DNA of 64,000 nt from Lactiplantibacillus mudanjiangensis. Lineage in GTDB: Bacteria; Bacillota; Bacilli; Lactobacillales; Lactobacillaceae. Positions 1 to 64,000 of the stretch are shown piece after piece. The notes beneath the pieces are model-generated. The model was not told the DNA's origin, made no database searches, and was given only the letters and a program-made list of their open reading frames with translations. Numbering within the stretch: the first letter of the stretch is position 1; each line of letters starts with the position of its first letter. The position numbers and the translations under genes are program-made. The stretch lies in assembly GCF_005405385.1 (NCBI RefSeq), contig NZ_BJDY01000003.1, positions 496,001 through 560,000 on the forward strand, in the 5' to 3' direction.

Positions 1-54
1 CCTCGCATGAAATGTTGGTTTAAACATCCATGTTTAGGCTTGATGTACACAAAA

Positions 55-123
55 CTAGGCCAACACAGATGAATGTGTAGACCAGGAGGAGACGATTAAG
101 TTAGCATTACGATTGATTGTCAT
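55..123 (-). CDS. Small ORF, 22 codons, possible leader peptide
   Basis: A minus-strand ORF of 22 codons starts with ATG at 123, about 10 nt after an AAGGAG site, and stops at 55-57. It lies just downstream of a near-consensus promoter, so translation is plausible. The peptide is serine-rich (five Ser within the stretch VSSWSTHSSV), has one Trp and no obvious membrane segment. A 7-bp dyad (TAAACAT, 2 nt, ATGTTTA) at 21-36 lies just past its stop, toward the window edge. It could be a leader peptide for a gene off the left edge or an independent microprotein. No homology is claimed. Confidence 0.4.
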   Translation of the reverse strand: MTINRNANLIVSSWSTHSSVLA

Positions 124-156
124 ATCATAAGCACTCCTTACTTTCGTTATGAGATA

Positions 157-185
157 AATTTACCAAGTTGTTTTCACTTTGTCAA
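157..185 (-). promoter_or_regulatory. Strong sigma-A promoter, minus strand
   Basis: On the minus strand TTGACA (185-180) is followed by a 17-bp spacer and TAAATT (162-157). It drives leftward transcription into the 22-codon ORF and whatever lies beyond the window edge. Confidence 0.7.
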
Positions 186-270
186 TACAGAAATATGAGA
201 AAAATTGTGGCATAATTAAAATTAAGTGATGTTTTTTAATAATAGTTTTATGGCTAAAGTGTGCTAATTA

Positions 271-678
271 GCCACCTTCGTCAGCCAGTGATTCTGCCAG
301 CTGTGGGGACCGGCGTCAGCCAAAAAGCGGTCTGACACCTCGCCTAAGCGCCTAGCAAAAGCCACTAGTCTCTCAGGTCGTCCACGTTGATTTACCCGAA
401 CTAACAACGTCTTCACGGCTGGCGCCATCACGGGCTGACTGCGGTTAATTGGTTGTAAAATAAGTGACACTTAATTTTGTATAACGGTGAGTTAGTTAGT
501 CGAGAGTGAGTCCATGATGGGCCCAGCCGTGGGAATCTCTTGGCGGTTTACCGCCTAGAGATCGGTACTTTTGAAACGCGGGTTGGGCGGTTCAAAACGA
601 AGGGCAAGACCGCTGTTTGGCTTGACCTGTCCGTCCACAGCGTTCCGGCTCAGCAGGGGCGAACGGCAGACGGCAAGT
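271..678 (+). repeat. Structured intergenic repeat, copy A (dimer, most diverged)
   Basis: Member of the large folded repeat family of this window. It starts GCCACCTTCG and ends near CGGCAAGT. The left half carries the core GCCAAAAAGCGGTCT at 319-333, and the right half carries the same core inverted near 606-621 (AGCCAAACAGCGGTCT on the minus strand). It keeps helices such as ACGTTG (384-389) with CAACGT (405-410). It is clearly more diverged than copies B-E, including at its terminal repeats. Open frames crossing it are not judged to be genes. Confidence 0.75.
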
Positions 679-735
679 TTTAGCATTAGTCAATCTTTTA
701 AATAACATAAAAAATCCGCTAAAGGAGCTTTTTAC

Positions 736-1359
736 ATGACAACTTTTTATATTGTTCGCCATGGTCAAACCACGGCGAATGCGCAGAACTTAAAACAAGG
801 CACGATTAATACGGCGATTACCCATTTGAATGCGGTTGGTGAACAGCAAGCACAGGCTTTACATGCGGCGTTTGATATTAGTTTTGCCGACCGTTTAATT
901 TGTAGTCCATTAGACCGAACCAAAGCGACAGCGGCTTTGTTAAATCATGGTCGCGAGTTACCGATGACTACCGATGATCGATTATTGGAAATCTCATATG
1001 GTCAATGGGATGGGCAAAAAAATGATGAGTTAAAAGCACGCTATCCACAATATTTTGATCAGGCGTTAAATGATGTCTTACCAACTTACGTTGAGGCTGC
1101 GACCGATGGGGAAACATTTGACCAGGTGATTGCGCGTGTGACGGCCTTTTTAACGGATACGGCAGCTAAGTATCCTGATGATCAAGTTATTGTCGTTACG
1201 CATGGCTTTACGGTCAAGGCGATGGTCTTAGCGGTGTTACAACCGACTGATCCGATGACGTTACCAGAACCAGAAAATACGAGTGTTACCAAGATTACAA
1301 TCGATTCAAAGACCCAACATCAATATTTGAGCTACTATAATCGTCAGATTGGTTTTTAG
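736..1359 (+). CDS. Histidine phosphatase (phosphoglycerate mutase-like)
   Basis: A 207-residue cytosolic protein of the histidine phosphatase superfamily. The N-terminal motif VRHGQT holds the catalytic phospho-accepting histidine (RHG about residues 8-10). A second histidine sits in VTHGFT near residue 156, and a conserved Arg follows in SPLDRTKATA. Length fits broad-specificity PGM-like phosphatases rather than glycolytic cofactor-dependent mutase (about 230-250 residues). An AAAGGAG site precedes the ATG. It is followed after 12 nt by the GyrI-like gene, so the two probably form an operon. The natural substrate cannot be read from the sequence. Confidence 0.85.
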   Translation: MTTFYIVRHGQTTANAQNLKQGTINTAITHLNAVGEQQAQALHAAFDISFADRLICSPLDRTKATAALLNHGRELPMTTDDRLLEISYGQWDGQKNDELKARYPQYFDQALNDVLPTYVEAATDGETFDQVIARVTAFLTDTAAKYPDDQVIVVTHGFTVKAMVLAVLQPTDPMTLPEPENTSVTKITIDSKTQHQYLSYYNRQIGF

Positions 1360-1371
1360 GAGGACAACTTG

Positions 1372-1989
1372 ATGAAATATGAATGGCGTAAACAGGATAA
1401 AGTCCTCTATCTACCCAAAGCCGTGGCGACGCCAATAACGGTGCCCATGTTCAACTACTATACGATTAGTGGTCACGGGGACCCTAATGATACTGAGTTT
1501 AGCGAGCGCACGGCAGCATTGTACGCCGCAGCCTATGGGATTCGAATGATGCCTAAAAGTGGGGTCACTCCGGACGGCTACTATGAATATACCGTTTTTC
1601 CATTAGAAGGGATTTGGACACTTGATCCGGCTGATGTTCATGATGATGGCAGCTTTGATAAGGCTGATCTGCAATATAAAATCATGCTACGACAACCAGA
1701 TTTTGTCACGCCTAAACTCGCTGCCAGTAATTTAACGGCAGTGCAAGCTAAGAAACCGAATCCGTTTAATGCTGACGTACAATTTGAAATGTTAACTGAT
1801 GGTGACTGTTTACAAGTTTTACATGTTGGGTCGTATGATGATGAACCGGCAAGTTTTCAAAAATTAGCGGCCTATGCGGAAACGCATGACCTAAAAAGAC
1901 GAACATTAGCACATAAAGAAATTTATTTATCAGACCCCCGGCGGGCCGTTGCGGCTAAGCGCAAGACGGTTTTACGCTGGTTTGTATAG
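1372..1989 (+). CDS. GyrI-like small-molecule-binding domain protein
   Basis: A 205-residue protein resembling the GyrI-like/YdeI group: a stand-alone effector-binding domain related to the C-terminus of AraC-type regulators. The N-terminus (AVATPITVPMFNYYTISGHGDP) and the C-terminal region (RTLAHKEIYLSDPRR) match that family as I know it. There is no DNA-binding domain. An in-frame TTG lies at 1369, but the ATG at 1372 has the better spacing (8 nt) to AGGAGG at 1358-1363. It lies 12 nt after the phosphatase, probably co-transcribed. Ligand unknown. Confidence 0.75.
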   Translation: MKYEWRKQDKVLYLPKAVATPITVPMFNYYTISGHGDPNDTEFSERTAALYAAAYGIRMMPKSGVTPDGYYEYTVFPLEGIWTLDPADVHDDGSFDKADLQYKIMLRQPDFVTPKLAASNLTAVQAKKPNPFNADVQFEMLTDGDCLQVLHVGSYDDEPASFQKLAAYAETHDLKRRTLAHKEIYLSDPRRAVAAKRKTVLRWFV

Positions 1990-2011
1990 GTAACAAGTGC
2001 GAACAATTAAC

Positions 2012-2039
2012 TTGACCAATTTTTAATTGGGGCTACAAT
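2012..2039 (+). promoter_or_regulatory. Promoter of candidate small RNA
   Basis: TTGACC (2012-2017), a 16-bp spacer and TACAAT (2034-2039) in a gap with no ORF. The predicted transcription start is about 2046. Confidence 0.6.
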
Positions 2040-2045
2040 AGTCAT

Positions 2046-2203
2046 AATGCTAATCAAACCGCAGTAAAACTTGGACTTCGCTAGTCACTGTTGCTCTCAG
2101 GTCCAAGGTGTGACACAACGTTAGACAGCAACAGCCGGAATGTATAATTCTAGGTCTCCTAAGTAGAGCAATCCTTACCTAAAGTGAGGACTGCTCTTTT
2201 CGT
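2046..2203 (+). ncRNA. Candidate small RNA with interleaved stems and own terminator
   Basis: A gene-free gap holds promoter, structured core and terminator in that order. CTTGGAC (2070-2076) can pair with GTCCAAG (2101-2107), and CTGTTGCT (2088-2095) with AGCAACAG (2127-2134). The two pairings interleave, as in a pseudoknot or an either/or switch. A hairpin from AGAGCA (2165-2170) to TGCTCT (2192-2197) with a T-run then acts as terminator. The product would be about 155 nt. I do not recognise an Rfam family. It could instead be a 5' leader of the aldo/keto reductase downstream, but that gene has its own TATAAT at 2210-2215. Confidence 0.5.
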
Positions 2204-2254
2204 TTGGGCTATAATTAAGGATGAGATAAAAAATTGTTAAAAAGGGTGACTTGA

Positions 2255-3244
2255 ATGACATATTCAGCAGCTGAAACACGTTATCAAGATTTACCGATTC
2301 GCCGTGTTGGTCGGACCGGCTTACAATTACCTGCCGTTTCCTTAGGGTTATGGCGTCACTTTGGTGATGAGGCGCCGCTTGCTAATTCACGTGAAGTGGT
2401 CTTAGATGCTTTCGACCACGGGGTATTTAGTTTTGATTTGGCCGATAATTATGGTCCATCGAAAGGGTCTGCCGAACAGACCTTTGCCCAAATTTTAAAA
2501 CGTGATTTAAAGCCTTATCGTGAAGAATTAGTGATTACGACAAAAGCCGGTTATCCAGCATGGCCGGGACCTTATGGGGCATTTGGGTCACGAAAAGCCT
2601 TAGTCGGTGCTTTAGATCGAAGTTTGCGGCGGATGGATTTAGACTATGTTGATATTTTCTATTCCCATCGTCCCGACCCTAACATTGATTTACAGGAGAC
2701 GGCTCAAGCGTTGGACTTATTAGTCCGGCAGGGTAAGGCCTTGTATGTGGGAATTTCAAACTACGACCAAAAGCAAACCGCTGAAATGGTCAGTTATTTT
2801 GAAGACATGCACACCCCATTTACGGTGAACCAATACTCATATAATATGTTGAACCGCCAAGCTGAAACCAATGGTTTGTTGAAGTTTCTTGGTAAACACA
2901 ACGCTGGCTTAGTGGCGTATGGTCCGTTATCCGAAGGTTTGTTATCGGATCGTTATTTGAAAGGTATTCCGGCTGATTTTCCGATTCATCGGACTAACAA
3001 ATATGTCCTCGAAAATGGCACTGAAAAAGTTGTTTCACAGCTGAATGCGCTGAATGTGATTGCCCAACAGCGTGGTCAAACGCTGGCGCAAATGGCCTTA
3101 GCGTGGTTGTTGCGGACGGATACGGTTGCTAGTGTGATTATTGGGACGACGAGCGTGGCTCATTTGCATGCGGATCTTGCAGCGACCGAACAGTTAGATT
3201 TTAGTGCAGACGAACTTGCAGCAATTGACAAAATTTTGAATTAA
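2255..3244 (+). CDS. Aldo/keto reductase, YghZ (Gpr)-like
   Basis: A 329-residue NADPH-dependent aldo/keto reductase. Recognisable parts are the N-terminal RRVGRTGLQLP beta-hairpin, the catalytic Asp/Tyr pair in FDLADNYGPS, the Lys in VITTKAGY and the His in IFYSHRPDPN. The C-terminal NADP-binding loop is the IIGTTSVAHL region. Length and the long YPAWPGPYG insert fit the L-glyceraldehyde-3-phosphate reductase-like group, which detoxifies small aldehydes. A terminator hairpin follows, then a MerR-type gene, a pairing common for aldehyde-responsive reductases. Confidence 0.85.
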   Translation: MTYSAAETRYQDLPIRRVGRTGLQLPAVSLGLWRHFGDEAPLANSREVVLDAFDHGVFSFDLADNYGPSKGSAEQTFAQILKRDLKPYREELVITTKAGYPAWPGPYGAFGSRKALVGALDRSLRRMDLDYVDIFYSHRPDPNIDLQETAQALDLLVRQGKALYVGISNYDQKQTAEMVSYFEDMHTPFTVNQYSYNMLNRQAETNGLLKFLGKHNAGLVAYGPLSEGLLSDRYLKGIPADFPIHRTNKYVLENGTEKVVSQLNALNVIAQQRGQTLAQMALAWLLRTDTVASVIIGTTSVAHLHADLAATEQLDFSADELAAIDKILN

Positions 3245-3256
3245 TTGACTTTAATT

Positions 3257-3298
3257 AACGACCAGTATCGCATTAGACGGGTACCGGTCGTTATTTTC
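3257..3298 (+). terminator. Terminator after aldo/keto reductase
   Basis: AACGACCAGTATC pairs with GGTACCGGTCGTT (13 positions, one mismatch, one G-U) and is followed by ATTTTC. It lies between the reductase stop and the MerR start. Confidence 0.6.
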
Positions 3299-3316
3299 AT
3301 AGAAATGAGGATTGGT

Positions 3317-3802
3317 ATGGAAACTTATAGCATTGGTGAAGTTGCCAAAATGTTAAACTTGTCGGTTGAAGCGATCCGATATTACGATCATGAAGGATTG
3401 TTACCATTTGTGAAGCGTGACTCGGGTGGTCGTCGGCGCTTTACCACGGATAATATTCAATTAATGCAGATGATTTTGGACCTAAAGGCGGCTGGGGTGC
3501 CTATTAAAGATATTGCCTACTTTGTGTCATGGCGTTTAGATGGTGATGAATCGCTGACCACACGATACGACTTTTTAGATGAACACGAACAAGTCCTTGA
3601 ACAAAAGATTCAACAATTGCAGGCTTCGTTAGGTTATTTACGATTTAAAAAGTGGTATTACAAGACTGCCGCTGCGGCGGGCACTGAAGCTATTCACCTT
3701 TTGCCAGATTCCAAGCAGGTTGATCCCAAGACGTATCAAGAATACGATCAATTATTGCAACAGGGTCAAACGGCGAAAGACTTAGGTAATATTTCGGAAT
3801 AA
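3317..3802 (+). CDS. MerR family transcriptional regulator
   Basis: A 161-residue regulator. The winged helix-turn-helix is at residues 3-70 (YSIGEVAKMLNLSVEAIRYYDHEGLL, then RRRFTTDNI) and a long coiled-coil dimerisation helix at about 85-120. It lacks the cysteine pattern of metal sensors, so an AdhR/NmlR-like aldehyde or electrophile sensor is the likeliest class, consistent with the reductase upstream. The start at 3317 is chosen because GAGG (3307-3310) sits 6 nt ahead. The longer in-frame ORF from 3245 runs through the terminator hairpin. It may control the upstream reductase and the downstream permease. Confidence 0.85.
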   Translation: METYSIGEVAKMLNLSVEAIRYYDHEGLLPFVKRDSGGRRRFTTDNIQLMQMILDLKAAGVPIKDIAYFVSWRLDGDESLTTRYDFLDEHEQVLEQKIQQLQASLGYLRFKKWYYKTAAAAGTEAIHLLPDSKQVDPKTYQEYDQLLQQGQTAKDLGNISE

Positions 3803-3883
3803 AGTACTTGACCTGTAGCTAACTATAGCTTGTAAGCTAGCCTCATAACTTATTTAAAATAAGCAATTGAGGAGTGGTTAAAC

Positions 3884-4816
3884 ATGATTATTTTGGCATT
3901 AATTCCCATTTTAATGGGTAGTGGTTTAGCGATGCAAACGGCGGTTAATTCAAAATTACGTCAATATGTCGGGTCACCTTATTTGGCATCAACGGTGTCA
4001 TTCACTATTGGGGCGTTATTTCTAGTTATCTTGACTTTAGCGACTGGTGTTAATCCGCTAGTTGCTTGGTCAACGTTTACACAAAATCCATGGTGGATCT
4101 GGCTAGGCGGTCTCTTGGGCGTGCTGGGGATGACGGTTAACTTATTATTATTTCCTAAGCTAGGCAGTATTCAAACTGCTGTTTTGCCATTGTTCGGTCA
4201 GATCATCATGGGTGTCTTGATTGATCAATGGGGGCTATTTGGGTCGCCCAAGTCAGGATTAACGGTGGTTAAAGCAATTGGTGTGTTATTAGTCGCGGTT
4301 GGCATGGTCGTGGCCACGGGCATGGTAACGCGACAATCGACAGCCAAGTCACAACCAAAGCAATCACATTTGTTTTTACAATTACTCGGGATTGGTTCAG
4401 GTTTCTTGATGGCGAGTCAGACTGCCATCAATGGGCATTTAGGTGTGGTGTTAGGGTCGTCTGTTCATGCGGCGATGATTTCTTTTACAGTTGGTGCGGT
4501 TCTGCTTTTTATCTTGTTGGCCGGTTTACACTTGCCATTAACGCAATTGACGCCAGCTTTTAAAGCGGGTACTCACTATTGGTGGTTATGGATTGGCGGC
4601 TTTCTAGGTGCGCTTTATGTCTTTGGTAGTGCTTGGTTAGTGCCACAAATTGGGACCGGTCAAGTGGTGGTGATTGCACTATTTGGGCAATTGTTCTTTA
4701 GCGCTTTGATCGATCAATTCGGTTTGTTTGAATCTTTAACAAACCGGGTGGTGTTGACACGAATTATAGGCTTAGTGACGATGTTTGTTGGGGTTGCTGG
4801 CATTCATTTTCTTTAG
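3884..4816 (+). CDS. DMT-superfamily transporter, duplicated YdcZ type
   Basis: A 310-residue integral membrane protein with about ten hydrophobic helices. It is an internal duplication: residues 1-150 and 165-310 both begin with a GSGxxMxxQTAxNxxL motif followed by SFTxGAxxL and end with GQxxxxxLIDQxGLF. This is the two-repeat form of the YdcZ (DUF606) family. Substrate unknown. GAGGAG precedes the ATG. It lies 81 nt after the MerR gene on the same strand and may be part of its regulon. Confidence 0.8.
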   Translation: MIILALIPILMGSGLAMQTAVNSKLRQYVGSPYLASTVSFTIGALFLVILTLATGVNPLVAWSTFTQNPWWIWLGGLLGVLGMTVNLLLFPKLGSIQTAVLPLFGQIIMGVLIDQWGLFGSPKSGLTVVKAIGVLLVAVGMVVATGMVTRQSTAKSQPKQSHLFLQLLGIGSGFLMASQTAINGHLGVVLGSSVHAAMISFTVGAVLLFILLAGLHLPLTQLTPAFKAGTHYWWLWIGGFLGALYVFGSAWLVPQIGTGQVVVIALFGQLFFSALIDQFGLFESLTNRVVLTRIIGLVTMFVGVAGIHFL

Positions 4817-4848
4817 GCTGGTTATTTTCTGAAAATTTGAAACAAATT

Positions 4849-4884
4849 TTAACCCTTTTTCTAAAAGGACCCTATAATTAGGGT
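4849..4884 (+). promoter_or_regulatory. Promoter with dyad over the -10 box
   Basis: TATAAT at 4873-4878 has a weak TTAACC at 4849-4854 (18-bp spacer). A perfect dyad ACCCTA-TAAT-TAGGGT (4869-4884) is centred on the -10 element, the geometry expected of a repressor operator for the 72-residue protein that follows. Confidence 0.5.
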
Positions 4885-4916
4885 GTACCAAAAATTAGAA
4901 GGGAAGTTGTTTTAGT

Positions 4917-5135
4917 ATGGCTACAGCAGTTGAAATGAACAGTATGTTAGACGAAAAGATGACGGACGTGTTTGATTGGAGCGATTCCAAGTTACCCGTA
5001 CGGGATGCGATCTGGAATCACTTTATGGACGCCGATAGTCATGATACTGACAAGACGGCTGATGAGGTAGCGCCTTATATGAGTATGGATCAAGCTAAGC
5101 TAAAGAGCGAAGTTGAAAAACTCCTAAAGGCTTAA
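4917..5135 (+). CDS. Small acidic hypothetical protein
   Basis: A 72-residue soluble, acidic protein (many Asp and Glu, short Lys-rich end EKLLKA) with predicted helical character and no signal or membrane segment. I do not recognise the family. It stands alone between the permease and the LSm-like gene, with its own promoter and an operator-like dyad, so it is probably a regulated monocistronic gene. GAAGGGA precedes the ATG at somewhat long spacing. Confidence 0.65.
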   Translation: MATAVEMNSMLDEKMTDVFDWSDSKLPVRDAIWNHFMDADSHDTDKTADEVAPYMSMDQAKLKSEVEKLLKA

Positions 5136-5229
5136 CTAAAATAACGACCGGAACGGCCTAATTTTTGAAAAGTACGAATTGCCAGCTAGGTAATCCGTAT
5201 TTTTTTACATAAATTTTCATTTAAATGAA

Positions 5230-5260
5230 CGAACACTTGTTCTGGAAACTGTGCTATAAT
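5230..5260 (+). promoter_or_regulatory. LexA/DinR-type SOS box and extended -10 promoter
   Basis: CGAAC-ACTT-GTTC (5230-5242) matches the Gram-positive LexA box core GAAC-N4-GTTC. It sits where the -35 element should be, 12 bp upstream of an extended -10 (TGCTATAAT, 5252-5260). LexA bound there would block the promoter of the small gene at 5293. Confidence 0.6.
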
Positions 5261-5292
5261 CGAGATACTTATTTGCGATGAGGTGATCGAGG

Positions 5293-5514
5293 ATGGAACA
5301 GTTGAAGACAATTGAAGCGTCGTTGTTACAGGCCTATGAGATGAATTGCGTGGTGCAATTAACCTTGACGAATGGCTATCGGCCTAGTGGATTAATTGCG
5401 GCCGTTAATGGGACGTCGCTGTTGCTGAATCAAAAAGCTGGGGTTGTTAATCAAATCAAAATCAGCGAGGTCACCGAAATTACTTTCTTGAAAGAGAGTT
5501 GGTGGCAACGCTAA
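5293..5514 (+). CDS. Small LSm-fold protein, YolD-like or Hfq-like
   Basis: A 73-residue protein: a short N-terminal helix (residues 1-18) followed by a five-strand pattern (VVQLTLTNGYRPSGLIAAV, then TSLLLNQ, NQIKISEVTEITFL). The NGxxxxGxI turn and the closing I-x-I-S-E-V strand fit a small Sm/LSm barrel. YolD-family proteins, often SOS-induced beside repair polymerases, share this C-terminal layout, and Hfq is a more distant comparison. The LexA-type box in its promoter favours YolD. No repair polymerase is adjacent. A bidirectional terminator follows directly. Confidence 0.55.
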   Translation: MEQLKTIEASLLQAYEMNCVVQLTLTNGYRPSGLIAAVNGTSLLLNQKAGVVNQIKISEVTEITFLKESWWQR

Positions 5515-5553
5515 AAACGAGGTCGTGACTTCACAGCACGGCCTCGTTTTTTT
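5513..5553. terminator. Bidirectional terminator
   Basis: AAAAACGAGG...CCTCGTTTTTTT hairpin between two convergent genes (5293-5514 plus, 5553-5903 minus), with A and T tracts on both sides. Confidence 0.85.
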
Positions 5554-5903
5554 CAATCTTTGAATTTAGTGGCAACTTCTTGCTTTCGAAATCGCGTGAT
5601 TTTTTGAATCAAGGCCACCGGAACTGGTTGATCTAGTGGCAGTTGAATGGCACCCTTACTAGTCGGATAATCGGCGAGTTCATCAGAAAAAGCCGTGATC
5701 GCACTAGGGGTTGGGTAGAGGCCAATGTGTTTTTTAAATAGCGCAAAATGAATGATGTTTTCGTGCCAATAAAAGGTCGGCATTTGATACTTAATCCGTT
5801 CTTCAGCTTGCGGTAATTCAGTCTTAATCGTGTGATAAATGGTGGTCAAGGCCGATTGACGTTCAGTTGGTTGTGCGTGAATATAAGTTTCAATGGGGGT
5901 CAT
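5553..5903 (-). CDS. DUF1801 / YdhG-like protein
   Basis: A 116-residue small alpha/beta protein of the DUF1801 family (YdhG-like, related by fold to frataxin-type iron chaperones in some annotations). Diagnostic segments are AEERIKYQMPTFYW near residue 35, FALFKKHIGLYP in the middle and the C-terminal SKGAIQLPLDQPVP. Its start overlaps the last 14 nt of the upstream NFACT-R gene, so the two are probably translationally coupled. Biochemical role uncertain. Confidence 0.8.
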   Translation of the reverse strand: MTPIETYIHAQPTERQSALTTIYHTIKTELPQAEERIKYQMPTFYWHENIIHFALFKKHIGLYPTPSAITAFSDELADYPTSKGAIQLPLDQPVPVALIQKITRFRKQEVATKFKD

Positions 5904-6768
5904 GATTTTCTTCCTCGCGTAATTGACGAACTAACTCAACATCAGGGCGAACGGTAATGGTCGCGGCTTTGCCACTAAACGTGACGAGACCGGACTTAGC
6001 CCCTTTGGGTTTGTGTAATTGACTGACCTTTAACACATCGACAGGGACGCGGGGATACTTGCGGCCCTTACTATAATAGGCCGTTAATACGGCGGCTTCT
6101 TGTAACGTTTGTTGGCTCGGATGATTACTGTGAATAACCACATGAGAACCGGCCAATTCACTGACATGCATCCAGTAGTAATCTTTCCGCGCCGTTAAAG
6201 TTAAATGATCGTTTTGATCACTGTTCTTACCAATTTCGACCAAGACATGATCGGTTGTATAAAAGCGTCGTGGATGCGCCGGTTCGGGTAACTTAGAAGA
6301 GTGTAAAACTTTGGTTTTTAACGCCCCTTCGGCGATTAATTGCTGCTTCACTTTGGTGACTTGTGACACGTCTAATGGGTTAAAATTAGTTTGACGCGCA
6401 AGTTGTTGTGTTAAAGTTTTTTGGGCTTGAGCCAGGTTGGCTTCAACGGTGTCTAAACCGCGCTTGTGCTTACGATATTGATGGAAGTATTCCTCGGCGT
6501 TAGCCATGATCGACTTGCTAACGTCTAATTGAATAGTTAGTTGCTGGCCCGGTTGGCGATAGTCGGGCAGCTCAACATAATTGTGATGACCGTCAATTTG
6601 ACTGGCATACGTTTTTAACAAAGTCCCTTTAACTTGGAGGTCGGAAAAATCTTCGACACGATCAATGGCGCGTTTTAAAGCGTCGATTTGTTTGCGGGTA
6701 CGATAGAGTTGCCGGTCAATGGCTTGACTGACTAGTGTCGCATCGTCTAATTCGGTTGGTGTTGACAT
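5890..6768 (-). CDS. Stand-alone NFACT-R (RqcH C-terminal half) protein
   Basis: A 292-residue protein matching only the coiled-coil and NFACT-R (DUF814) portions of RqcH/FbpA. Residues 15-170 contain the coiled-coil segment with YFHQYRKHKRGLDTVE, and residues 175-280 hold the NFACT-R signature: VEIGKNSDQNDHLTLTARKD, WMHVSELAGSHVVI, AAVLTAYYSKGRK and KPKGAKSGLV. Full-length RqcH is about 550-570 residues and begins with an NFACT-N domain, absent here. The start is a genuine ATG with AAAGGA, so this is not an assembly cut. It probably binds tRNA or ribosomal complexes, but it should not by itself have the NFACT-N functions. Coupled to the DUF1801 gene. Confidence 0.75.
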   Translation of the reverse strand: MSTPTELDDATLVSQAIDRQLYRTRKQIDALKRAIDRVEDFSDLQVKGTLLKTYASQIDGHHNYVELPDYRQPGQQLTIQLDVSKSIMANAEEYFHQYRKHKRGLDTVEANLAQAQKTLTQQLARQTNFNPLDVSQVTKVKQQLIAEGALKTKVLHSSKLPEPAHPRRFYTTDHVLVEIGKNSDQNDHLTLTARKDYYWMHVSELAGSHVVIHSNHPSQQTLQEAAVLTAYYSKGRKYPRVPVDVLKVSQLHKPKGAKSGLVTFSGKAATITVRPDVELVRQLREEENHDPH

Positions 6769-6832
6769 GAGTGACCGTCCTTTATTTCGAATTCGTTAAA
6801 GTTATTATACCGCGTGGAAAATAATTCAGCAC

Positions 6833-6844
6833 TTTTCATGAAAA
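6833..6844. promoter_or_regulatory. Palindrome upstream of ackA
   Basis: A perfect 12-bp palindrome TTTTCATGAAAA just upstream of a TATGCT -10-like element of ackA and between the divergent NFACT-R and ackA genes. Operator candidate, protein unknown. Confidence 0.3.
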
Positions 6845-6878
6845 TTCGGTATGCTATTAGGTAGGAGTGTGATAAATC

Positions 6879-8063
6879 GTGCAAAAAACATTAATTATTA
6901 ACGCTGGGAGCTCATCATTGAAGTGGCAATTATTTGAAATGCCTGCTGAAACGGTGCTGGCCAGTGGTTTAGTTGAACGAATTAGTATGCCAGGATCGAT
7001 TTTTACGATCAAGTATGGCGATCACCAAAAATTTGAAACAATCGTGGATAATTTAGATCAAGCCCATGCCGCGCAAATGATGTTGGATGAACTTCAACGC
7101 TTAGCGATTATTAAGGATTTAACGGAAATTACCGCTGTTGCGCATCGCGTGGTTGCCGGTGGTGAAACTTTCAAACAAGCTGTTGAAGTTACGCCAAGCG
7201 TTTTAGAACAAATTCGCGAGTTAAGTAGCTTTGCCCCCTTACACAATCCAATGGAAGCTCAAGGGATTGAAACAATGGCCCAAACGTTGCCTAACGTGAA
7301 ACAATACGCCGTTTTTGACAGTCAATTTTTTACGGATTTGCCAGAAATGAATGCTATTTATAGCTTACCTTATAAATTAACCAAGAAATATCATATCCGT
7401 CGTTATGGCGAACATGGCATTTCGCATGGTTACTTAACTGGTCGGGCTGCGGAATTATTAAAGCGACCTAAAGACACGGTCAATTTGGTCACGATGCACT
7501 TAGGTAGTGGTGCTTCATTAGCTGCGGTTAAAGATGGCAAAGCCTTCGACACGTCAATGGGCTTTACGCCATTAACAGGGGTTACCATGGGGACACGGGC
7601 TGGCGATGTTGACCCATCAATCTTGCCATTTTTAATGGATCAATTAAATATCAGCGATCCCAATGAAATCATGATGATGCTTAATAATGATTCCGGGTTA
7701 CTGGGTGTTTCTGAGATTTCACCAGATATGCGTGAAATCAAAGCCCAAGAAAAGACGAATCCACAAGCTCAATTAGCCGTGGATATCTTTGTTAATCGGA
7801 TTTCAAAATATGCCGGGAGTTACTTAACGGAACTTCACGGTGCCGATGCATTGATTTTTGCTGGTGGGATTGGCGAACATAATGTCCAATTGCGGCAACA
7901 AATTATTGATGAATTGCAAATCTTTGGCGTGAAGTTAGATGCTGATTTAAATGCAGCCGGCCAAGAAGGCGTGATTAGTAGCGCTGATTCTAAGATCAAA
8001 GTGTTGTTAATTCCAACTAACGAAGAGTTAGCGATGGTGCGCCAAGTGGCAGCGATTCAGTAA
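6879..8063 (+). CDS. ackA: Acetate kinase
   Basis: A 394-residue cytosolic enzyme interconverting acetyl phosphate plus ADP with acetate plus ATP, the ATP-yielding end of mixed-acid and phosphoketolase metabolism. Family motifs are the phosphate loop NAGSSSLKWQLF at residues 6-17, HRVVAGGE near 88, YGEHGISHGY near 176, HLGSGAS near 207, MGTRAGDVDPS near 237 and FAGGIGEHN near 328. Length is typical. The start is GTG with AGGAG about 11 nt upstream. It is monocistronic and divergent from the NFACT-R gene. Lactobacilli commonly have several ackA paralogues. Confidence 0.95.
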   Translation: MQKTLIINAGSSSLKWQLFEMPAETVLASGLVERISMPGSIFTIKYGDHQKFETIVDNLDQAHAAQMMLDELQRLAIIKDLTEITAVAHRVVAGGETFKQAVEVTPSVLEQIRELSSFAPLHNPMEAQGIETMAQTLPNVKQYAVFDSQFFTDLPEMNAIYSLPYKLTKKYHIRRYGEHGISHGYLTGRAAELLKRPKDTVNLVTMHLGSGASLAAVKDGKAFDTSMGFTPLTGVTMGTRAGDVDPSILPFLMDQLNISDPNEIMMMLNNDSGLLGVSEISPDMREIKAQEKTNPQAQLAVDIFVNRISKYAGSYLTELHGADALIFAGGIGEHNVQLRQQIIDELQIFGVKLDADLNAAGQEGVISSADSKIKVLLIPTNEELAMVRQVAAIQ

Positions 8064-8169
8064 TTAAGCTTTTCGTAATTTCAGATCAATGATGACGGGG
8101 TTATCGTCAATTCGTGCTACACTGCTTACCAAGAACAAAGCAAAGTTCAACCAGCGGTCGTGACGACCG

Positions 8170-8203
8170 TAAGGAGGGAAGCTCGAGTTCGAGCGGATAG
8201 ATG
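8170..8203 (+). promoter_or_regulatory. Distant perfect SD with hairpin before the start codon
   Basis: TAAGGAGG (8170-8177), a perfect anti-SD match, lies 23 nt from the ATG at 8201, too far for normal initiation. A GC-rich hairpin GCTCG-AGTT-CGAGC (8181-8194) sits between them. Folding it out leaves about 9 nt, an ideal spacing. Confidence 0.55.
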
Positions 8204-8395
8204 ATCGGTTTATTGATTGCTTTAGTAATTGGTCTATGGTTACTCAAAGTCTTCTTTAAAATTGGTTTTAAATTAATTGGATTGGTATTTATGGTTTTCA
8301 TCGGGTTATTTTTAATCCGAGTGGCCTTGTGGTTAGGCGCCGCGGTGTTAGTCATCGGTGGCCTACTATTTTTCGCCAGTCCATTTAGCAATTAG
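8201..8395 (+). CDS. Small hydrophobic membrane protein
   Basis: A 64-residue protein that is almost entirely hydrophobic, with two long helices (about residues 2-24 and 28-60) joined by a short basic turn near KIGFK. Both termini are short. No family is recognised; phage-shock or holin-like small membrane proteins look similar in composition only. It is monocistronic, preceded by an extended -10 (TGCTACACT) near 8113-8121, and ends before a terminator. Initiation seems to use a hairpin-separated SD. The overlapping minus-strand ORF is rejected as a shadow. Confidence 0.65.
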   Translation: MIGLLIALVIGLWLLKVFFKIGFKLIGLVFMVFIGLFLIRVALWLGAAVLVIGGLLFFASPFSN

Positions 8396-8407
8396 GTTAA
8401 AAATTGA

Positions 8408-8446
8408 AATGAGTCTCGAGTTTGATGAAACTTGAGGCTCATTTTT
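8408..8446 (+). terminator. Terminator after small membrane protein
   Basis: ATGAGTCTCGAGTTT pairs with AAACTTGAGGCTCAT and is followed by TTTTT. Confidence 0.8.
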
Positions 8447-8464
8447 AATGGTATTAAACGCTAC

Positions 8465-8626
8465 GGTCGGCTGAAATCTGGTTCTGTGGGGAACGGCTCC
8501 AGCCATAAAGCGGTCTGGGGCCTCGCTTCGAAGACTAAAAACCAGTCTTCAAAGACGTCCCACAACGTAAGGTGGCAAAAAAACGCCACCCAACGTTGTT
8601 GACACGGAACCTGATTTCAACCGGCC
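8465..8626 (+). repeat. Structured intergenic repeat, single unit F
   Basis: A single-unit (about 160 bp) relative of the large repeat family. The outer helix pairs GGTCGGCTGAAATC (8465-8478) with GATTTCAACCGGCC (8613-8626), with a few wobble or mismatched positions. Inside are the family core GTGGGGAACGGCTCCAGCC, AAAGCGGTCT and CCTCGCTT, the hairpin GAAGACT...AGTCTTC, and nested helices ACAACGT (8562-8568) with ACGTTGT (8593-8599) around GGTGGC...GCCACC. Confidence 0.65.
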
Positions 8627-8665
8627 TTCGCTAAACTAAATTTGTTTTTGTTTGGAGGAGATTAT

Positions 8666-8911
8666 ATGGACTTAGCACAGATTAGTCAGCGTGTTAGTTA
8701 TACCGAATTAGTTTATCAACGGGTGAATAAGAAGCTTAATATTGAGTTATCTAAACCGGCCATTGAGGCGCTGGTACAAGCTGTGTTAAGTGATGCCACA
8801 ACGACAATTGAACGGCATGGTAAGAATTATTACGTGAGTAGTGTGACGCGACAAGTACAATTGGTCGTTAATGCCGGTAATTTTCGTCTAATCACCGTTA
8901 ATAAACTATGA
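8666..8911 (+). CDS. DUF3781 family protein
   Basis: An 81-residue protein of the DUF3781 family, judged from the order of conserved segments SYTELVYQRVNKKLNIELSK, then GKNYYV, then the closing FRLITVNKL. Function unknown in the family; no membrane or signal segment. The start at 8666 is chosen because GGAGGAG (8654-8660) lies 5 nt upstream. It is directly preceded by repeat unit F and followed by a strong bidirectional terminator, so it is probably a single-gene transcript. Confidence 0.75.
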   Translation: MDLAQISQRVSYTELVYQRVNKKLNIELSKPAIEALVQAVLSDATTTIERHGKNYYVSSVTRQVQLVVNAGNFRLITVNKL

Positions 8912-8962
8912 AAAAGCGAGGTACTAACTAACGTTTGAACGTTGGTTAGTACCTCGCTTTTT
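8911..8962. terminator. Bidirectional terminator
   Basis: A near-perfect hairpin AAAAAGCGAGGTACTAACTA...GGTTAGTACCTCGCTTTTT between the convergent DUF3781 and antiporter genes. Confidence 0.9.
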
Positions 8963-8968
8963 AGATGA

Positions 8969-10357
8969 TTATTTTTCAAGTTTCAACTGTTGGCGAATCC
9001 GTTTTTCTTCCCCAACCGCAATGATGGCGAGCATGATAATACTCAACACGACCGCAATGTAGAAGACGATAAACGTATCGTTCCAACCATGTAGGTTCAT
9101 CCCTAAGAAGGATAACCCGTTGGCCTTAGGATCAGCGATGGCAGCAAAGCCGACTTGTGCCATCAAGTCCCCAAAGATATAGGCAAACGTCCCAGTTAAC
9201 CCATCGGAAACGTTTAGCGCATTCTTTGGCACGAAGCTGATTACGGCAACCCCAATTAAAAGTTGTGGGCCATAGATGAGCATCCCTAAGAAGAATAAGG
9301 ACGTGTTAATCATCATCGGCGTGGTGCCGTAACGGTATCCCAGCACGACAAAGGCAGTTAAGGCCAAGCAAATGATGGAAACGACTGCCCGCCGACCTTT
9401 TAAGACGTCAGAGAACCAACCCCAAACAACACTCCCGATAATGCCCCCAAGCTGGAAGAGCAACAAGGTATTGGCGCCTTGAGCAACGGTAAAATGAAGC
9501 TGTTGAACCGTGTAGAGCGGTGCCCAGTTAACGATTCCAATCCGTACCACGTAGACAAAGACATTGGCGATACAGAGTAACCAAACCCAAGGACTCTTCA
9601 TGACAAAGGTCTTGAAGATTTCCCATTTACTCATACTAGAAGCGGTTTGGTCCGCAGCGGAAATCTCTTCACCAAAGATCACTTCACTGGAATCCCAACC
9701 AAGTTCTTGCGGGTCATCGGCGCCATAAAACAGTCCCCAGAATCCAATAATGAGACCAATAATAGCAGGAAAAATAAACATACCGCCGACGTTACCAGCA
9801 AATAAATGATTGGCCCCCCAGAGCGCAATGACCCCAGCAACTGCGCCACCAAATTCATGGGAGATATTCCAAATCCCAATGTAGCGACCACGCGACGTGG
9901 TGGTTGTCCACCGTGAAATTGTGGAGAGCGAGGCTGAACCACCCGGAGATTGGAAGACCCCGTTCAATGACCAGAGCACTAAGATTAAGCCTACTGGGGC
10001 GTTGTTCATTAACAACGCCACCCCGATGATTAAGGTCATTAAAGCGGCCAAAATCAACAGGAAGGACATGAAGCGCTTAGTGTTCTTGCCATCAACCACG
10101 TAACCGAGAACCGTTTTCCCAATCCCATAGGCGAGTGAGAAACCATAACCGATCCAGCCTAACGCGGTAGTTGAAATGCCATCCTTAACGAGCAATGGTT
10201 GTGCCGCGGAGAGGTTGTTACGGATCAGGTACATACTGAAATAAACAAAGAAAACGACCAAAAAAGCTTTTAGAAATTCCCGTAACCAACGTTGACGTTG
10301 ATCAGCGATGGAAAGTCCCAGCTTCTTAGGGCGTTTTAGGTCAAAATAATGCCACAT
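8969..10357 (-). CDS. uhpT: OPA-family sugar-phosphate antiporter (UhpT/GlpT-like)
   Basis: A 462-residue, 12-helix major facilitator of the organophosphate:phosphate antiporter family. The signature lies in helix 1 and after (YFSMYLIRNNLSAAQPLL, cf. the conserved Arg of UhpT/GlpT), followed by SLAYGIGKTVLGYVVDGK and the second-half RIGIVNWAPLY. It should import hexose phosphate or glycerol phosphate in exchange for phosphate. The choice of hexose phosphate is by overall resemblance only. No UhpABC-type sensor genes lie nearby. The promoter carries a cre-like site. The start is ATG with GAAGGGG. Confidence 0.75.
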   Translation of the reverse strand: MWHYFDLKRPKKLGLSIADQRQRWLREFLKAFLVVFFVYFSMYLIRNNLSAAQPLLVKDGISTTALGWIGYGFSLAYGIGKTVLGYVVDGKNTKRFMSFLLILAALMTLIIGVALLMNNAPVGLILVLWSLNGVFQSPGGSASLSTISRWTTTTSRGRYIGIWNISHEFGGAVAGVIALWGANHLFAGNVGGMFIFPAIIGLIIGFWGLFYGADDPQELGWDSSEVIFGEEISAADQTASSMSKWEIFKTFVMKSPWVWLLCIANVFVYVVRIGIVNWAPLYTVQQLHFTVAQGANTLLLFQLGGIIGSVVWGWFSDVLKGRRAVVSIICLALTAFVVLGYRYGTTPMMINTSLFFLGMLIYGPQLLIGVAVISFVPKNALNVSDGLTGTFAYIFGDLMAQVGFAAIADPKANGLSFLGMNLHGWNDTFIVFYIAVVLSIIMLAIIAVGEEKRIRQQLKLEK

Positions 10358-10399
10358 AAATACCCCTTCTTCGAATGTAAAAATTTATCGACCAATTTC

Positions 10400-10429
10400 A
10401 GTATAGCACAGAAACTGAAAACGGTTGCT
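10400..10429 (-). promoter_or_regulatory. Promoter with cre-like site for the antiporter gene
   Basis: Minus-strand TATACT (10405-10400). A cre-like sequence TGAAAACGGTTGCT at 10416-10429 (12 of 14 consensus positions) covers the -35 region, consistent with CcpA repression. Confidence 0.4.
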
Positions 10430-10435
10430 TTGCTT

Positions 10436-10789
10436 TCAAAGTAGGGTTCCTAACCAGACCATCGCTAGCCCACCAATTAGGCTTAAGCCTAAGTAGCTAC
10501 CAGCAGTTTTCAAACGTCCATTACGAGCCAATAGCACAATTTCGTTAATCATTGTTGAAAAGGTCGTTAGGCCACCCATAATACCGGTACCTAAGAATAG
10601 TTGCCAGTTGGCGGATAACGAACTCGTCATATCCCAGCCTAGCAATAATGCCCCAACGAGATTAATGCCAAGCGTGGCTACGGGTAAGGCTAGTCGCTGG
10701 TTTAAAGGTCTGGCGAGCCGCATAACACTGTATCGAGTAAGCGCCCCTAAAGTAGCACCACTACTCACTAATCCGATCAATTCCCACAT
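10436..10789 (-). CDS. crcB: Fluoride channel subunit CrcB/Fluc (second)
   Basis: A 117-residue, four-helix membrane protein of the CrcB/Fluc fluoride-exporting channel family, with the central break motif GGLTTFSTM near residue 73 and an N-terminal GATLGALTRYSV. Its ATG shares one base with the TGA of the upstream paralogue, so translation is coupled. Firmicutes often encode heterodimeric Fluc pairs like this, which work as dual-topology partners expelling cytosolic fluoride. Confidence 0.9.
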   Translation of the reverse strand: MWELIGLVSSGATLGALTRYSVMRLARPLNQRLALPVATLGINLVGALLLGWDMTSSLSANWQLFLGTGIMGGLTTFSTMINEIVLLARNGRLKTAGSYLGLSLIGGLAMVWLGTLL

Positions 10790-11172
10790 CAGCGTCCCTC
10801 CTCAGGTAACCAATATTGACTCAATAAGTTACCTGCGAGTCCGGCTAACAAGCCGAGGCCTAAACTAGCGCTAACGTAGGCTAATACTAGTCCGGTTTGG
10901 CCTTGTTGCCACAAGGTGAGGGTTTCTAATGTAAAGGTCGAGAAGGTGGTGAAACTACCGATTAAGCCAACACTTAGGCCAGTAACGACGGCTTCACTAA
11001 CTGGTAACCGCGCTGGTAATAGGGTGGTCGTTAAGCTTAACAAAAATGCCCCAGTAACGTTAATGATGACGGTGATCCAGAAATGTTGTGGCCAACTAAC
11101 AAGTAAGCCGAGTGCTTCACGACAACCCCCACCGATAGCCGCGAATAATGCAATGTAAATGATTTTTCTCAT
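10789..11172 (-). CDS. crcB: Fluoride channel subunit CrcB/Fluc (first)
   Basis: A 127-residue, four-helix CrcB/Fluc subunit. Motifs are GGGCREALG at about residues 14-22 and GSFTTFSTF near residue 75. The start at 11172 has AGAGG 7 nt upstream; a longer ORF from 11265 has no ribosome site. It is the first gene of a two-gene operon with the other subunit. I looked for a fluoride riboswitch in the roughly 60-nt leader and saw none. Divergent from the ABC-F gene. Confidence 0.9.
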   Translation of the reverse strand: MRKIIYIALFAAIGGGCREALGLLVSWPQHFWITVIINVTGAFLLSLTTTLLPARLPVSEAVVTGLSVGLIGSFTTFSTFTLETLTLWQQGQTGLVLAYVSASLGLGLLAGLAGNLLSQYWLPEEGR

Positions 11173-11227
11173 AGTCTGCCTCTTTGATTTCAGAAAATAC
11201 TTTAATTTTACTGAAAATTGGCTGGAG

Positions 11228-11256
11228 TTGCAAAATAAGTTGAAGCATGCTAATGT
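11228..11256 (+). promoter_or_regulatory. Promoter of ABC-F attenuator transcript
   Basis: TTGCAA (11228-11233), a 17-bp spacer, and an extended -10 TGC-TAATGT (-10 at 11251-11256). Predicted start about 11263. Confidence 0.65.
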
Positions 11257-11293
11257 ATAAAACAACTTATGAAAGTACGGAGGATTTCAGCCA

Positions 11294-11305
11294 ATGCGCA
11301 ACTAA
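11294..11305 (+). CDS. Three-codon leader ORF (Met-Arg-Asn)
   Basis: ATG CGC AAC TAA with a GGAGG site (11279-11283) 10 nt upstream, inside the ABC-F leader. Such mini-ORFs let a ribosome stalled by an antibiotic change leader folding. Its position ahead of competing hairpins supports that role. Confidence 0.65.
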   Translation: MRN

Positions 11306-11322
11306 TTAATGCCAGTAATTGA

Positions 11323-11432
11323 ACAGTGACACCTGATGAAACAAGGGGTGGACTGTCGTTTTTGGGATTAATTAGGGGCGCTGGTGGAATCTAAAACCAG
11401 CGGTCTCGCTCAATGTGAGGACGCTTTTTTTG
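11323..11432 (+). terminator. Transcription attenuator of the ABC-F gene
   Basis: Three elements in order. Hairpin ACAGT-GA-CACC...GGTG-G-ACTGT (11323-11356). Anti-terminator CGCTGGT (11379-11385) with ACCAGCG (11396-11402). Terminator starting AGCGGTC (11399-11405), pairing with GACGCT (11420-11425) and ending in seven T. The last two share bases 11399-11402, so they exclude each other. Confidence 0.8.
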
Positions 11433-11471
11433 TGCCCAAATTTAATCCCTGCCAACAAGGGGGAATTTTAA

Positions 11472-12986
11472 ATGTCTGAAATTAAAATCAAGCAAGTTGA
11501 AAAATTAGTGAATGGTCAACGTTTATTTGAAGTGGACCAGCTAACAGCGACAACTGGTGATAAGATCGGTATCGTGGGTCGTAATGGCGCCGGTAAATCA
11601 ACGTTAGCACGATTGTTAACTGGTGAAGATATAGATTATACCGGTCAAGTGAGTGTGGATAGTCCGATAATCGATGTCGCGCAAATTGCACCGACCCAAG
11701 ATCGTAGTGGTGGTCAAGCGATGATGGCACGAGTTCGGGCAGCGTTAAGTACGCGGCCCGAAATCTTGATTTTGGATGAACCGTCATCAAACTTGGATGA
11801 ATCCCATCAAGCCTGGTTAATTAAGCAGTTGCGTCACTATCAGGGGTTATTATTGTTAATTTCCCATGATCGGCACTTGTTAAATGCCGTCACAACCCAA
11901 ACTTGGGCCGTGCGCCATCAAGCATTTACGGCGTATGCTGGCAATTATGCCGACTATATTGCCATGCGCGATCAACAGATTGCCAGTCAACAAGCCGCCT
12001 ATGTCCGGCAGCAACGGCATCAACATGATTTGAAATTAGCGGTCCAAGCGCGTCATGAAAAGGCACAACGGATTCGTAAAGGGAAACGAAGCATGAGTGC
12101 TGGTGAATGGGCTAATTCTAAATCATTACGTGAAGCAACTGCGGCTAAAATGGATCGTAGTGCCAAAAAACTCATTGAACGTGGTGATCGTGAGGCCAAC
12201 TTGACTAAGCCATTTACGCAAGTTGGGTTTAAGTTAGTCGCGACGGATTTTCCAAATTTAATCGGTAAGACGGTTGCCACGGCAACGAACTTGACGTTAC
12301 GTCGAGATCAAAAAGTATTGTTAAAGCACGTGAGTTTTCAGATCAAACCGGGTGATCGGGTGGCCTTAGTTGGGCCAAATGGGAGTGGTAAGACAACGTT
12401 ACTACAAGCCATTTTAGCTGGTCAATCTGGTTTGACAACCGCGCCAACTGCTAAGATCGGGGTATTCCAGCAAGATATGACAGTCTTGGATGGTCATTTG
12501 ACGGTCTGGCAAACGGTGCGGGCGGCCAGTCAGTTGCCTGATCAAACGTTACGAAATGTGATGGGGGCATTAGGGTTAGCCGCACGTTTCTATGATCAAT
12601 CCGTCGCTGTTTTAAGTGGCGGCGAACTAGTGAAACTACAGCTAGTCGTGATTTTAGTGGGTAACTATAATGTGTTGATGTTAGATGAACCAACGAATTA
12701 TTTGGACGTCGATGCGTTGGATGCCTTAGCGGATTATTTACGTGATTATCCAGGAACCGTGATCTTTGTTTCACATGATGCGACCTTTAGTGAGCAAGTG
12801 GCCACGCGTCAGTTAATTTTGAAAGACCAAGACTTAACCGATCCTGATCAAGTGGCTGTCAAAGCGCCGGCTACGTCAGACTTACCATTGTTACAATTCA
12901 AGTATGATCAATTAATGGCTGATCCCATGGCTAAAACGGCTGATATTCAAGCCTTACGTGATCAGATTGAGGCGGCAAAAGGTTAA
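11472..12986 (+). CDS. ABC-F ribosome-protection ATPase
   Basis: A 504-residue soluble protein with two fused ABC domains and no membrane segments. ABC1 covers residues 1-160 (Walker A GRNGAGKST near 36, Walker B LILDEPSSNLDE near 100). An Arg/Lys-rich interdomain linker lies at about 175-245, and ABC2 follows (Walker A GPNGSGKTT near 298, signature LSGGE, Walker B LMLDEPTNYLD). This is the ARE-type ABC-F layout: it binds the E site and displaces peptidyl-transferase drugs such as lincosamides, pleuromutilins or streptogramins A. Which drugs cannot be told from sequence. ABC1 is shorter than usual before its SGGQ signature. Regulated by the attenuator just upstream. Confidence 0.9.
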   Translation: MSEIKIKQVEKLVNGQRLFEVDQLTATTGDKIGIVGRNGAGKSTLARLLTGEDIDYTGQVSVDSPIIDVAQIAPTQDRSGGQAMMARVRAALSTRPEILILDEPSSNLDESHQAWLIKQLRHYQGLLLLISHDRHLLNAVTTQTWAVRHQAFTAYAGNYADYIAMRDQQIASQQAAYVRQQRHQHDLKLAVQARHEKAQRIRKGKRSMSAGEWANSKSLREATAAKMDRSAKKLIERGDREANLTKPFTQVGFKLVATDFPNLIGKTVATATNLTLRRDQKVLLKHVSFQIKPGDRVALVGPNGSGKTTLLQAILAGQSGLTTAPTAKIGVFQQDMTVLDGHLTVWQTVRAASQLPDQTLRNVMGALGLAARFYDQSVAVLSGGELVKLQLVVILVGNYNVLMLDEPTNYLDVDALDALADYLRDYPGTVIFVSHDATFSEQVATRQLILKDQDLTDPDQVAVKAPATSDLPLLQFKYDQLMADPMAKTADIQALRDQIEAAKG

Positions 12987-13042
12987 TAAAGCTCATTTTT
13001 TGAGCAAAATATATCCCGAAACGCTTGATTTGTGCTTTACTT

Positions 13043-13055
13043 TAAGTAGTACTTA
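13043..13055. promoter_or_regulatory. Dyad upstream of glutathione peroxidase
   Basis: A perfect dyad TAAGTA-G-TACTTA about 20 bp ahead of the gpx ribosome-binding site. Operator candidate, protein unknown. Confidence 0.3.
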
Positions 13056-13088
13056 GCGCATCAATTGAGATGAGTGGAGGGAATGCTG

Positions 13089-13562
13089 ATGGCATCAATT
13101 TATGATTTTAACGTCACTGAAATGAGTGGCGAAGAATTGCCCTTAGAACAATATCGTGGGCAAGTTTTATTGATTGTGAATACCGCTAGTAATTGTGGCT
13201 TGGCGCCGCAATTCAAAGGCTTAGAAGACTTATATAAGAAATATCATGATGAAGGCTTAGTCGTGCTCGGGTTACCATCAAACCAATTCCATCAGGAAAA
13301 AGCCGATGATGAAGCGACCCATGATTATTGTCAACGCCACTATGGAGTGACGTTCCCAATGACCAAACGGGTGCTGGTGAATGGCGATGAAGAAGATCCG
13401 TTATTTACCTATCTGAAACAAACCGCCGGTCATGGCCGAATTAAGTGGAACTTTACGAAGTTTCTAATTGGGCGTGATGGGCGTGTGTTGAATCGGTTTG
13501 CACCAGTCACACGACCAGAAACATTTGAAGCTGAGATTCGTGATGCGTTAGCTGATCGTTAG
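13089..13562 (+). CDS. Glutathione peroxidase family (thiol peroxidase)
   Basis: A 157-residue thioredoxin-fold peroxidase. The peroxidatic Cys36 is in NTASNCGLAPQF, Gln66 in PSNQF and Trp120-Asn121 in KWNFTKFL: the catalytic tetrad with Cys in place of selenocysteine. Cys81 (HDYCQRHYGV) sits where the resolving Cys of thioredoxin-dependent members lies, so electrons probably come from thioredoxin, as expected in a lactobacillus. The ATG at 13089 is chosen over 13074 and 13083 for its 8-nt spacing to GGAGG. It forms an operon with the reductase 20 nt downstream. Confidence 0.88.
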   Translation: MASIYDFNVTEMSGEELPLEQYRGQVLLIVNTASNCGLAPQFKGLEDLYKKYHDEGLVVLGLPSNQFHQEKADDEATHDYCQRHYGVTFPMTKRVLVNGDEEDPLFTYLKQTAGHGRIKWNFTKFLIGRDGRVLNRFAPVTRPETFEAEIRDALADR

Positions 13563-13581
13563 AGAAAGGGGTTCATGAAGT

Positions 13582-14412
13582 TTGGAAACATATACATTAC
13601 GTGATGGCTTAACTTTACCAAAAGTTGGATTTGGGACATTCAGGTTAAACGGTGCCGCTGGTGTGCAAGTGATTGATTCAGCGATTGATCGTGGCTATCG
13701 GCTACTGGATACGGCGTTTAATTATGAAAATGAAGGTGTTGTTGGTGAAGCGGTTCGTCGTTCGCGAGTACCGCGGTCGGAATTAGTAATTTCTTCTAAA
13801 CTCCCTGGTCGGCATCATGCTTACCATGAAGCGATTGCGACGATTGAAGAATCACTGTTTCGGGCTGGTTTGGACTACTATGATTTGTATTTGATTCATT
13901 GGCCAAACCCAAAGGAAGATCACTATGTTGAAGCTTGGCAGGCGTTAATCGATGCACAAAAGTTTGGTTTAGTGCGATCCATCGGTGTCTCCAACTTCTT
14001 ACCTGAACATTTAGATCGCTTGGAAAAGGAAACTGGTGTTTTACCGGTCATTAATCAAGTGGAATTGCATCCATACTTTAATCAGCAAGCGCAACGTGAG
14101 TACAATCAAGCTCATGGGATTTTGACACAAGATTGGAGTCCACTCGGTCGGGCCAGTGAAATGCTCGGCAATCCGACGCTAAAAACGATTGCGGCCCGTT
14201 ATCATAAGAACGTTGGTCAATTGATTTTACGTTGGGAATTACAATTAGGGACGTTACCGATTCCAAAGTCATCAACGCCTAGTCGTCAAGCAGGCAATTT
14301 AGACTTATTTGACTTTGAAATCAACGCCGAAGATATGGCGACGATTAATGGGTTAAGTCGTCCAGATGGTCGCTTGAAAGATCAAGATCCAGCTGTTTAT
14401 CAAGAATTTTAA
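13582..14412 (+). CDS. Aldo/keto reductase (DkgA-like)
   Basis: A 276-residue aldo/keto reductase of the 2,5-diketo-gluconate reductase-like class. The catalytic Asp-Tyr pair lies in LLDTAFNYENE (about residues 42-50), Lys in ISSKLPG and His in YLIHWPNP. The SIGVSNF motif and the C-terminal PIPKSSTPSRQAGNLDLF NADPH loop are complete. The start is TTG (13582), about 10 nt after a GAAAGGGG site. Co-transcribed with the peroxidase, suggesting a redox or aldehyde-detoxification unit. Substrate undetermined. Confidence 0.85.
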   Translation: METYTLRDGLTLPKVGFGTFRLNGAAGVQVIDSAIDRGYRLLDTAFNYENEGVVGEAVRRSRVPRSELVISSKLPGRHHAYHEAIATIEESLFRAGLDYYDLYLIHWPNPKEDHYVEAWQALIDAQKFGLVRSIGVSNFLPEHLDRLEKETGVLPVINQVELHPYFNQQAQREYNQAHGILTQDWSPLGRASEMLGNPTLKTIAARYHKNVGQLILRWELQLGTLPIPKSSTPSRQAGNLDLFDFEINAEDMATINGLSRPDGRLKDQDPAVYQEF

Positions 14413-14482
14413 TCTAAAAGTTGAAAGTTAAGTATGGCGGTAAAAACTTTACTAGAATTGACTTAAGTCATGCTAAATTGAT

Positions 14483-14888
14483 CACCTACGCCAACCAGCG
14501 ATTCTGCCGGCGGTGGGGACCGGCTCCAGCCAAAGTGCGGGCTTCCACCTCGCTTTTAAGCCTAGCCTAAACCGCTAGTCTTAAAAGTCGTCCACAGCGT
14601 AAGCTCGGAAAAATCATCCGGACTAACGCTGCTTTCACGGCCGGCGCCATCACTGGCTGACTCCGGTTGTATTGTAAATACCAATCAATTTTGTAATCAC
14701 CATCATAACCGAGAATGAGTCCACATTGAGCCCAGCCGTGGGAAGCTCTTAGCGATTTATCGCTTAGCGCTTGGCGTTTTTGAAACACGGACTTGGTGGC
14801 TCAAAACGATGGTTCAGACCGCTTTTTGGCTGAACCCGGTCCGCCCACAGCGTTCCGGCTCAAGGTGGGCGAACGGTAGGTGGCAAGT
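14483..14888 (+). repeat. Structured intergenic repeat, copy B (dimer)
   Basis: A well-conserved copy between the reductase and greA. It starts TCACCTACGCC and ends CGGTAGGTGGCAAGT. The left half has core CCAGCCAAAGTGCGGGCTT; the right half has the inverted core, with hairpin GTTCAGACC...GGCTGAAC. The variable helix is CAGCGT (14595-14600) with ACGCTG (14626-14631). The sequence upstream (TTGACTTAAGTCATGCTAAATT) is also shared with copy C, so the element extends slightly beyond the terminal repeat. Confidence 0.85.
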
Positions 14889-14954
14889 AGGTGGTGAATA
14901 CTTGCCATATCAACGATTATTGCTAAAAAGTAGCTTTCAACCGTTAGTTTTAAT

Positions 14955-15003
14955 TAAAAAAATGAGGTCGCTAGGATAAAATTCCCAGTGACCTCATTTT
15001 TTA
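14955..15003. terminator. Terminator of greA
   Basis: A hairpin with AAAATGAGGTC...GACCTCATTTTTT, A/T tracts on both sides, at the 3' end of the minus-strand greA. Confidence 0.85.
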
Positions 15004-15471
15004 ATGACGATGAATATCGATAATTTTTACTTGATAGTTGCCATTGGGCGCAGTGACCGTGACGATATCGTTGGTCGTATGACCGGTTAAGGCTTTGCCG
15101 ATTGGTGATGTAAATGAAATCTTTTGATCAGCTAAATTAGCTTCTTGTTTACCGACTAATTGGTACGTTACTTGGTCGTGATCATCTAAAAATTCCAGCG
15201 TCACCGATTTGCCAATATCTAGTTGATCGTTATCGGCGGGTTCGACGACTTGGGCATATTGAAGTTGTTTATTTAAGAAACGTAACCGACTTTCCAAGCG
15301 ACCAAGATCACGTTTGGCGTTAGTGTATTCAGCATTTTCAGAACGGTCACCTAACGCCGCCGCTGCCGCCAAGACTTTAATCCGGTGAGGGCGTTGTTGT
15401 TTTAAGTCTTCGATTTCTTGCTCGATGGCGTGGTAGCCTGCGGGCGTCATTTTATTAAAGGTTGGTTCCAT
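15001..15471 (-). CDS. greA: Transcription elongation factor GreA
   Basis: A 156-residue Gre factor that rescues backtracked RNA polymerase by stimulating transcript cleavage. An N-terminal antiparallel coiled coil (residues 1-75) carries the acidic tip GDRSENAEY, with its Asp and Glu residues. A C-terminal FKBP-like domain (80-156) includes SPIGKALTGH. Length is standard. Lactobacilli often have two greA genes, and this may be the second. The start is ATG with GCGAGG. Own terminator downstream. Confidence 0.92.
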   Translation of the reverse strand: MEPTFNKMTPAGYHAIEQEIEDLKQQRPHRIKVLAAAAALGDRSENAEYTNAKRDLGRLESRLRFLNKQLQYAQVVEPADNDQLDIGKSVTLEFLDDHDQVTYQLVGKQEANLADQKISFTSPIGKALTGHTTNDIVTVTAPNGNYQVKIIDIHRH

Positions 15472-15643
15472 TGATAAAACCTCGCATCTTGATTGGATTT
15501 TACTGGGAATAGGTTACCACATCGGGATTGATTTTGGAATGGGATGATAAAGACATCGTAGCAGGTTGATCGTTAAACTACTCCGTATAGACACGGTAAA
15601 AAAGTGGTGGTATCGTTTAGACTAATCAAAGGGGGAGTTTGAA

Positions 15644-16087
15644 ATGAACAAAATGAGTAAGTTAAGTACCTTATTGGGGTTAGTCGTCTTAACGCCGTTA
15701 GTGACGACACCAGTTTTTGCGCAGTCACGTGTTAATCAGATGACAGTTGGTAAGTTGCAAGTGAGTCAGATCAGTAGCGTCAAGCAATCCGCACACCAAC
15801 TAGCAGTTAAGATGACGGTTCACAATCGTGGCGCCCAAACGGTTGTCTTGGCGAGTCCAAACTTTCAATTGATAATTAATGGTAAAAAATATGCGGCACA
15901 AAATGTGGCGACGATACAAAAGAATCGTGCCATGGGGCATTTCCTCTTGCAAACGTTAAAGCCCCAAGCACGTTTAACGGGAACAATTATTTTTGAGCGG
16001 CCCCGTCACTTACCAACTGGCACCAAAGTGAGACTGCAAGTTAGCGAAGGCGTTTGGGGAACCCATCAACAAGTTATCACGTTATGA
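15644..16087 (+). CDS. Secreted beta-sandwich protein (DUF4352-like)
   Basis: A 147-residue exported protein. A Sec signal peptide spans residues 1-27 (basic start, LLGLVVLTPLV core, cleavage after VFA). The mature part is a beta-rich domain with VKMTVHNRGAQTVVL and FQLIINGKKYAAQ, resembling the extracellular DUF4352/TelA-like Ig fold. No LPXTG, lipobox or wall-binding domain is present, so it is probably released. GGGGG precedes the ATG. Role unknown. Confidence 0.6.
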   Translation: MNKMSKLSTLLGLVVLTPLVTTPVFAQSRVNQMTVGKLQVSQISSVKQSAHQLAVKMTVHNRGAQTVVLASPNFQLIINGKKYAAQNVATIQKNRAMGHFLLQTLKPQARLTGTIIFERPRHLPTGTKVRLQVSEGVWGTHQQVITL

Positions 16088-16098
16088 GCGCAAAAAAA

Positions 16099-16150
16099 TA
16101 GCCAATAGCTTTGCAGCCTTGGCTAGTCGTAGAGTTTCTCACGCTCTACG
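16099..16150 (+). other. Two adjacent hairpins in 3' region
   Basis: TAGCCAA (16099-16105) with TTGGCTA (16119-16125), then CGTAGAG (16128-16134) with CTCTACG (16144-16150). No T-run follows, so this is not a classic terminator. It may be a 3'-UTR structure of the secreted-protein mRNA. Confidence 0.3.
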
Positions 16151-16234
16151 GAGTTACGAACACTTTTAAGTATAGGCAACCCGAGGATAAATTACAATCA
16201 TAATAGCGGTTAATAATAGTTATAAAATTAACAT

Positions 16235-16248
16235 TGGTAACGGTTACG
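16235..16248 (+). promoter_or_regulatory. cre-like site upstream of nagB
   Basis: TGGTAACGGTTACG matches the CcpA cre consensus at 12 of 14 positions, 33 bp ahead of the nagB -35 box. Confidence 0.4.
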
Positions 16249-16280
16249 GAAAAGTTTTTTAAGTTTTTACGGCAAAACCC

Positions 16281-16323
16281 TTGAATTTCTGTCTAGACCA
16301 ATATATAATTGGCCTATACCAAA
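16281..16323 (+). promoter_or_regulatory. nagB promoter with two NagR (dre-type) operators
   Basis: TTGAAT (16281-16286), a 17-bp spacer and TATAAT (16304-16309). Two dre-like palindromes occupy it: TTCTGTCTAGACCAAT (16287-16302) in the spacer and ATTGGCCTATACCAAA (16308-16323) over the -10 and start. Each matches ATTGGTCTAGACCAAT at 13 of 16 positions. GntR-type NagR bound here would repress until amino sugars are present. Confidence 0.7.
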
Positions 16324-16343
16324 TAAAGAGGGAGTCAGTTAAA

Positions 16344-17057
16344 ATGAAAGTTATCGTAGTAAAGGATCAAGCTGCTGGCGGCAAAGAAGGATTTAAAGTA
16401 TTTAAGAACGCTTTAGACAATGGGGCTAAAGTCTTTGGGTTGGCGACTGGTTCTACGCCCGTAACGACTTATCAAGAAATCGTAAAGAGTGATTTAGATT
16501 TCAGTAACTGTACATCTGTTAATTTGGATGAATATGTTGGGATCGCACCTGACAATGACCAAAGTTACAAATACTTCATGCAATCACACTTGTTTAACGA
16601 AAAGCCATTCAAAGAATCATTCTTACCAAATGGTTTAGCTGCTGATCCAGCTGAAGAAGTTAAACGTTATGACAAAGTTATTGACGAACATCCAATTGAT
16701 TTACAAATCTTAGGGATTGGCCGTAATGGTCATATTGGTTTCAACGAACCTGGGACGTCACGCGATGTGACAACTCATGTTGTTGACTTAACCCCATCAA
16801 CTATCGAAGCTAATGCACGCTTCTTTGCTAGCGAAAATGATGTGCCTAAGCAAGCCTTCTCAATGGGCTTAGCTTCAATCATGAAGAGCAAGCACTTAAT
16901 CTTAGAAGCCTTTGGCGAAAACAAGGCTGATGCCGTTAAGGGTATGATCGAAGGTCCAGATACCCCTGATTTGCCAGCTTCAATTTTGCAAAACCATCCA
17001 GACGTTACCGTTATTATTGACGAAGCGGCTGCTAGCAAGTTAAGCAAAAAATACTAA
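16344..17057 (+). CDS. nagB: Glucosamine-6-phosphate deaminase
   Basis: A 237-residue enzyme converting glucosamine-6-phosphate to fructose-6-phosphate and ammonia, feeding amino sugars into glycolysis. Motifs are [12 protein letters not shown] at residues 33-44, SVNLDEYVG with the catalytic Asp, and [14 protein letters not shown] around the active-site His. The short length without a C-terminal extension is usual in Firmicutes. The start at 16344 is set by GAGGGAG; the longer ORF runs back through the promoter. Monocistronic with its own terminator; double NagR operators upstream. Confidence 0.95.
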
Positions 17058-17075
17058 ACACAATTAAAAAGACAA

Positions 17076-17120
17076 GCGCGTCGTTGATCAGTTTTTGACT
17101 GATTAACGACGCGCTTTTTT
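17076..17120. terminator. Terminator between nagB and the dipeptidase gene
   Basis: GCGCGTCGTT...AACGACGCGC hairpin followed by TTTTTT, between convergent genes. Confidence 0.88.
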
Positions 17121-17128
17121 CGACTGAT

Positions 17129-18544
17129 TTAAAGGTTTTGGCCTTTTTCCCAAGCAGTTTTTGATAAATTCAAACCGTGTTTGACGATGGTATCAAAGAG
17201 TTGATGAGTCCGTTTAGAGATTTCACCAGCAGTTTGCGCATTAGCTTGGGTTAAGGCAGTCGTGATATCGCCACTAACATTATTGTCAGTAATAGCCACG
17301 CGACCACGCGCATAAGCTTGGCAATCGGCCTTAAAGGCATTGACGGCCTCGGCATAATCATGCCAATGTGGTTCGATTAGAACGGATAGTGTCTTGTTTA
17401 ACCAGTAGACATTATCCACATCAACGTCAGCCGTGGTGTTTCGATAGTCAACGGGAGTGTCATTGATATTGGTAAAGAATGGCATGTAAGGCGCGTAGGC
17501 GAAAAAGCCCATGGCGACCCATTGAATAGCCGCATGATCAGCCGGCACATCGTTACGGATCTGCAAAATCGATGAACATTGATTTCGATCCATCGCAATT
17601 GGCCGGTATTTTTGTTGGTCAACTTCAGAACCGGAAGCATAAGTGCCAAATGGATCATATGGCGTGCCATTATAATGTGACGACAAGAAGGCTTGTACAT
17701 CTTCAATCGCGAGTTGATGACTAGGCTTGCGACACATTGGCATGTCTTGATCAGTCGGCTGTTGGTCAATCTCAGGGTTGAACAACTTTTGCCCATACCA
17801 AGTTCGTGGTGTGTTGTAATATGCATCGGCTTCATCTTGCGTCCCAAAGATCGTGCGGAAGTTAAAGGTGTCAGGATTAGGGTTTAAATGGTAGGTTTCG
17901 ACAAATTCGGCTAAGTCGGTTGCCCCTAAGAAGTTGTCTGAATCACTTAAATCAAGGTTTTGTACCACGGTTTGGTTAGGCACAATCGCATACACATCAT
18001 CTGGTAAGCGCATTGCCCCCCAATGATGACCACCAGCCGTCTCTAAAATCCAAACGTTATCATGATCGTTGAAGGCGATACTGTTGCTTTCACCAGTGCC
18101 GTATTTTTCGAGCAAGGCACCTAAACGTTGAACGCCTTCTTTAGCGGTTTTAATGTAAGGCAACACGAGTGACACCATTGCTTCTTCATTGATCCCGTCA
18201 TCAACTAATGGATCATATGCTAAAACGCGCGTATTGGTCGCCGTCGTTTCGGTGGCACTCATACCGACATTCAATTCGTTAATTCCGGCTTCTTCATATT
18301 GGCCATCGCTTTGATCCGCTTGTGGTGTGGCCGTATAACGATAAGCGTGATCGGGTAATGGCACCGTGACACCGGTGGTCACTGAGGTATAAGTGGCTTG
18401 AGTTTGGTCCTTAGCCTCGTGGACGATAAACTTGATCGGATTAATCGGGCCATAGCCATCCTCGTTACGTGCCACAATGGTTGACCCATCGATGGTGGCA
18501 TTTTTACCAACTAATATTTCAGTACAATCAGAACCTTTTTTCAT
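17129..18544 (-). CDS. pepD: C69-family dipeptidase (PepD)
   Basis: A 471-residue N-terminal nucleophile hydrolase that cleaves dipeptides in the cytosol, part of lactobacillus peptide utilisation. Cys7 in SDCTEILVGKNATIDGS is the expected nucleophile exposed after removal of a short propeptide, followed by IVARNEDGYG. Further family segments are GINELNVGMSATET and LETAGGHHW. Length is typical. GGGGG precedes the ATG. Lactobacilli carry several pepD paralogues, so the number of this one is unknown. Confidence 0.9.
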   Translation of the reverse strand: MKKGSDCTEILVGKNATIDGSTIVARNEDGYGPINPIKFIVHEAKDQTQATYTSVTTGVTVPLPDHAYRYTATPQADQSDGQYEEAGINELNVGMSATETTATNTRVLAYDPLVDDGINEEAMVSLVLPYIKTAKEGVQRLGALLEKYGTGESNSIAFNDHDNVWILETAGGHHWGAMRLPDDVYAIVPNQTVVQNLDLSDSDNFLGATDLAEFVETYHLNPNPDTFNFRTIFGTQDEADAYYNTPRTWYGQKLFNPEIDQQPTDQDMPMCRKPSHQLAIEDVQAFLSSHYNGTPYDPFGTYASGSEVDQQKYRPIAMDRNQCSSILQIRNDVPADHAAIQWVAMGFFAYAPYMPFFTNINDTPVDYRNTTADVDVDNVYWLNKTLSVLIEPHWHDYAEAVNAFKADCQAYARGRVAITDNNVSGDITTALTQANAQTAGEISKRTHQLFDTIVKHGLNLSKTAWEKGQNL

Positions 18545-18690
18545 GTTAGTTCTGCCCCCTTTGTACTTTTAAGTATAGGAGTCTGGGAACAGAAAACAAT
18601 GGACTAGATCAAATTACTTATGAAAGGTTGGAAGCAGTTTTTAGTGACAATTACTGGCGTGACGAGTGTTTACTGATCAAACATAGACTT

Positions 18691-19086
18691 GCCACCTACC
18701 GTTCGCCCACCTTGAGCCGAAAAGCTGTGGGCGGACCGGTTCAGCCAAAAAGCGGTCTGAACCGTCGTTTTGAACCACCCAACCCGTGTTTCAAAAGCGC
18801 CAAGCTCTAAGCGATAAATCGCTAAGAGATTCCCACGGCTGGGCTCAATATGAGCTCACTCTCGATTATATTAGTGATTGATTAGTCTTTGCGATACAAC
18901 CGGAGCCAGTCAGTGATGGCGCTGGCCGTGAAAATATCGTTAGTCCGGGTGTTTTTTCCGGACTTTACGATATGGACGACTTTTGAGACTAGCGGTTTTG
19001 GCTAGACTCAAAAGCGAGGTGGAAGCCCGGTCTTTGGCTGGAGCCGGTCCCCACAGCCGGCAGAATCACTAGCTGGCGTAGGTGGC
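18691..19086 (-). repeat. Structured intergenic repeat, copy C (dimer, inverted)
   Basis: A well-conserved copy in minus orientation, with perfect 9-bp terminal inverted repeats GCCACCTAC (18691-18699) and GTAGGTGGC (19078-19086). The half-unit nearest 18691 carries GTTCAGCCAAAAAGCGGTC. The variable helix is ATATCGTTAG (from 18934) with the matching strand ending ACGATAT (18973). It fills most of the gap between the dipeptidase start and the small membrane gene. No target-site duplication is visible. Confidence 0.88.
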
Positions 19087-19134
19087 TAATTTAGCATAAC
19101 TCAAGTCAATACTGCTAACACTATAGTGATCTAG

Positions 19135-19347
19135 TTATTTAGGTAAATGATAATCGAGCCAATTAACAACATTTAGTGCTAGTAACTTTAGACCATGAAT
19201 GACGTAAAGAATCAGAACAGTGAGCGGAATGACAATCAGGGTTAAGCTTAATGGCTGTGGATGATGGCTGGTGATCGAAAAAATAATGTCCACTAACGCG
19301 CAGGCGATACTGGTTAATAGATAACGAAACCAACGATGTTTGAACAT
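19135..19347 (-). CDS. Small membrane protein
   Basis: A 70-residue protein with two predicted membrane helices (about residues 8-26 and 34-56) and a short amphipathic tail (LNVVNWLDYHLPK). AGAGG lies 7 nt before the ATG. No family recognised. It sits between repeat copy C and the mannitol promoter region, transcribed away from the mtl operon, with no partner gene. Confidence 0.55.
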   Translation of the reverse strand: MFKHRWFRYLLTSIACALVDIIFSITSHHPQPLSLTLIVIPLTVLILYVIHGLKLLALNVVNWLDYHLPK

Positions 19348-19421
19348 GCTGGCGCCTCTTTTCTAGTTGTGATCAATTGAAATTAGGTTGTTTTTTGAGA
19401 CAAATCCGGTAATTTTATTTG

Positions 19422-19435
19422 TGAAACCGTAATCA
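19422..19435 (+). promoter_or_regulatory. cre-like site 1 upstream of mtlA
   Basis: TGAAACCGTAATCA matches the cre consensus at 13 of 14 positions. It lies about 145 bp upstream of the mtlA promoter. Confidence 0.45.
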
Positions 19436-19539
19436 TTATATCAAGTCATGCCAATTTAGAAAAGGCTACCATTGCTGATTAATCAACTTTTGTAGTGGCC
19501 TATGCCAGTTTTTCCGATTGTGAATCGCTGAGTTTAATT

Positions 19540-19561
19540 GTGGCACACTCAGTTGTGCCAC
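19540..19561 (+). promoter_or_regulatory. MtlR operator
   Basis: Inverted repeat GTGGCACA-N6-TGTGCCAC, similar to the MtlR site TTGNCACA-N4-TGTGNCAA known from Bacillus relatives. It ends 18 bp upstream of the -35 box, as expected for an activator. Confidence 0.65.
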
Positions 19562-19579
19562 CGGTCTGCCTAGAATTCC

Positions 19580-19608
19580 TTGAAACCGTTTTCTGTGCCC
19601 GCTATGAT
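19580..19608 (+). promoter_or_regulatory. mtl operon promoter with overlapping cre site
   Basis: TTGAAA (19580-19585), a 17-bp spacer, TATGAT (19603-19608). cre-like TGAAACCGTTTTCT (19581-19594, 13 of 14 positions) overlaps the -35 box, so CcpA should block RNA polymerase directly. Confidence 0.65.
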
Positions 19609-19642
19609 ATAAGAGTAAAGAAAAGGAAGGAGCTTGTATCTA

Positions 19643-21475
19643 ATGAGTGAAAATAATACAGCAACCCAATCCGCTCCTGTTGCAAAGAAAAAAGTGGGCG
19701 TTAAAGCCCGCGTGCAAAAGTTCGGAAGTGCCTTAAGTAACATGGTTATGCCGAACATCGGAGCGTTTATTGCTTGGGGGTTAATTACCGCGATCTTTAT
19801 GGCCGGTGGTTGGTTCCCAAATGCCGATTTAGCCAAAATGATTCAACCAATGGTCCATTATTTATTGCCATTATTGATAGCGTTTACCGGTGGTAACATG
19901 ATTGCCGGTCACCGTGGTGGGGTCGTTGGTGCGATTGCCACTATGGGTGTGATTGTTGGGTCAACCATCCCAATGTTTATTGGGGCCATGATTATGGGGC
20001 CTTTAGGTGGCTGGTGCATTAAGAAATGGGACGATGCCATTTCTGATAAAGTCCGTAGCGGGTTTGAAATGTTGGTTAACAACTTCTCCGCTGGGATTAT
20101 GGGCATGTTACTTGCCATCCTTGGTTACTTTGGGATCGGCCCATTGGTTTCAGTTGCCAGTGCCGGAATGGCCATTGGTGTTAACTGGATTATCAAAGCC
20201 AACCTCTTACCATTAGCCAATGTCTTCATTGAACCAGCCAAGATTTTGTTCTTGAACAATGCGATTAACCAAGGTATTTTGACCCCACTTGGAATTCAAG
20301 CGGCAGCCAGTGCTGGTAAATCAATTCTGTTCTTACTTGAACCAGATCCAGGTCCAGGTCTTGGGATCTTGTTAGCCTTCGCCTTATTTGGTAAAGGTAG
20401 TGCTAAAGCTTCAGCACCAAGTGCCATGATTATTCATTTCCTTGGTGGGATTCATGAAATTTACTTCCCATACGTTTTAATGAAACCAGCGTTGTTCTTA
20501 GCTGTTATCGCTGGTGGGGTTACTGGGACGGCCACATTTAGTCTTTTGAATGTTGGTTTACGGTCAACGCCATCACCTGGTTCAATCATTATGTTGTTCG
20601 CGATGGCACCACGGAGCGTTTCAAACTATATCGGTTTGATCGTCGGTGTGACGTTAGCGACCTTAGCTTCCTTCTTGGTTGCCGCGGTTATCTTGAAACG
20701 TGACAAATCTATGACTGATGATTCATTAGCTGCTGCTAAAGGTCAAATGAGTGACATGAAAGCCGCTAAGAATGGCGAAGCCGTTTCAACTGAAGATGCA
20801 GCCGATGTCATTGCTTCTTATAAAGATGTTGATCACATTATCTTCGCTTGTGATGCCGGAATGGGTTCATCCGCAATGGGTGCTTCCTTATTACGGGACA
20901 AAGTGAAGAAGGCTGGTATCGATATGTCAGTCACGAACACAGCCATTAGTAATTTGAAAGATGAACCCGGTTTATTAGTCATTACACAAGATGAATTGGC
21001 TGATCGGGCGAACCAAAAAGCACCACATGCCTTACGTATTGCCGTTGATAACTTCTTGAGCAGTCCTAAGTATGACCAAATCGTGGTTAACTTAAAAGCT
21101 CGTGATCAAGTTAGTGATGAACCAGCTGCACCTGCTTCAGAAGCTGCTGAAACGCAAGCTGATCCAAGTGAATTACCAACTGATTTAGCACTAGACAGTG
21201 TTGAAGAAGTCGTCTTTGTTCATCATGACAGTCATTTAGGGACAGCCACCATGGCCACTTCCTTGATGAAAGATCGGTTGAAGAAGGCTAACAAACAGGC
21301 CGTTGTGAAGAATTTAGGGATTGATGAATTGCAGGATAATAACAGTCTCTTAGTCGTTTCAACTTCTGAAGCAGCTAAGAACTTGAAGACTCGCTACACG
21401 CACGTCCAAGTGCTGGTTACCGATGATCTTCTGAACTCACCTAAATATGATAAGATGGTATTAGGATTAAAATAA
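19643..21475 (+). CDS. mtlA: Mannitol PTS EIICB with extra degenerate EIIB domain
   Basis: A 610-residue membrane permease that imports and phosphorylates mannitol. The EIIC domain (residues 15-345) has the GGNMIAGHRGGVVGA and GGIHEIYFPYV motifs. EIIB1 at about 395-485 has phospho-Cys403 in FACDAGMGSSAMG. A linker rich in Ala/Glu precedes a second EIIB-like domain at about 518-610 (FVHHDSHLGTATMATSL), in which the Cys position is His528. The tandem, inactive EIIB is unusual. The start at 19643 fits AAGGAAGGAG. First gene of mtlA-R-F-D. Confidence 0.93.
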   Translation: MSENNTATQSAPVAKKKVGVKARVQKFGSALSNMVMPNIGAFIAWGLITAIFMAGGWFPNADLAKMIQPMVHYLLPLLIAFTGGNMIAGHRGGVVGAIATMGVIVGSTIPMFIGAMIMGPLGGWCIKKWDDAISDKVRSGFEMLVNNFSAGIMGMLLAILGYFGIGPLVSVASAGMAIGVNWIIKANLLPLANVFIEPAKILFLNNAINQGILTPLGIQAAASAGKSILFLLEPDPGPGLGILLAFALFGKGSAKASAPSAMIIHFLGGIHEIYFPYVLMKPALFLAVIAGGVTGTATFSLLNVGLRSTPSPGSIIMLFAMAPRSVSNYIGLIVGVTLATLASFLVAAVILKRDKSMTDDSLAAAKGQMSDMKAAKNGEAVSTEDAADVIASYKDVDHIIFACDAGMGSSAMGASLLRDKVKKAGIDMSVTNTAISNLKDEPGLLVITQDELADRANQKAPHALRIAVDNFLSSPKYDQIVVNLKARDQVSDEPAAPASEAAETQADPSELPTDLALDSVEEVVFVHHDSHLGTATMATSLMKDRLKKANKQAVVKNLGIDELQDNNSLLVVSTSEAAKNLKTRYTHVQVLVTDDLLNSPKYDKMVLGLK

Positions 21476-21499
21476 ACCGTTATCATATGAGGTGGCCCC

Positions 21500-23575
21500 A
21501 TGGTAAAGTTCACAAAACGTCAAGATGATCTACTACAATTATTGTTGGATAGTCCAACTGGTTTGACCATGAATCAGATTGAAACCGCCCTCAATAGTAG
21601 TCGTCGGACAATCTATCGTGAATTCAGCAATTTAGAGTTAGTGTTAGCCAACGCCGAGTTGGAAATCGTCAATCAAGACCATCGCTTCCAGTTAAGTGGA
21701 ACGACGGCCGCTTTGGCGGCTTTCAAGGGCGAGCTAACCACTAGTCAAGGTCTCACGCCGGCTTTCGATACGCAAACGCGACAAAATGCGTTGGCTTGTC
21801 GATTGTTGATGGCAGAGACCGCCACTAAATTGAAAGCGTTAGCGTTAGACTTCAATGTGAGTATTGCCACGATTTCAAACGATTTAACCGTATTAGCCGT
21901 CCCGTTTCGGGATTATGACTTAACGATTGAACGGTTGAAATCACGGGGGATTCAAGTTGCTGGGACGGAAGCCAATATTCGCAGCCTCTTTGCAACGATC
22001 TTAAACAATGCCATCAATGACTATGAGTTCTTTAGAACGATTGCCAAGTTAAAACGTGGCTTGGCAGTCACCGCCATTGATGAGCAATCGTACTTTTTAA
22101 ATCAATTGGACGCCGAAACCTTACTGCATTGTTATGAAGCGGTGCGGAATTTAAAAAAGCGCTACTTTGCGTCAGTGCCAGATGGGCAACTGCAACAATT
22201 GATTATTACGTTGACAACCGCTGTGATGCGATTGCAACACGATCATCAAGTGACAAATTTACATGGGATTAATCGTGATGACTTTCTTAAGTATCAACAG
22301 ATTGCGTTAGCGGTTTTGACGCAACTACCGACAGCGATTAAAGCCCAAGTGACAGGGGCTGAGATTGATTTTCTAGCCCAGCAGATCAAAGGACTAACGT
22401 TCCGCATTGATCAAGATGCCTCGTTATCTAACTATGATTTGCAGCTCACTTATCGCGTCAAACAATTTATTGATGCGGTTGCGGATTACTTTAACTGGTC
22501 GTTTGGAACCGATGATCGGTTATTGAATAACTTGACGGCGCACATGCAGATTGCCTTGCAACGTAATGGGATGCCGGGGCCGATGCCTTCTAGTTCTGAG
22601 TTACAAGCAGTCCGTGACCAGTACCCACGGTTATACGCCGCGGTGGTCCATGGCTTTGCCGCCACGTTCCCTGATCAGAACTTCCAAATTGACGAGTTGA
22701 CATATTTGTTGATTCACTTTGCCAGTACGTATGAGCAACAGTTGAGTCATCAAGCACTAAAGGCGTTGGTGTTGTGTCCTAACGGGATGACAACGGCGCG
22801 CATCTTGAAAACGCGGTTAACACGGTTGGTCCCAGAAATTACAACCATTGATGTGGCGCGTATTGGCAACTTAGGTCAGATTGAGTTAAAACAATTTGAC
22901 TTGATTCTGTCGACAACCCAATTGCCAGGATTCAAGCTGAACTACCGGGTTGTTAGTCCGTTGTTGTTGGAAAATGAAGTCAGTGCGCTACGTGAGTATT
23001 TACATCAATATTTTCCAAGGACAAAGGTGGTTGATCCGCAGCCGCCGGTGGCACCAACACCGGAATTAGATTTCGATACGGTGTACGATCAGCTCACGAT
23101 TGCCAAGCGCATTTTGGATCGATTTGAAATTACCGCTATCGATAATCATGACGAAACGGTAGCCGAAACGTTGGTCCAGATTACCCGGCAGATTGATCCG
23201 GTGATCGTGCAAGCTCCACTAGAAGTCGCCGGTAAGTTATTGCATCGGATTGGCTTAGCACCAGTTGGCATTCCTGAGACCAACTTGGCATTAGTTCACA
23301 CGTTAAGTATGCAAGTGACCGCACCATACTGTGCGATCTTTGAATTGGCCAAGCCGGTACCGTTTAAAAGTATGGGTGATCAAAAAATCCAACTACAACG
23401 GATCGTGTTAATGTTAGGCCCCACCACCATCAGTGATTATGAAAATCGGTTGATGGGAAAGTTGAGTGCGTTAGTCATTGAGAGTCAGGCCAATACCCAG
23501 ACCTTCATGACCGGCAGTCGCCAACAGCTTTATCAGTTAATTAGCAAGGCATTTTTGAACGAACTAACGAAATAG
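21500..23575 (+). CDS. mtlR: Mannitol operon activator MtlR
   Basis: A 691-residue PTS-regulated activator. Domain order: DeoR-type winged helix-turn-helix (residues 1-60, TMNQIETALNSSRRTIYREF), a second helical DNA-binding region, two PRD modules (about 180-400, phosphorylatable His in HDHQVTNLHG and LLIHFAST), an EIIB-like domain near 415-505 (VLCPNGMTTARIL, with a Cys) and an EIIA-like C-terminus. Activity should be set by HPr and EIIA/EIIB phosphorylation. It lies in the operon 24 nt after mtlA and probably binds the dyad at 19540. Confidence 0.92.
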   Translation: MVKFTKRQDDLLQLLLDSPTGLTMNQIETALNSSRRTIYREFSNLELVLANAELEIVNQDHRFQLSGTTAALAAFKGELTTSQGLTPAFDTQTRQNALACRLLMAETATKLKALALDFNVSIATISNDLTVLAVPFRDYDLTIERLKSRGIQVAGTEANIRSLFATILNNAINDYEFFRTIAKLKRGLAVTAIDEQSYFLNQLDAETLLHCYEAVRNLKKRYFASVPDGQLQQLIITLTTAVMRLQHDHQVTNLHGINRDDFLKYQQIALAVLTQLPTAIKAQVTGAEIDFLAQQIKGLTFRIDQDASLSNYDLQLTYRVKQFIDAVADYFNWSFGTDDRLLNNLTAHMQIALQRNGMPGPMPSSSELQAVRDQYPRLYAAVVHGFAATFPDQNFQIDELTYLLIHFASTYEQQLSHQALKALVLCPNGMTTARILKTRLTRLVPEITTIDVARIGNLGQIELKQFDLILSTTQLPGFKLNYRVVSPLLLENEVSALREYLHQYFPRTKVVDPQPPVAPTPELDFDTVYDQLTIAKRILDRFEITAIDNHDETVAETLVQITRQIDPVIVQAPLEVAGKLLHRIGLAPVGIPETNLALVHTLSMQVTAPYCAIFELAKPVPFKSMGDQKIQLQRIVLMLGPTTISDYENRLMGKLSALVIESQANTQTFMTGSRQQLYQLISKAFLNELTK

Positions 23576-23589
23576 AGTAGGTGAATAGA

Positions 23590-24039
23590 ATGGAAGCTTT
23601 AGATAAAAAGATGATTGCGTTAAACCAACAAGTGGCAACGCAAGCAGAAGGCATCCGCTTAGCCGGTCAGTTATTGGTCGATGGCGGTTGTGTCGAACCT
23701 GAATACATTGACGCCATGCAAGCTCGGAATCAAGACGTCTCCGTTTATATGGGTAACTTTATTGCCATCCCTCATGGCACTGAGGATGGGATGAAATATA
23801 TTAAAAAGACCGGGATTTCCGTGGTCCAAGTGCCAATGGGTGTGAGCTGGGGTGATCCGGCCAATGACGATGATGATAAAACCGTCACGGTCATTTTCGG
23901 GATTGCTGGTTTGAACGGCGAGCATTTGAATCTCTTATCACAGATTGCGATCTACTGTAGCGACGTTGCCAATGTCGCGAAGTTAGCAGATGCACAATCA
24001 GAAGATGAAATTATTAATCTATTAAAGGAAGTTGATTAG
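23590..24039 (+). CDS. mtlF: Mannitol PTS EIIA
   Basis: A 149-residue cytosolic phosphocarrier passing phosphate from HPr to the MtlA EIIB domain. The phospho-His is in [18 protein letters not shown] (about residue 60), with GVSWGD and [19 protein letters not shown] also typical. The ATG at 23590 is used; an in-frame GTG at 23581 overlaps the AGGTGA ribosome site. Separated by one base from mtlD. Confidence 0.95.
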
Positions 24040-24040
24040 C

Positions 24041-25195
24041 ATGTTAGACGTACATTTTGGTGCAGGTAATATTGGTCGAGGCTTCATTGGTGAAACGTTG
24101 GCTGACAATGGGTTTAAAATCACATTTGTCGACGTTAACGAAACGTTGATCGATGAATTGAACAAACGCAATGGTTATACGATTGAACTCGCCGCAGAAG
24201 GTCAAGAACATATTGACGTTCACGACGTTAAGGGGATTAACAATGGTAAAGATCCTAAAGCCGTTGCTGAAGAAATCGCGCAAGCTGACTTAGTTACCAC
24301 AGCGATCGGTCCTAAGATTTTGAAGTTCATTGCGCCATTAATTGCTGACGGGATTAAGTTACGCCAAGCTAATAACAACACCACGCCAATCGACGTGATC
24401 GCTTGTGAAAACATGATTGGTGGGAGCCAATCATTGAAGAAGTCGGTTTATGAAGCCTTAAACGATGACGAACAAGCTTGGGCTGACCAATATATTGGGT
24501 TCCCAAATGCCGCCGTTGACCGGATTGTGCCACTTCAAAAACATGATGATCCTTTGTTTGTTTCCGTTGAACCATTCAAAGAATGGGTGATCGACAAGTC
24601 ACAAATGAAGAATGCTGACATCCAATTAAAGGGTGTGGACTACGCTGACGACTTGGAACCTTACATTGAACGGAAGTTATTCTCCGTTAACACCGGTCAT
24701 GCCACCGTTGCTTATACCGGTAACATGAAGGGCTACAAGACCATTGGCGAAGCCGTTAAAGATGACAGTGTTGTGGAACAAGCCAAACGCGTCTTAGGCG
24801 AAACCGGGGACTTGCTCATTCAAAAATGGGGCTTTGATCCAGAAGTTCACCATACTTATCAAGAAAAGATCTTGAGTCGGTTCGAAAACCCATATATCTC
24901 AGATGATATCGAACGGGTTGGCCGGACCCCAATTCGGAAGTTAGGTTTTGACGAACGTTTCATTCGCCCAATCCGTGAATTGAAAGAACGCAACCGTGAC
25001 TACAGTGCTTTAGTGGATACGGCTGGTATGATGTTCTTCTTCAACTTCCCTAACGATGCCGAAAGCGTTAAGTTACAACAAATGCTTAAGGACGAACCAA
25101 TCGAACAAGTGATTCGCGAAACCACTAGTTTGAAGGATGAAGATTTAATTAACGAAATTAAAGCCGCTTACGAAAAGCATTTAGCTGAAAAGTAA
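24041..25195 (+). CDS. mtlD: Mannitol-1-phosphate 5-dehydrogenase
   Basis: A 384-residue NAD-dependent enzyme oxidising mannitol-1-phosphate to fructose-6-phosphate; it can run in reverse to regenerate NAD. The N-terminal Rossmann motif is [16 protein letters not shown] (residues 4-19). The catalytic Lys/Asn/His region includes [18 protein letters not shown] at about 211-228, with the C-terminal [12 protein letters not shown] also diagnostic. Length is typical. AAAGGAAG precedes the ATG. Last gene of the operon, closed by a terminator. Confidence 0.95.
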
Positions 25196-25207
25196 AGCTG
25201 GTTGAAT

Positions 25208-25251
25208 AAAAAGACCTAGTTACTAGCCGCCTGAGTAACTGGGTCTTTTTG
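25208..25251 (+). terminator. Terminator of the mtl operon
   Basis: AAAAAGACC-AGTTACT...AGTAACT-GGGTCTTTTT hairpin just after mtlD. Confidence 0.88.
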
Positions 25252-25310
25252 TATGGATTGTGAGACCGGCGTGGTATGATAAATGGTAAATTGTGCTTGC
25301 TGGCCGCCTT

Positions 25311-25452
25311 ACCGGTGGACAGCCACAATGCTGGAACGCTCTGGGGCATTTTCGAGCCAAAAGGCGGTCTCGAAAAGTGCCCTTAGCCTAAACGCCATAG
25401 TTCGGCGCTAAGGCTAACGAAAGGGCTGAGCATTGTGACTATCCACCTCACG
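25311..25452 (+). repeat. Structured intergenic repeat, single unit G
   Basis: A short relative of the repeat family, between mtlD and trxA. The outer helix pairs CACAATGCT (25324-25332) with AGCATTGTG, and GTGGA with TCCAC. The core hairpin is CATTTTCGAGCC...GGTCTCGAAAAGTG with AAAAGGCGG in the loop; a second hairpin TTAGCCT...AAGGCTAA follows. It resembles a single half-unit of the dimer copies. Confidence 0.55.
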
Positions 25453-25494
25453 GCTAGTTAAACTATGGTATTTAGTAAAAGTGAGGGAACAAAT

Positions 25495-25827
25495 ATGTTA
25501 GAACCAATTACTGGTGCGGATTTTGATACTGTCGCCGCTGGGACCGATTTGACCGTCGTTGATTTTTGGGCGGACTGGTGTGGGCCTTGCAAGATGCAAA
25601 CGCCGGCGCTAGAAGCACTCGATGAAGAATACGATGGCAAGATCAAGTTCGCATCGTTAGACGTTGATGAAAATAAAGATATTGCGGAAAAGTTTGAAAT
25701 TATGAGCATCCCCGCATTGGTCATTTTTAAGCACGGTAAGGCCGCTGAAAAAGTCGTGGGCTTTCATCCGCAAGGCGCCTTAAAAAAGTACCTAGATCAA
25801 AAATTAGCCGAAGTCACGGCAGAATAA
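25495..25827 (+). CDS. trxA: Thioredoxin
   Basis: A 110-residue thioredoxin with the complete active site WADWCGPCKMQTPALE (Cys29 and Cys32) and the cis-Pro loop IMSIPALVIF. It reduces ribonucleotide reductase, peroxiredoxins and probably the peroxidase at 13089. The start at 25495 fits GTGAGGG; the ORF extends in frame to 25465 without a ribosome site. Its upstream region is occupied by repeat unit G. Lactobacilli usually hold several trx genes. Confidence 0.95.
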   Translation: MLEPITGADFDTVAAGTDLTVVDFWADWCGPCKMQTPALEALDEEYDGKIKFASLDVDENKDIAEKFEIMSIPALVIFKHGKAAEKVVGFHPQGALKKYLDQKLAEVTAE

Positions 25828-25874
25828 GGCAATGATTGCTTTGACAAACTAGGCGATTGGAAGGGTGTTAAGTC

Positions 25875-26099
25875 ATGTTCGACAAATTAAAATTACCCGG
25901 TAACATTTTAATTGGGACGGTCACTATTTTAATAATTGGCTCGACACAACTGTGGGTTAACTTTGTGAAACTTGGTCGTGGTGTCCGTTATCAAACGCTT
26001 AAACCGGAATTGTGGTCATCACTTGGAATGGTGATTGCTGGTAGTGCGCTGCTACTGATTACATTAGTTGTGGCTATCTGGCAACATTATCGGCACTAA
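25875..26099 (+). CDS. Small membrane protein
   Basis: A 74-residue protein with two predicted membrane helices (about residues 8-27 and 49-69) separated by a basic, polar loop (KLGRGVRYQTLKPEL). GGAAGGG precedes the ATG. Family not recognised. It follows trxA by 47 nt on the same strand, with no terminator between, so it may be co-transcribed with thioredoxin. Confidence 0.6.
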   Translation: MFDKLKLPGNILIGTVTILIIGSTQLWVNFVKLGRGVRYQTLKPELWSSLGMVIAGSALLLITLVVAIWQHYRH

Positions 26100-26102
26100 C
26101 AA

Positions 26103-26143
26103 AATAACGAGCTTAGTCATCATGACTAGGCTCGTTATTTTTA
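26103..26143. terminator. Bidirectional terminator
   Basis: AATAACGAGC...GCTCGTTATT hairpin followed by TTTTATT, between the small membrane gene and convergent ndk. Confidence 0.88.
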
Positions 26144-26150
26144 TTAAGTG

Positions 26151-26615
26151 TTATTTTTTATTCTTTTTAAGATCTTTACGGGCGGAAACGGCGAGTTCTG
26201 GGAACCAAATCGCAATTTCGTGATGGGCGTTTTCGCGGCTGTCCGAAGTATGGATAATATTCCGTAAAATACCATCTGGATATTCGTGGGCAAAGTCACC
26301 CCGAATGGTGCCTGGTTGGGCGTCACTTGGGCGGGTATTACCGGCCAAGCGATGAACGGCTTTAACAACACCAGTCCCACTCACGATAATCGCAACTAAT
26401 GGACCTTCTTCCATATACGTCTCGATTTCGTTGAAGTAAGGTTTTTCAATCTTTTCGCGATAATGTTGAGATAATTGTTCTTCGGTGGCTTTAATAACTT
26501 TTAATGCCGCGATGCGATAATTTTTTTGTTCGAACCGCGTGATAATTTCACCAATATGACCTTCCGCCACCCCGTCAGGTTTAACTAGTACTAAGGTTTT
26601 TTCAGAATTTGCCAT
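26151..26615 (-). CDS. ndk: Nucleoside diphosphate kinase
   Basis: A 154-residue enzyme that equalises nucleoside triphosphate pools through a phospho-histidine. Catalytic His122 is in LRNIIHTSDSREN; LVLVKPDGVAEGHIG near the start, GNTRPSDAQPGTIRGDFA at about residue 92 and the Pro/Gly contacts are intact. It is slightly longer than bacterial norms (about 140-150), with a Lys-rich tail. GGAGGAC precedes the ATG. A cre-like palindrome lies in the promoter region. Confidence 0.95.
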   Translation of the reverse strand: MANSEKTLVLVKPDGVAEGHIGEIITRFEQKNYRIAALKVIKATEEQLSQHYREKIEKPYFNEIETYMEEGPLVAIIVSGTGVVKAVHRLAGNTRPSDAQPGTIRGDFAHEYPDGILRNIIHTSDSRENAHHEIAIWFPELAVSARKDLKKNKK

Positions 26616-26642
26616 GATAAAGTCCTCCTCAAAAAAGCTTTA

Positions 26643-26658
26643 AATAAAGCGCTTCCAT
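26643..26658 (-). promoter_or_regulatory. cre-like palindrome upstream of ndk
   Basis: Minus-strand ATGGAAGCGCTTTATT has the cre core AAGCGCTT and agrees with WTGNAANCGNWNNCW at all but one defined position. It lies 28-43 bp upstream of the ndk start codon, close to where its promoter should end. Confidence 0.4.
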
Positions 26659-26797
26659 TAGCCGCTAACCTAATGGTAACCCAAGTCCGACACGGCGTCA
26701 ACGATGATTATGAATCGATTTAAGTTGATATCAAAATTTCGTTTTCATGCGATAAATCGGTATAATAGAGACAGCTCAAAATAAAGGATTGATGTCC

Positions 26798-28147
26798 ATG
26801 CCACCATTAGATTTAACGCACATTCGTCAGCACCACACCGTTGCAGAATTGATCGCAATTGGTAAGGCGCGGCGTAGTGTGACGTCGTTTGATCAGTTAG
26901 GGACGTTTGTGCCCGTCAAACGCGATGCAGCGGCTTATTTAAAACATGTACGAGAAATGTTAGTTCCTGAACTCTTACCCTTACGGCGTGAGCGAATGAG
27001 CGCTTCGGCGTTTGCTTTCTTTCGTGGTTCGGTCGAACTAATGGATTATGATTTAGATTATCAACACTCAACTGAAATTCCAGCGGTCGTTTGCGGCGAT
27101 GCCCATCTCGGTAATTTTGGGTTCTATGCGTCACCTGAACGGCGGTTAGTTTTTGATTTGAATGACTTTGATGAAGCCGGCGTCCACCCATGGGAATGGG
27201 ACTTACGGCGTCTGCTCGTCAGTATCATTTTAGCCGCTCGGAACAATGACTTTAAACCGAAAAAAGTTGAAAAGCTCGTTCGTGAAGCTAGTGCTAGTTA
27301 TCGCGAAGGGATTAAACGAATGTTTGATCAGACCACGCTGAATCGGTTTTATCGTGATAACGAAGTTCAAGCTGTGTTGAATTTTGGCGGAGAGCCAGAA
27401 GATACGGCGAACTTTATTGCGGATTTGGTGAAGAAAGCTAGCAAACGGAATTCCGAACAAGTCGTGCGCAAGTTTACCTGGACGAATAGTCAAGGTGAAC
27501 GCCAATTCAAAGATAATGCGCCACGTTCCGTCCACGTGAATAAGAAAACGTATCGTAATTTGAAACGCGGTATTAAGCAGTATCTACAAACGGTCCGAAC
27601 CGATGTCGCGCTGCTGTTGTCGCAATATGAAGTTACTGATATCATTCGTCATAGTGTGGGAGTTGGGAGTTTTGGGTCACTATGCTATCTGGTTTTATTG
27701 ACGAGTACTGATGGTAGTCACATGGTTTTGCAAATTAAAGAAGCCTTGCCGACGCGGAAAGTCGGTAGTCAGAGTCGGCCAGAGTTAACGGCGGCACTGG
27801 AATTAACCGAAGGCCAACGGATTGTGAGTTCACAACGGATTTTGCAATCAACATCGGATGTCTTCTTAGGTTATTTCCAAATGGCGGATAAGAGTTTTTA
27901 TGTCCGACAATTCCGTGATATGAAAGAATCGATTGATATTGCGACGTTGGATTGGGGCCAATTTAAAGCCTATGCCAATACGTGTGCGATGATCTTAGCC
28001 CAAGCCCATGCGCAAAGTCCGACTGCCGCAATGATTCGCGGTTATGTTGGGAGTTCAGATAAGTTCGATGAGGCGATGGAACAGTGGGCGACCGCTTATG
28101 TGAGCCAAGTTGAGGATGATTATCAAACATTTTTAGAATTAGTGTAA
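26798..28147 (+). CDS. DUF2252 family protein
   Basis: A 449-residue soluble protein of the DUF2252 family. Characteristic segments are RMSASAFAFFRGSVELM, VVCGDAHLGNFGFYASPERRLVFDLNDFDEA (a kinase-like nucleotide-handling motif) and SVGVGSFGS...YLVLL. Family function is unknown, although the GDAHxGN and DxNDFDE motifs recall aminoglycoside-phosphotransferase or ATP-grasp-like catalysis. The start at 26798 gives 9 nt to AAAGGA; ATG 26792 is only 3 nt away. Monocistronic; TATAAT lies just upstream near 26760. Confidence 0.8.
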   Translation: MPPLDLTHIRQHHTVAELIAIGKARRSVTSFDQLGTFVPVKRDAAAYLKHVREMLVPELLPLRRERMSASAFAFFRGSVELMDYDLDYQHSTEIPAVVCGDAHLGNFGFYASPERRLVFDLNDFDEAGVHPWEWDLRRLLVSIILAARNNDFKPKKVEKLVREASASYREGIKRMFDQTTLNRFYRDNEVQAVLNFGGEPEDTANFIADLVKKASKRNSEQVVRKFTWTNSQGERQFKDNAPRSVHVNKKTYRNLKRGIKQYLQTVRTDVALLLSQYEVTDIIRHSVGVGSFGSLCYLVLLTSTDGSHMVLQIKEALPTRKVGSQSRPELTAALELTEGQRIVSSQRILQSTSDVFLGYFQMADKSFYVRQFRDMKESIDIATLDWGQFKAYANTCAMILAQAHAQSPTAAMIRGYVGSSDKFDEAMEQWATAYVSQVEDDYQTFLELV

Positions 28148-28155
28148 GTCAAATG

Positions 28156-28188
28156 AGACGGTCAGACGATTGAGTCACCGTCTTTTTA
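28156..28188 (+). terminator. Terminator after DUF2252 gene
   Basis: AGACGGT...ACCGTCT stem followed by TTTTATTT. Confidence 0.7.
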
Positions 28189-28257
28189 TTTGGTTGGGTA
28201 ATTGAGATGAACTAAGATACAATATCGTTAAGAAGTCTTGATAACGGAGGAAGTAAA

Positions 28258-29256
28258 ATGAAAAATAAAGCGGTGACGATTAAAGATGTCGCGCGGCGTT
28301 CAGGGGTTTCAATCGCAACGGTATCACAAATTCTAAACGGGAATGGGGATAAATTCAGCCCAACGACGGTCGAAAAAGTCGAAGCGGCTAAAGCAGATCT
28401 GCACTATGAACCAGATTATTTTGCGCAACGAATGATTAATAAAAAGAGCAAAACGATTGGTGTATTGGTGCCAGATATCACGAATCCATTTTTTAGCGAA
28501 TTGATTCGTGGGATTGAAGATGTGTTGTATCAGGCCAACTTCATTACAATGTTGTGTAACGCTGATTTGAATGAGGCTAAGGAACAAGTCTATTTGTCCG
28601 AACTAAGTCGACGTGGTGTTGATGGTTTTATTATTGCGAGTTCAGCAGTTTCGAATCAAGCCATTACGGATATTTTACGTCGTAAACAACATCCGTTTAT
28701 TGTACTAGATCAAAAAAAAGCTGAAGGCGTTAGTGATGCTGTATTAACTGACGATTATGCCGGTGGCCGGCAAGCTGCGCAACATCTGCAATCATTAGGT
28801 CATCAAGAGGTCGCGGTACTCATGCCCGCGCATGCCGCGGCTAATATTCAAAAGCGTTTAGCTGGTTTTTATAGTGTTTACGATCAAGCCAATGTGCATG
28901 TGATTGCAACCGCCTTATCCAAAAAAGCGGGTCGTGAAGCCGTACCAGCCGTCATGGCAACACCAGCAACGGCTATTTTTGCGGTAAGTGACCAGATCGC
29001 TTTTGGCGTTTATTTAGGACTCGCCGAAAATGGCCGGCAGATTCCACAAGATTATAGTGTGATTGGGTATGATGATGTGGAGATGTGTCAATATGTGGTT
29101 CCACAGTTAACAACGATTGCACAGCCGATTTTTGAATTAGGCCAGACGACAGCCAAACAATTATTGGCGCGTATCGCTGAACCAACGCTACCTTGGCAAG
29201 AACAACAGCTCGCCGTCAAATTGGTAGAAAGGGCTTCCACAAATAATTTGAAATAA
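28258..29256 (+). CDS. rbsR: Ribose operon repressor (LacI family)
   Basis: A 332-residue LacI-type repressor. The helix-turn-helix and hinge (residues 6-60) read VTIKDVARRSGVSIATVSQIL and end in SKTIGVLVPDITNPFF. The periplasmic-binding-protein-like core spans about 65-330, with the ligand-pocket segments VILD/GYDDVEM. Its placement directly before rbsK-rbsD-rbsU supports ribose as effector. GGAGG precedes the ATG. The tandem palindrome between rbsR and rbsK is its probable operator, so it controls the downstream genes. Confidence 0.9.
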   Translation: MKNKAVTIKDVARRSGVSIATVSQILNGNGDKFSPTTVEKVEAAKADLHYEPDYFAQRMINKKSKTIGVLVPDITNPFFSELIRGIEDVLYQANFITMLCNADLNEAKEQVYLSELSRRGVDGFIIASSAVSNQAITDILRRKQHPFIVLDQKKAEGVSDAVLTDDYAGGRQAAQHLQSLGHQEVAVLMPAHAAANIQKRLAGFYSVYDQANVHVIATALSKKAGREAVPAVMATPATAIFAVSDQIAFGVYLGLAENGRQIPQDYSVIGYDDVEMCQYVVPQLTTIAQPIFELGQTTAKQLLARIAEPTLPWQEQQLAVKLVERASTNNLK

Positions 29257-29290
29257 GCTTCTAAATGTGATATATTCTTGGTGTTCCTTA

Positions 29291-29317
29291 TTAAAACGTT
29301 TTCATAAAACGTTTTAA
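29291..29317 (+). promoter_or_regulatory. Tandem RbsR operator at rbsK
   Basis: Two AAAACGTTTT palindromes with a CAT centre: TTAAAACGTTTT (29291-29302) and AAAACGTTTTAA (29306-29317). The whole block is also a palindrome. A possible promoter, TTTTCA (29299-29304) and TAAATT (29322-29327, 17-bp spacer), overlaps it. Confidence 0.7.
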
Positions 29318-29361
29318 TAAATAAATTGACCAGTTTAGTCGGCCATATGGAGGGTACGCAT

Positions 29362-30282
29362 ATGAATACAGTAACGATGATCGGTAGTATCAATTTAGAT
29401 CGGACAATTCGAGTTAAACAGATGCCTAAACCAGGTGAAACCATGCATACGAAAGAAATTTTTTCGGCAGGTGGTGGTAAGGGTGCAAATCAAGCCGTAG
29501 CTGCACAACGCTCTGGCGCTAAGACGAATTTCATAGGTGCCGTTGGTGATGACGATGCTGGTCGGGCCATGTTGGACTTATTGGAACAAGAAAAAATCGA
29601 TTTAACTGGCGTGACAACGCTGACCAAAGTCTCAACTGGACAAGCCTATGTGGTTGTTGATGATGCCGGTGAAAACCAGATCATGATTCATGGTGGGGCA
29701 AATATGGCGTTTGATCCCGCTTATGTGGATGACCATAAAGCGTTGATTGAAGCGAGCGATTTTGTGGTTGCCCAATTTGAAAGTTCAGTTGATAGTACGA
29801 TCGAAGCCTTCAAATTGGCCCAACATGCGGGCGTTAAAACGGTCTTAAATCCCGCACCGGCGATGGAAAAGGTGCCCGCTGAATTGTTGGCAGTTACAGA
29901 TATGATTATTCCTAATGAAACGGAAACTGAAATTTTAACGGGAATTAAGATTACCGATGAAGCCAGCATGTTACAAGCAGCTGCCGATTTACATGCTCTA
30001 GGGATTGCCGTGGTCATCATTACGATCGGGAGCAAGGGTGCCTTTTATGATGTCGATGGTCGACATGGTGTTATTCCAGCTTTCAAGGTGGAAGCAGTTG
30101 ATACGACGTCTGCTGGAGATACTTTTATCGGTGCGATGAGTAGTGTGTTAAAGCCAGATTTTAGTAATTTAGAAGCGGCTATTCGATATGGTAATCGGGC
30201 ATCATCTCTAACCGTTCAACGGTTTGGCGCACAACCATCGATTCCTTACAAAAATGAAATTGCAGCAGCGGAGGCTGAATAA
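29362..30282 (+). CDS. rbsK: Ribokinase
   Basis: A 306-residue PfkB-family kinase phosphorylating D-ribose at the 5 position for the pentose phosphate/phosphoketolase pathway. Signature 1 is [20 protein letters not shown] (residues 36-55). Signature 2 is [13 protein letters not shown] near 247, with the catalytic Asp. The N-terminal [12 protein letters not shown] binds ribose. The start at 29362 has GGAGGG 7 nt upstream; the longer ORF reaches back into the operator. First structural gene of the rbsKDU operon. Confidence 0.95.
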
Positions 30283-30284
30283 TT

Positions 30285-30680
30285 ATGAAAAAAACGAAAA
30301 TGATTAATTCGGATATGTCACGGGTCATTGCACAAATGGGCCATTTTGATAAGTTAAGCATTGGCGATGCCGGAATGCCAGTACCAGCCGGCACTGAAAA
30401 AATTGACTTGGCCGTCGACAACGGTATTCCAAGCTTTATGCAAGTTCTAAATAATGTTTTAGAAGAATTAGAAGTTCAACGCATCTATTTAGCCGATGAA
30501 ATCCGGACACAGAATCCTGAAATGTTAACAGCGATTAAGAAACGGTTACCAGACATGCCAATCACTTTCATGCCACATGAGGACATGAAACGCTCATTGT
30601 CTGATTGTAAAGCCTTTGTTCGAACAGGTGAAATGACCCCATATGCCAATATCTTATTGGAAAGTGGCGTCACGTTCTAA
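30285..30680 (+). CDS. rbsD: D-ribose pyranase
   Basis: A 131-residue decameric mutarotase interconverting the pyranose and furanose forms of ribose, supplying the form used by ribokinase. Conserved segments are [23 protein letters not shown] (residues 9-31, with the catalytic His) and [18 protein letters not shown] at the C-terminus. Starts 2 nt after the rbsK stop; the ribosome site GGAGG is within the end of rbsK. Confidence 0.95.
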
Positions 30681-30710
30681 AGCACTAATTAAAGCATGGG
30701 AGGAATTGAG

Positions 30711-31595
30711 ATGAACACAACTGCATTACTGATTGGTCTTGGGCCGTTACTAGGTTGGGGATTATACCCCACGATTGCCTCTAAATTCGGCGGTCGCCCA
30801 GTTAATCAAATTCTTGGATCAACGGTCGGTACCTTAATCTTTGCCATTATTTTTGCCAATATAAAAGGCTTAGCGATGCCAAGTGGGATGAACTTATGGT
30901 TCTCAATCTTATCTGGGATTGGTTGGGCTAGTGCGCAAATTATCACGTTTAAAGCTTTCACCATGGTTGGCTCATCACGGGCCATGCCAATTACTACGGC
31001 TTTTCAATTGTTGGGCGCGTCACTTTGGGGCGTTTTTGCTTTAGGTGATTGGCCAGGGGTTAGTGATAAAGTCTTTGGTGGCTTAGCTTTGGTTTTAATT
31101 ATTATTGGTGCCAGCTTGACAGTATGGTCAGAACATAAAGACGCCGGTAATGCACGACTTTTACGTAATGCAGTTCTATGGTTAGCCGTTGGTGAGATTG
31201 GTTATTGGGCCTACTCAGCAGCACCACAAGCGACCAATATCAGTGGGATGCAAGCCTTCGTGCCGCAAGCCATTGGGATGGTGATTGTGTCAGTCATTTA
31301 TGCCATCGTTTTAGCTGCTCGTGGTGAAAAGTTAGCTCTAGTAGAGGGCATTTCTTACAAGCATATTATTTCTGGGTTCTTCTTTGCTTTCGCAGCTTTA
31401 ACTTACTTGATCTCGGCGCAACCAAACATGAATGGGCTAGCGACCGGGTTTATCTTATCGCAAACTTCGGTAGTCCTAGCGACCTTGACGGGTATCTGGT
31501 TCTTAGGTCAAAAGAAGACGGCTAAAGAAATGGGCATTACAATATTAGGGTTAGTCCTCATTTTAGCGGCCGCAACCGTTACGGTTCTTATTTAA
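30711..31595 (+). CDS. rbsU: Ribose permease RbsU (GRP family)
   Basis: A 294-residue, ten-helix permease of the glucose/ribose porter family of the DMT superfamily, the usual ribose importer of lactobacilli and staphylococci in place of an ABC system. Typical features are LLIGLGPLLGWGLYPTIASKFGG at the start and SRAMPITTAFQLLGASLWG near residue 95. The start at 30711 fits GGGAGGA; the ATG at 30696 lies inside that site. Last gene of the operon, before a bidirectional terminator. Confidence 0.9.
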   Translation: MNTTALLIGLGPLLGWGLYPTIASKFGGRPVNQILGSTVGTLIFAIIFANIKGLAMPSGMNLWFSILSGIGWASAQIITFKAFTMVGSSRAMPITTAFQLLGASLWGVFALGDWPGVSDKVFGGLALVLIIIGASLTVWSEHKDAGNARLLRNAVLWLAVGEIGYWAYSAAPQATNISGMQAFVPQAIGMVIVSVIYAIVLAARGEKLALVEGISYKHIISGFFFAFAALTYLISAQPNMNGLATGFILSQTSVVLATLTGIWFLGQKKTAKEMGITILGLVLILAAATVTVLI

Positions 31596-31603
31596 GCGCT
31601 CAT

Positions 31604-31641
31604 AAAAAAATGGTAACCGCATTTTTGCGATTACCATTTTT
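31604..31641. terminator. Bidirectional terminator
   Basis: AAAAATGGTAACCGC...GCGATTACCATTTTTG hairpin between convergent rbsU and map. Confidence 0.9.
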
Positions 31642-31643
31642 GT

Positions 31644-32432
31644 TTACTTCAATAAATATTTAGCATCAAAGTCATTATCGAATGATGATAAGATCTTAGG
31701 ACCATCATCAGTTACGACTAAAGTGTGTTCATATTGGCAACTAAGGCTACCATCAAGCGTCTTAACGGTCCAACCGTCATCAGCGGTTTCGCCAGAACGC
31801 CAATCGCCAATGTTGACCATAGGTTCGATCGTGATAGTCATTCCGGCCTTTAAACGTGTGCCGTGACCAGCTTCACCGTAATGAGGAACGTCTGGCTTTT
31901 CGTGCATCGTGGGTCCAATACCATGGCCGATATATTCGCGAACGACGCCGTAACCCATTTGGTTTTCAGCGTAATCTTGAATAGCCCAACCAATATCACC
32001 AATCCGATTACCAACAACGGCTTGGTCAATCCCACGATAGAGGGCTTCATGCGTGACTTCCATAAGCTTCTTTACTTCTGGTGAGGGCGTGCCGGCAACA
32101 AATGCGTGACATGAATCACTCAAGTAACCATGGTAGTTGATAACGGTGTCGACTTTTAAGAGGTCACCATCTTTAACTAAAATATCTTTGCTTGGACAAC
32201 CATGACAAATCATGTCATTAACGCTGACACAAGTTGAATACTTGTAGCCTTCAAAGTTTAATTCGCCGGGAGTGGCGTCATGAGCCGTAATATAGTTGTA
32301 AGCGAAGTGATCAACGTCCCAAGTGGTAATGCCAGGCTTGATGTAATCTTCCAAAGCATGGAACAACCCGACCATAATGTCGCCAGCTGCTTGCATGCCC
32401 TTAATCTCACGATCTGATTTAAGTGTTATCAT
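31644..32432 (-). CDS. map: Methionine aminopeptidase, type I
   Basis: A 262-residue metalloenzyme removing initiator methionine co-translationally. The five metal ligands are in order: Asp in VDTVINYHGYLSDSCH (two Asp), His in YIGHGIGPTMHE, Glu in TITIEPMVN and Glu in CQYEHTLVVT. The CVSVNDMICHG segment is type I. Length fits the minimal cytosolic form. GGAGGC precedes the ATG. Lactobacilli may have a second map copy near the ribosomal genes. Confidence 0.94.
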   Translation of the reverse strand: MITLKSDREIKGMQAAGDIMVGLFHALEDYIKPGITTWDVDHFAYNYITAHDATPGELNFEGYKYSTCVSVNDMICHGCPSKDILVKDGDLLKVDTVINYHGYLSDSCHAFVAGTPSPEVKKLMEVTHEALYRGIDQAVVGNRIGDIGWAIQDYAENQMGYGVVREYIGHGIGPTMHEKPDVPHYGEAGHGTRLKAGMTITIEPMVNIGDWRSGETADDGWTVKTLDGSLSCQYEHTLVVTDDGPKILSSFDNDFDAKYLLK

Positions 32433-32610
32433 AGTGCCTCCATAAAAATTTAACTATTTTGATGTGACTTGCTTTCCATTACTAAGTATACCCCAGCGAG
32501 TGAAATCCGACAAAAGGCTAGTCTGAATATGGATAAAACGCCTGATTTAACAGTGTTTGTCTATGGATTAGCTGGTTATGTCGCTCGCAGTTAATTAACC
32601 CCTTAGCATG

Positions 32611-32655
32611 AAAAAAATATAAAAAAATTGGTCGACTAAAAACGCTAGTCTACCA
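32611..32655 (-). terminator. Orphan minus-strand terminator
   Basis: On the minus strand TGGTAGACTA-GCGTTTT-TAGTCGACCA is followed by ATTTTTTTATATTTTTTT. No minus-strand gene lies upstream (32656-32850 is the pnuC leader), so it implies a small antisense or independent transcript, or a barrier to read-through into map. Confidence 0.5.
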
Positions 32656-32709
32656 GTTAAATGAGCGGATCGATTGTGTACAATTGATAGGGTGAACTAA
32701 AATTACCCC

Positions 32710-32804
32710 TTTTCATCGTCAAAGATAATGATACAATATATAGTGTTGTTTCGAACGGAGATACCACATGTGGTGGTATCGATTAAAGTTAGTTGGCCAA
32801 CTAA
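32710..32804 (+). promoter_or_regulatory. pnuC promoter and leader palindromes
   Basis: A promoter TTTTCA (32710-32715), 16 bp, TACAAT (32732-32737), then two perfect dyads in the leader: GATACCAC-ATGTG-GTGGTATC (32760-32780) and TTAGTTGGCCAACTAA (32789-32804). The regulator is unknown, and I do not recognise a NAD riboswitch. Confidence 0.45.
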
Positions 32805-32850
32805 GACGTTTTAACGGCAGATACTGAATGACGGAAAGAGGATTTTGATT

Positions 32851-33624
32851 TTGAGTAATTATTTTAAATTTTTATCGCACCAACTAAAAGGTTGGCCACA
32901 ACAAAACTACTATTTATTTTACTTTAGCTTGGGTTGCCAAGTGATGACCTTGGTGAGCGCCCCAATTACGCCACTAACTATCTTAACATTTATTGGGACA
33001 ACTTTGGGTGTTTTATGTGTGTTGGCAATCAACGCAGCCAAATCAGTTAATGGGTTACTAGGGGTTATCTCGGCAATCTGTTTTATTGTTGTTGGTTTTT
33101 CAGCTAAGAACTACTTAAGTATTGGTGAACAATTGGCTTACGTGGTGACGTTGGATATTCCGGTCTTGTTGAGTGCAAACTGGAATGTGAACATGGTTTC
33201 TAAGATTCGGAAGTTTACGGGTCGGACCTGGGTTGTCGCAATCGTTGCAACCCTGGTTGTTTATGCCCTTTCAGGTTACCTCATTGGTGCTTTGACTGAT
33301 GATCCTCGGCCTTGGATTGATGCGATTAGTTTTGCCATCTGTTTAACGGCTGGTGTCATTTGTTTCTTGCGTTACAACAACCAATATTTCTGGTGGATTG
33401 CTTCTGGTTTAGCTCAAATGGTCCTTTGGTTCATTTCCTTCCGCCAAGGCTCAGCCACTTTAGCGATGTTCATCAATAGTTCTGTTTACTTGATGAACGA
33501 TGTCTTAGCCTTCACCGTTTCACCTTGGTACAACAAGCATGAACGGGCACGGTTAATGGCTGAAGAAAAAGCCGCCGCTGAAGCAAATAACGATGATCAA
33601 CATGCCTTTGGTTTAGATCACTAA
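32851..33624 (+). CDS. pnuC: Nicotinamide riboside transporter PnuC
   Basis: A 257-residue membrane protein with about seven helices of the PnuC family, importing nicotinamide riboside for NAD salvage. Family features are WVVAIVATLVVYALSGYL, the NNQYFWWIASGLAQMVLWF segment and the C-terminal LMNDVLAFTVSPWY. A TTG start at 32851 gives 8 nt to AGAGGA; the TTG at 32845 is only 2 nt away. Lactobacilli cannot make NAD de novo, so this is a key vitamin uptake gene. Monocistronic. Confidence 0.88.
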   Translation: MSNYFKFLSHQLKGWPQQNYYLFYFSLGCQVMTLVSAPITPLTILTFIGTTLGVLCVLAINAAKSVNGLLGVISAICFIVVGFSAKNYLSIGEQLAYVVTLDIPVLLSANWNVNMVSKIRKFTGRTWVVAIVATLVVYALSGYLIGALTDDPRPWIDAISFAICLTAGVICFLRYNNQYFWWIASGLAQMVLWFISFRQGSATLAMFINSSVYLMNDVLAFTVSPWYNKHERARLMAEEKAAAEANNDDQHAFGLDH

Positions 33625-33658
33625 ATTTAAATTAACGGAAATTGTCTTTCCGGCAAGT

Positions 33659-33689
33659 AGGACCAAGCCAAGGCGGCTTGGTCCTTTTA
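33659..33689 (+). terminator. Terminator of pnuC
   Basis: GGACCAAGCC-AAGGC-GGCTTGGTCC hairpin with TTTT. Confidence 0.9.
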
Positions 33690-33694
33690 GCATT

Positions 33695-33738
33695 AAAAAT
33701 CGTTGTGCTCAAGATCATTCTTGAGCACAACGATTTTT
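33695..33738. terminator. Terminator of hypothetical minus-strand gene
   Basis: AAAAATCGTTGTGCTCAAG...CTTGAGCACAACGATTTTT, overlapping the stop of the gene at 33737. Confidence 0.88.
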
Positions 33739-34516
33739 AATTAGCCATTGAGACTTGAGCCTGTTGCCGAATCGCTTCCACACTGACACGAACAAAATCC
33801 GTACCATAAGCCGCCGCCAGTTGCGTGGTTAACTGCGGGGTAGGTGGTAAAACTTGCAAAAGAGGTCGAATCCATTGATTGGTTGGTAGTAGTCGCAATA
33901 AACGATGACTGGTAAATTGTGAGAATAATAAATTTCGGCCGAAATACTGACCTAATCGCTGCTGAAATAGCGGTTGGTTAACAGGCACGAGTTGTAAACT
34001 GCTGTTATTCATATTACCCAATAATAACTTAGCCGACAAAAAGTCAGCCTGTAAGTCGAGCTGTTGATTCTTGTAAGCCTTGGCGATTGTTGGTGACAAT
34101 TGAACAAGCCAGATGAGTTGGTGTTGTTCAAGATGCAGAATCAATCGTAGGGTTACGATATCAATGGTTGTTAGTGAAAAACTGTAATGTTGTAGCGCAG
34201 CAGGCGTCAATTGCGCGCGCAACGTTTGCTGAACAGTTTGAAAGTCACCTGCTTGCCAAGTAATGGCCAATTGGTCATGATTTGCTAACCAAAGAGTATG
34301 GTCAGCGATTCGTAAGGTTAAAAAGCGTGGTGCTTGACCGGCTGGTTGATCGAGCATTAGTAGCCAATATGAACTGGCGCTGGAGCGGGCAAAATTGCGA
34401 GCTAAGACGTGGGCATTCGCTGGCAGGGCCACTTGAACAGCAAGTTGGAGTTGGCGACGATGGTCAGCAGTGTTGATGAATTGATGAGGATCGTGTGTGG
34501 TACGTCGATTAGCCAT
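33737..34516 (-). CDS. Hypothetical protein, Gln/Leu-rich
   Basis: A 259-residue soluble protein rich in Gln, Leu and Thr, with no signal peptide, membrane helix or catalytic motif that I recognise. The N-terminus is basic and His/Thr-rich (RRTTHDPHQF), and the C-terminal 70 residues carry an alternating PTP/QLTTQL pattern. It is flanked by a strong terminator and repeat copy D. Probably lineage-specific. AGGAGG precedes the ATG at fair spacing. Confidence 0.6.
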   Translation of the reverse strand: MANRRTTHDPHQFINTADHRRQLQLAVQVALPANAHVLARNFARSSASSYWLLMLDQPAGQAPRFLTLRIADHTLWLANHDQLAITWQAGDFQTVQQTLRAQLTPAALQHYSFSLTTIDIVTLRLILHLEQHQLIWLVQLSPTIAKAYKNQQLDLQADFLSAKLLLGNMNNSSLQLVPVNQPLFQQRLGQYFGRNLLFSQFTSHRLLRLLPTNQWIRPLLQVLPPTPQLTTQLAAAYGTDFVRVSVEAIRQQAQVSMAN

Positions 34517-34645
34517 TGACCAGGCCTCCTATCATCATAAACTACCTCGAGTATAAGCCTAAATAGGCTTTGCGGCACACAATTAGTTCATTAATTAAAG
34601 GTTGAAAGTTAAATATGGCAGCCATATTGATGTTGGCTTAAATTA

Positions 34646-35054
34646 GTCACCTACGCCAGCCAGTGATTCTGCCGGCTGTGGGGACCGGCTCCAGCCAAAG
34701 TGCGGGCTTTCACCTCGCTTTTGAGCCTAGCCAAACCACTAGTCTCAAAAGTCGTCCATATCGTAAAGTCCGGGGAAAACACCCAGACTTTACGATATTT
34801 TCACGGCCGGCGCCATCACTGGCTGACTCCGGTTTTATTGCGAATACCAATCAATTTCGTAATCACCATCATAACCGAGAGTGAGCTCACATTGAGCCCA
34901 GCCGTGGGAGGCTCTTAGCGATTTATCGCTTAGAGACTGGCGTTTTTGAAGCACGGGTTTAGTGGTTCAAAAACGACGGTTCAGACCGAATTTTGGCTGA
35001 ACTGGTCCGCCCACAGCGTTCCGGCTCAAGATGGGCGAACGGTAGGTGGCAAGT
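34646..35054 (+). repeat. Structured intergenic repeat, copy D (dimer)
   Basis: A well-conserved copy between divergent genes. CACCTAC (34648-34654) and GTAGGTG (35042-35048) are its terminal inverted repeats. The left half folds through AGCCAGTGAT...ATCACTGGCT, CTTTTGAG...CTCAAAAG and a perfect 13-bp helix ATATCGTAAAGTC (34758-34770) with GACTTTACGATAT (34786-34798). The right half has TTGAGCC...GGCTCAA, AGCGAT-TT-ATCGCT and GTTCAG...CTGAAC. Confidence 0.88.
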
Positions 35055-35071
35055 ATGACTGTTTTTGAAGG

Positions 35072-35101
35072 TTGAATATTAATTGTGTAAACGTGTACAC
35101 T
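35072..35101 (+). promoter_or_regulatory. Chitosanase promoter with cre site
   Basis: TTGAAT (35072-35077), 18 bp, TACACT (35096-35101). TGTAAACGTGTACA (35086-35099) matches cre at 13 of 14 positions and overlaps the -10 box, indicating glucose repression. Confidence 0.6.
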
Positions 35102-35134
35102 AAGAAGTAATTGAGAACGAGAGTAGGGGTTAAA

Positions 35135-35968
35135 ATGAAAAAATGGGGTTGGGGATTATGCGGTCTATTGGTACTTTTAGGACTAATCTATGGTGGTTAT
35201 TGGTGGTATCAACGGCAACAAACGATTGCGACGGGAAACTTACGGGCCACGACGTTTGCGTTAGTTTCAAGTGCTGAGAACTCATCGTTAAACTATCATC
35301 AGCAATATCGATATATTGAAGACATTGGGGATGGTCGGGGCTATACCGCCGGAATTATTGGTTTTACTTCGGGAACTGGTGATTTGTTGCAGGTCGTACG
35401 TAAGTACCAAAAGTTGCGGCCACATAATCGATTGGTGCGCTATTTGCCGGCTTTGAAACGGGTGAATGGGACTGCGAGTCATCAAGGATTAGGCCCCAAG
35501 TTTGTACGGGCTTGGCGGCAAGCTGCTCGTGATCAGCGGTTGATTCAAGCACAAGACGCGATTGTTGATCGGCTCTATTTAAGACCAGCCATTCGGGCCG
35601 CTCAACAGGATGGTCTTACCCCGTTAGGACAATATATTTATTACGATGCCATGGTGGTACATGGACCGGGTGCCTCGGCTGATAGTTTTGGTGGTATTCG
35701 GCGCGTCGCTAAGCAACGCGCAAAGACACCAAGACAAGGTGGTCAGGCGACAACTTATTTACGGACGTTTTTGACCGTGCGCGCAAAAATCATGCGCCAA
35801 GAAAAAGCCCATCATGATTTGTCGCGGTTAAAGGCCCAATGGCAATTTGTGCAAGAACATAAGGATCGACTACAATTACCGTTAACATGGACCATGTATC
35901 AGCAAAAATTTCGATTAACCGCTACTAAGTTGAAACAACTCAGTGCGGATACTCAATCAAATAGATAA
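35135..35968 (+). CDS. GH46 chitosanase, membrane-anchored
   Basis: A 277-residue protein: a short basic start and one hydrophobic helix (about residues 5-24) followed by WWYQRQQ, so a secreted or N-terminally anchored enzyme. The rest matches glycoside hydrolase family 46. Catalytic Glu48 is in SSAENSS and Asp66 in DIGDGRGYTAGIIGFTSGTGD, with the same 18-residue spacing as Glu22/Asp40 of the Streptomyces N174 enzyme. YYDAMVVHGPG and the C-terminal helices also fit. It hydrolyses partly deacetylated chitosan. The start at 35135 is chosen over an upstream in-frame codon. cre-controlled. Confidence 0.8.
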   Translation: MKKWGWGLCGLLVLLGLIYGGYWWYQRQQTIATGNLRATTFALVSSAENSSLNYHQQYRYIEDIGDGRGYTAGIIGFTSGTGDLLQVVRKYQKLRPHNRLVRYLPALKRVNGTASHQGLGPKFVRAWRQAARDQRLIQAQDAIVDRLYLRPAIRAAQQDGLTPLGQYIYYDAMVVHGPGASADSFGGIRRVAKQRAKTPRQGGQATTYLRTFLTVRAKIMRQEKAHHDLSRLKAQWQFVQEHKDRLQLPLTWTMYQQKFRLTATKLKQLSADTQSNR

Positions 35969-35974
35969 GTTATT

Positions 35975-36006
35975 AGGTCTGACGAAAATTGTCGGGCCTT
36001 TTATTA
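35975..36006 (+). terminator. Terminator of chitosanase gene
   Basis: AGGTCTGAC-GAAAATT-GTCGGGCCT (9 pairs, two G-U) followed by TTTATTATT. Confidence 0.6.
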
Positions 36007-36126
36007 TTCTTAAATTGAATATCAGTTAGTCAAAACTTGATTTGTTCGTGGCGGTGGAAGCAGGTAAGATAAATAGCGTAGGAATTAAACGGTTGAAAAG
36101 AAGTTAAACAAAAGGAGTTGAATGTG

Positions 36127-36690
36127 ATGAAACGAATTGTAGTTGGGATTACGGGTGCCTCTGGGACCATTTATGCGGTCGACTTATTACAAAAACTACA
36201 GGCGATTCCAGATGTTGAGACGCATTTGGTGATGAGTACGTGGGCTAAGAAAAACTTAGCGTTAGAAACAGATTATTCGTTAGCGCAACTCAATGCATTG
36301 GCGGACTATACGTATAATATCAACGATCAAGGTGCAACAATTGCAAGTGGTTCGTTCTTAAACGATGGGATGGTTATTGTGCCGGCTAGCATGAAGACCG
36401 TTTCTGCCATTGCGTATGGTTTTGGCGATAATTTGATTGCGCGGGCGGCCGATGTGACAATCAAAGAGCAACGAAAGCTCGTGATTGTTCCACGTGAAAC
36501 ACCATTGAGCGTAATTCATTTAGAGAACTTGACTAAGTTAGCCAAATTGGGTGCTCAAATCATTCCACCGATTCCAGCTTTTTATAATCACCCAAAAACG
36601 ATTCAAGATTTAGTCAATCATCAGACGATGAAAGTATTAGACGCGTTCCAAATTCATAATGAAACGGATCGTCGTTGGGAAGGAGATTAG
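36127..36690 (+). CDS. lpdB: UbiX-like flavin prenyltransferase, gallate decarboxylase subunit B
   Basis: A 187-residue UbiX/Pad1-family protein making prenylated FMN, the cofactor for the UbiD-type decarboxylase. Motifs are VVGITGASGTIYAVDLL (residues 4-20) for FMN binding, VIVPASMKTVSAIAYG and VIVPRETPLSVIHLENL with the conserved Arg/Glu. In L. plantarum this gene and the next encode parts of the tannin-degrading gallate decarboxylase, while the catalytic LpdC is encoded elsewhere; none is present here. The start at 36127 has AAAGGAG 9 nt away. Confidence 0.88.
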   Translation: MKRIVVGITGASGTIYAVDLLQKLQAIPDVETHLVMSTWAKKNLALETDYSLAQLNALADYTYNINDQGATIASGSFLNDGMVIVPASMKTVSAIAYGFGDNLIARAADVTIKEQRKLVIVPRETPLSVIHLENLTKLAKLGAQIIPPIPAFYNHPKTIQDLVNHQTMKVLDAFQIHNETDRRWEGD

Positions 36691-36692
36691 TT

Positions 36693-37103
36693 ATGCCAAC
36701 TTTTACGACGACACAAGCAGGTTATCAGATGACGGCCAGCTTACAAGTTGTTGGGTTCGACTTACTGATTGTAGTGACCGGGGGCGATAATCCACATATT
36801 GGTGATGTGACGACTTTAACCAAAACAACCGCACCACAAACAGTCAAATTTCCAAGTCATGATGGTCGTTTCCACAAGGATAACTTTATTTCAGAGCGAC
36901 TGGCTAAACAACTGCAACCAGTATTAGTTGGTAGCTGTACAATTACTGCTGGTATTCATGTTAATCAAATTAGTAAAGCGCAGATTGCGGCGGCAGCACC
37001 GATGACGACCGCTTTAGGTGAGCAGATCATTGCTTGGCTAACGGCACATCCCATTCAGGCGGCTCAACCCGAATATTATCGAAATGATGAACGACCAAAA
37101 TAA
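36693..37103 (+). CDS. lpdD: Gallate decarboxylase subunit D (LpdD)
   Basis: A 136-residue small protein that accompanies UbiX/UbiD-type decarboxylases. Visible segments are VVTGGDNPHIGDVTTL, FPSHDGRFHKDNFISERLAKQL and VGSCTITAGIHVNQIS. The role in cofactor handling or stability is inferred from operon context. The start ATG lies 2 nt after the lpdB stop with AAGGAG inside lpdB; a longer in-frame ORF overlapping lpdB is rejected. Co-transcribed with lpdB and closed by a terminator. Confidence 0.85.
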   Translation: MPTFTTTQAGYQMTASLQVVGFDLLIVVTGGDNPHIGDVTTLTKTTAPQTVKFPSHDGRFHKDNFISERLAKQLQPVLVGSCTITAGIHVNQISKAQIAAAAPMTTALGEQIIAWLTAHPIQAAQPEYYRNDERPK

Positions 37104-37109
37104 GTCAAA

Positions 37110-37156
37110 GAACCATCCATCCCGGAGAAACTAGCCGAGATGGATGGTTCTTTTTC
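37110..37156. terminator. Bidirectional terminator
   Basis: GAACCATCCATC...GATGGATGGTTC with TTTTT, between lpdD and the convergent phosphatase gene. Confidence 0.9.
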
Positions 37157-37173
37157 GCTGATAGTGAATTAGG

Positions 37174-38055
37174 TTATTTTAAATAAAGTTGTTGTAGTTT
37201 TTTTATGTCGTGATTCGTTAAACCAATCCCTTTGATCAGAAAATTATGCATTGAGCCGTAATCTTTTTTGATTAAATGATATGACGTATTGAGATAAGCC
37301 ACTTTAACATCATTCATCTCTTTGGCCCGTTGATAAGTTAACGACCCTTTCTTTATCCCTTTGGCAGATAAGGCAGCGAGGGCTTTTTTATTCGTGGTGG
37401 CACGAAACTTGTTAGAAAGTAGGAAGTCCTTGTTGATGGTTTTACGATCAACACCTAAAGCCGATAAAACTAGGACTGATCCCATGCCGGCACGATCTTT
37501 CCCGGCGGAACAATGCCAGAGCACGGCCTTGTTTTTAGGATTGGTGAGCAGAAATTTGAACAATTGATGATAAGCTTTGCGCGACGTTTTGGTCGTTACG
37601 AATTGACTGTAGGTCGTTTCCATGACTTTAGTGCCAGACTCGGTTTTACCAATTTTTGAAAATTGATGCATGACCGGATCAAAAACGTATTTAACACCTT
37701 TGATCTTAACATCAGGTGATTTTTTCGCTTCAGCATCGGTGCGTAGATCAATATCGGTGGCTAAGTGATAAGTTTTAACCAACTTCTGCGCATCTTTTTT
37801 GGTTAGGGTGTTCAAAGCGGCCGAACGTAATAACTTGTGCTTCTTGATAGTCTTACCGGATTTAGTCCGATAACCACCTAAATCACGGACGTTAATGGCA
37901 CCTTGTAACTTAATCTGTTTTGCTTTTGGTTGCTTCGCGGTCTTAACCGTCGTCGCTTTTTTGGTCGCCGCGTTAGCCATTAATGGCGTAATGGCACTAG
38001 TTCCGGTTGTAATACCGGATAAAGCAAGCATGGCAATAATCACTGATCTTTTCAA
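37174..38055 (-). CDS. Secreted tyrosine/dual-specificity phosphatase
   Basis: A 293-residue exported phosphatase. A Sec signal peptide covers residues 1-29 (KRSVIIAMLALSG..., cleavage near MANA). The mature protein starts with a Lys/Thr-rich stretch, then INVRDLGGYRT (typical of this PTP class), general-acid region DLRTDAEAKKSP and the P-loop HCSAGKDRAGMGS with catalytic Cys and Arg. The start TTG at 38055 has GGAGGGG 6 nt ahead. Related enzymes include the Listeria LipA and mycobacterial PtpB groups; substrate here unknown. Confidence 0.85.
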   Translation of the reverse strand: MKRSVIIAMLALSGITTGTSAITPLMANAATKKATTVKTAKQPKAKQIKLQGAINVRDLGGYRTKSGKTIKKHKLLRSAALNTLTKKDAQKLVKTYHLATDIDLRTDAEAKKSPDVKIKGVKYVFDPVMHQFSKIGKTESGTKVMETTYSQFVTTKTSRKAYHQLFKFLLTNPKNKAVLWHCSAGKDRAGMGSVLVLSALGVDRKTINKDFLLSNKFRATTNKKALAALSAKGIKKGSLTYQRAKEMNDVKVAYLNTSYHLIKKDYGSMHNFLIKGIGLTNHDIKKLQQLYLK

Positions 38056-38158
38056 TGGATTCCCCTCCAATTAAAGAATAGCTAAAGCATAACAGTTACA
38101 TGTAAAGCTCATATATCTATTTGGTAAAGATTATGTAAGGGGATTAGACCGGGTAAGT

Positions 38159-38201
38159 TAAAAAACGCGCCAAATGTTGTGATATCAACATTTGGCGCGA
38201 T
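38159..38201 (-). terminator. Terminator of Rrf2 gene
   Basis: CGCGCCAAATGTTG-ATATCA-CAACATTTGGCGCG followed on the minus strand by TTTTTT. Confidence 0.9.
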
Positions 38202-38216
38202 TCTCGTGAGCTTTGA

Positions 38217-38657
38217 TTAAGATAAAGCTTCTTTTTTAGCTTGTTCGACTAAGAGATTGTCAACGATATCTTGCAAACTGGTTTTGGCTAGTCGAGCCTC
38301 GGCTGCAGTTTGGGCATCCTGATAATATTGTCGTAAGACCGTTTGAATGTTACCACCGACAATGCAGTCTGGATTCGTTTTAGGATCAACTGAGAAAAGC
38401 GGCTTGTCTCCTTCAACGGCATAAAAGATAGCCAGTAGCGAAATTTGATCAAGTGGTTTAGCCAAAGTGGGTTGAGCCGAACCAGGGACTGTTTTGATTA
38501 GTCCAGCCTGTCGTAGTTTACCCATTAAACGGCGAACGACGACGGGACTGGTTTCAATGCTACTGGCGATGAGATCACTCGTTAGATGTTGTTGATCGTA
38601 AATCTTGAGAAATGCCAATAGATGAATGGCATCGCTGAAACGTGTTGAAACCCGCAT
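38217..38657 (-). CDS. Rrf2 family transcriptional regulator
   Basis: A 146-residue Rrf2-type winged-helix protein: RVSTRFSDAIHLLAFL at the start, HTH DLIASSIETSPVVVRRLMGKL and wing region PGSAQPTLAKPL. IscR/NsrR members have three clustered Cys for an iron-sulfur cluster; this one has a single Cys (NPDCIVGG), so it resembles the cluster-free YwnA group. Target unknown. AGGAAG precedes the ATG. Divergent from the TetR gene at 38840. Confidence 0.85.
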   Translation of the reverse strand: MRVSTRFSDAIHLLAFLKIYDQQHLTSDLIASSIETSPVVVRRLMGKLRQAGLIKTVPGSAQPTLAKPLDQISLLAIFYAVEGDKPLFSVDPKTNPDCIVGGNIQTVLRQYYQDAQTAAEARLAKTSLQDIVDNLLVEQAKKEALS

Positions 38658-38790
38658 TTGATCACTTCCTGTAACTGTATTAATTACTGTGATTATACGA
38701 TATCCAGCTATTTAAAGCAATTGTCAGGACTAATCAAAAAAATCATGTAACTTTTCAAAAAAACTTGTCGCTTATTATCAGTAAATCAGT

Positions 38791-38823
38791 TATGATGTGG
38801 GTAATAAATTGAGCAGTTACTGC
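38791..38823 (+). promoter_or_regulatory. TetR-gene promoter with putative operator
   Basis: TATGAT (38791-38796) followed by TTGAGCAGTTACTGC (38809-38823), which contains the dyad GCAGT-T-ACTGC. The same TGAGC-GT-ACT motif recurs twice in the mntH leader, suggesting one regulator for both. Confidence 0.45.
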
Positions 38824-38839
38824 AAAAAGGAGTTCGAAC

Positions 38840-39517
38840 ATGAGTGAAATTGAAACCATCCAAGCCTATTATGCGGCCTCGTTGGGAAAGGATGGTCAGA
38901 TTACCAAAACCCAACGCAAGATTCTATCTGCAGCGTTAGCCTTGTTTGCCGAGAAAAGTTACGAAGAAGTGGGGACCCGTGAAATTGCTGATCGAGCAGG
39001 GGTTGCCGAAGGAACTTTGTTTCATAATTTTACTAATAAAAATGGGATCTTGAAGGCCATTATGCAGCCAATCGTTCAGAATATTTTGCCAGCCATGCTC
39101 AATGATCTGGATGAAGCCGTTCTGGCTAGCAAGACGCAAACGTTGAATGCGTTTGTTGTTGCCTTAGTGACTGATCGCGTGAAATTCGTGGCTCAGAATC
39201 GCGCGTCACTAGAAGTGATTTTATCGCAATTTTTCAATAACGCAGCTGACCGGGCAGCGGTGCTCGGGATGGTGTCGCCGAGTGTTTTACAACAAGCCGA
39301 GGTCGTGATGGATCGGTTGAAAGCGACGGGCGAATTAGTCGATTGGCCGAACACGATGATTTTGCAATTATTATTCTCAACGTTGGGCGGTTATTTGGTG
39401 AAACGAGTTTTGTATACCGAGACAGCGCCAACGGATGATGAGACGACGATTCGGTATCTCAGTGATTTCTTAGTTAATGGTCTCAGCCCACGCCGAATGC
39501 CGCTATTACTAGAATAG
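38840..39517 (+). CDS. TetR family regulator
   Basis: A 225-residue regulator: N-terminal HTH at residues 22-66 (KILSAALALFAEKSYEEVGTREIADRAGVAEGTLFHNFTNK) and an all-helical ligand-binding C-terminal domain. A 20-residue N-terminal extension precedes the HTH. AAAAGGAG precedes the ATG. It lies 185 bp upstream of mntH on the same strand and shares an operator-like motif with the mntH leader, so it is a candidate mntH regulator. Ligand unknown. Confidence 0.85.
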   Translation: MSEIETIQAYYAASLGKDGQITKTQRKILSAALALFAEKSYEEVGTREIADRAGVAEGTLFHNFTNKNGILKAIMQPIVQNILPAMLNDLDEAVLASKTQTLNAFVVALVTDRVKFVAQNRASLEVILSQFFNNAADRAAVLGMVSPSVLQQAEVVMDRLKATGELVDWPNTMILQLLFSTLGGYLVKRVLYTETAPTDDETTIRYLSDFLVNGLSPRRMPLLLE

Positions 39518-39566
39518 CCGCACTGAAAAGGCGTTTTAGGAAAGCCGAAAAAATAAATGAAAATAG

Positions 39567-39594
39567 TTGACTAATTTATTAATGATGCTATACT
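39567..39594 (+). promoter_or_regulatory. mntH promoter
   Basis: TTGACT (39567-39572), a 16-bp spacer, TATACT (39589-39594); predicted start about 39601, leaving a roughly 100-nt leader. Confidence 0.65.
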
Positions 39595-39609
39595 ACCTAG
39601 TGGAATTAA

Positions 39610-39667
39610 AGTGACCGCTCAATATGTAACTGAGCAGTCACTGTTGAGGATCACAGTAGTCCACAAC
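39610..39667 (+). promoter_or_regulatory. mntH leader: two hairpins / operator arms
   Basis: AGTGACCGCTCA (39610-39621) pairs with TGAGCAGTCACT (39631-39642), one mismatch. A second stem GTTGAGGA...TCCACAAC (39643-39667) abuts it. It could be a DNA operator just after the start site or an RNA element. It does not look like the yybP-ykoY manganese riboswitch. Confidence 0.45.
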
Positions 39668-39702
39668 CTGAATTCTAAACCAATAGAAGCGAGGGTGTCA
39701 TC

Positions 39703-41103
39703 ATGAAAAAACTAGCAAAAACGAAGGATCGTTCAGCGATGGTTGCCACTAAGGGTAGTACCGGCATTCATTCGTCTGGGTCTGATAGTAAGAGTTTGGA
39801 CGAAGTTAATGGGAGTATCCGTGTTCCCAAGGATGCCAATTTCTGGCGTACCTTAGTGGCCTATACGGGGCCAGGGGCGTTAGTTGCGGTTGGTTATATG
39901 GACCCTGGTAATTGGATTACGTCAATTGCCGGTGGGTCACAATATAAATATGCGCTGTTATCAGTTATTTTACTTTCAAGTTTAATTGCGATGTTATTAC
40001 AAGCAATGGCTGCCCGGTTGGGGATTGTGACGGGGAAAGATTTAGCACAACTAACCCGTGAACGGACATCTAAAGGGATGGGTATTTTTCTTTGGGTCGT
40101 GACAGAATTAGCCATTATAGCGACTGATGTGGCCGAAATTATTGGGTCCGGGATCGCGTTGAAGTTATTATTTGGATTTCCACTGGTCGTCGGGATTTTA
40201 ATTACGACCGCTGATGTTTTGATCTTATTACTCTTAATGAAATTAGGCTTCCGTAAAATCGAAGCAATTGTCGCCACTTTAGTCGCTGTGATCTTGTTCG
40301 TCTTCTTATACGAAGTCATCATTTCACAGCCAAACGTCCCTGAAATGTTAAAAGGGTATGTGCCAACAACCAGAATTGTCAGCAATCAATCCATGCTATA
40401 TCTGGCTTTAGGGATTGTTGGGGCCACGGTTATGCCACATAACTTGTATCTAGGGTCATCAATTTCGCAAACGCGGGCCGTTGATCGTAGTGATGAAAAA
40501 GAAGTGGCTAAGGCCGTTAAGTTCACGACGATTGACTCTAACATTCAATTATCAGTGGCCTTCGTGGTTAACAGTTTGCTCTTAATCTTAGGGGCAGCGT
40601 TATTCTTTGGGACTAAGGGTGACTTAGGCCGATTCGTTGATTTATATAACGCATTAGGTAATAGCAAGATTGTTGGTTCCATCGCCAGTCCAGTGCTTAG
40701 TATGTTGTTTGCGATTGCGTTGTTATCTTCAGGCCAAAGTTCCACGATTACCGGGACGCTTTCCGGGCAAATCATCATGGAAGGGTTCATTCGGTTGAAG
40801 ATGCCACTCTGGGCTCAACGGTTATTAACTCGGTTAATCTCCGTTACACCAGTGCTGGTTTTCGCCATTTACTATCATGGTAACGAAGCAAAAATTGAAA
40901 ACCTCTTGACGTTGTCTCAAGTCTTCTTAAGTATCGCGTTACCATTCGCGATGATTCCACTAGTGATGTTTACAAGTGATAAGAAGCTGATGGGAAACTT
41001 CAAGAACCGCGAGTGGGTTAAATGGACGGCTTGGGTTATCACCGCGATCTTAATTGTCTTGAATATTTACTTGATTTTGCAGACCGTTGGGATTGTGCAC
41101 TAA
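39703..41103 (+). CDS. mntH: Nramp-type manganese transporter
   Basis: A 466-residue, 11-helix proton-coupled Mn(II) importer. Helix-1 motif [12 protein letters not shown] provides Asp and Asn metal ligands; helix-6 motif [15 protein letters not shown] carries the Met/His signature; [17 protein letters not shown]-like [14 protein letters not shown] is also typical. A longer than usual hydrophilic N-terminus (about 45 residues) precedes helix 1. Lactobacilli use high Mn in place of superoxide dismutase and keep several mntH copies. GAGGG precedes the ATG. Confidence 0.93.
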
Positions 41104-41126
41104 TTAAAATTTAAAAATTAACGTCA

Positions 41127-41162
41127 AAGATGTCATTTGAAATTGAATGGCATCTTTTTTTA
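41127..41162 (+). terminator. Terminator of mntH
   Basis: AAAGATG-CATT...AATG-CATCTTTTTTT hairpin. Confidence 0.75.
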
Positions 41163-41213
41163 TGTAAACCAAGCTAAGGCCTGATTAGCGAGCGTGGTAA
41201 TCTTCCAAATCTG

Positions 41214-41837
41214 TTATCCAGCCCAAGCGAGCGCTACCGGCGTCGGCTGCAGTAGATTAGCAAGTAGTGGTAGAATGCCACGATCAAGATCGTAGAGGTC
41301 CGTAATTTTAGCGGGTGGTGTCAATTGTTGTGCGCGTTGCAAGAGCGTTGATTGCGTGTAAACGGTATGATGACCCGCAATCGTGAGGGTAGCTTCAGGC
41401 GTTTGTACGAGACTAGGGGCTAGGTCTTGCACTAAATAAGCAAAGTTAGGCGCTGTGTTAAGAATTAGGGTCAACAGACTGACCTGTTGTGGATCGAGTT
41501 GAGTGGCTAACTGCTGTGTTGAAGTTGGTGTATAAACCATGGCGGTGTAGTGGTCGTTAACTAGTGATGGTTTGGTTGTTGGTGCCGCCAAGGTGATATT
41601 AATGCCTAACTCCCAACTTGCGAGTAAGACGATCGGGAGGGCTGCTGAATTATCGAGACTGACGAGCATGTTTTGACCAGCAGTAACGGCTTGTTGTTGT
41701 AGACTGCTTTTACATAAGGCGATGTCTTCTAAGAGATCGGCACCGGTATACCAAATACCTTGTGTCCGACTCTTAATCAACGCTTCTTGACGATGTAATT
41801 GAAGTTGGGTGGTGATTTGATTGGTTAATTCGGACAT
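41214..41837 (-). CDS. Short acyl-CoA synthetase-like N-terminal domain protein
   Basis: A 207-residue protein resembling only the N-terminal lobe of AMP-binding (ANL) enzymes: TQGIWYTGADLLEDIALCKSSL, GQNMLVSLDNSAALPIVLLASWELGINITL. The P-loop (TSGTTGxPK), adenylation motifs and C-terminal lobe are missing, so it should not adenylate. The remainder is Gln/Leu/Thr-rich. The start at 41837 has AGGAGG 8 nt away. It lies 25 nt after a secreted-protein gene on the same strand, likely an operon. A decayed or repurposed synthetase is the best reading. Confidence 0.5.
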   Translation of the reverse strand: MSELTNQITTQLQLHRQEALIKSRTQGIWYTGADLLEDIALCKSSLQQQAVTAGQNMLVSLDNSAALPIVLLASWELGINITLAAPTTKPSLVNDHYTAMVYTPTSTQQLATQLDPQQVSLLTLILNTAPNFAYLVQDLAPSLVQTPEATLTIAGHHTVYTQSTLLQRAQQLTPPAKITDLYDLDRGILPLLANLLQPTPVALAWAG

Positions 41838-41862
41838 AAGCACGACCTCCTAAGAAATTGGT

Positions 41863-42165
41863 TTAAACAGTAGGTTGGTATTTGCTCTTATTTAAACTTT
41901 GAGCACTAGTATCAACAGTTGCGAGAATTTGGCTTTGGGTCGTCTTGGTGATTAACCGAGTTGGTTTAGGGGTCAAGTTGTGTCGGCTAGGCGTCGTGCT
42001 ACTAGTAGCTAAGTTAGTGTCGCGGTTGACTTTGTTAACAAGGGTCGTTGATGTTTGGTTAGGGGTCGTATTAGTGGTGGTATCGGCTAAGGCAGTCCCC
42101 GTGGTAGCAAATAAGGTCCCGGCAGTTAATAAGGTTAATGTCACTTTAGCAAATAAATTTTTCAT
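41863..42165 (-). CDS. Small secreted Thr/Asn-rich protein
   Basis: A 100-residue protein with a clear Sec signal peptide (residues 1-27: FAKVTLTLLTAGTLFATT, cleavage after ALA). The mature part is disordered, about one third Thr and Asn/Ser (TTTNTTPNQTSTTL), with no wall-anchor motif. AAGGAG precedes the ATG. Function unknown. Between the synthetase-like gene and a hypothetical gene, all on the minus strand, so they may be one transcript. Confidence 0.6.
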   Translation of the reverse strand: MKNLFAKVTLTLLTAGTLFATTGTALADTTTNTTPNQTSTTLVNKVNRDTNLATSSTTPSRHNLTPKPTRLITKTTQSQILATVDTSAQSLNKSKYQPTV

Positions 42166-42212
42166 AATGATCGAACTCCTTTTAGTTGGTTGATTTAAGT
42201 TAGTTTTTTAAG

Positions 42213-42461
42213 TTAAGCAGTTGGTAAAATCCAGTCGTTAGAGAGTAGTTGGTGGAACTTACGACCCATCGGCACCCATAATTGGTTCTTACATAAGTCA
42301 CGAGCGCTTTCCCAGAAGAGCGGGTCGCTAAGTTGGTCGTCACTCAATTTAATTTGAATGTAGTCACCTTGTTCAGTCTTAGCAATGATTAATGGGTAAA
42401 CCACTTTAACGAGGTTGACTGCGGTGATATTTTTAATTTTTGGATCGGTATCAAGTAACAT
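42213..42461 (-). CDS. Hypothetical protein
   Basis: An 82-residue soluble protein with mixed alpha/beta pattern (VYPLIIAKTEQGDYIQIKL then a Trp-containing helical end). No recognised family. GGAGC precedes the ATG. First gene of the probable 42461-41214 transcript. Confidence 0.55.
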   Translation of the reverse strand: MLLDTDPKIKNITAVNLVKVVYPLIIAKTEQGDYIQIKLSDDQLSDPLFWESARDLCKNQLWVPMGRKFHQLLSNDWILPTA

Positions 42462-42578
42462 TTGATTAGCTCCTTGCTTTATTGAATGACTTTAGTTTAC
42501 CGACTATTGGGTCTTTCAACTACCGAGTTATCGTAAGCATTAAATAAGAATTTCTTAGAAACCAACTTATGTTTAGAC

Positions 42579-42632
42579 AAAACGACCGTTAAACCTGATT
42601 AGATCAAGGTTTAACGGTCGTTTATCTTTTTT
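42579..42632. terminator. Strong hairpin with T-run
   Basis: AAACGACCGTTAAACC...GGTTTAACGGTCGTTT, followed on the plus strand by ATCTTTTTT. Genes on both sides are minus-strand, so it may end read-through from the histidine kinase or an unseen plus-strand transcript. Confidence 0.65.
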
Positions 42633-42669
42633 AGAAAGTTATTTTTCACCAAAAACTAGTTATTGACTT

Positions 42670-43063
42670 GCCACCTACTGTTCACCCACATTGAGCCGGA
42701 ACGCTGTGGGTGGACCGGTTCAGCCAAAAAGCGGTCTGAACCGTCGTTTTGAACCACCCAACCCGTGTTTCAAAAGCGCCGAGCTCTAAACGATAAATCG
42801 CTAAGAGCCCCCCACGGCTGGGCTCAATGTGAGCTCACTCTCGGTTAAACTAGTGGGTTAACTAGCAATAAGAAACTAACCGGAGCCAGCCAGTGATGGC
42901 GCCGGCCGTGACGACATCGTTAGTCCGGTGATTTTTCCGGGCTTACGATGTGGACGACTTTTGAGACTAGCGGTTTAAGCTAGTCTCAAAAGCGAGGTGG
43001 AAGCCCGAACTTTGGCTGGAGCCGGTCCCACCGCTGGCAGAATCACTGACTGGCGTAGGTGGC
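42670..43063 (-). repeat. Structured intergenic repeat, copy E (dimer, inverted)
   Basis: A well-conserved copy in minus orientation with perfect terminal inverted repeats GCCACCTAC (42670-42678) and GTAGGTGGC. The half near 42670 has GTTCAGCCAAAAAGCGGTC. In the other half a 14-bp perfect helix GAGACTAGC...GCTAGTCTC is present, and the variable helix is ACATCGT (42914-42920) with ACGATGT (42945-42951). Confidence 0.88.
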
Positions 43064-43161
43064 TAAATTAACCTAACACTTACCAATAGTTGCAAGACGC
43101 TTACCATCATCGTTATCTCGTAACCTGTATTTTTTATGTGGAAGATTGAGATTAACAAGGG

Positions 43162-44550
43162 TTACTTTTTAAGTTCCCAGCGAACAGTAAAGATACTCCC
43201 ACGTGGTTGGTTGTTGGTAATCTTGATGGTGGCTTGATTAAGGGCCACTAGCTGTTGCACGATGGCCAAGCCAAGGCCACTACCTTCAATGGCCTGTGAA
43301 CGTGACTGATCAACGCGATAGAACCGTTGGAAAACGGCGGTTTTTTGATCATCAGGAATCCCTTCGCCATGATCAGCGACGGCGAGTTCGATCGCATCGT
43401 CAGTCTGGTGTAAGCGTAACGTGATCGGTTGATCCACCGGTGAATATTTATGGGCATTGTCTAATAAGGCTACGACAATTTGTTGTAACATATCGGCGTT
43501 GCCTTTAACGTGAATGTTTTGGTCAATCTCTAATTGTAGCTTTTGCGGAGCGAGTGATGGCTGATAATGTTCACCAAGTTGTAGGACTAAATAAGATAAG
43601 TCTTGATCGCTGAGTTCAATTTTGGCGCGATCAGCCCGTGATAAGTGAAGTAAATTTTCAATTAAATGCTGCATCCGCAATGATTCTTCATCAATGAACG
43701 CTAATGATTCGGGAATAACCTCTGGATGTGAGTCACCACGGCGACGAATAAGGCTTAAGTTACCGCGAATCGCCGCAATCGGTGTTCGCAATTCATGTGA
43801 GGCATCCGAAATAAATTGTCGCTCATGTTGCAGTCGTTGATTTTGAGCCAACAATAAGTTATTAAAAGCACGGCCTAAGTCATTAATTTCACGTGGACTT
43901 TCGGGGATCGTTAATGTTGGTTGATCGGCTTCGGGGTCATTGGAGGTATACTCAGTTTCGCGTAATAAGGTCACCGTTGGCGTACTTAATCTAAGCGCCA
44001 AACGATGAGCCCACCAAGTGCCTAATGCCGAAGCGGCAAGCATGACGATAATAATGAGCGCAATCAAGACCAGCAGACTGTTGATTAATCGTCGCAAGCT
44101 CACCCATAGTTGGTACGTATTTTGTCCGTCTTTTTGCGTATAAGCTAAGAAAAGGCCAAAACCGCGTACATAGACCAGACTACCAACGAGTTTCGTTTGG
44201 CGTTTGGCAAAAAAAGCTTTTGACGAGGGTGACGTCAAAATAGTGCGCTTAGATTTTGTCGTCGTGGTTAGGGTTGTTTTGTTAGTAGTGACGCGAATAA
44301 AGGCCGGTTGCTTCGTATTACGGGTAGTCGAGTTATTCCAATGAATAAAACTAGGCACATCTTTGATGTTGGCTTGATTCAAGCTAGTCATCAAGTCACG
44401 AGCTTCGCGGCTGGTGCTCAAGGTTTGCTGTGTCCCGACAATAACGAGAATGACGACACTAATGATTAACGTAATCAGTAAGACGAGCCGGCGAATCTCT
44501 TGATTAATCAAGCGTTCATAGGTTGGTGCAGTTGCGTTATTTTTCGCCAT
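43162..44550 (-). CDS. Sensor histidine kinase
   Basis: A 462-residue membrane kinase: helix 1 at about 17-40, extracytoplasmic domain 41-160, helix 2 at about 162-186, HAMP-like region to 245. H-box ISDASHELRTPIAAIRG carries the phospho-His, N-box DNAHKYSP, G1 DHGEGIP and G2 GSGLGLAIV are complete. The ATG at 44550 overlaps the end of the response regulator gene by 14 nt, so they form a coupled two-component system. Architecture recalls ArlS-type kinases; the stimulus is unknown. Confidence 0.9.
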   Translation of the reverse strand: MAKNNATAPTYERLINQEIRRLVLLITLIISVVILVIVGTQQTLSTSREARDLMTSLNQANIKDVPSFIHWNNSTTRNTKQPAFIRVTTNKTTLTTTTKSKRTILTSPSSKAFFAKRQTKLVGSLVYVRGFGLFLAYTQKDGQNTYQLWVSLRRLINSLLVLIALIIIVMLAASALGTWWAHRLALRLSTPTVTLLRETEYTSNDPEADQPTLTIPESPREINDLGRAFNNLLLAQNQRLQHERQFISDASHELRTPIAAIRGNLSLIRRRGDSHPEVIPESLAFIDEESLRMQHLIENLLHLSRADRAKIELSDQDLSYLVLQLGEHYQPSLAPQKLQLEIDQNIHVKGNADMLQQIVVALLDNAHKYSPVDQPITLRLHQTDDAIELAVADHGEGIPDDQKTAVFQRFYRVDQSRSQAIEGSGLGLAIVQQLVALNQATIKITNNQPRGSIFTVRWELKK

Positions 44551-45241
44551 TGGCAATCGACTCCCTTAATTTATAGCCGACCCCGCGAACTGTTTCAATT
44601 AATGGCACGTCGTTATCGGGATCAACTTTATTACGTAAGTAACCAACATAAACATCGACCACATTTTGCTGTCCGAGAAAATCTGCACCCCAGACTTGAT
44701 CGAGGAGCTCATCACGGGTGAAGACTTGGTCGGGATGGGCTAAAAAGAATTGGAGTAAATCATATTCACGATGGGTGAGCTGAACGTCCTCATCGTTACA
44801 CGTGACCCGATGTGCTTTGGTATCCAAGACCACTTGATCTAATTGGTAGACTTGGCTAACCGCAGTCTGATTTTCAGCGCGCCGTTGGATGACCCGGATA
44901 CGCGCCAATAATTCTTCGATTTCAAATGGTTTAGTAATGTAGTCATCGGCGCCGTTATCTAAACCGGCGACCTTATCACCGACATAATCACGGGCAGTCA
45001 TAATGATAACGGGGACTTGATCATGTTTGCGAATGCGGCGTAAGACCTCCATCCCGTCTAATTTGGGCAACATCCAGTCCAGCAGGATCAGTAGTAGGTC
45101 GTTTTTGTGGGCGTCGTAAGTCTCAAGGGCGGCGAGACCATCATTAGCGACCACAACGTTAAAATCTTCAAACTGAAGCTCTTTCGTTAAATAGCCTGAC
45201 AAACTCAGTTCGTCTTCAACAATTAAAATGGTGTTTTGCAT
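44537..45241 (-). CDS. OmpR-family response regulator
   Basis: A 234-residue regulator: receiver domain 1-120 with acidic pocket VEDE and phospho-Asp in LILLDWMLPKLDG, conserved Thr in VIIMTARD and Lys in DYITKPF; winged helix 135-230 with the usual LTHREYDLLQFFLAHPDQVFTRDELLDQVWG. Partner of the kinase that overlaps its stop. AGGAGG precedes the ATG. ArlR-like by overall resemblance only. Confidence 0.93.
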   Translation of the reverse strand: MQNTILIVEDELSLSGYLTKELQFEDFNVVVANDGLAALETYDAHKNDLLLILLDWMLPKLDGMEVLRRIRKHDQVPVIIMTARDYVGDKVAGLDNGADDYITKPFEIEELLARIRVIQRRAENQTAVSQVYQLDQVVLDTKAHRVTCNDEDVQLTHREYDLLQFFLAHPDQVFTRDELLDQVWGADFLGQQNVVDVYVGYLRNKVDPDNDVPLIETVRGVGYKLRESIANGEK

Positions 45242-45376
45242 GGGGAACCTCCTGGTGACGTTATAATTATCCTTATTATAGCTAAAAAAGGCGAGTAACT
45301 GCGTTAAAGCCCATTATTTTCAAAAAAATGTCAAAATTAAAACTGGTATCAATGAGACAAATACCAGTTGTTCAAA

Positions 45377-45688
45377 CTAATGCGTATGAAATTGTGGATG
45401 CAACATTTTGGGATGATTGTGATCATGGCCATGGTATTGAATGAGCCAGTAATCATTCTGCGGTAGTGAATATCGAGCGATAATATGCGCTACCGTGAAG
45501 CGAACAACGTCAGCGTTGGCATTTGTCCATAAACGCCATGTTGGTAGTTTGGCTGAATAGACCCGTTCCCAGGAACCCAGATTTTGTTCGGCGGCCGATA
45601 AGGCGATCATTAGATCAGTTTGCACATTGCCAGTGAGTTCAATTAGATAACAATATTTTTGATGATGAACGGGTTCGGTCTTGATCAT
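45377..45688 (-). CDS. Hypothetical His-rich-tail protein
   Basis: A 103-residue soluble protein with a His-rich C-terminus (YHGHDHNHPKMLHPQFHTH: seven His in the last 20 residues) and a Trp-containing middle (SWERVYSAKLPTWRLW). The His tail could bind metal, but no family is recognised. AAAGGAG precedes the ATG. It lies upstream of the two-component system on the same strand, separated by 135 bp with a likely separate promoter. Confidence 0.55.
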   Translation of the reverse strand: MIKTEPVHHQKYCYLIELTGNVQTDLMIALSAAEQNLGSWERVYSAKLPTWRLWTNANADVVRFTVAHIIARYSLPQNDYWLIQYHGHDHNHPKMLHPQFHTH

Positions 45689-45848
45689 GTTGGCAACTCC
45701 TTTACTTCCGGCGCTAGTTTGAACATCATACCGGATAATCTTTTATCAATATAGTACATCGGTTTGACTAATAAACCTAGCATTTTAAAGCCGCTGTTAC
45801 TAAAATGTAATAATTCTAGTTGCAATTAAAAAAGTTCAATAAAAATCC

Positions 45849-45879
45849 TTGACCTGAAACGCGTTTCAGCGCTTATAGT
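45849..45879 (+). promoter_or_regulatory. MerR-type promoter: 19-bp spacer with palindrome
   Basis: TTGACC (45849-45854) and TATAGT (45874-45879) are 19 bp apart. The spacer is filled by the perfect palindrome CTGAAACGCGTTTCAG (45854-45869). This is the DNA-distortion geometry of MerR-controlled promoters. Confidence 0.6.
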
Positions 45880-45911
45880 TAGACTATCAGCTGAGAGAGG
45901 AGCTGTTTGAA

Positions 45912-46178
45912 ATGGAGACAGGCATTTTAAAACAAATTGATTTGAAAACCCGATTCGCACAGTATTTTTTTGTGGCGGTTGAACGCCAAGCTGATCAATT
46001 GAAAATTTGGTCAACACAAGCTTTTAAGCCACTAATGTTAACGGTTAATATGCATGACTTACAAGTTCATCAGGAACATGCTGAAGCAGCACTAGCTAAT
46101 AAGAAATATGAATTCAACGACAATACTGGCGGTCTAATTTCACAATTGGCGACTTGGCAACAAGCGATGACTTACTAA
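45912..46178 (+). CDS. Hypothetical protein under palindrome-controlled promoter
   Basis: An 88-residue soluble protein without recognised motifs (N-terminal IDLKTRFAQYFFVAVERQADQL, His/Gln-rich middle). AGAGGAG precedes the ATG. It is monocistronic, ends before a strong terminator and is driven by an unusual 19-bp-spacer promoter. Function unknown. Confidence 0.6.
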   Translation: METGILKQIDLKTRFAQYFFVAVERQADQLKIWSTQAFKPLMLTVNMHDLQVHQEHAEAALANKKYEFNDNTGGLISQLATWQQAMTY

Positions 46179-46227
46179 TGAATTAGATTTATGAAGCGCT
46201 ATTTAATGAATGTAAAGTGAACGAACA

Positions 46228-46281
46228 AACTAAAACCCACAGACAACAGTTATCAGTCGTTGTCCGTGGGTTTTAGTTTTA
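46228..46281. terminator. Bidirectional terminator
   Basis: AACTAAAACCCAC-GACAAC...GTTGTC-GTGGGTTTTAGTT between convergent genes. Confidence 0.9.
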
Positions 46282-47301
46282 TTCTGTATACGTAATAGTG
46301 TCGAGGCCATTAGTATCGTAATTCAAATTGGTGGTGCCATCATAACTACTATTTAAGGCGTTCAATTTGGTTTCAATATTACTTATTTTTTCAGCTTTAA
46401 GCCCTAATTGGCTGCGAATGGCATTGGAAGTTGTTTGTAACTTTGCCGTGCTGGCAATCTGATAGGAGCTGGTATTGATCCAGGCAGGTGTCTCGATCAA
46501 TTGGTGTGACACAATGTGCTTGGTATTTTCGTGATCTTTAGTGGCCAAAGCGACTAGATCATTAAAACTCAAATCGGTACGTAAATTATTGCTTAATGAG
46601 GACAATAATTGATTGTAGCGGGCTAACGTCTTGGTATTAGCTAACTTAGCTAGAACGGCTTTCATGACTTGTTGTTGACGTAATTGTCGACCATAGTCAC
46701 CACGAGGATCTTGATAACGCATTCGGGTGTAAGTTAACGCTTGCTTGCCATTCAAATGATGTCGCCCCTTGGTAATCGTGATGTGATCATAGCTGACTTT
46801 CATTGGGCTGGTGATGGTTACGCCACCAACGGCATCAACAATTTGTTTCAAACCACCCATATTTAAAGTTGCGTAATAATCAATCGGAATGTTTAACAGC
46901 TTGCTGACGCTCGCTTTAGCCATCGTCGAGCCACCAATGTTGTAAGCAGCATTGAGTTTTTGAACGTTGGTCGTTTTAGTGCCGACCATTTCAGCTAAGG
47001 TATCGCGAGGAATACTCGTGATCACGGTCTTTTTAGTTTTAGGGTTGATGGTGACAACCATAATGGTATCTGAATTACCTTTCGTGATTCGACCATCCGC
47101 GCCAGTATCGGTCCCTAATAATAGAAGACTAATTGGTTTACTGGTATTGACATTATCGGCACTGGTGCCGGTGTAGATTTTAGTTTGATAGCGATTCTGT
47201 GCTTGATGAACTTGGACCCCGATGGCAATGGCTAGCGTAACTAGTGCTAACCCAATAATCAGCCACAGTAGTCCGTGTCGTGAACGTCCCATATGTTGCA
47301 T
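46279..47301 (-). CDS. LytR-CpsA-Psr family wall-polymer ligase
   Basis: A 340-residue membrane-anchored enzyme attaching teichoic acid or polysaccharide precursors to peptidoglycan. A basic start and one membrane helix (about residues 10-31) precede the LCP domain (50-260): ISLLLLGTDTG, SDTIMVVTINP, ITSIPRDTL with pyrophosphate-binding Arg/Asp, then YTRMRYQDPRGDYGRQLRQQQVM. GAGGGG precedes the ATG. Lactobacilli have several LCP paralogues. Confidence 0.92.
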   Translation of the reverse strand: MQHMGRSRHGLLWLIIGLALVTLAIAIGVQVHQAQNRYQTKIYTGTSADNVNTSKPISLLLLGTDTGADGRITKGNSDTIMVVTINPKTKKTVITSIPRDTLAEMVGTKTTNVQKLNAAYNIGGSTMAKASVSKLLNIPIDYYATLNMGGLKQIVDAVGGVTITSPMKVSYDHITITKGRHHLNGKQALTYTRMRYQDPRGDYGRQLRQQQVMKAVLAKLANTKTLARYNQLLSSLSNNLRTDLSFNDLVALATKDHENTKHIVSHQLIETPAWINTSSYQIASTAKLQTTSNAIRSQLGLKAEKISNIETKLNALNSSYDGTTNLNYDTNGLDTITYTE

Positions 47302-47540
47302 GATGCACCCCTCTTTTTTTAAAACTAAGATTTAGCATACTGTTAAAATGGGTGGCTGGAAAATACTAAAATTAAGTGTAGGCAATTAAAAAATAAAATA
47401 CCAATGCTCGTATTCAATAGGTCAGTATCTAAACACTTGCTTAAGATTGTGGGTCGAATAATAGTTAGCGCTTTATTTTTGGCTTATACTGGTATTGTCT
47501 AGTTAAACAAATCAGTTATTAATAAAGTGAGGTCTTGAAG

Positions 47541-48935
47541 TTGACAGTTTTTAAAGCTTTTTCAGATGACGATATCATTGCAGATTTAAAGGCCAACGTC
47601 ACGGATGGTCAAGTCTTGACGGATGCTGACACCTTGCAAAAGTTTTCTTTTAGCAAGAATTTAAGTGATGATGACAGTGGGTTGGCATTAGCTTATATTG
47701 AAGCTCATTCAACCAAAGATATTCAAGGTACCTTAAAAACGGCACGGAAATTCCATTTGCCAGTGGTGCCACAAGCACAAACAACGAGTACCGTTATTGG
47801 TTCCGATGGTATTGCTGGTGGCTTAATCCTATCTACGGCTAAAATGAATCGAATTTTAGAGATTAGTAAAGAAGATTCTTTAGCCGTTGTTGAACCTGGG
47901 GTCGTTAATGGCGATCTTGATAAGGAAGCTCGGAAACAAGGCATGTTTTATGCGCCAGATCCTGGTTCAAAACCAATATCTGGGATCGGTGGTAACGTGG
48001 CGACCAATGCTGGTGGCATGAGTACGGTTAAGTATGGCGCGACTAAAGACAATGTCTTAGGCGTTAAAGTTGTTTTAGCTGATGGTCGCGAAGTACAATT
48101 CGGCGGTCGGACGTTAAAGCAGGCCTTTGGCTATGATTTAACGCAATTAATGGTCGGTTCAGAAGGCACACTAGGGATTATTACCCAAGTAATCGTTAAA
48201 TTATTACCAATTCCACTTGGGACCCCAGTGATGGGGATGGCGTTCTTTGATAATATGACGGCCTTAGCTAAAGCGGTCACTGCCATTCGAATCTCGGGCG
48301 TTTATCCAACGATGCTAGAAGCTTTGGACGGTAACACGGTAATTGCCTTGGATCGTTATGAAAAGACGCATTATGCTGATAATAGTGGGGCCATGTTGAT
48401 CTTTAAGTTAGACAATGGTGGCGAAGCAAGCATGCATGTGGTTGAAGACCTATTAGCTAAGCATCAAGCCAATCATGTGACGGTAACAACTGAACCAAAA
48501 GAACAAGCTGACTTGGAACAATTACGGCGAGACATGTTACCGGCCGTCTTTGCCGGTCAAAACCATATTATGGAAGATATGGCCGTACCGTTGTCACAAT
48601 TGGCACCCTTAATGGATTATATTCAAGCGATGGGGCAAGACTTAGGCGTGAAGATTTATACTGCCGGCCATGCTGGTGATGGTAATGTGCATCCAACTTT
48701 AGTTTGGCCAAAAGAGGAAACTGAAGTCCCAGAGGCGATTATTAAAGCGTTACAATTAATGTTCCATAAGACGTTGGCGCTTGGCGGGACGATTTCTGGT
48801 GAACATGCGATCGGGATGTTGAAGAATCAGTGGAATAACGCTGAACTAGGCGAAGATGTTGATCAGATTCAGCATCAGATTAAAGCCCTCTTTGACCCAA
48901 TGGGATTGTTGAATCCAAAACGTAAAATTAACTAG
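47541..48935 (+). CDS. FAD-linked D-lactate/glycolate dehydrogenase (GlcD type)
   Basis: A 464-residue flavoprotein of the FAD-binding type 4 (VAO) family. The FAD domain (30-215) includes VVPQAQTTSTVIGSDGIAGG, GVVNGDLDKEA, PGSKPISGIGGNVATNAGGMSTVKYG and GSEGTLGIITQ. The C-terminal cap has AGHAGDGNVHPTL and GGTISGEHAIG. It probably oxidises D-lactate or glycolate; the acceptor is not visible. A TTG start at 47541 gives 8 nt to GTGAGG. It is followed by a small gene and an alarmone synthetase. Confidence 0.88.
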   Translation: MTVFKAFSDDDIIADLKANVTDGQVLTDADTLQKFSFSKNLSDDDSGLALAYIEAHSTKDIQGTLKTARKFHLPVVPQAQTTSTVIGSDGIAGGLILSTAKMNRILEISKEDSLAVVEPGVVNGDLDKEARKQGMFYAPDPGSKPISGIGGNVATNAGGMSTVKYGATKDNVLGVKVVLADGREVQFGGRTLKQAFGYDLTQLMVGSEGTLGIITQVIVKLLPIPLGTPVMGMAFFDNMTALAKAVTAIRISGVYPTMLEALDGNTVIALDRYEKTHYADNSGAMLIFKLDNGGEASMHVVEDLLAKHQANHVTVTTEPKEQADLEQLRRDMLPAVFAGQNHIMEDMAVPLSQLAPLMDYIQAMGQDLGVKIYTAGHAGDGNVHPTLVWPKEETEVPEAIIKALQLMFHKTLALGGTISGEHAIGMLKNQWNNAELGEDVDQIQHQIKALFDPMGLLNPKRKIN

Positions 48936-49015
48936 CTAGGTTATGATTTGCACCGATGTTTTATAACCGTTATGATTAATTAGTGAGCTACTTTTGAAAT
49001 TTAGGAGGAGATTAC

Positions 49016-49303
49016 TTGGCACCAAAGACAACCAATATTCGCCTTGAATTTGACGCTGAGGTCTTACGTAATGAGATTTTTGACGTGATTGATTTTGCGA
49101 GTTTTCAACGTTTTTGGCAGCGCTTTGACCACTTCTTAGCTGATCGCATGGTTTGGGGACACCTGAATGTGTTAGACGGCCACGGGTTAATTCCTAGTGA
49201 ATTCGAAGACGTCGATGGTCAATTATCGTATCAAGCCGGCGAGCAGACGTATCAGATTGCTTATGATCAGTTGGTACGTGAGTGGGTAATTTCGGTCCAA
49301 TAA
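49016..49303 (+). CDS. Hypothetical protein
   Basis: A 95-residue acidic protein with a TTG start and a strong GGAGGAG site. The pattern is mixed alpha/beta, with Phe/Asp-rich middle (FDVIDFASFQRFWQRFDHF) and a C-terminal beta pattern. No family recognised. It lies 80 bp after the dehydrogenase and 55 bp before the alarmone synthetase on the same strand, so all three could share a transcript. Confidence 0.55.
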   Translation: MAPKTTNIRLEFDAEVLRNEIFDVIDFASFQRFWQRFDHFLADRMVWGHLNVLDGHGLIPSEFEDVDGQLSYQAGEQTYQIAYDQLVREWVISVQ

Positions 49304-49358
49304 CTAAAGCTAAACTGGCATTTGAGAGCAAGTGTTTATTATAGGAGCGAAAAAATAA

Positions 49359-50045
49359 GTGAGTAAATCAACAGCGCAACCAGCTGGCGACGATCCGTTT
49401 CTACCGGCACCGCCCGAGTTATTACAAGCAGTTGATCAACTCCGGGCGTATTCCTTACGATACGAAGTCGCGATGAAGTTGGTTTTAGACAAGTTAGATT
49501 ATATTAGTCAGGAATATGCATTGCGCTATGGCTATGCGTTAATTGATAGTAAACAGTCACGGATCAAGTCTCCCGATAGTATTGTGGGAAAGTTACGTCG
49601 TAAAAAGCTACCATTGACATTTGAAGCTGTTTTTAACAATTTACATGATATTGCTGGTATTCGGTTAATTGTGCGATTTGTGAGTGATATCAAGATTGTT
49701 GAAGACTTATTAGCGACACAAGCTGATATCAAGGTTTTGAAAGTGAAGGATTATGTGCATCATCCCAAAGCCAATGGTTACCAAAGCTTGCACCTCATCT
49801 TGGGCGTGCCGGTGTACACCGTTGATGGTCCTAATATTATTGAAGTCGAATTACAAATTCGGACGATTGCCATGAATTTTTGGGCATCGCTAGAGCATGA
49901 GTTAAATTATAAGAAGAATGTGCCTGATCAAGTGACGCTTCAGCGGTCCTTGACGAAAAAGGCGCGGTTGATTACGAAGTTAGATCAAGAAATGGATGAT
50001 ATTAAGACGCGGATGTATCAACAACCACCGACGCCTGAGTCCTAA
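49359..50045 (+). CDS. Small alarmone synthetase (RelP/RelQ type)
   Basis: A 228-residue single-domain (p)ppGpp synthetase with no hydrolase or regulatory domains. Catalytic features are RIKSPDSIVGKLRRK near 66, HDIAGIRLIVRF with the Mg-binding Asp, DYVHHPKANGYQSLHLIL and VELQIRTIAMNFWASLEH with the catalytic Glu. It signals starvation or cell-wall stress. The PKANGYQSLHL form seems nearer RelP than RelQ, with modest confidence. A GTG start lies about 12 nt after AGGAG. Closed by a terminator. Confidence 0.88.
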   Translation: MSKSTAQPAGDDPFLPAPPELLQAVDQLRAYSLRYEVAMKLVLDKLDYISQEYALRYGYALIDSKQSRIKSPDSIVGKLRRKKLPLTFEAVFNNLHDIAGIRLIVRFVSDIKIVEDLLATQADIKVLKVKDYVHHPKANGYQSLHLILGVPVYTVDGPNIIEVELQIRTIAMNFWASLEHELNYKKNVPDQVTLQRSLTKKARLITKLDQEMDDIKTRMYQQPPTPES

Positions 50046-50046
50046 T

Positions 50047-50093
50047 AAAAAGCGCCAGTCAGCGACGAACTTGTCACTGACTGGCGCTTTTGA
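50047..50093 (+). terminator. Terminator of alarmone synthetase gene
   Basis: AAAAGCGCCAGTCAG...CTGACTGGCGCTTTTG hairpin. Confidence 0.88.
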
Positions 50094-50216
50094 TGAATAA
50101 CGGTTGAAGTAGTTTAATATTTTAAGGCGTAAATACTTTCACTAAGAACCAACTCATGTTAGGTTTAAAATGTTGGTTATGATTAATTGAAATATTTTAG
50201 GTTTAATAACTAACAA

Positions 50217-50813
50217 TTATTTATTTGATTGTGATTCTGGTGGTAAGTCAGCAATTGCTTTAAAGGGTTTACCGCGATACCACCAGTCATTAATGAAGGC
50301 TGCAAGGGTTTCTGGTGATTCTTGAAGATCCGTTTTTAGCCAGTATCGGACAACGCCAACGATGCCGTTCAAATAGTACTCGAACATATACTGACCTTCA
50401 CGAGCACTGATATTACCAATAAGTGATTGATTATGTTCGAGAATTTCACGTTTGGTAGTGGCGATGAAGTGCATGAGAAAGTCTTGGTCTGTTGTTAGGA
50501 TGAACGATGTTACGGCATGGCGTTTTTTGACGATTTCAAAGATCCCCGTTAAAATCGCGCGTAATGAATCAGGATGCAAATGTTCGTTAATGACGGCTAA
50601 AAGTTCCTTAGTCGCATCTTGTTCCATGGTGTGCATACAGTCTTTGACGTCATCATAATGGGCATAGAACGTCCCCCGGTTAATGTCGGCCATTTTACAA
50701 ACGGCCGTCACTGTAATCTCATTCAACTCTTGATGTTGTAAGAGTTGAATAAGGCTATCTTGAATTAATCGTTCGGTCATTTGTGCTCGACGATTGTTTT
50801 TTGTACCTACCAC
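50217..50813 (-). CDS. TetR family regulator of the adjacent MMPL gene
   Basis: A 198-residue regulator. HTH at about 12-55 (MTERLIQDSLIQLL, ITVTAVCKMADINRGTFYAHYDDV) and a helical C-terminal domain of the TetR_C type usually found with YhgE/MMPL membrane proteins. GTG start with GAGGTGAAA upstream. Divergent from the giant membrane gene; the shared 180-bp region has two AACATATTGTT motifs, its likely operators. Confidence 0.85.
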   Translation of the reverse strand: MVGTKNNRRAQMTERLIQDSLIQLLQHQELNEITVTAVCKMADINRGTFYAHYDDVKDCMHTMEQDATKELLAVINEHLHPDSLRAILTGIFEIVKKRHAVTSFILTTDQDFLMHFIATTKREILEHNQSLIGNISAREGQYMFEYYLNGIVGVVRYWLKTDLQESPETLAAFINDWWYRGKPFKAIADLPPESQSNK

Positions 50814-50911
50814 TTTAATTTCACCTCATTATTTGAACAATACGCCATTAATTGTTTATTTAATGACGAAATTATGAAAATTGTTGGTTGATATTTCATT
50901 CGCTTTCAACT

Positions 50912-50941
50912 AACATATTGTTATTATTTAAACATATTGTT
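50912..50941. promoter_or_regulatory. Two AACATATTGTT operator-like motifs
   Basis: Direct copies at 50912-50922 and 50931-50941, 19 bp apart, each with AACA-N3-TGTT symmetry, between the divergent TetR and MMPL genes. A related AACAAT...ATTGTT dyad is near 50834-50856. Confidence 0.5.
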
Positions 50942-50993
50942 GATTAAATGTCACGATGTCGTTTTAGAATCTGAATTAGGGAAGGGATATAGA

Positions 50994-53900
50994 TTGAAAG
51001 GGAGCCGTAGACGCTTTAGTATACAGGCGGCGATTTGGTTAGTGATTATGGTGGCGGCCATTTTCCTATTACCAAACGTTAGCACACTGGTTCGTGATAA
51101 GGGCCAGACGCAACTACCAAGTAGTGCGAAGAGTCAAGTTGCGCAAGTGATTCAAAACCATTGGGGGCGTAATCAAAATAATACGCGTCAAGTGGTTGTT
51201 GTCTTTAGCAATGGCAACTCACCATTAACTGCTGCACAAAAGGAACAGATCGATGGGACGATCCAACGTTTCAAAGTGCAAAAGTCGAAGTATCATGTGA
51301 AGTCCATGACGGCCGCCAGCGATAATGCGGCCGCTAAGAAACAATTGATTTCAAAAGATAAGTCAACTGAATTACTACAGTTAATGGTTGGTAAAAACCA
51401 AACAGTCGAAAATATGACGACCAACATTACTGAAGGGGCCAAGACGAGTGGGGTTAAAACCTACATTACTGGGAGTGACATCTTAAATGATGACTTTACC
51501 CAGGAAACGGAAGCCGGGATTCAGAAGACCGAAATTATTACGGTTATCTTTATCTTTATCGTTTTAACGTTAGTCTTCCGGTCACCAATTACACCGTTAG
51601 TGTCATTATTGTCAGTTGGGGTCTCGTTCATTATTTCGTTGAGTATCGTAATGAACTTAGTTGATAAGTTTAATTTCCCACTGTCAAACTTTACGCAAGT
51701 CTTCATGGTCGTGGTCCTCTTTGGGATTGGGACTGACTACAATATTTTACTGTTTGATCAATTCAAAGAAGAACTCAGTCATGGCGATAGTCCAGTCGCC
51801 GCGACTGGGCGTGCATTAAAGATTGCTGGGCGGACAATCCTCTATAGTGGGTCTTCACTATTAATCGGGTTCTCAGCATTAGGATTAGCAAACTTTTCAA
51901 TTTATCGTTCAGCCGTTGGGGTTGCGGTCGCCGTGGCGATCTTATTGTTAGTTTTATTAACTTTAAATCCATTCTTCATGGCGTTACTCGGACCACGGTT
52001 GTTCTGGCCAAGTAAGAAGTTTGCTGGTGGTAGCACGAGCAAGATGTGGCACGGTATTTCAATGGGGTCAGTTCGTTATCCCTTGATTGCCTTGCTTGTT
52101 GTCTTTGGGGTGTCATTACCATTTATTCTTACTTATAATAGTGAATTAAACTATGATACGTTGGCTGAATTAAATGATACGATTCCAGCCAAACAAGGGT
52201 TTAAAGTCGTTCAAAAGCATTTCTCTAAAGGGACGGCGGAACCATCAACGTTATATATCAAGACGGATCATGCCTTGAATAACGAGAAAGACTTGAAAGT
52301 CATTGATAACTTGACCAAGCAATTGAAGAAGGTCAAAGGTGTCAAAACGGTGGCATCTGTCACCCAACCAGGTGGTTCAGAAATTAGTGCACTTTACTTG
52401 AAGAGTCAATTAGGCACTGTGACTAGCGGGATGAAGACCGCTGGGAGCGGGTTAAGCAAGATTAGTAGTGGCTTGGATAGTGCTAATTCTAAGTTGAAGA
52501 GCTCAAATATGTCTTCTGGGGTTAGTGGTGCGAAGAAGTTAGCTACTGGTGCTAAGAGTTTGAAGGCTGGGATCGTTACTTATGCTAATGGTGTTTATAC
52601 CGTTAACAATGGTTTAGATCAGTTGAATAGTAAGACCGGAACGTTATCTAGTGGGGTTAATAAACTAGCAAGTGGTGCTAGTCAAGTTAGCACCGGGTTG
52701 AATACGTTGAACAGTAAAACTGGAACATTGGCAAGTGGTGCTAGTCAACTGTCTAGTGGTGCCAGTCAATTATCCAGTGGTACTGGTCAATTAGTTACTG
52801 GTTCAAGTCAGTTAAAATCTGGATTAGTTACGTATACTAATGGTGTTTACACGGTTAATAGCGGTTTGAATCAGCTTAATAGCAAGACTAGTTCTTTAAC
52901 TTCAGGAATTAGTGAACTATCTAGTGGAACGAGTACGTTATTTAGTGGTACTCAATCCTTAACTTCTGGTTTGGACACATTAAACAGCAAGAAATCAGCG
53001 TTAACTTCTGGAACATCAACGTTAACTTCTAGTGTTGCTCAATTACAAACTGGAGCTTCACAAGTTGCTAGTGGATTATCTCAATTAGAAGCACAAGTTA
53101 AATCAGCAACTAGTTCAGCAGATACGTCACAACTAGCTACATTAACATCGAGCTTAAATAAACTGAATACAGAAATGCAAAAATTAGTAGATGCTTCTGG
53201 TACAGTTAGTTCTAGTGTGTCATCGATCAATACTGCAGCTGAAACTTTCAGTAATTCACAAAGTGCAATGACGACTGATATGGGCACGATTAAGAGTGCT
53301 TTGATGAGTGCGTCTAGTGCCGATGCGGCTGGGACTACTTCAACCAGCACAACTAGTACAAGTGTTAATGCTAATGCAGTTGCTTCGGCAGCCATTGCGG
53401 CAGCTGGATCTTCAGCAACATCTGAAGAAAAAGCAGCGATTTCTTCAGCAGTTACATCACAAGTCAATGCGCAAAATAGTGCCAATGCTAGTTCAACTAG
53501 CTCAACTGCAACAACCCGTGCAAATTCATCTACCACAAATGCGGCGGCTGGTTTGCAAGCGTTGAGTGATTTACAAACACAATTAAGCAGTTTGTCATCA
53601 GCTACGACTCAATTGAAGAGTTTGAGCACTAGTTTAAGTAGTTTATCTAGTCTCAGTACTTTAGCTCAAGGCTCAATTACGGCAAATAACGCTTCCTTAC
53701 AAGCAATTAGTAAGTTAGAAGAAGCAATTACTGGGATGCAACAAATTGAAGCTGCTTTAACAGGTAGTGGGTCACAAACTGGTTTAGTTAGTGGTTCTAG
53801 CCAAGTATCTGAAGGCTTAACTAAACTACAAACTGGGACACAATCAATGGCTAGTTCGTTGAATGAATACACTAATGGTGTTGCAAGCGCTGCTTCTGGT

Positions 53901-55292
53901 GCCAACAAACTTAATACTGGTGCTTCAAAATTAAATAGCGGTGTTAATACTTTGAGTTCACAGGTGCCAACATTAACAAGTGCTATCAGTGCTTTAGCAA
54001 CCGGTACTAATAAATTAGCCAATAATTCTGCTTCTTTAAATAGTGGTGCAGGACAAATAAATAGCGGTGCTGTTAAATTAAATAGTGGTGCGGCTCAATT
54101 GGCCAGTGGTACTAGCAAGTTAAACGCACAGGTGCCATCATTAGTTAGTGGTGTTAGCAAGTTAGCAAGCGGTGCTAGCCAAGTTTCAACTGGAATGACT
54201 AGCTTACAAAGTCAAATTCCTACGTTAACAAGTGCTATCAGTGCTTTGGATGCAGGAACTAATAAGTTAGTTGCTAGTTCAAGCAAGTTAACGAGTGGTG
54301 CAAGTCAATTAGCTACTGGTAACCAAACGATGTACACGACGTTACAAAGTCTGGTTAAGCAAATGTCAACCTTACAAAAGGGCTTGGCTTCTGCAAGCAC
54401 TGGGACGAAGAAAGTTAATAAGGGTGTCAAATCAGCCAATAGTTACTTAACTGGCGTGAAAAATTCTGATGCTGCGAAGACTTACTACGTACCTAAGAGC
54501 ACGTTGAAGGGCAAGACTTATGCGTCAGCGTTGAAGGCTTACATGTCTGGTAACAACCATGCCACGAAGTTGACGATTGTCTTAAACGATAATCCAAGTT
54601 CGAAGACGGCGATGAACCGGATTTCAGCTATTCAAACGCAAGCCACGAATACCTTGAAAGGGACTGTCTTAGACGGTGCCACGATTGCTATTGGGGGCCA
54701 AACTTCGGAAACGAATGATACCCAATCAATCGCTTCAAGTGACTTCATTCGGACGGCCGCGATTATGTTAGTCGGGATCTTAATTGCTTTGATGTTCATC
54801 ACGCGTTCGGTCTTACAACCGTTCTACATCTTAGGAACATTATTGTTAGCCTACATTATGTCCTTAAGTATTACGCGGATGTTGAGTAACTGGTTCTTAG
54901 GTCAAAGCATGTTAACCTGGAATACACCATTCTTCGGATTCATCATGTTAATTGCCCTTGGGGTCGATTACAGTATCTTCCTGATGATGAAGTATCGTGA
55001 ATTCGATAATTCTGCTGCAACGCCAAGCACACGAATTGTTCGTGCGGCTGGTGTGATCGGGGCGGTTGTCTTATCCGCTGCCTTGATCTTGAGTGGGACT
55101 TTTGCCGCCTTGATGCCATCGGGTGTCTTGACCTTGATTCAAGTGGCAATGGTCGTCATTATTGGATTGGTGATCTTAGTCTTTGCCATTCCAGCGATTA
55201 TTCCTAGTTTGATTCGCTTAACCTACCCGTTAACGGATCGGATGGAGAATGAAACAACTGCAGATAAAAAAACGAAGCGTAGTCGCAACTAA
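50994..55292 (+). CDS. Giant MMPL/RND-type membrane protein with Ser/Thr/Asn-rich central domain
   Basis: A 1432-residue membrane protein. One helix at about 12-29, an extracytoplasmic domain, and a first bundle of about five helices (179-345, with GIGTDYNILLFDQFKEE) match MMPL. A Ser/Thr/Asn/Gly-rich region of some 660 residues (about 480-1140) with recurring TLASGASQLSSGASQL-type heptads resembles YhgE/Pip proteins; a low-complexity Ser/Thr/Ala block lies near 780-860. A second MMPL bundle (about 1250-1412, GVDYSIFLMMKYREF) ends the protein. Probably exports or organises lipid or envelope material. TTG start at 50994 fits GAAGGGA; the ORF extends to 50937 without a ribosome site. Confidence 0.85.
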   Translation: MKGSRRRFSIQAAIWLVIMVAAIFLLPNVSTLVRDKGQTQLPSSAKSQVAQVIQNHWGRNQNNTRQVVVVFSNGNSPLTAAQKEQIDGTIQRFKVQKSKYHVKSMTAASDNAAAKKQLISKDKSTELLQLMVGKNQTVENMTTNITEGAKTSGVKTYITGSDILNDDFTQETEAGIQKTEIITVIFIFIVLTLVFRSPITPLVSLLSVGVSFIISLSIVMNLVDKFNFPLSNFTQVFMVVVLFGIGTDYNILLFDQFKEELSHGDSPVAATGRALKIAGRTILYSGSSLLIGFSALGLANFSIYRSAVGVAVAVAILLLVLLTLNPFFMALLGPRLFWPSKKFAGGSTSKMWHGISMGSVRYPLIALLVVFGVSLPFILTYNSELNYDTLAELNDTIPAKQGFKVVQKHFSKGTAEPSTLYIKTDHALNNEKDLKVIDNLTKQLKKVKGVKTVASVTQPGGSEISALYLKSQLGTVTSGMKTAGSGLSKISSGLDSANSKLKSSNMSSGVSGAKKLATGAKSLKAGIVTYANGVYTVNNGLDQLNSKTGTLSSGVNKLASGASQVSTGLNTLNSKTGTLASGASQLSSGASQLSSGTGQLVTGSSQLKSGLVTYTNGVYTVNSGLNQLNSKTSSLTSGISELSSGTSTLFSGTQSLTSGLDTLNSKKSALTSGTSTLTSSVAQLQTGASQVASGLSQLEAQVKSATSSADTSQLATLTSSLNKLNTEMQKLVDASGTVSSSVSSINTAAETFSNSQSAMTTDMGTIKSALMSASSADAAGTTSTSTTSTSVNANAVASAAIAAAGSSATSEEKAAISSAVTSQVNAQNSANASSTSSTATTRANSSTTNAAAGLQALSDLQTQLSSLSSATTQLKSLSTSLSSLSSLSTLAQGSITANNASLQAISKLEEAITGMQQIEAALTGSGSQTGLVSGSSQVSEGLTKLQTGTQSMASSLNEYTNGVASAASGANKLNTGASKLNSGVNTLSSQVPTLTSAISALATGTNKLANNSASLNSGAGQINSGAVKLNSGAAQLASGTSKLNAQVPSLVSGVSKLASGASQVSTGMTSLQSQIPTLTSAISALDAGTNKLVASSSKLTSGASQLATGNQTMYTTLQSLVKQMSTLQKGLASASTGTKKVNKGVKSANSYLTGVKNSDAAKTYYVPKSTLKGKTYASALKAYMSGNNHATKLTIVLNDNPSSKTAMNRISAIQTQATNTLKGTVLDGATIAIGGQTSETNDTQSIASSDFIRTAAIMLVGILIALMFITRSVLQPFYILGTLLLAYIMSLSITRMLSNWFLGQSMLTWNTPFFGFIMLIALGVDYSIFLMMKYREFDNSAATPSTRIVRAAGVIGAVVLSAALILSGTFAALMPSGVLTLIQVAMVVIIGLVILVFAIPAIIPSLIRLTYPLTDRMENETTADKKTKRSRN

Positions 55293-55337
55293 AAATTAAA
55301 GTAACTTTCAGTAGTATGTTATTGTTAAGTTAACTGG

Positions 55338-55384
55338 CGGTGCCGGTCGTAATCATCAGATTGCGGCGGGCACCGTTTTCTTTT
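55338..55384 (+). terminator. Terminator of MMPL gene
   Basis: CGGTGCC...GGGCACCG hairpin followed by TTTTCTTTT. Confidence 0.75.
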
Positions 55385-55400
55385 AGAGAGGGTGACCAAA

Positions 55401-55946
55401 ATGCAACGATGTGACTGGGTTGGCGACAATGAACTCATGCAGGCTTACCATGATCAAGAATGGGGTCGGCCACAACATGAGCCACAAAAACTATTTGAAT
55501 TATTGTGCCTAGAAACGTACCAGGCTGGGTTGAGCTGGCAAACGGTACTCAATAAACGCGCGGCCTTTCGCGAAGACTTTTATCAATATGATATTGATAA
55601 AGTGGCGGCAATGACTGATGAGGATGTTGAACGTTTGTTAGGCGATGCGCGGATTATTCGGCATCGGCAAAAGTTAGTGGCAACGATCAATAATGCCCAA
55701 ATGATTCAAACTTGGTCGACACCGCAGTCCTTTAGTGACTGGGTATGGTCATTTGTGGATGGTCAGCCGATTCGTCAAGCTTGGGCGACTGCGGCTGAAA
55801 TACCGTCGACTGATGAGCGGGCCAAACAGTTGTCAAAGGCGCTTAAACAGCATGGATTTAAATTTGTGGGTCCAACAACTATCTATTCATTCATGCAAGG
55901 TGCTGGGTTAGTCAATGATCACTTACAAAGTTGCGATTGGGTCTAA
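55401..55946 (+). CDS. tag: DNA-3-methyladenine glycosylase I
   Basis: A 181-residue base-excision enzyme removing 3-methyladenine from alkylated DNA. The Tag zinc-binding residues are present: Cys near residue 4 (QRCDWVG), His in YHDQEWG, and His/Cys in the C-terminal VNDHLQSCDWV. LFELLCLETYQAGLSWQTVLNKR is the family signature. The ATG at 55401 has the better spacing to GAGGG; an in-frame GTG at 55392 overlaps it. Monocistronic. Confidence 0.95.
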   Translation: MQRCDWVGDNELMQAYHDQEWGRPQHEPQKLFELLCLETYQAGLSWQTVLNKRAAFREDFYQYDIDKVAAMTDEDVERLLGDARIIRHRQKLVATINNAQMIQTWSTPQSFSDWVWSFVDGQPIRQAWATAAEIPSTDERAKQLSKALKQHGFKFVGPTTIYSFMQGAGLVNDHLQSCDWV

Positions 55947-55963
55947 ATTATAAAATTAATATT

Positions 55964-55997
55964 AAAAAAAGTCTGTCCGATTGGTCAGGCTTTTTTT
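55964..55997 (+). terminator. Terminator of tag
   Basis: AAAGTCTGTCC-GATT-GGTCAGGCTTTTTTT hairpin. The rest of the gap to 56263 (about 265 nt) is AT-rich, and I see nothing else firm in it. Confidence 0.75.
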
Positions 55998-56263
55998 GTG
56001 CGATGAAATAGGAATGAGAGCGATTTTATAAAAATCGGTCTATCCGTTAGGGGCAACCTAATTAGGGCTATTTAATAAATTCGATGATATGGGCATTGCT
56101 TAATAATTTATTGAGAATAATCAAGGCGATGATAACTGGTCTTGTATAAATTTATACTTATGAAATATATAGGATTTTAAATTGAAATGATTGAAAAAAT
56201 TTGCTAAGATACTGTCGTTGAGCTAGTGCCGGTGACGTATGGAAAATAGTTAGGAGAAAAATC

Positions 56264-58345
56264 ATGCAGAAAGTGTATTGGAAGTGGTTACTGTTTATTA
56301 TTGCTAGTCTGGGCATTCTAAAGGCAATGACACCGGCACAAGCAGCGGTAAAGACGCCCAATGGGTTATCGATGGAGAATCTATTTGCTCCCGCGACATT
56401 TAATAATAATAGCGCTCAGTTACTACCGGGGCCTGTTCATGGTTCGGAAACCACACAAATCATTCAATTGACGAATGCAAAAGATCAAGTTGGTGGCGTT
56501 TGGTCATTACCGGGTAATGAGTTTGACTTAAATCAAGATAATCACATTTCAATGTGGATCAAGATGGCGGATGCAGTCAAGAATGCTGGTGAAGGGATGG
56601 CCTTTGTGCTGCATAACGATCCGCGTGGTCGGTCGGCCGTTGCTCAGGATGAAAACGGTAAAGGTAAAGGTGAGTCGCTAGGCGTTTGGGGAATTGATAA
56701 TGATAAACGTGAAGATGATGTTCGTGAGATTGCCAAAACGGCTATTCAAAATAGTTGGGCATTGGAATTTGATAACCATTTGAATCAGAGTAAAAAGAAT
56801 GGTCGGGGTGACTCGTTTGACCGACAATTGAAAGGACAACATATTGCCTCAGATTATCCAGGCGATTATCATGCCTATGTGCAACAGGAAAATGAGCACA
56901 TAATCCTTTCAGATAAATTCCGTTACGAAATGCGCCATCAAACGAACGTGGATCGAATTTACTTTACAAATGGTCAATGGCGGCATGTTAGTTTAGATTG
57001 GCGTGCTGAAACTCATGAAATGACCTATGAGTTTGATGATATTGATGTGAATGGCAATCTTGGTCAATCGCACTTTAAACAAGTCGAAACGATTGATACT
57101 AATCAATTTGCAAGTAAGGATGGCAAACTAACCTGGGGTATGATTGGGACAACTAGTGAAGTTTTTCAACCGCAACAAGTGATTTTTGATGCGGTACCCA
57201 ATCTGATTAAAGCCAAAACGACCTTAGCGATCACCAATGAAACGCAAAAAAAAGAAGTTAATACCGGCGCACGTGTGCGGGCGACTGATCACTTGAAGTA
57301 TGCTTATACCGTTAAGTATCGTAGTGGGTTACAAAGTTGGTCAGATATTGAGGCTGATCTTAATTTGCCGACAACTGTTGATTGGTCAAGTGCTGAGATT
57401 AAATATACGAACGGTAAGACGCAAAAATTGGATAAACCGACTGATCAAAATGTTAAAGTGAAACTTGACCAGCCATTATCTAAAGATAATCAGTTGGCAG
57501 TTATCATCTTTCGGGGTCAGGCGCAAGCGGTGACCGCCGTAACACCGATTACATCAATGAATAATGTGGTACAAACGCATAAGCTTAAGACCGAAGTGAC
57601 AGCGCCAAGCTACGACTTGATTCCGGCGCGTGGTTTGGAAGTCACCCCGGCTAAGATAACTTATCGTCAAAAGAAAGGCCAATCACTGACGATCGGCGGT
57701 CAAGTCAAAGATACTTTACAGCATACGCCGTTAGCTGTAGATGATGTTAAGGTGACAGCATATTTAAAAGATCAAGAAATCGGACACACTGTTTTGAAAA
57801 CGGTCGATGGTCACCAAGGTGACTTTGAGATGAAGTTAGATACGCGTGAATTAGTGGTTGGTCAGCACACGTTATCATTACAAGCAGTGGATCGCGATCA
57901 ACATGAATCGGAAGTGGCAAAAGTGACGATTGAGGTCATTGGCGGTGAGTTAGCGTTTCAAACGGTCGGGTCTTCGGGAACTTTTGCGCCAGTCAAATTA
58001 ACCGGTAAAACGCAAGCCGCGATTCGGCAAGCTGATTGGCAATTAAAAATCCGCGACGAGCGTGGCAGTGGCTCGCGCTGGCAATTAAAAGCGACCGCGT
58101 CAGAATTCGTGAACGAAAAAAAGCAGGCGCTACGTGGAAATGTCTATTATCGTCATCAGAACCATGATCAAAAGATCGGGAGTGAAGCGATCATTGTCGA
58201 TGAACATGCCACTAAAAATGATGAAGAGACGCATGACGTGATTGATTGTTGGGAACATGAAGGATTAATCATGAAGACAAATGCGGGAGCTGTTTCAGGT
58301 AATTATACTGGGACTATTAAGTGGACATTAGCTGATGCCCCGTAA
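56264..58345 (+). CDS. Secreted L-type lectin / WxL-like surface protein
   Basis: A 693-residue exported protein. Signal peptide residues 1-28 (cleavage after AQA). A legume-lectin-like domain at about 35-315 has GMAFVLHNDPRG, ESLGVWGIDND and NSWALEFDNHLN (Asp/Asn metal-site pattern). Two Ig-like segments follow (about 330-430 and 460-565), then a C-terminal WxL-like domain ending YTGTIKWTLADAP. Such proteins are usually in csc clusters with WxL/LPXTG partners, absent here. It probably binds peptidoglycan non-covalently and contacts sugars or hosts. AGGAG precedes the ATG. Confidence 0.75.
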   Translation: MQKVYWKWLLFIIASLGILKAMTPAQAAVKTPNGLSMENLFAPATFNNNSAQLLPGPVHGSETTQIIQLTNAKDQVGGVWSLPGNEFDLNQDNHISMWIKMADAVKNAGEGMAFVLHNDPRGRSAVAQDENGKGKGESLGVWGIDNDKREDDVREIAKTAIQNSWALEFDNHLNQSKKNGRGDSFDRQLKGQHIASDYPGDYHAYVQQENEHIILSDKFRYEMRHQTNVDRIYFTNGQWRHVSLDWRAETHEMTYEFDDIDVNGNLGQSHFKQVETIDTNQFASKDGKLTWGMIGTTSEVFQPQQVIFDAVPNLIKAKTTLAITNETQKKEVNTGARVRATDHLKYAYTVKYRSGLQSWSDIEADLNLPTTVDWSSAEIKYTNGKTQKLDKPTDQNVKVKLDQPLSKDNQLAVIIFRGQAQAVTAVTPITSMNNVVQTHKLKTEVTAPSYDLIPARGLEVTPAKITYRQKKGQSLTIGGQVKDTLQHTPLAVDDVKVTAYLKDQEIGHTVLKTVDGHQGDFEMKLDTRELVVGQHTLSLQAVDRDQHESEVAKVTIEVIGGELAFQTVGSSGTFAPVKLTGKTQAAIRQADWQLKIRDERGSGSRWQLKATASEFVNEKKQALRGNVYYRHQNHDQKIGSEAIIVDEHATKNDEETHDVIDCWEHEGLIMKTNAGAVSGNYTGTIKWTLADAP

Positions 58346-58354
58346 AAACCGTAT

Positions 58355-58397
58355 CCAGGCTGTTCGGGAAGGTAATGACTCCGAACGGCCTTTTTGG
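58355..58397 (+). terminator. Terminator of lectin-like gene
   Basis: AGGCTGTTCGG...CCGAACGGCCT hairpin with TTTT. Confidence 0.8.
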
Positions 58398-58575
58398 TGT
58401 CAGTTTAACCCAATAACCACGCTGTTAGCTGGATTATCTAGCGAATAGCGAAATGTTCTTTAACAGAACGTGAAAATATCCTAAGAATTTCACATTAAAG
58501 TAGTTTTTTCTCGGTATCTTGATAAGTGTTCAAGAGGCAACACGTCGAATACTTATATCTTAAGGAGGTCAAACC

Positions 58576-60066
58576 GTGAATTTCTTTAAACGGGCATGGC
58601 TTAATCTGACGGCCAAGAAAGGTCGTTCGATTTTATTAATTCTAGTTACATCAGCTATTATGTTGTTTGTCTTAGCCGGACTACTGATTCGTAACGCCGC
58701 GGATACCGCGACGAGTAATGCGAAGAAGAGTGTCGGGGCGACAGTGACCCTTTCCGCTAATCGGGAAGCTGCATTTAAGAAGATGCGAAGCAGTACCTCG
58801 ACGAAAAAGTCGAGCAAACCTAAGCTGACCACGTCACCAGTTAAACTGAGCGATGCTAAAAAGATCGCGAAGTTAAGTAATGTGTCAAGTTACAGTGCCA
58901 CGGTATCAACATCGGCTAACGCCAAAGGTTTTGATGCCATTTCAACGTCTAGCAGTAGTAGTACCGGTGGCGGTATGGGCATGAAAGGCGGCATGAGTAG
59001 TAGTTCTAGTTCTGGCGATATTGCCATTTCTGGGGTGACTTCAACCGCATCAACATCGGCTTTTGAAGAAAAGTCGAGCAAGATCACTAAAGGTCGTGGG
59101 ATCACGACCTCAGATGAAGGCACAAATAATGTCGTCATCGAAAGCGAATTGGCCAAAGAGGATAGTTTAAGCGTCGGTGATACGATTAAGTTGAAAGCGA
59201 CGACTGGGAGCAAGAAGACTTATACAATGAAGATTGTTGGGATTTATAAGGCTTCTTCAAGTACAAGTACGCAACAAGGACCAGGTGCCACTGATCCATC
59301 AAACAGTGTTTATACGTCATATACCTTTGCCAATACGGTTAAGGGTTCGAAATATAAGAACACTGCGGATTCGGTTACCTCTAATGTTTCTGATCCAGCT
59401 AAGGTTAGTTCCGTTAAAACTGCTGGTAAGAAGTTAATCAATACCTCAAAATACTCATTGTCTACCAATGATAGTAGTTATCAAACGGTTAAAGCGTCCA
59501 TGGACAACGTCAAATCCTTCGCGGATAAGATTGTTTGGTTAGTGGCGATTGCTGGGACGATTATCTTAGCCTTGATCGTGATTTTGATGATTCGCGAACG
59601 TCGTTACGAAATTGGGGTCTTGTTATCCCTCGGTGAAGCGCGTTGGAAGATTGTGGCCCAATTCTTTGTTGAAATGGTCATGGTCTTGATTGTCTCAATC
59701 GTGATTGCTGGTGCTGGTGGGAAGTTTGTTGGGAATAAATTGGGACAACAATTAGTGTCACAACAAACGACCACGGCGACAACGAGTTCAACCAGTACCC
59801 AGACCCAAGGTGGTCAACCAGGCGGTAGTGGTGGTGCCCCAAGTGGTAACAGCAAGCCAAGCGGTAATATGGGTGGCGGCGGTGCTCCTGACGACAGTAG
59901 CAGTAGTAGTACGTCGTCAACGAAACAAGCTGAATTGGATGTCAGCGTGACGGTCTTAGACTTAGTTGAACTCGGTGGTTTCGGGTTAGCGATTATGTTC
60001 TTATCGATCATGTTAGCATCTGGTGGGATTCTTCGACTACAGCCGAAGAAAGTCTTAATCGATTAA
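58576..60066 (+). CDS. FtsX/MacB-like ABC permease with low-complexity loops
   Basis: A 496-residue permease. Helix 1 (about 14-36), a large extracytoplasmic MacB-like domain (37-310), then helices near 318-342, 365-388 and 465-488. The external domain contains a Ser/Gly/Met block (SSSSTGGGMGMKGGMSSSSS) and a second Gly/Pro/Ser-rich loop of about 60 residues before the last helix (GGQPGGSGG..., GNMGGGGAPDD). GTG start with AAGGAGG. It pairs with the ATPase 15 nt downstream. No sensor kinase adjoins it, unlike BceAB modules. Confidence 0.85.
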   Translation: MNFFKRAWLNLTAKKGRSILLILVTSAIMLFVLAGLLIRNAADTATSNAKKSVGATVTLSANREAAFKKMRSSTSTKKSSKPKLTTSPVKLSDAKKIAKLSNVSSYSATVSTSANAKGFDAISTSSSSSTGGGMGMKGGMSSSSSSGDIAISGVTSTASTSAFEEKSSKITKGRGITTSDEGTNNVVIESELAKEDSLSVGDTIKLKATTGSKKTYTMKIVGIYKASSSTSTQQGPGATDPSNSVYTSYTFANTVKGSKYKNTADSVTSNVSDPAKVSSVKTAGKKLINTSKYSLSTNDSSYQTVKASMDNVKSFADKIVWLVAIAGTIILALIVILMIRERRYEIGVLLSLGEARWKIVAQFFVEMVMVLIVSIVIAGAGGKFVGNKLGQQLVSQQTTTATTSSTSTQTQGGQPGGSGGAPSGNSKPSGNMGGGGAPDDSSSSSTSSTKQAELDVSVTVLDLVELGGFGLAIMFLSIMLASGGILRLQPKKVLID

Positions 60067-60081
60067 TTGGAGGTGTTGGAT

Positions 60082-60741
60082 ATGTTAAAAACAAATGACT
60101 TAGGTTATTGGTATGATCGGCAGGAGAATAGCTTGTTCGAACATGTCGACTTGGAATTTAAATCCGGCACTTCGTATGCGATTGTCGGTCAAAGTGGTTC
60201 TGGTAAGACAACCTTCTTGTCTTTATTGGCTGGTTTAGATAAACCGCGTGCCGGGCAAATCGAATTAAACGGACAACCGATTAATAAGATTGGCTTAACG
60301 AACTATCGGAAATCACACGTGGCGATTGTATTCCAGTCGTATAACTTGTTCAATTACATGTCACCGTTGAATAACTTGTTAACCGCGATGGCAGTGACGG
60401 AATCCAGTCACAAAGGTGATAAAGCATTTGCCGCTGATATGTTGCGTAAACTAGGGTTAACTGATGAACAGATGAAGAAAAACGTTCAGAAGCTTTCCGG
60501 TGGGCAACAACAACGGGTCGCGATTGCGCGGACGATGTGTTGTGATGCGAAGTTAGTCGTTGCCGATGAACCAACCGGTAACTTGGACGAAGAAAATACA
60601 AAATTTATGATTGATCAATTCCAAAAAATTGCCCATGAACAAAATAAATGTGTGATTATCGTGACCCATGAATCAGACGTGGCCAAAGCGTGTGATCATT
60701 CGTACCGATTAGCTAAACATGAATTTGCGTTAGAAAGTTAA
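60082..60741 (+). CDS. ABC transporter ATPase (LolD/MacB type)
   Basis: A 219-residue ATPase: Walker [19 protein letters not shown] near 36, Q-loop FQSYNLF, signature [15 protein letters not shown], Walker [18 protein letters not shown]-loop IIVTHESD. Partner of the FtsX-like permease, whose stop is 15 nt upstream. The start at 60082 has GGAGG 8 nt ahead. The pair may act in export, mechanotransmission or antimicrobial-peptide defence. Confidence 0.92.
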
Positions 60742-60748
60742 TCACAAC

Positions 60749-60940
60749 TTATCCCCAACTGGTGTTAGTCACTGGTTGGGGATTTTTTTATGCGAGTGAT
60801 TTTGTGGATAAAACAAGTGGTGATGAGGTGGAAATTAGTAGTTAAGGACAAGTTATCCACGTGATGGGTAATTCTGGGGACAAATTGGGGAAAAATACGC
60901 AAAAATCAGAGTTAATAAACAGTTATCCCCAAGTGGATAA
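60749..60940. promoter_or_regulatory. Cluster of five DnaA-box sequences
   Basis: TTATCCCCA (60749-60757), TTATCCACA on the minus strand (60811-60803, perfect), TTATCCACG (60853-60861), TTATCCCCA (60923-60931) and TTATCCACT on the minus strand (60940-60932). The last two form the dyad AGTTATCC-N6-GGATAACT. Two weaker TTnTCCCCA-like sites lie at about 60875-60894. The stretch holds no gene. Not near dnaA, so it is not judged to be oriC. Confidence 0.6.
60751..60790 (+). terminator. Terminator of the FtsX/ABC operon
   Basis: ATCCCCAAC...GTTGGGGAT hairpin followed by TTTTTT; it shares bases with the first DnaA-box-like site. Confidence 0.85.
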
Positions 60941-61104
60941 CTGTGGTCAGAACCGCAGTGTGTTATTAGTAGTTAGGTATAATCTGAAATGATATTGAAT
61001 TTATTAATGAACGGAACTATTGTGTTGATAGTAATTAAGTGTAATAAGGAAATTTTAATTATAAAAATTAGGCCGATTGCAGTCAAATAGAGGGAAGAAA
61101 TATA

Positions 61105-61362
61105 ATGGATAAAGTGACGATAATTCTGTGGATTGTTGTGATAATTAGCACGGTTTTTCAATATATTGAAGGTTATTTTTATCAGAAAATGCTTAGCTGG
61201 GTTTTACCAATAATATATAGTGCATCACTTGCGTGGCTTTATTTTAATGGCAAGCATATGACTATCTTTCCATTGTTGTTAGCGTTTGTTATTGGCAATA
61301 TTTGGTTCTATGCTTATTATGTATCAGGAAGAAATAAACATGATAAAAAGTTGATCAAGTAG
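61105..61362 (+). CDS. Small membrane protein
   Basis: An 85-residue protein with three predicted membrane helices (about 4-22, 28-46 and 52-74) and a basic tail (GRNKHDKKLIK). GAGGGAAG precedes the ATG. AT-rich relative to neighbours. No family recognised. Followed 29 nt later by another small membrane gene, so they may act as a pair. Confidence 0.6.
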   Translation: MDKVTIILWIVVIISTVFQYIEGYFYQKMLSWVLPIIYSASLAWLYFNGKHMTIFPLLLAFVIGNIWFYAYYVSGRNKHDKKLIK

Positions 61363-61391
61363 TTGATAGTTAGTCTTGGGGGATTGTTTTT

Positions 61392-61712
61392 GTGAAGAAA
61401 ATTTTGATTTCGTGTTTAATCGTATTAATGGCAATATATTTGGGGATTACAGGTGCAGCATCAACCTTAAATGATATTTACACTCGAGTTACCTATGTAA
61501 CAGCGATTTATTGGTTAGTCATAACTATAATTATTTGGTTGCCAGATAAATTCAAGCAATTAGTGATCCAGCCGGTGCTGATTATTGGAGCGATGCTAAT
61601 CATTGAAAATTATCTTCTTTTAGGTGGCGGACCTGATTTAGTATTAATACCGCTACAACTTATCTTACTGGGATTGTTTTGGTGGCTGAATCACCAATTA
61701 GTAAGCAAATAA
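61392..61712 (+). CDS. Small membrane protein
   Basis: A 106-residue protein with four predicted membrane helices (about 3-22, 34-52, 58-76 and 83-102). GTG start with GGGGG upstream at long spacing. AT-rich like its upstream neighbour and probably co-transcribed. Family and function unknown. Confidence 0.6.
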   Translation: MKKILISCLIVLMAIYLGITGAASTLNDIYTRVTYVTAIYWLVITIIIWLPDKFKQLVIQPVLIIGAMLIIENYLLLGGGPDLVLIPLQLILLGLFWWLNHQLVSK

Positions 61713-61718
61713 CAACTC

Positions 61719-61764
61719 AAAAAGACGCCGATTTCAGCATTTTCGCTGAAATCGGCGTCTTTAA
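61719..61764. terminator. Bidirectional terminator
   Basis: AAAGACGCCGATTTCAGC...GCTGAAATCGGCGTCTTT between convergent genes. Confidence 0.92.
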
Positions 61765-61785
61765 TTAATTGGTTAATTTTAAATT

Positions 61786-62322
61786 TTAGTACCAGCCGTT
61801 AGCCATCCAGAAGGCTTTGGCCTTAGTCCATGAGCCGTAACGTGAAGCGACATAAGCGTTAGCAACCTTTTCTTGGTTAGCAGCAGATAAATCGCCACCT
61901 AAGAGGGACTTAGTTAATTGGTATTTACCATAATAGTTCCCATTTGAAGCGGTGTATGAGCCACCAGATTCCTTGTTGGCAATCCAAGCTTTAGCGGCTG
62001 AGTCACTAGTACTGGTTGTTGAAGTTGACGTCGTTGAAGCAGTGGTTGACGTTGTAGTGCTAGTTGAAGCCGTTGTCGCTGCTTTAGTAGTGGTTGAGCT
62101 CGTCCCGTTAACCGTCAATTGGTCGCCAACGTAGATCATGTTAACGTTACTTAATTGGTTCGCTTGCTTGATTGCTGAAACGGAGGTATTGTGCGCTTTA
62201 GCAATCTTAGCGACTGTGTCACCGGATTTAACAGTAACCGTGTCGGCGTTAGCAGCAGTGGTGGTAACAGCGAATAAACCTAAAGTGGCGATAGTTGATA
62301 AAACAAGATTTTTGATTTTCAT
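61786..62322 (-). CDS. Secreted LysM protein with transglycosylase-like C-domain (1)
   Basis: A 178-residue secreted wall protein. Signal peptide 1-26; LysM repeat at about 27-72 (VTVKSGDTVAKIAKAHNTSVSAIKQAN...IYVGDQLTV); a Thr/Ser-rich linker (75-110); C-terminal domain 112-178 with AWIANKESGGSYTASNG, GKYQLT and the closing GSWTKAKAFWMANGWY. The Glu in NKESGGSY matches the catalytic Glu of lytic transglycosylase/Rpf-like domains. Paralogue of the gene at 62683. GGAGTG precedes the ATG at normal spacing. Confidence 0.88.
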   Translation of the reverse strand: MKIKNLVLSTIATLGLFAVTTTAANADTVTVKSGDTVAKIAKAHNTSVSAIKQANQLSNVNMIYVGDQLTVNGTSSTTTKAATTASTSTTTSTTASTTSTSTTSTSDSAAKAWIANKESGGSYTASNGNYYGKYQLTKSLLGGDLSAANQEKVANAYVASRYGSWTKAKAFWMANGWY

Positions 62323-62482
62323 AAAATTAAGACACTCCTATACTTTGCGTCGTTTCTATTCCTAACTTACCGAAGCAAGTTTTCTAAATTGATTAGCGAA
62401 TTGCTAACCAAGCAACAGAGACTAGTATAGCGAGTGAGTATTGCAGGTGGGTAAATAGCAGGTTACGGTTTATCCAAATAAA

Positions 62483-62516
62483 TGTAATAAATGCTGATTT
62501 TTGTAATGTTTTGTAA
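62483..62516. promoter_or_regulatory. Triple TGTAA motif upstream of LysM gene 1
   Basis: TGTAA at 62483, 62502 and 62512 (spacings 19 and 10) with GCTGATTT between. The same arrangement is upstream of LysM gene 2. Response-regulator (WalR-like) site candidate. Confidence 0.5.
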
Positions 62517-62634
62517 CATCCATGCGAATTTTTCAGAAAATAAACGTAACGATACTTAAGATTTTTAAATGGTCTTGAGTGTTTTATGTTTTAAGACAAA
62601 CCAAGTGAGTACTTGGAATTCCCAGATCCAAAAT

Positions 62635-62662
62635 AAAAAAGACACCGCCATAGCGATGCCTT
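62635..62662 (-). terminator. Terminator of LysM gene 2
   Basis: Minus-strand AGGCATCGC-TATG-GCGGTGTCT followed by TTTTTATTT. Confidence 0.7.
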
Positions 62663-62682
62663 TCATTGAAGTTAAATTTAGT

Positions 62683-63255
62683 TTAGTACCAGCCGTTAGC
62701 TTCCCAATGAGCTTTGGCAGCTGACCATGAACCATAACGAGAGTTCACGTAGTTGTTAGCGACTTTTTCTTGGTTAGCAGCTGAGTAATCACCGTTTAAG
62801 TATGAGGCGCTTAATTGGTATTTCCCAACATATTGACCATTACGAGCGCTATATGAACCACCAGATTCTTTGTTGGCAATCCAAGCTTTAGCTGAACTGT
62901 CAGAACTGTTGGTAGTGCTAGTCGTTGTTGATGCCGTGTTTTGACTAGTCGTCGTGGTTGTATTGTTAGTCGTTGCTTGAGTTGTTGATGAAGCACTTAC
63001 CGCCGTGTTACTAGTAGTGGTTGTTTGTGTATCAGCACCATTGACCGTTAACTTTTGACCAACATAAATCAAGTTAACATTCTTCATGTGGTTCGCTTTT
63101 TCAATGGCAGAAATGGTTGTTTGATGGGCACGTGCAATCTTAGAAACAGTATCGCCGCTTTTAACGGTAACAGTGGCTGCGCTAGCGGTCGCTCCTAAAG
63201 CTAAAAGACCAGACGCCGCTGCAACGGTTGATAATAAGGCACTCTTAATTTTCAA
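62683..63255 (-). CDS. Secreted LysM protein with transglycosylase-like C-domain (2)
   Basis: A 190-residue paralogue of the 61786 protein: signal peptide (SALLSTVAAASGLLALGATASA), LysM repeat (VTVKSGDTVSKIARAHQTTISAIEKAN...IYVGQKLTV), a longer Thr/Asn/Ser-rich linker, and C-terminal AWIANKESGGSYSARNG, GKYQLS, GSWSAAKAHWEANGWY. The start is TTG at 63255 by analogy with MKIK of the paralogue and 10-nt spacing to GGAG; an in-frame GTG at 63267 is too close to it. Likely a tandem duplication. Confidence 0.88.
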   Translation of the reverse strand: MKIKSALLSTVAAASGLLALGATASAATVTVKSGDTVSKIARAHQTTISAIEKANHMKNVNLIYVGQKLTVNGADTQTTTTSNTAVSASSTTQATTNNTTTTTSQNTASTTTSTTNSSDSSAKAWIANKESGGSYSARNGQYVGKYQLSASYLNGDYSAANQEKVANNYVNSRYGSWSAAKAHWEANGWY

Positions 63256-63392
63256 AGTAATGTACACTCCTGTTTTTTTGATTTCCGATTCGCTTAGCCC
63301 CCTTGGTGTCTGCTAAGCTTCATAACAGGGAATAGTATAACCGCGCAGTGTGACAAACGAATAGCAGTTATTTTACGAAATTGGTGACTTTT

Positions 63393-63426
63393 TGTAATAT
63401 AAGCTGATTTCTGTAACATTTTGTAA
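63393..63426. promoter_or_regulatory. Triple TGTAA motif upstream of LysM gene 2
   Basis: TGTAA at 63393, 63412 and 63422 (spacings 19 and 10), with GCTGATTT between the first two, as upstream of LysM gene 1. Confidence 0.5.
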
Positions 63427-63525
63427 TAATTGATCAAAAAATTGATTTTAATGCTGGAAAAGCGAAGACAAAGTTTCGATTAATTATAAAAAAATAACGT
63501 GAATCCCTGATTTAATTGGGTTTAT

Positions 63526-63566
63526 AAAAAGCCTCACTGACGGCTTTTTTAACCGTAAGTGGGGCT
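63526..63566 (-). terminator. Terminator of GcvH-like gene
   Basis: Minus-strand AGCC-CACT-ACGG...CCGT-AGTG-GGCT (12 pairs, three single mismatches) followed by TTTTTA. The 110 nt between it and the gene stop hold nothing I can name. Confidence 0.7.
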
Positions 63567-63678
63567 GCTGATGGCAAATAGGAATGAACTAATCATTAAA
63601 TGACTAATATTTAATCGAGATGAAAACGATTACACTTCGCTTAAATCGCTTATTTTTAGTAATTAACGGACTCAAGGA

Positions 63679-64000
63679 TTAATCGGCTTTAAGTTTGACG
63701 ATCCAGTTCTTAGCAAACTTATTTTGCGCAATTTGGGCAGGATTTGTTCGTAAGTCATCATTATATTCAACAATCGTGCCGTTGACTGGGGCTTTGAACG
63801 TTTCGACCGCTTTACCGCCTTCGATATCGATTAATGGATCGCCCGCTTTAAGTTGAGTGCCCTTGGTCGGGTATTCGATGAAGGTGATTTCACCAATATC
63901 GGCTTTAGCTTCATCGGTAAGCCCCAAGGTAATTCGACCGTGTGACTGGGTTTGTAACCAGATGCCGTCATAAGTCGTGGTTACTTTAGAATGACGTGTA
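63679..64000 (-). CDS. GcvH-like lipoyl-carrier protein (partial, cut by window edge)
   Basis: The last 106 codons of a gene that continues past the right edge; the open frame runs to base 64000, starting in ...KVTTTYDGIWLQTQSHGRITLGLTDEAKADIGEITFIEYP. This is the GcvH pattern. The lipoyl Lys is expected in IDIEGGKAVETFKAPVNG, aligned with ESVKA of classical GcvH. The GGKAV variant and the apparent lack of glycine-cleavage genes in such lactobacilli suggest the GcvH-L class, a lipoate relay or an ADP-ribosylation-linked carrier. The start lies outside the window. Confidence 0.75.
   Translation of the reverse strand, partial: TRHSKVTTTYDGIWLQTQSHGRITLGLTDEAKADIGEITFIEYPTKGTQLKAGDPLIDIEGGKAVETFKAPVNGTIVEYNDDLRTNPAQIAQNKFAKNWIVKLKAD

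What the first reader, a model, noticed from the sequence alone, without database searches (positions are those of the whole stretch)
271..43063. Family of large folded intergenic repeats
Five copies of about 395-410 bp (271-678, 14483-14888, 18691-19086, 34646-35054, 42670-43063), in both orientations, share terminal inverted repeats GCCACCTAC/GTAGGTGGC and a conserved order of hairpins. All lie between genes and none contains a credible ORF. Copies B-E are close to each other by eye and A is diverged. That density (five in 43 kb) implies many genomic copies. They are far longer than REP/BIME units, and I know no described family that matches. Possible roles are a non-autonomous mobile element, a transcript-end or mRNA-stability structure, or a nucleoid/replication site.
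Basis: partly seen in the sequence, partly recalled or inferred. Interest (0 to 1): 0.85.

Follow-up and report, generated by a model that had tools for sequence, protein, structure and literature searches.

The report
IS4-mobilised MITE carrying folded hairpin pairs
The five big repeats look like copies of a gene-less jumping DNA element, and the folded block inside them belongs to a high-copy family of multi-hairpin repeats, apparently undescribed, that occurs in many genera of the lactic-acid-bacteria family Lactobacillaceae.

Summary
Of 38 TIR-bounded copies examined, 30 have flanking 8-mers matching at 7-8 positions (mismatched controls 1.4%). The same ends bound IS4-family insertion sequences in sister species, and gap B lacks the element in all five relatives compared. 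So here it is a MITE, probably dormant: no transposase at E<=1e-30, only a deleted IS remnant.

The core is two ~190-nt multi-hairpin units, head to head. A covariance model finds units in 15 of 21 genomes of the genus and 54 of 251 of the family, 10 of 40 genera, mostly as inverted pairs where two are close. In units from at least five genera, 37 of 39 base pairs change on both sides (472 cells; shuffled 109±11). Rfam has no credible match. G·T pairs do not exceed A·C mismatches, so I infer that the fold matters as DNA or on either strand, not as one fixed-strand RNA. Outside IS4-borne forms the mobiliser is unknown. Kind: known; family and folded unit: new as far as searched.

The parts
266..678 (+). 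Copy A: diverged unit pair (units 295-427 + and 518-646 -); termini lost
   Evidence: Profile 358 bits; R1 96.2 and 49.8 bits; 5 and 6 mismatches to the terminus
8478..8616 (+).
   Evidence: R1 101 bits
14406..14413 (.). Left target duplication of copy B (ATTTTAAT; 7 of 8 shared with the right side)
   Evidence: (L024 = this copy)
14414..14427 (+). Left terminal inverted repeat of copy B (1 mismatch)
   Evidence: (C3:510414-510427)
14475..14891 (+). Copy B core: units 14505-14649 + and 14727-14856 -
14934..14947 (-). Right terminal inverted repeat of copy B (1 mismatch); duplication TTTTAAT follows
18687..19092 (-). Copy C core: units 18719-18847 + and 18917-19062 -; termini degenerate
   Evidence: 3 and 4 mismatches
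25333..25434 (+). Single short unit, weak match
   Evidence: R1 34.2 bits, E 1.7e-6
34595..34608 (+). Left terminal inverted repeat of copy D (1 mismatch); right one lost
   Evidence: (C3:530595-530608)
34640..35060 (+). Copy D core: units 34670-34815 + and 34893-35022 -
   Evidence: folds
42666..43068 (-). Copy E core: units 42698-42826 + and 42897-43039 -; termini lost
   Evidence: 4 and 5 mismatches

Best explanation
In this genome the repeats are a non-autonomous DNA transposon (MITE) of about 540 bp. SHOWN: shared terminal inverted repeats CTAAAGGTTGAAAG; ~8-bp target duplications; the same termini on IS4-family insertion sequences of sister species; internally deleted copies with the termini, two of them sharing one deletion junction; sites that lack the element in relatives. 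INFERRED: an IS4-family (DDE) transposase acted in trans on the termini and amplified the element, and the source was later lost. Copies lie just past gene ends. The interior is an inverted pair of ~190-nt multi-hairpin units from an older superfamily that occurs in many Lactobacillaceae and seems to have been taken up between IS4-type ends at least twice. INFERRED: the fold serves the element at the DNA level, as hairpins or a cruciform in either strand, for instance in its propagation or by insulating it from transcription; which of these is unknown.
For: TIR 132 places, control 0. Duplications 30 of 38 own elements vs 1.4% null, 9 of 13 in G001 vs 1.3%. IS in G004: 451-aa transposase, NF049925 482 bits vs cutoff 250. 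Termini within 1 mismatch at both ends of IS copies in G004, G012, G001, G013, G017; duplication of 8 bp in G012 and 7 bp in one G001 copy. IS remnant in own genome. Shared deletion junction in L032 and L035. Gap B without a unit in G004, G003, G017, G001, G012, and only 51-81 bp long in the first three. Covariation. Inverted pairs 23 of 29, 19 of 20, 16 of 16, never the opposite order. G.T vs A.C 158/143, 66/71, 41/75.
Against: No transposase at E<=1e-30 in the own genome, so present activity is not shown. The IS copy of G004 itself has flanking 8-mers agreeing at only 4 of 8, those of G013 and G017 show no clear duplication, and a second G001 copy lacks the termini. 8 of 38 own elements fall below 7 of 8. 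Unit pairs in G005 and other genera have neither these termini nor a duplication, so the MITE explains the window's form, not the superfamily. Copies that lost the termini keep the fold as well as intact ones (87.0 vs 86.3% Watson-Crick pairs, 8 vs 8), which leaves room for a host-side role. Four of the seven occupied window gaps hold some unit in one relative, which could also mean old, conserved sites. The DNA-level inference rests on a wobble count without a working RNA control.
Confidence: 0.82

Rival explanations
1. The unit is a functional structured RNA (transcript-end, mRNA-stability or regulatory RNA), and the mobile element merely spreads it.
For: Strong covariation and recurring loop sequences. 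Placement just after gene ends: 22 of 42 own pairs in convergent gaps vs 20 of 116 background gaps; in G005 the gene upstream of the unit is on the same strand in 49 of 75 cases.
Against: G.T pairs do not exceed A.C mismatches on the modelled strand (158/143, 66/71, 41/75). The last ratio would mildly favour the opposite strand. Both strands fold alike. Units come as inverted pairs, so either strand holds one unit of each sense. No credible Rfam match.
Confidence: 0.2
2. The covariation needs no selection: template switching during replication (quasipalindrome correction) keeps copying one hairpin arm onto the other, which yields perfect stems with double changes on both strands alike.
For: Stems are mostly Watson-Crick with few intermediates and no strand preference. 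Unpaired columns are less conserved than paired ones (0.72 vs 1.02 bits).
Against: Some unpaired positions are highly conserved (8 of 55 columns at 1.5 bits or more), as is the whole branched layout in at least five genera; arm copying alone would not keep these.
Confidence: 0.2
3. Host-domesticated interspersed sites, REP/BIME-like, for nucleoid or replication functions.
For: High copy number, intergenic placement, inverted pairs, fold intact in copies whose termini have decayed; G004 and G017 share 5 of their 9 and 8 occupied gaps.
Against: No match in 6 of 21 genomes of the genus. Three of seven occupied window gaps hold no unit in five relatives; the other four hold one in a single relative, and where compared by blastn the own and relative units there do not align beyond short stretches. 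About 140 kb of C2 holds only one fragment.
Confidence: 0.07
4. A fold-back element moved as single-stranded DNA by an HUH/Y1 transposase, as REPs are by RAYTs.
For: Branched hairpins with conserved loops; no target duplication outside the IS4-borne forms.
Against: Y1_Tnp occurs in 13 of 21 genomes but not in the unit-rich G001, G004, G007, G009, G011, G020, and does occur in the unit-free G012, G016, G018, G019. Own copies have ~8-bp duplications.
Confidence: 0.06

Closest known systems
Pneumococcal BOX, RUP and SPRITE repeats (PMC3049150; abstract and section list seen)
   Same: Interspersed intergenic repeats with extensive secondary structure, judged parasitic by their authors, spread unevenly among related species
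   Different: Other genus; here ~190-nt branched units in inverted pairs, in 10 genera sampled. RUP's link to an IS630-type enzyme is recalled; here the enzyme is IS4-family. Sequences were not compared
IS4-family insertion sequence with the same termini (L071, G004; relatives L092, L093)
   Same: Terminal repeat CTAAAGGTTGAAAG, ~8-bp duplication in the G012 and one G001 copy; likely source of the transposase
   Different: 1565 bp and codes for a 451-aa transposase; the MITE shares the terminal repeat and carries the folded pair instead
REP/BIME elements of enterobacteria (recalled)
   Same: Palindromic units in inverted pairs, intergenic, high copy
   Different: Units ~190 nt and branched, not ~20-40 nt single hairpins; no Y1 transposase partner by distribution
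Bacillus cereus bcr repeats and other bacterial MITEs (recalled)
   Same: Short, gene-less, folded, some with duplications
   Different: Conserved branched unit shared in several genera and found inside and outside the IS4-type ends; sequences not compared

Membership tests
MITE (own-genome form) | Terminal inverted repeats | tested here: met
   132 places, control 0; 38 bounded elements
MITE (own-genome form) | Target-site duplication | tested here: met
   30 of 38 at 7-8 of 8 vs 1.4% null; a cruder flank test did not separate own copies from control (43% vs 37%)
MITE (own-genome form) | Short and without transposase gene | tested here: met
   201-556 bp; no ORF of 80 aa or more over the window copies
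MITE (own-genome form) | Autonomous relative with the same ends | tested here: met
   IS4-family IS in G004 and four other genomes
MITE (own-genome form) | Intact transposase in the same genome (activity, not definition) | tested here: not met
   0 matches at E<=1e-30; remnant only
MITE (unit pairs in G005 and other genera) | Target-site duplication | tested here: not met
   17 of 52 pairs with both ends recognisable, no excess at 2-9 bp; G005 exceeded its control (55% vs 24%) but at no consistent distance
REP/BIME | Inverted pairing of palindromic units | tested here: met
REP/BIME | Cognate Y1 (RAYT-type) transposase | tested here: not met
Rfam RNA family | Match above gathering score | tested here: not met
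   0 in the window; best of five other loci 24.4 bits against gathering 86, E 0.049
Structured RNA | Covarying stems | tested here: met
Structured RNA | G.U in excess over A.C on the functional strand | tested here: inconclusive
   the tRNA control did not work
Structured RNA | Transcription | not testable with these tools
   No expression data
BOX/RUP/SPRITE | Sequence relation to those repeats | not tested
   Their sequences were not fetched

The most novel reading that the evidence does not exclude
The inverted pair of ~190-nt units is itself a distinct class of genetic element spread through much of Lactobacillaceae. Its branched DNA fold, with conserved loops, is recognised in either strand by a still unidentified protein. 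It spreads without a target duplication in many lineages and has been captured independently between IS4-type ends in at least two.
Probability: 0.3. Interest if true: 0.85.

Novelty: new variant of a known kind. Interest (0 to 1): 0.7.

Why it matters
Many copies, over a hundred in several genomes, of a conserved multi-hairpin unit lie in genomes of food and plant lactic acid bacteria (named hits include Levilactobacillus brevis, Lactiplantibacillus fabifermentans, Furfurilactobacillus rossiae and Companilactobacillus), yet Rfam has no family for it. If the fold is kept at the DNA level, as the wobble counts suggest, it offers a natural system for asking what selects for branched DNA structure. 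It also shows structured repeats being picked up by an insertion sequence, and gives annotators a model for these intergenic regions.

Tried and rejected
RNA-family match: rejected. Y1 partner: rejected on distribution. Plasmids: no match for two queries. Viruses: one contig of the viral collection holds the motif, not followed up. Target duplication outside the IS4-borne forms: sought over 130-base flanks and at the ends, not found. In one search the own set did not beat its control by that crude measure (43% vs 37%); only the TIR-anchored test did. In the same call G005 (55% vs 24%), G214 (25% vs 12.5%) and G240 (83% vs 57%) exceeded theirs, at no consistent distance from the ends. tRNA wobble control: failed, too few tRNAs. 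One 44-bit match in another family of the order (G374) is unconfirmed.

Biases: the first 30 own loci are the best BLAST hits to copy D; the 20 stretches were chosen for TIR hits, so the 38 elements are partly selected for TIRs; one search's G001 set includes one spurious 1499-bp pairing. Only (16 copies; window plus C2:1-400 kb) is unselected. Gene positions come from a crude ORF caller; of 93 units, 9 lay in crude ORFs and 9 lacked a flanking gene, leaving 75; 42 of 44 pairs classified. One search's G005 set is 20 of the 23 '+-' pairs. A4-A6 were fitted to the model and lean towards its structure; A3 was aligned without it, but its structure was chosen on that alignment. In A5, 36 of 66 G.T cells come from one column pair.
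Full report
WHAT IS THERE. The five copies are real. Copy D folds far better than shuffles on both strands (z about -12). No ORF of 80 aa or more overlaps a copy. A structure model built here (R1) finds twelve units in the window: five pairs (A-E) and two singles, 8478-8616 and 25333-25434.

TRUE ENDS. This 14-mer occurs 132 times in the own genome with at most one mismatch, against 0 for the reversed control. Of 38 TIR-bounded elements in the fetched own stretches, 30 have flanking 8-mers that agree at 7 or 8 positions (best of three offsets), against 1.4% for mismatched left/right pairs; in G001 it is 9 of 13 against 1.3%. In the window only copy B keeps both termini and a duplication. Gap B has no unit in any of five relatives and is only 51-81 bp long in G004, G017 and G003, against 588 bp here.

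THE MOBILISER. In G004 the same termini enclose a 1565-bp insertion sequence with a 451-aa transposase (NCBIfam NF049925 transpos_IS4_4, 482 bits, cutoff 250; Pfam DDE_5 and DDE_Tnp_1). In the genus 5 of 21 genomes hold the transposase at E<=1e-30, some only in pieces, and the own genome none. In all five, at least one copy has the termini at both ends within one mismatch; flanking duplications are clear in G012 (8 bp) and one G001 copy (7 bp), not in G004 (4 of 8), G013 or G017, and a second G001 copy lacks the termini. The own genome keeps an internally deleted remnant of the IS. Two internally deleted MITE copies share one deletion junction, best explained by movement after the deletion, so the ends seem to suffice and the fold not to be required.

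THE FOLDED UNIT. The core is two ~190-nt units facing each other. Each has an outer stem, an inner stem and a junction with three hairpins; one G005 unit folds with z = -9.4 and -9.3 on its two strands. On 18 hand-chosen units 117 cells change on both sides of a pair, against 34.8±4.6 in shuffles and at most 29 in slid controls. On 59 units from this genus and at least four others, 472 such cells against 109±11, 37 of 39 pairs varying on both sides, slid controls at most 110. Loop and junction sequences such as AGCC...GCGGTCT recur, but unpaired columns are on average less conserved than paired ones (0.72 vs 1.02 bits).

REACH. In the family 54 of 251 genomes, 10 of 40 genera, match. In a draw from the order 6 of 246 match: the own genome, four others of its family, and one single 44-bit match elsewhere. 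Where two units lie close, they are arranged forward then reverse in 23 of 29, 19 of 20 and 16 of 16 cases, one locus being shared by the last two sets; the order reverse-forward did not occur. In one search, 47 of 93 units had no such partner above threshold.

STRAND. In stems, G·T pairs and A·C mismatches number 158/143 (128 matches), 66/71 (93 units of G005) and 41/75 (59 units). A one-strand RNA would be expected to tolerate G·U and avoid A·C (general knowledge; the planned tRNA control failed). I read this as conservation of the fold at the DNA level or on either strand; 41/75 alone would mildly favour RNA from the opposite strand.

CONTEXT AND TURNOVER. Of 42 own pairs with classified neighbours 22 lie in convergent gaps, 17 in tandem, 3 in divergent; background gaps are 20, 67 and 29. 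In tandem gaps most lie close behind the upstream stop. Over the window's syntenic region, three of the seven occupied own gaps (8 kb, B, D) hold no unit in G004, G003, G017, G001 or G012; the other four hold one in a single relative each: A in G017, C and 25 kb in G004, E in G003. At E the G003 pair is plainly of another subfamily, and blastn does not align own and relative units at these four gaps beyond short stretches (two best subjects kept per unit). The closer pair G004 and G017 share 5 of their 9 and 8 occupied gaps, with most unit identities there between 84 and 98%. So there is inheritance between close species and turnover, perhaps with reuse of sites, further away, as for a mobile element. 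In 16 unselected full-length own copies the fold is as intact where TIRs are lost (87.0% Watson-Crick pairs, 8 copies) as where both remain (86.3%, 8 copies), which leaves room for constraint after insertion.

TWO LAYERS. G001 carries unit pairs within the same IS4 termini but with unrelated sequence between terminus and unit, so capture by IS4-type ends seems to have happened at least twice. G005 lacks the exact terminus altogether; its unit pairs and those of the other genera sampled show no end-anchored duplication. How they spread is unknown.

LITERATURE. Searches, judged from their listings, gave no paper describing such a repeat in Lactobacillaceae. Searched for passages only: PMC2267715 (a stem-loop survey; L. 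johnsonii is its only Lactobacillus mention), PMC8632094 and PMC12306157 (no mention). PMC3049150 was seen as abstract and outline. Subscription journals are not held, so this is not proof of absence. REP/BIME, bcr and RUP details are recalled.

VERDICT. Mobile element: strong. IS4-family MITE in this genome: strong, present activity not shown. Fold function: open, DNA level favoured. The kind (structured MITE or interspersed repeat) is known; the family, its reach and its conserved paired units are new as far as could be searched.

Noticed in passing
L037:1259-1643 (own genome C2): Internally deleted remnant of the IS4-family element: both ends and the first and last stretches of the transposase, 75-76% identical to the G004 enzyme.
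   Followed up: partly
own genome C2:140001-280000 (L058-L064): Seven 20-kb stretches with only one weak unit fragment (L059), against about one copy per 20-25 kb elsewhere in C2:1-400 kb.
   Followed up: no
window 42462-43161 and G003 orthologous gap: G003 has a unit pair of another subfamily in the gap where the window has copy E; G004 and G017 have none.
   Followed up: partly
window 61786-62322 and 62683-63267: Two neighbouring reading frames on the - strand share a repeat of 252 nt at 71%; probably tandem paralogues.
   Followed up: no
window 50937-55292: A 1451-aa reading frame with internal repeats around 53967-54270.
   Followed up: no
L385:255-288 (viral contig of 4936 bases): The only viral-collection contig with the unit's motif; whether it is phage or chromosomal DNA was not checked.
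   Followed up: no
L387 (G374, another family of the order), around 1501-1622: Single 44-bit match of R1 outside the family; chance, transfer or distant relative.
   Followed up: partly
L072-L083 (G001): TIR-bounded elements of 336-544 bp with constant ends and variable interior lengths, i.e. serial internal deletions that keep the termini.
   Followed up: no
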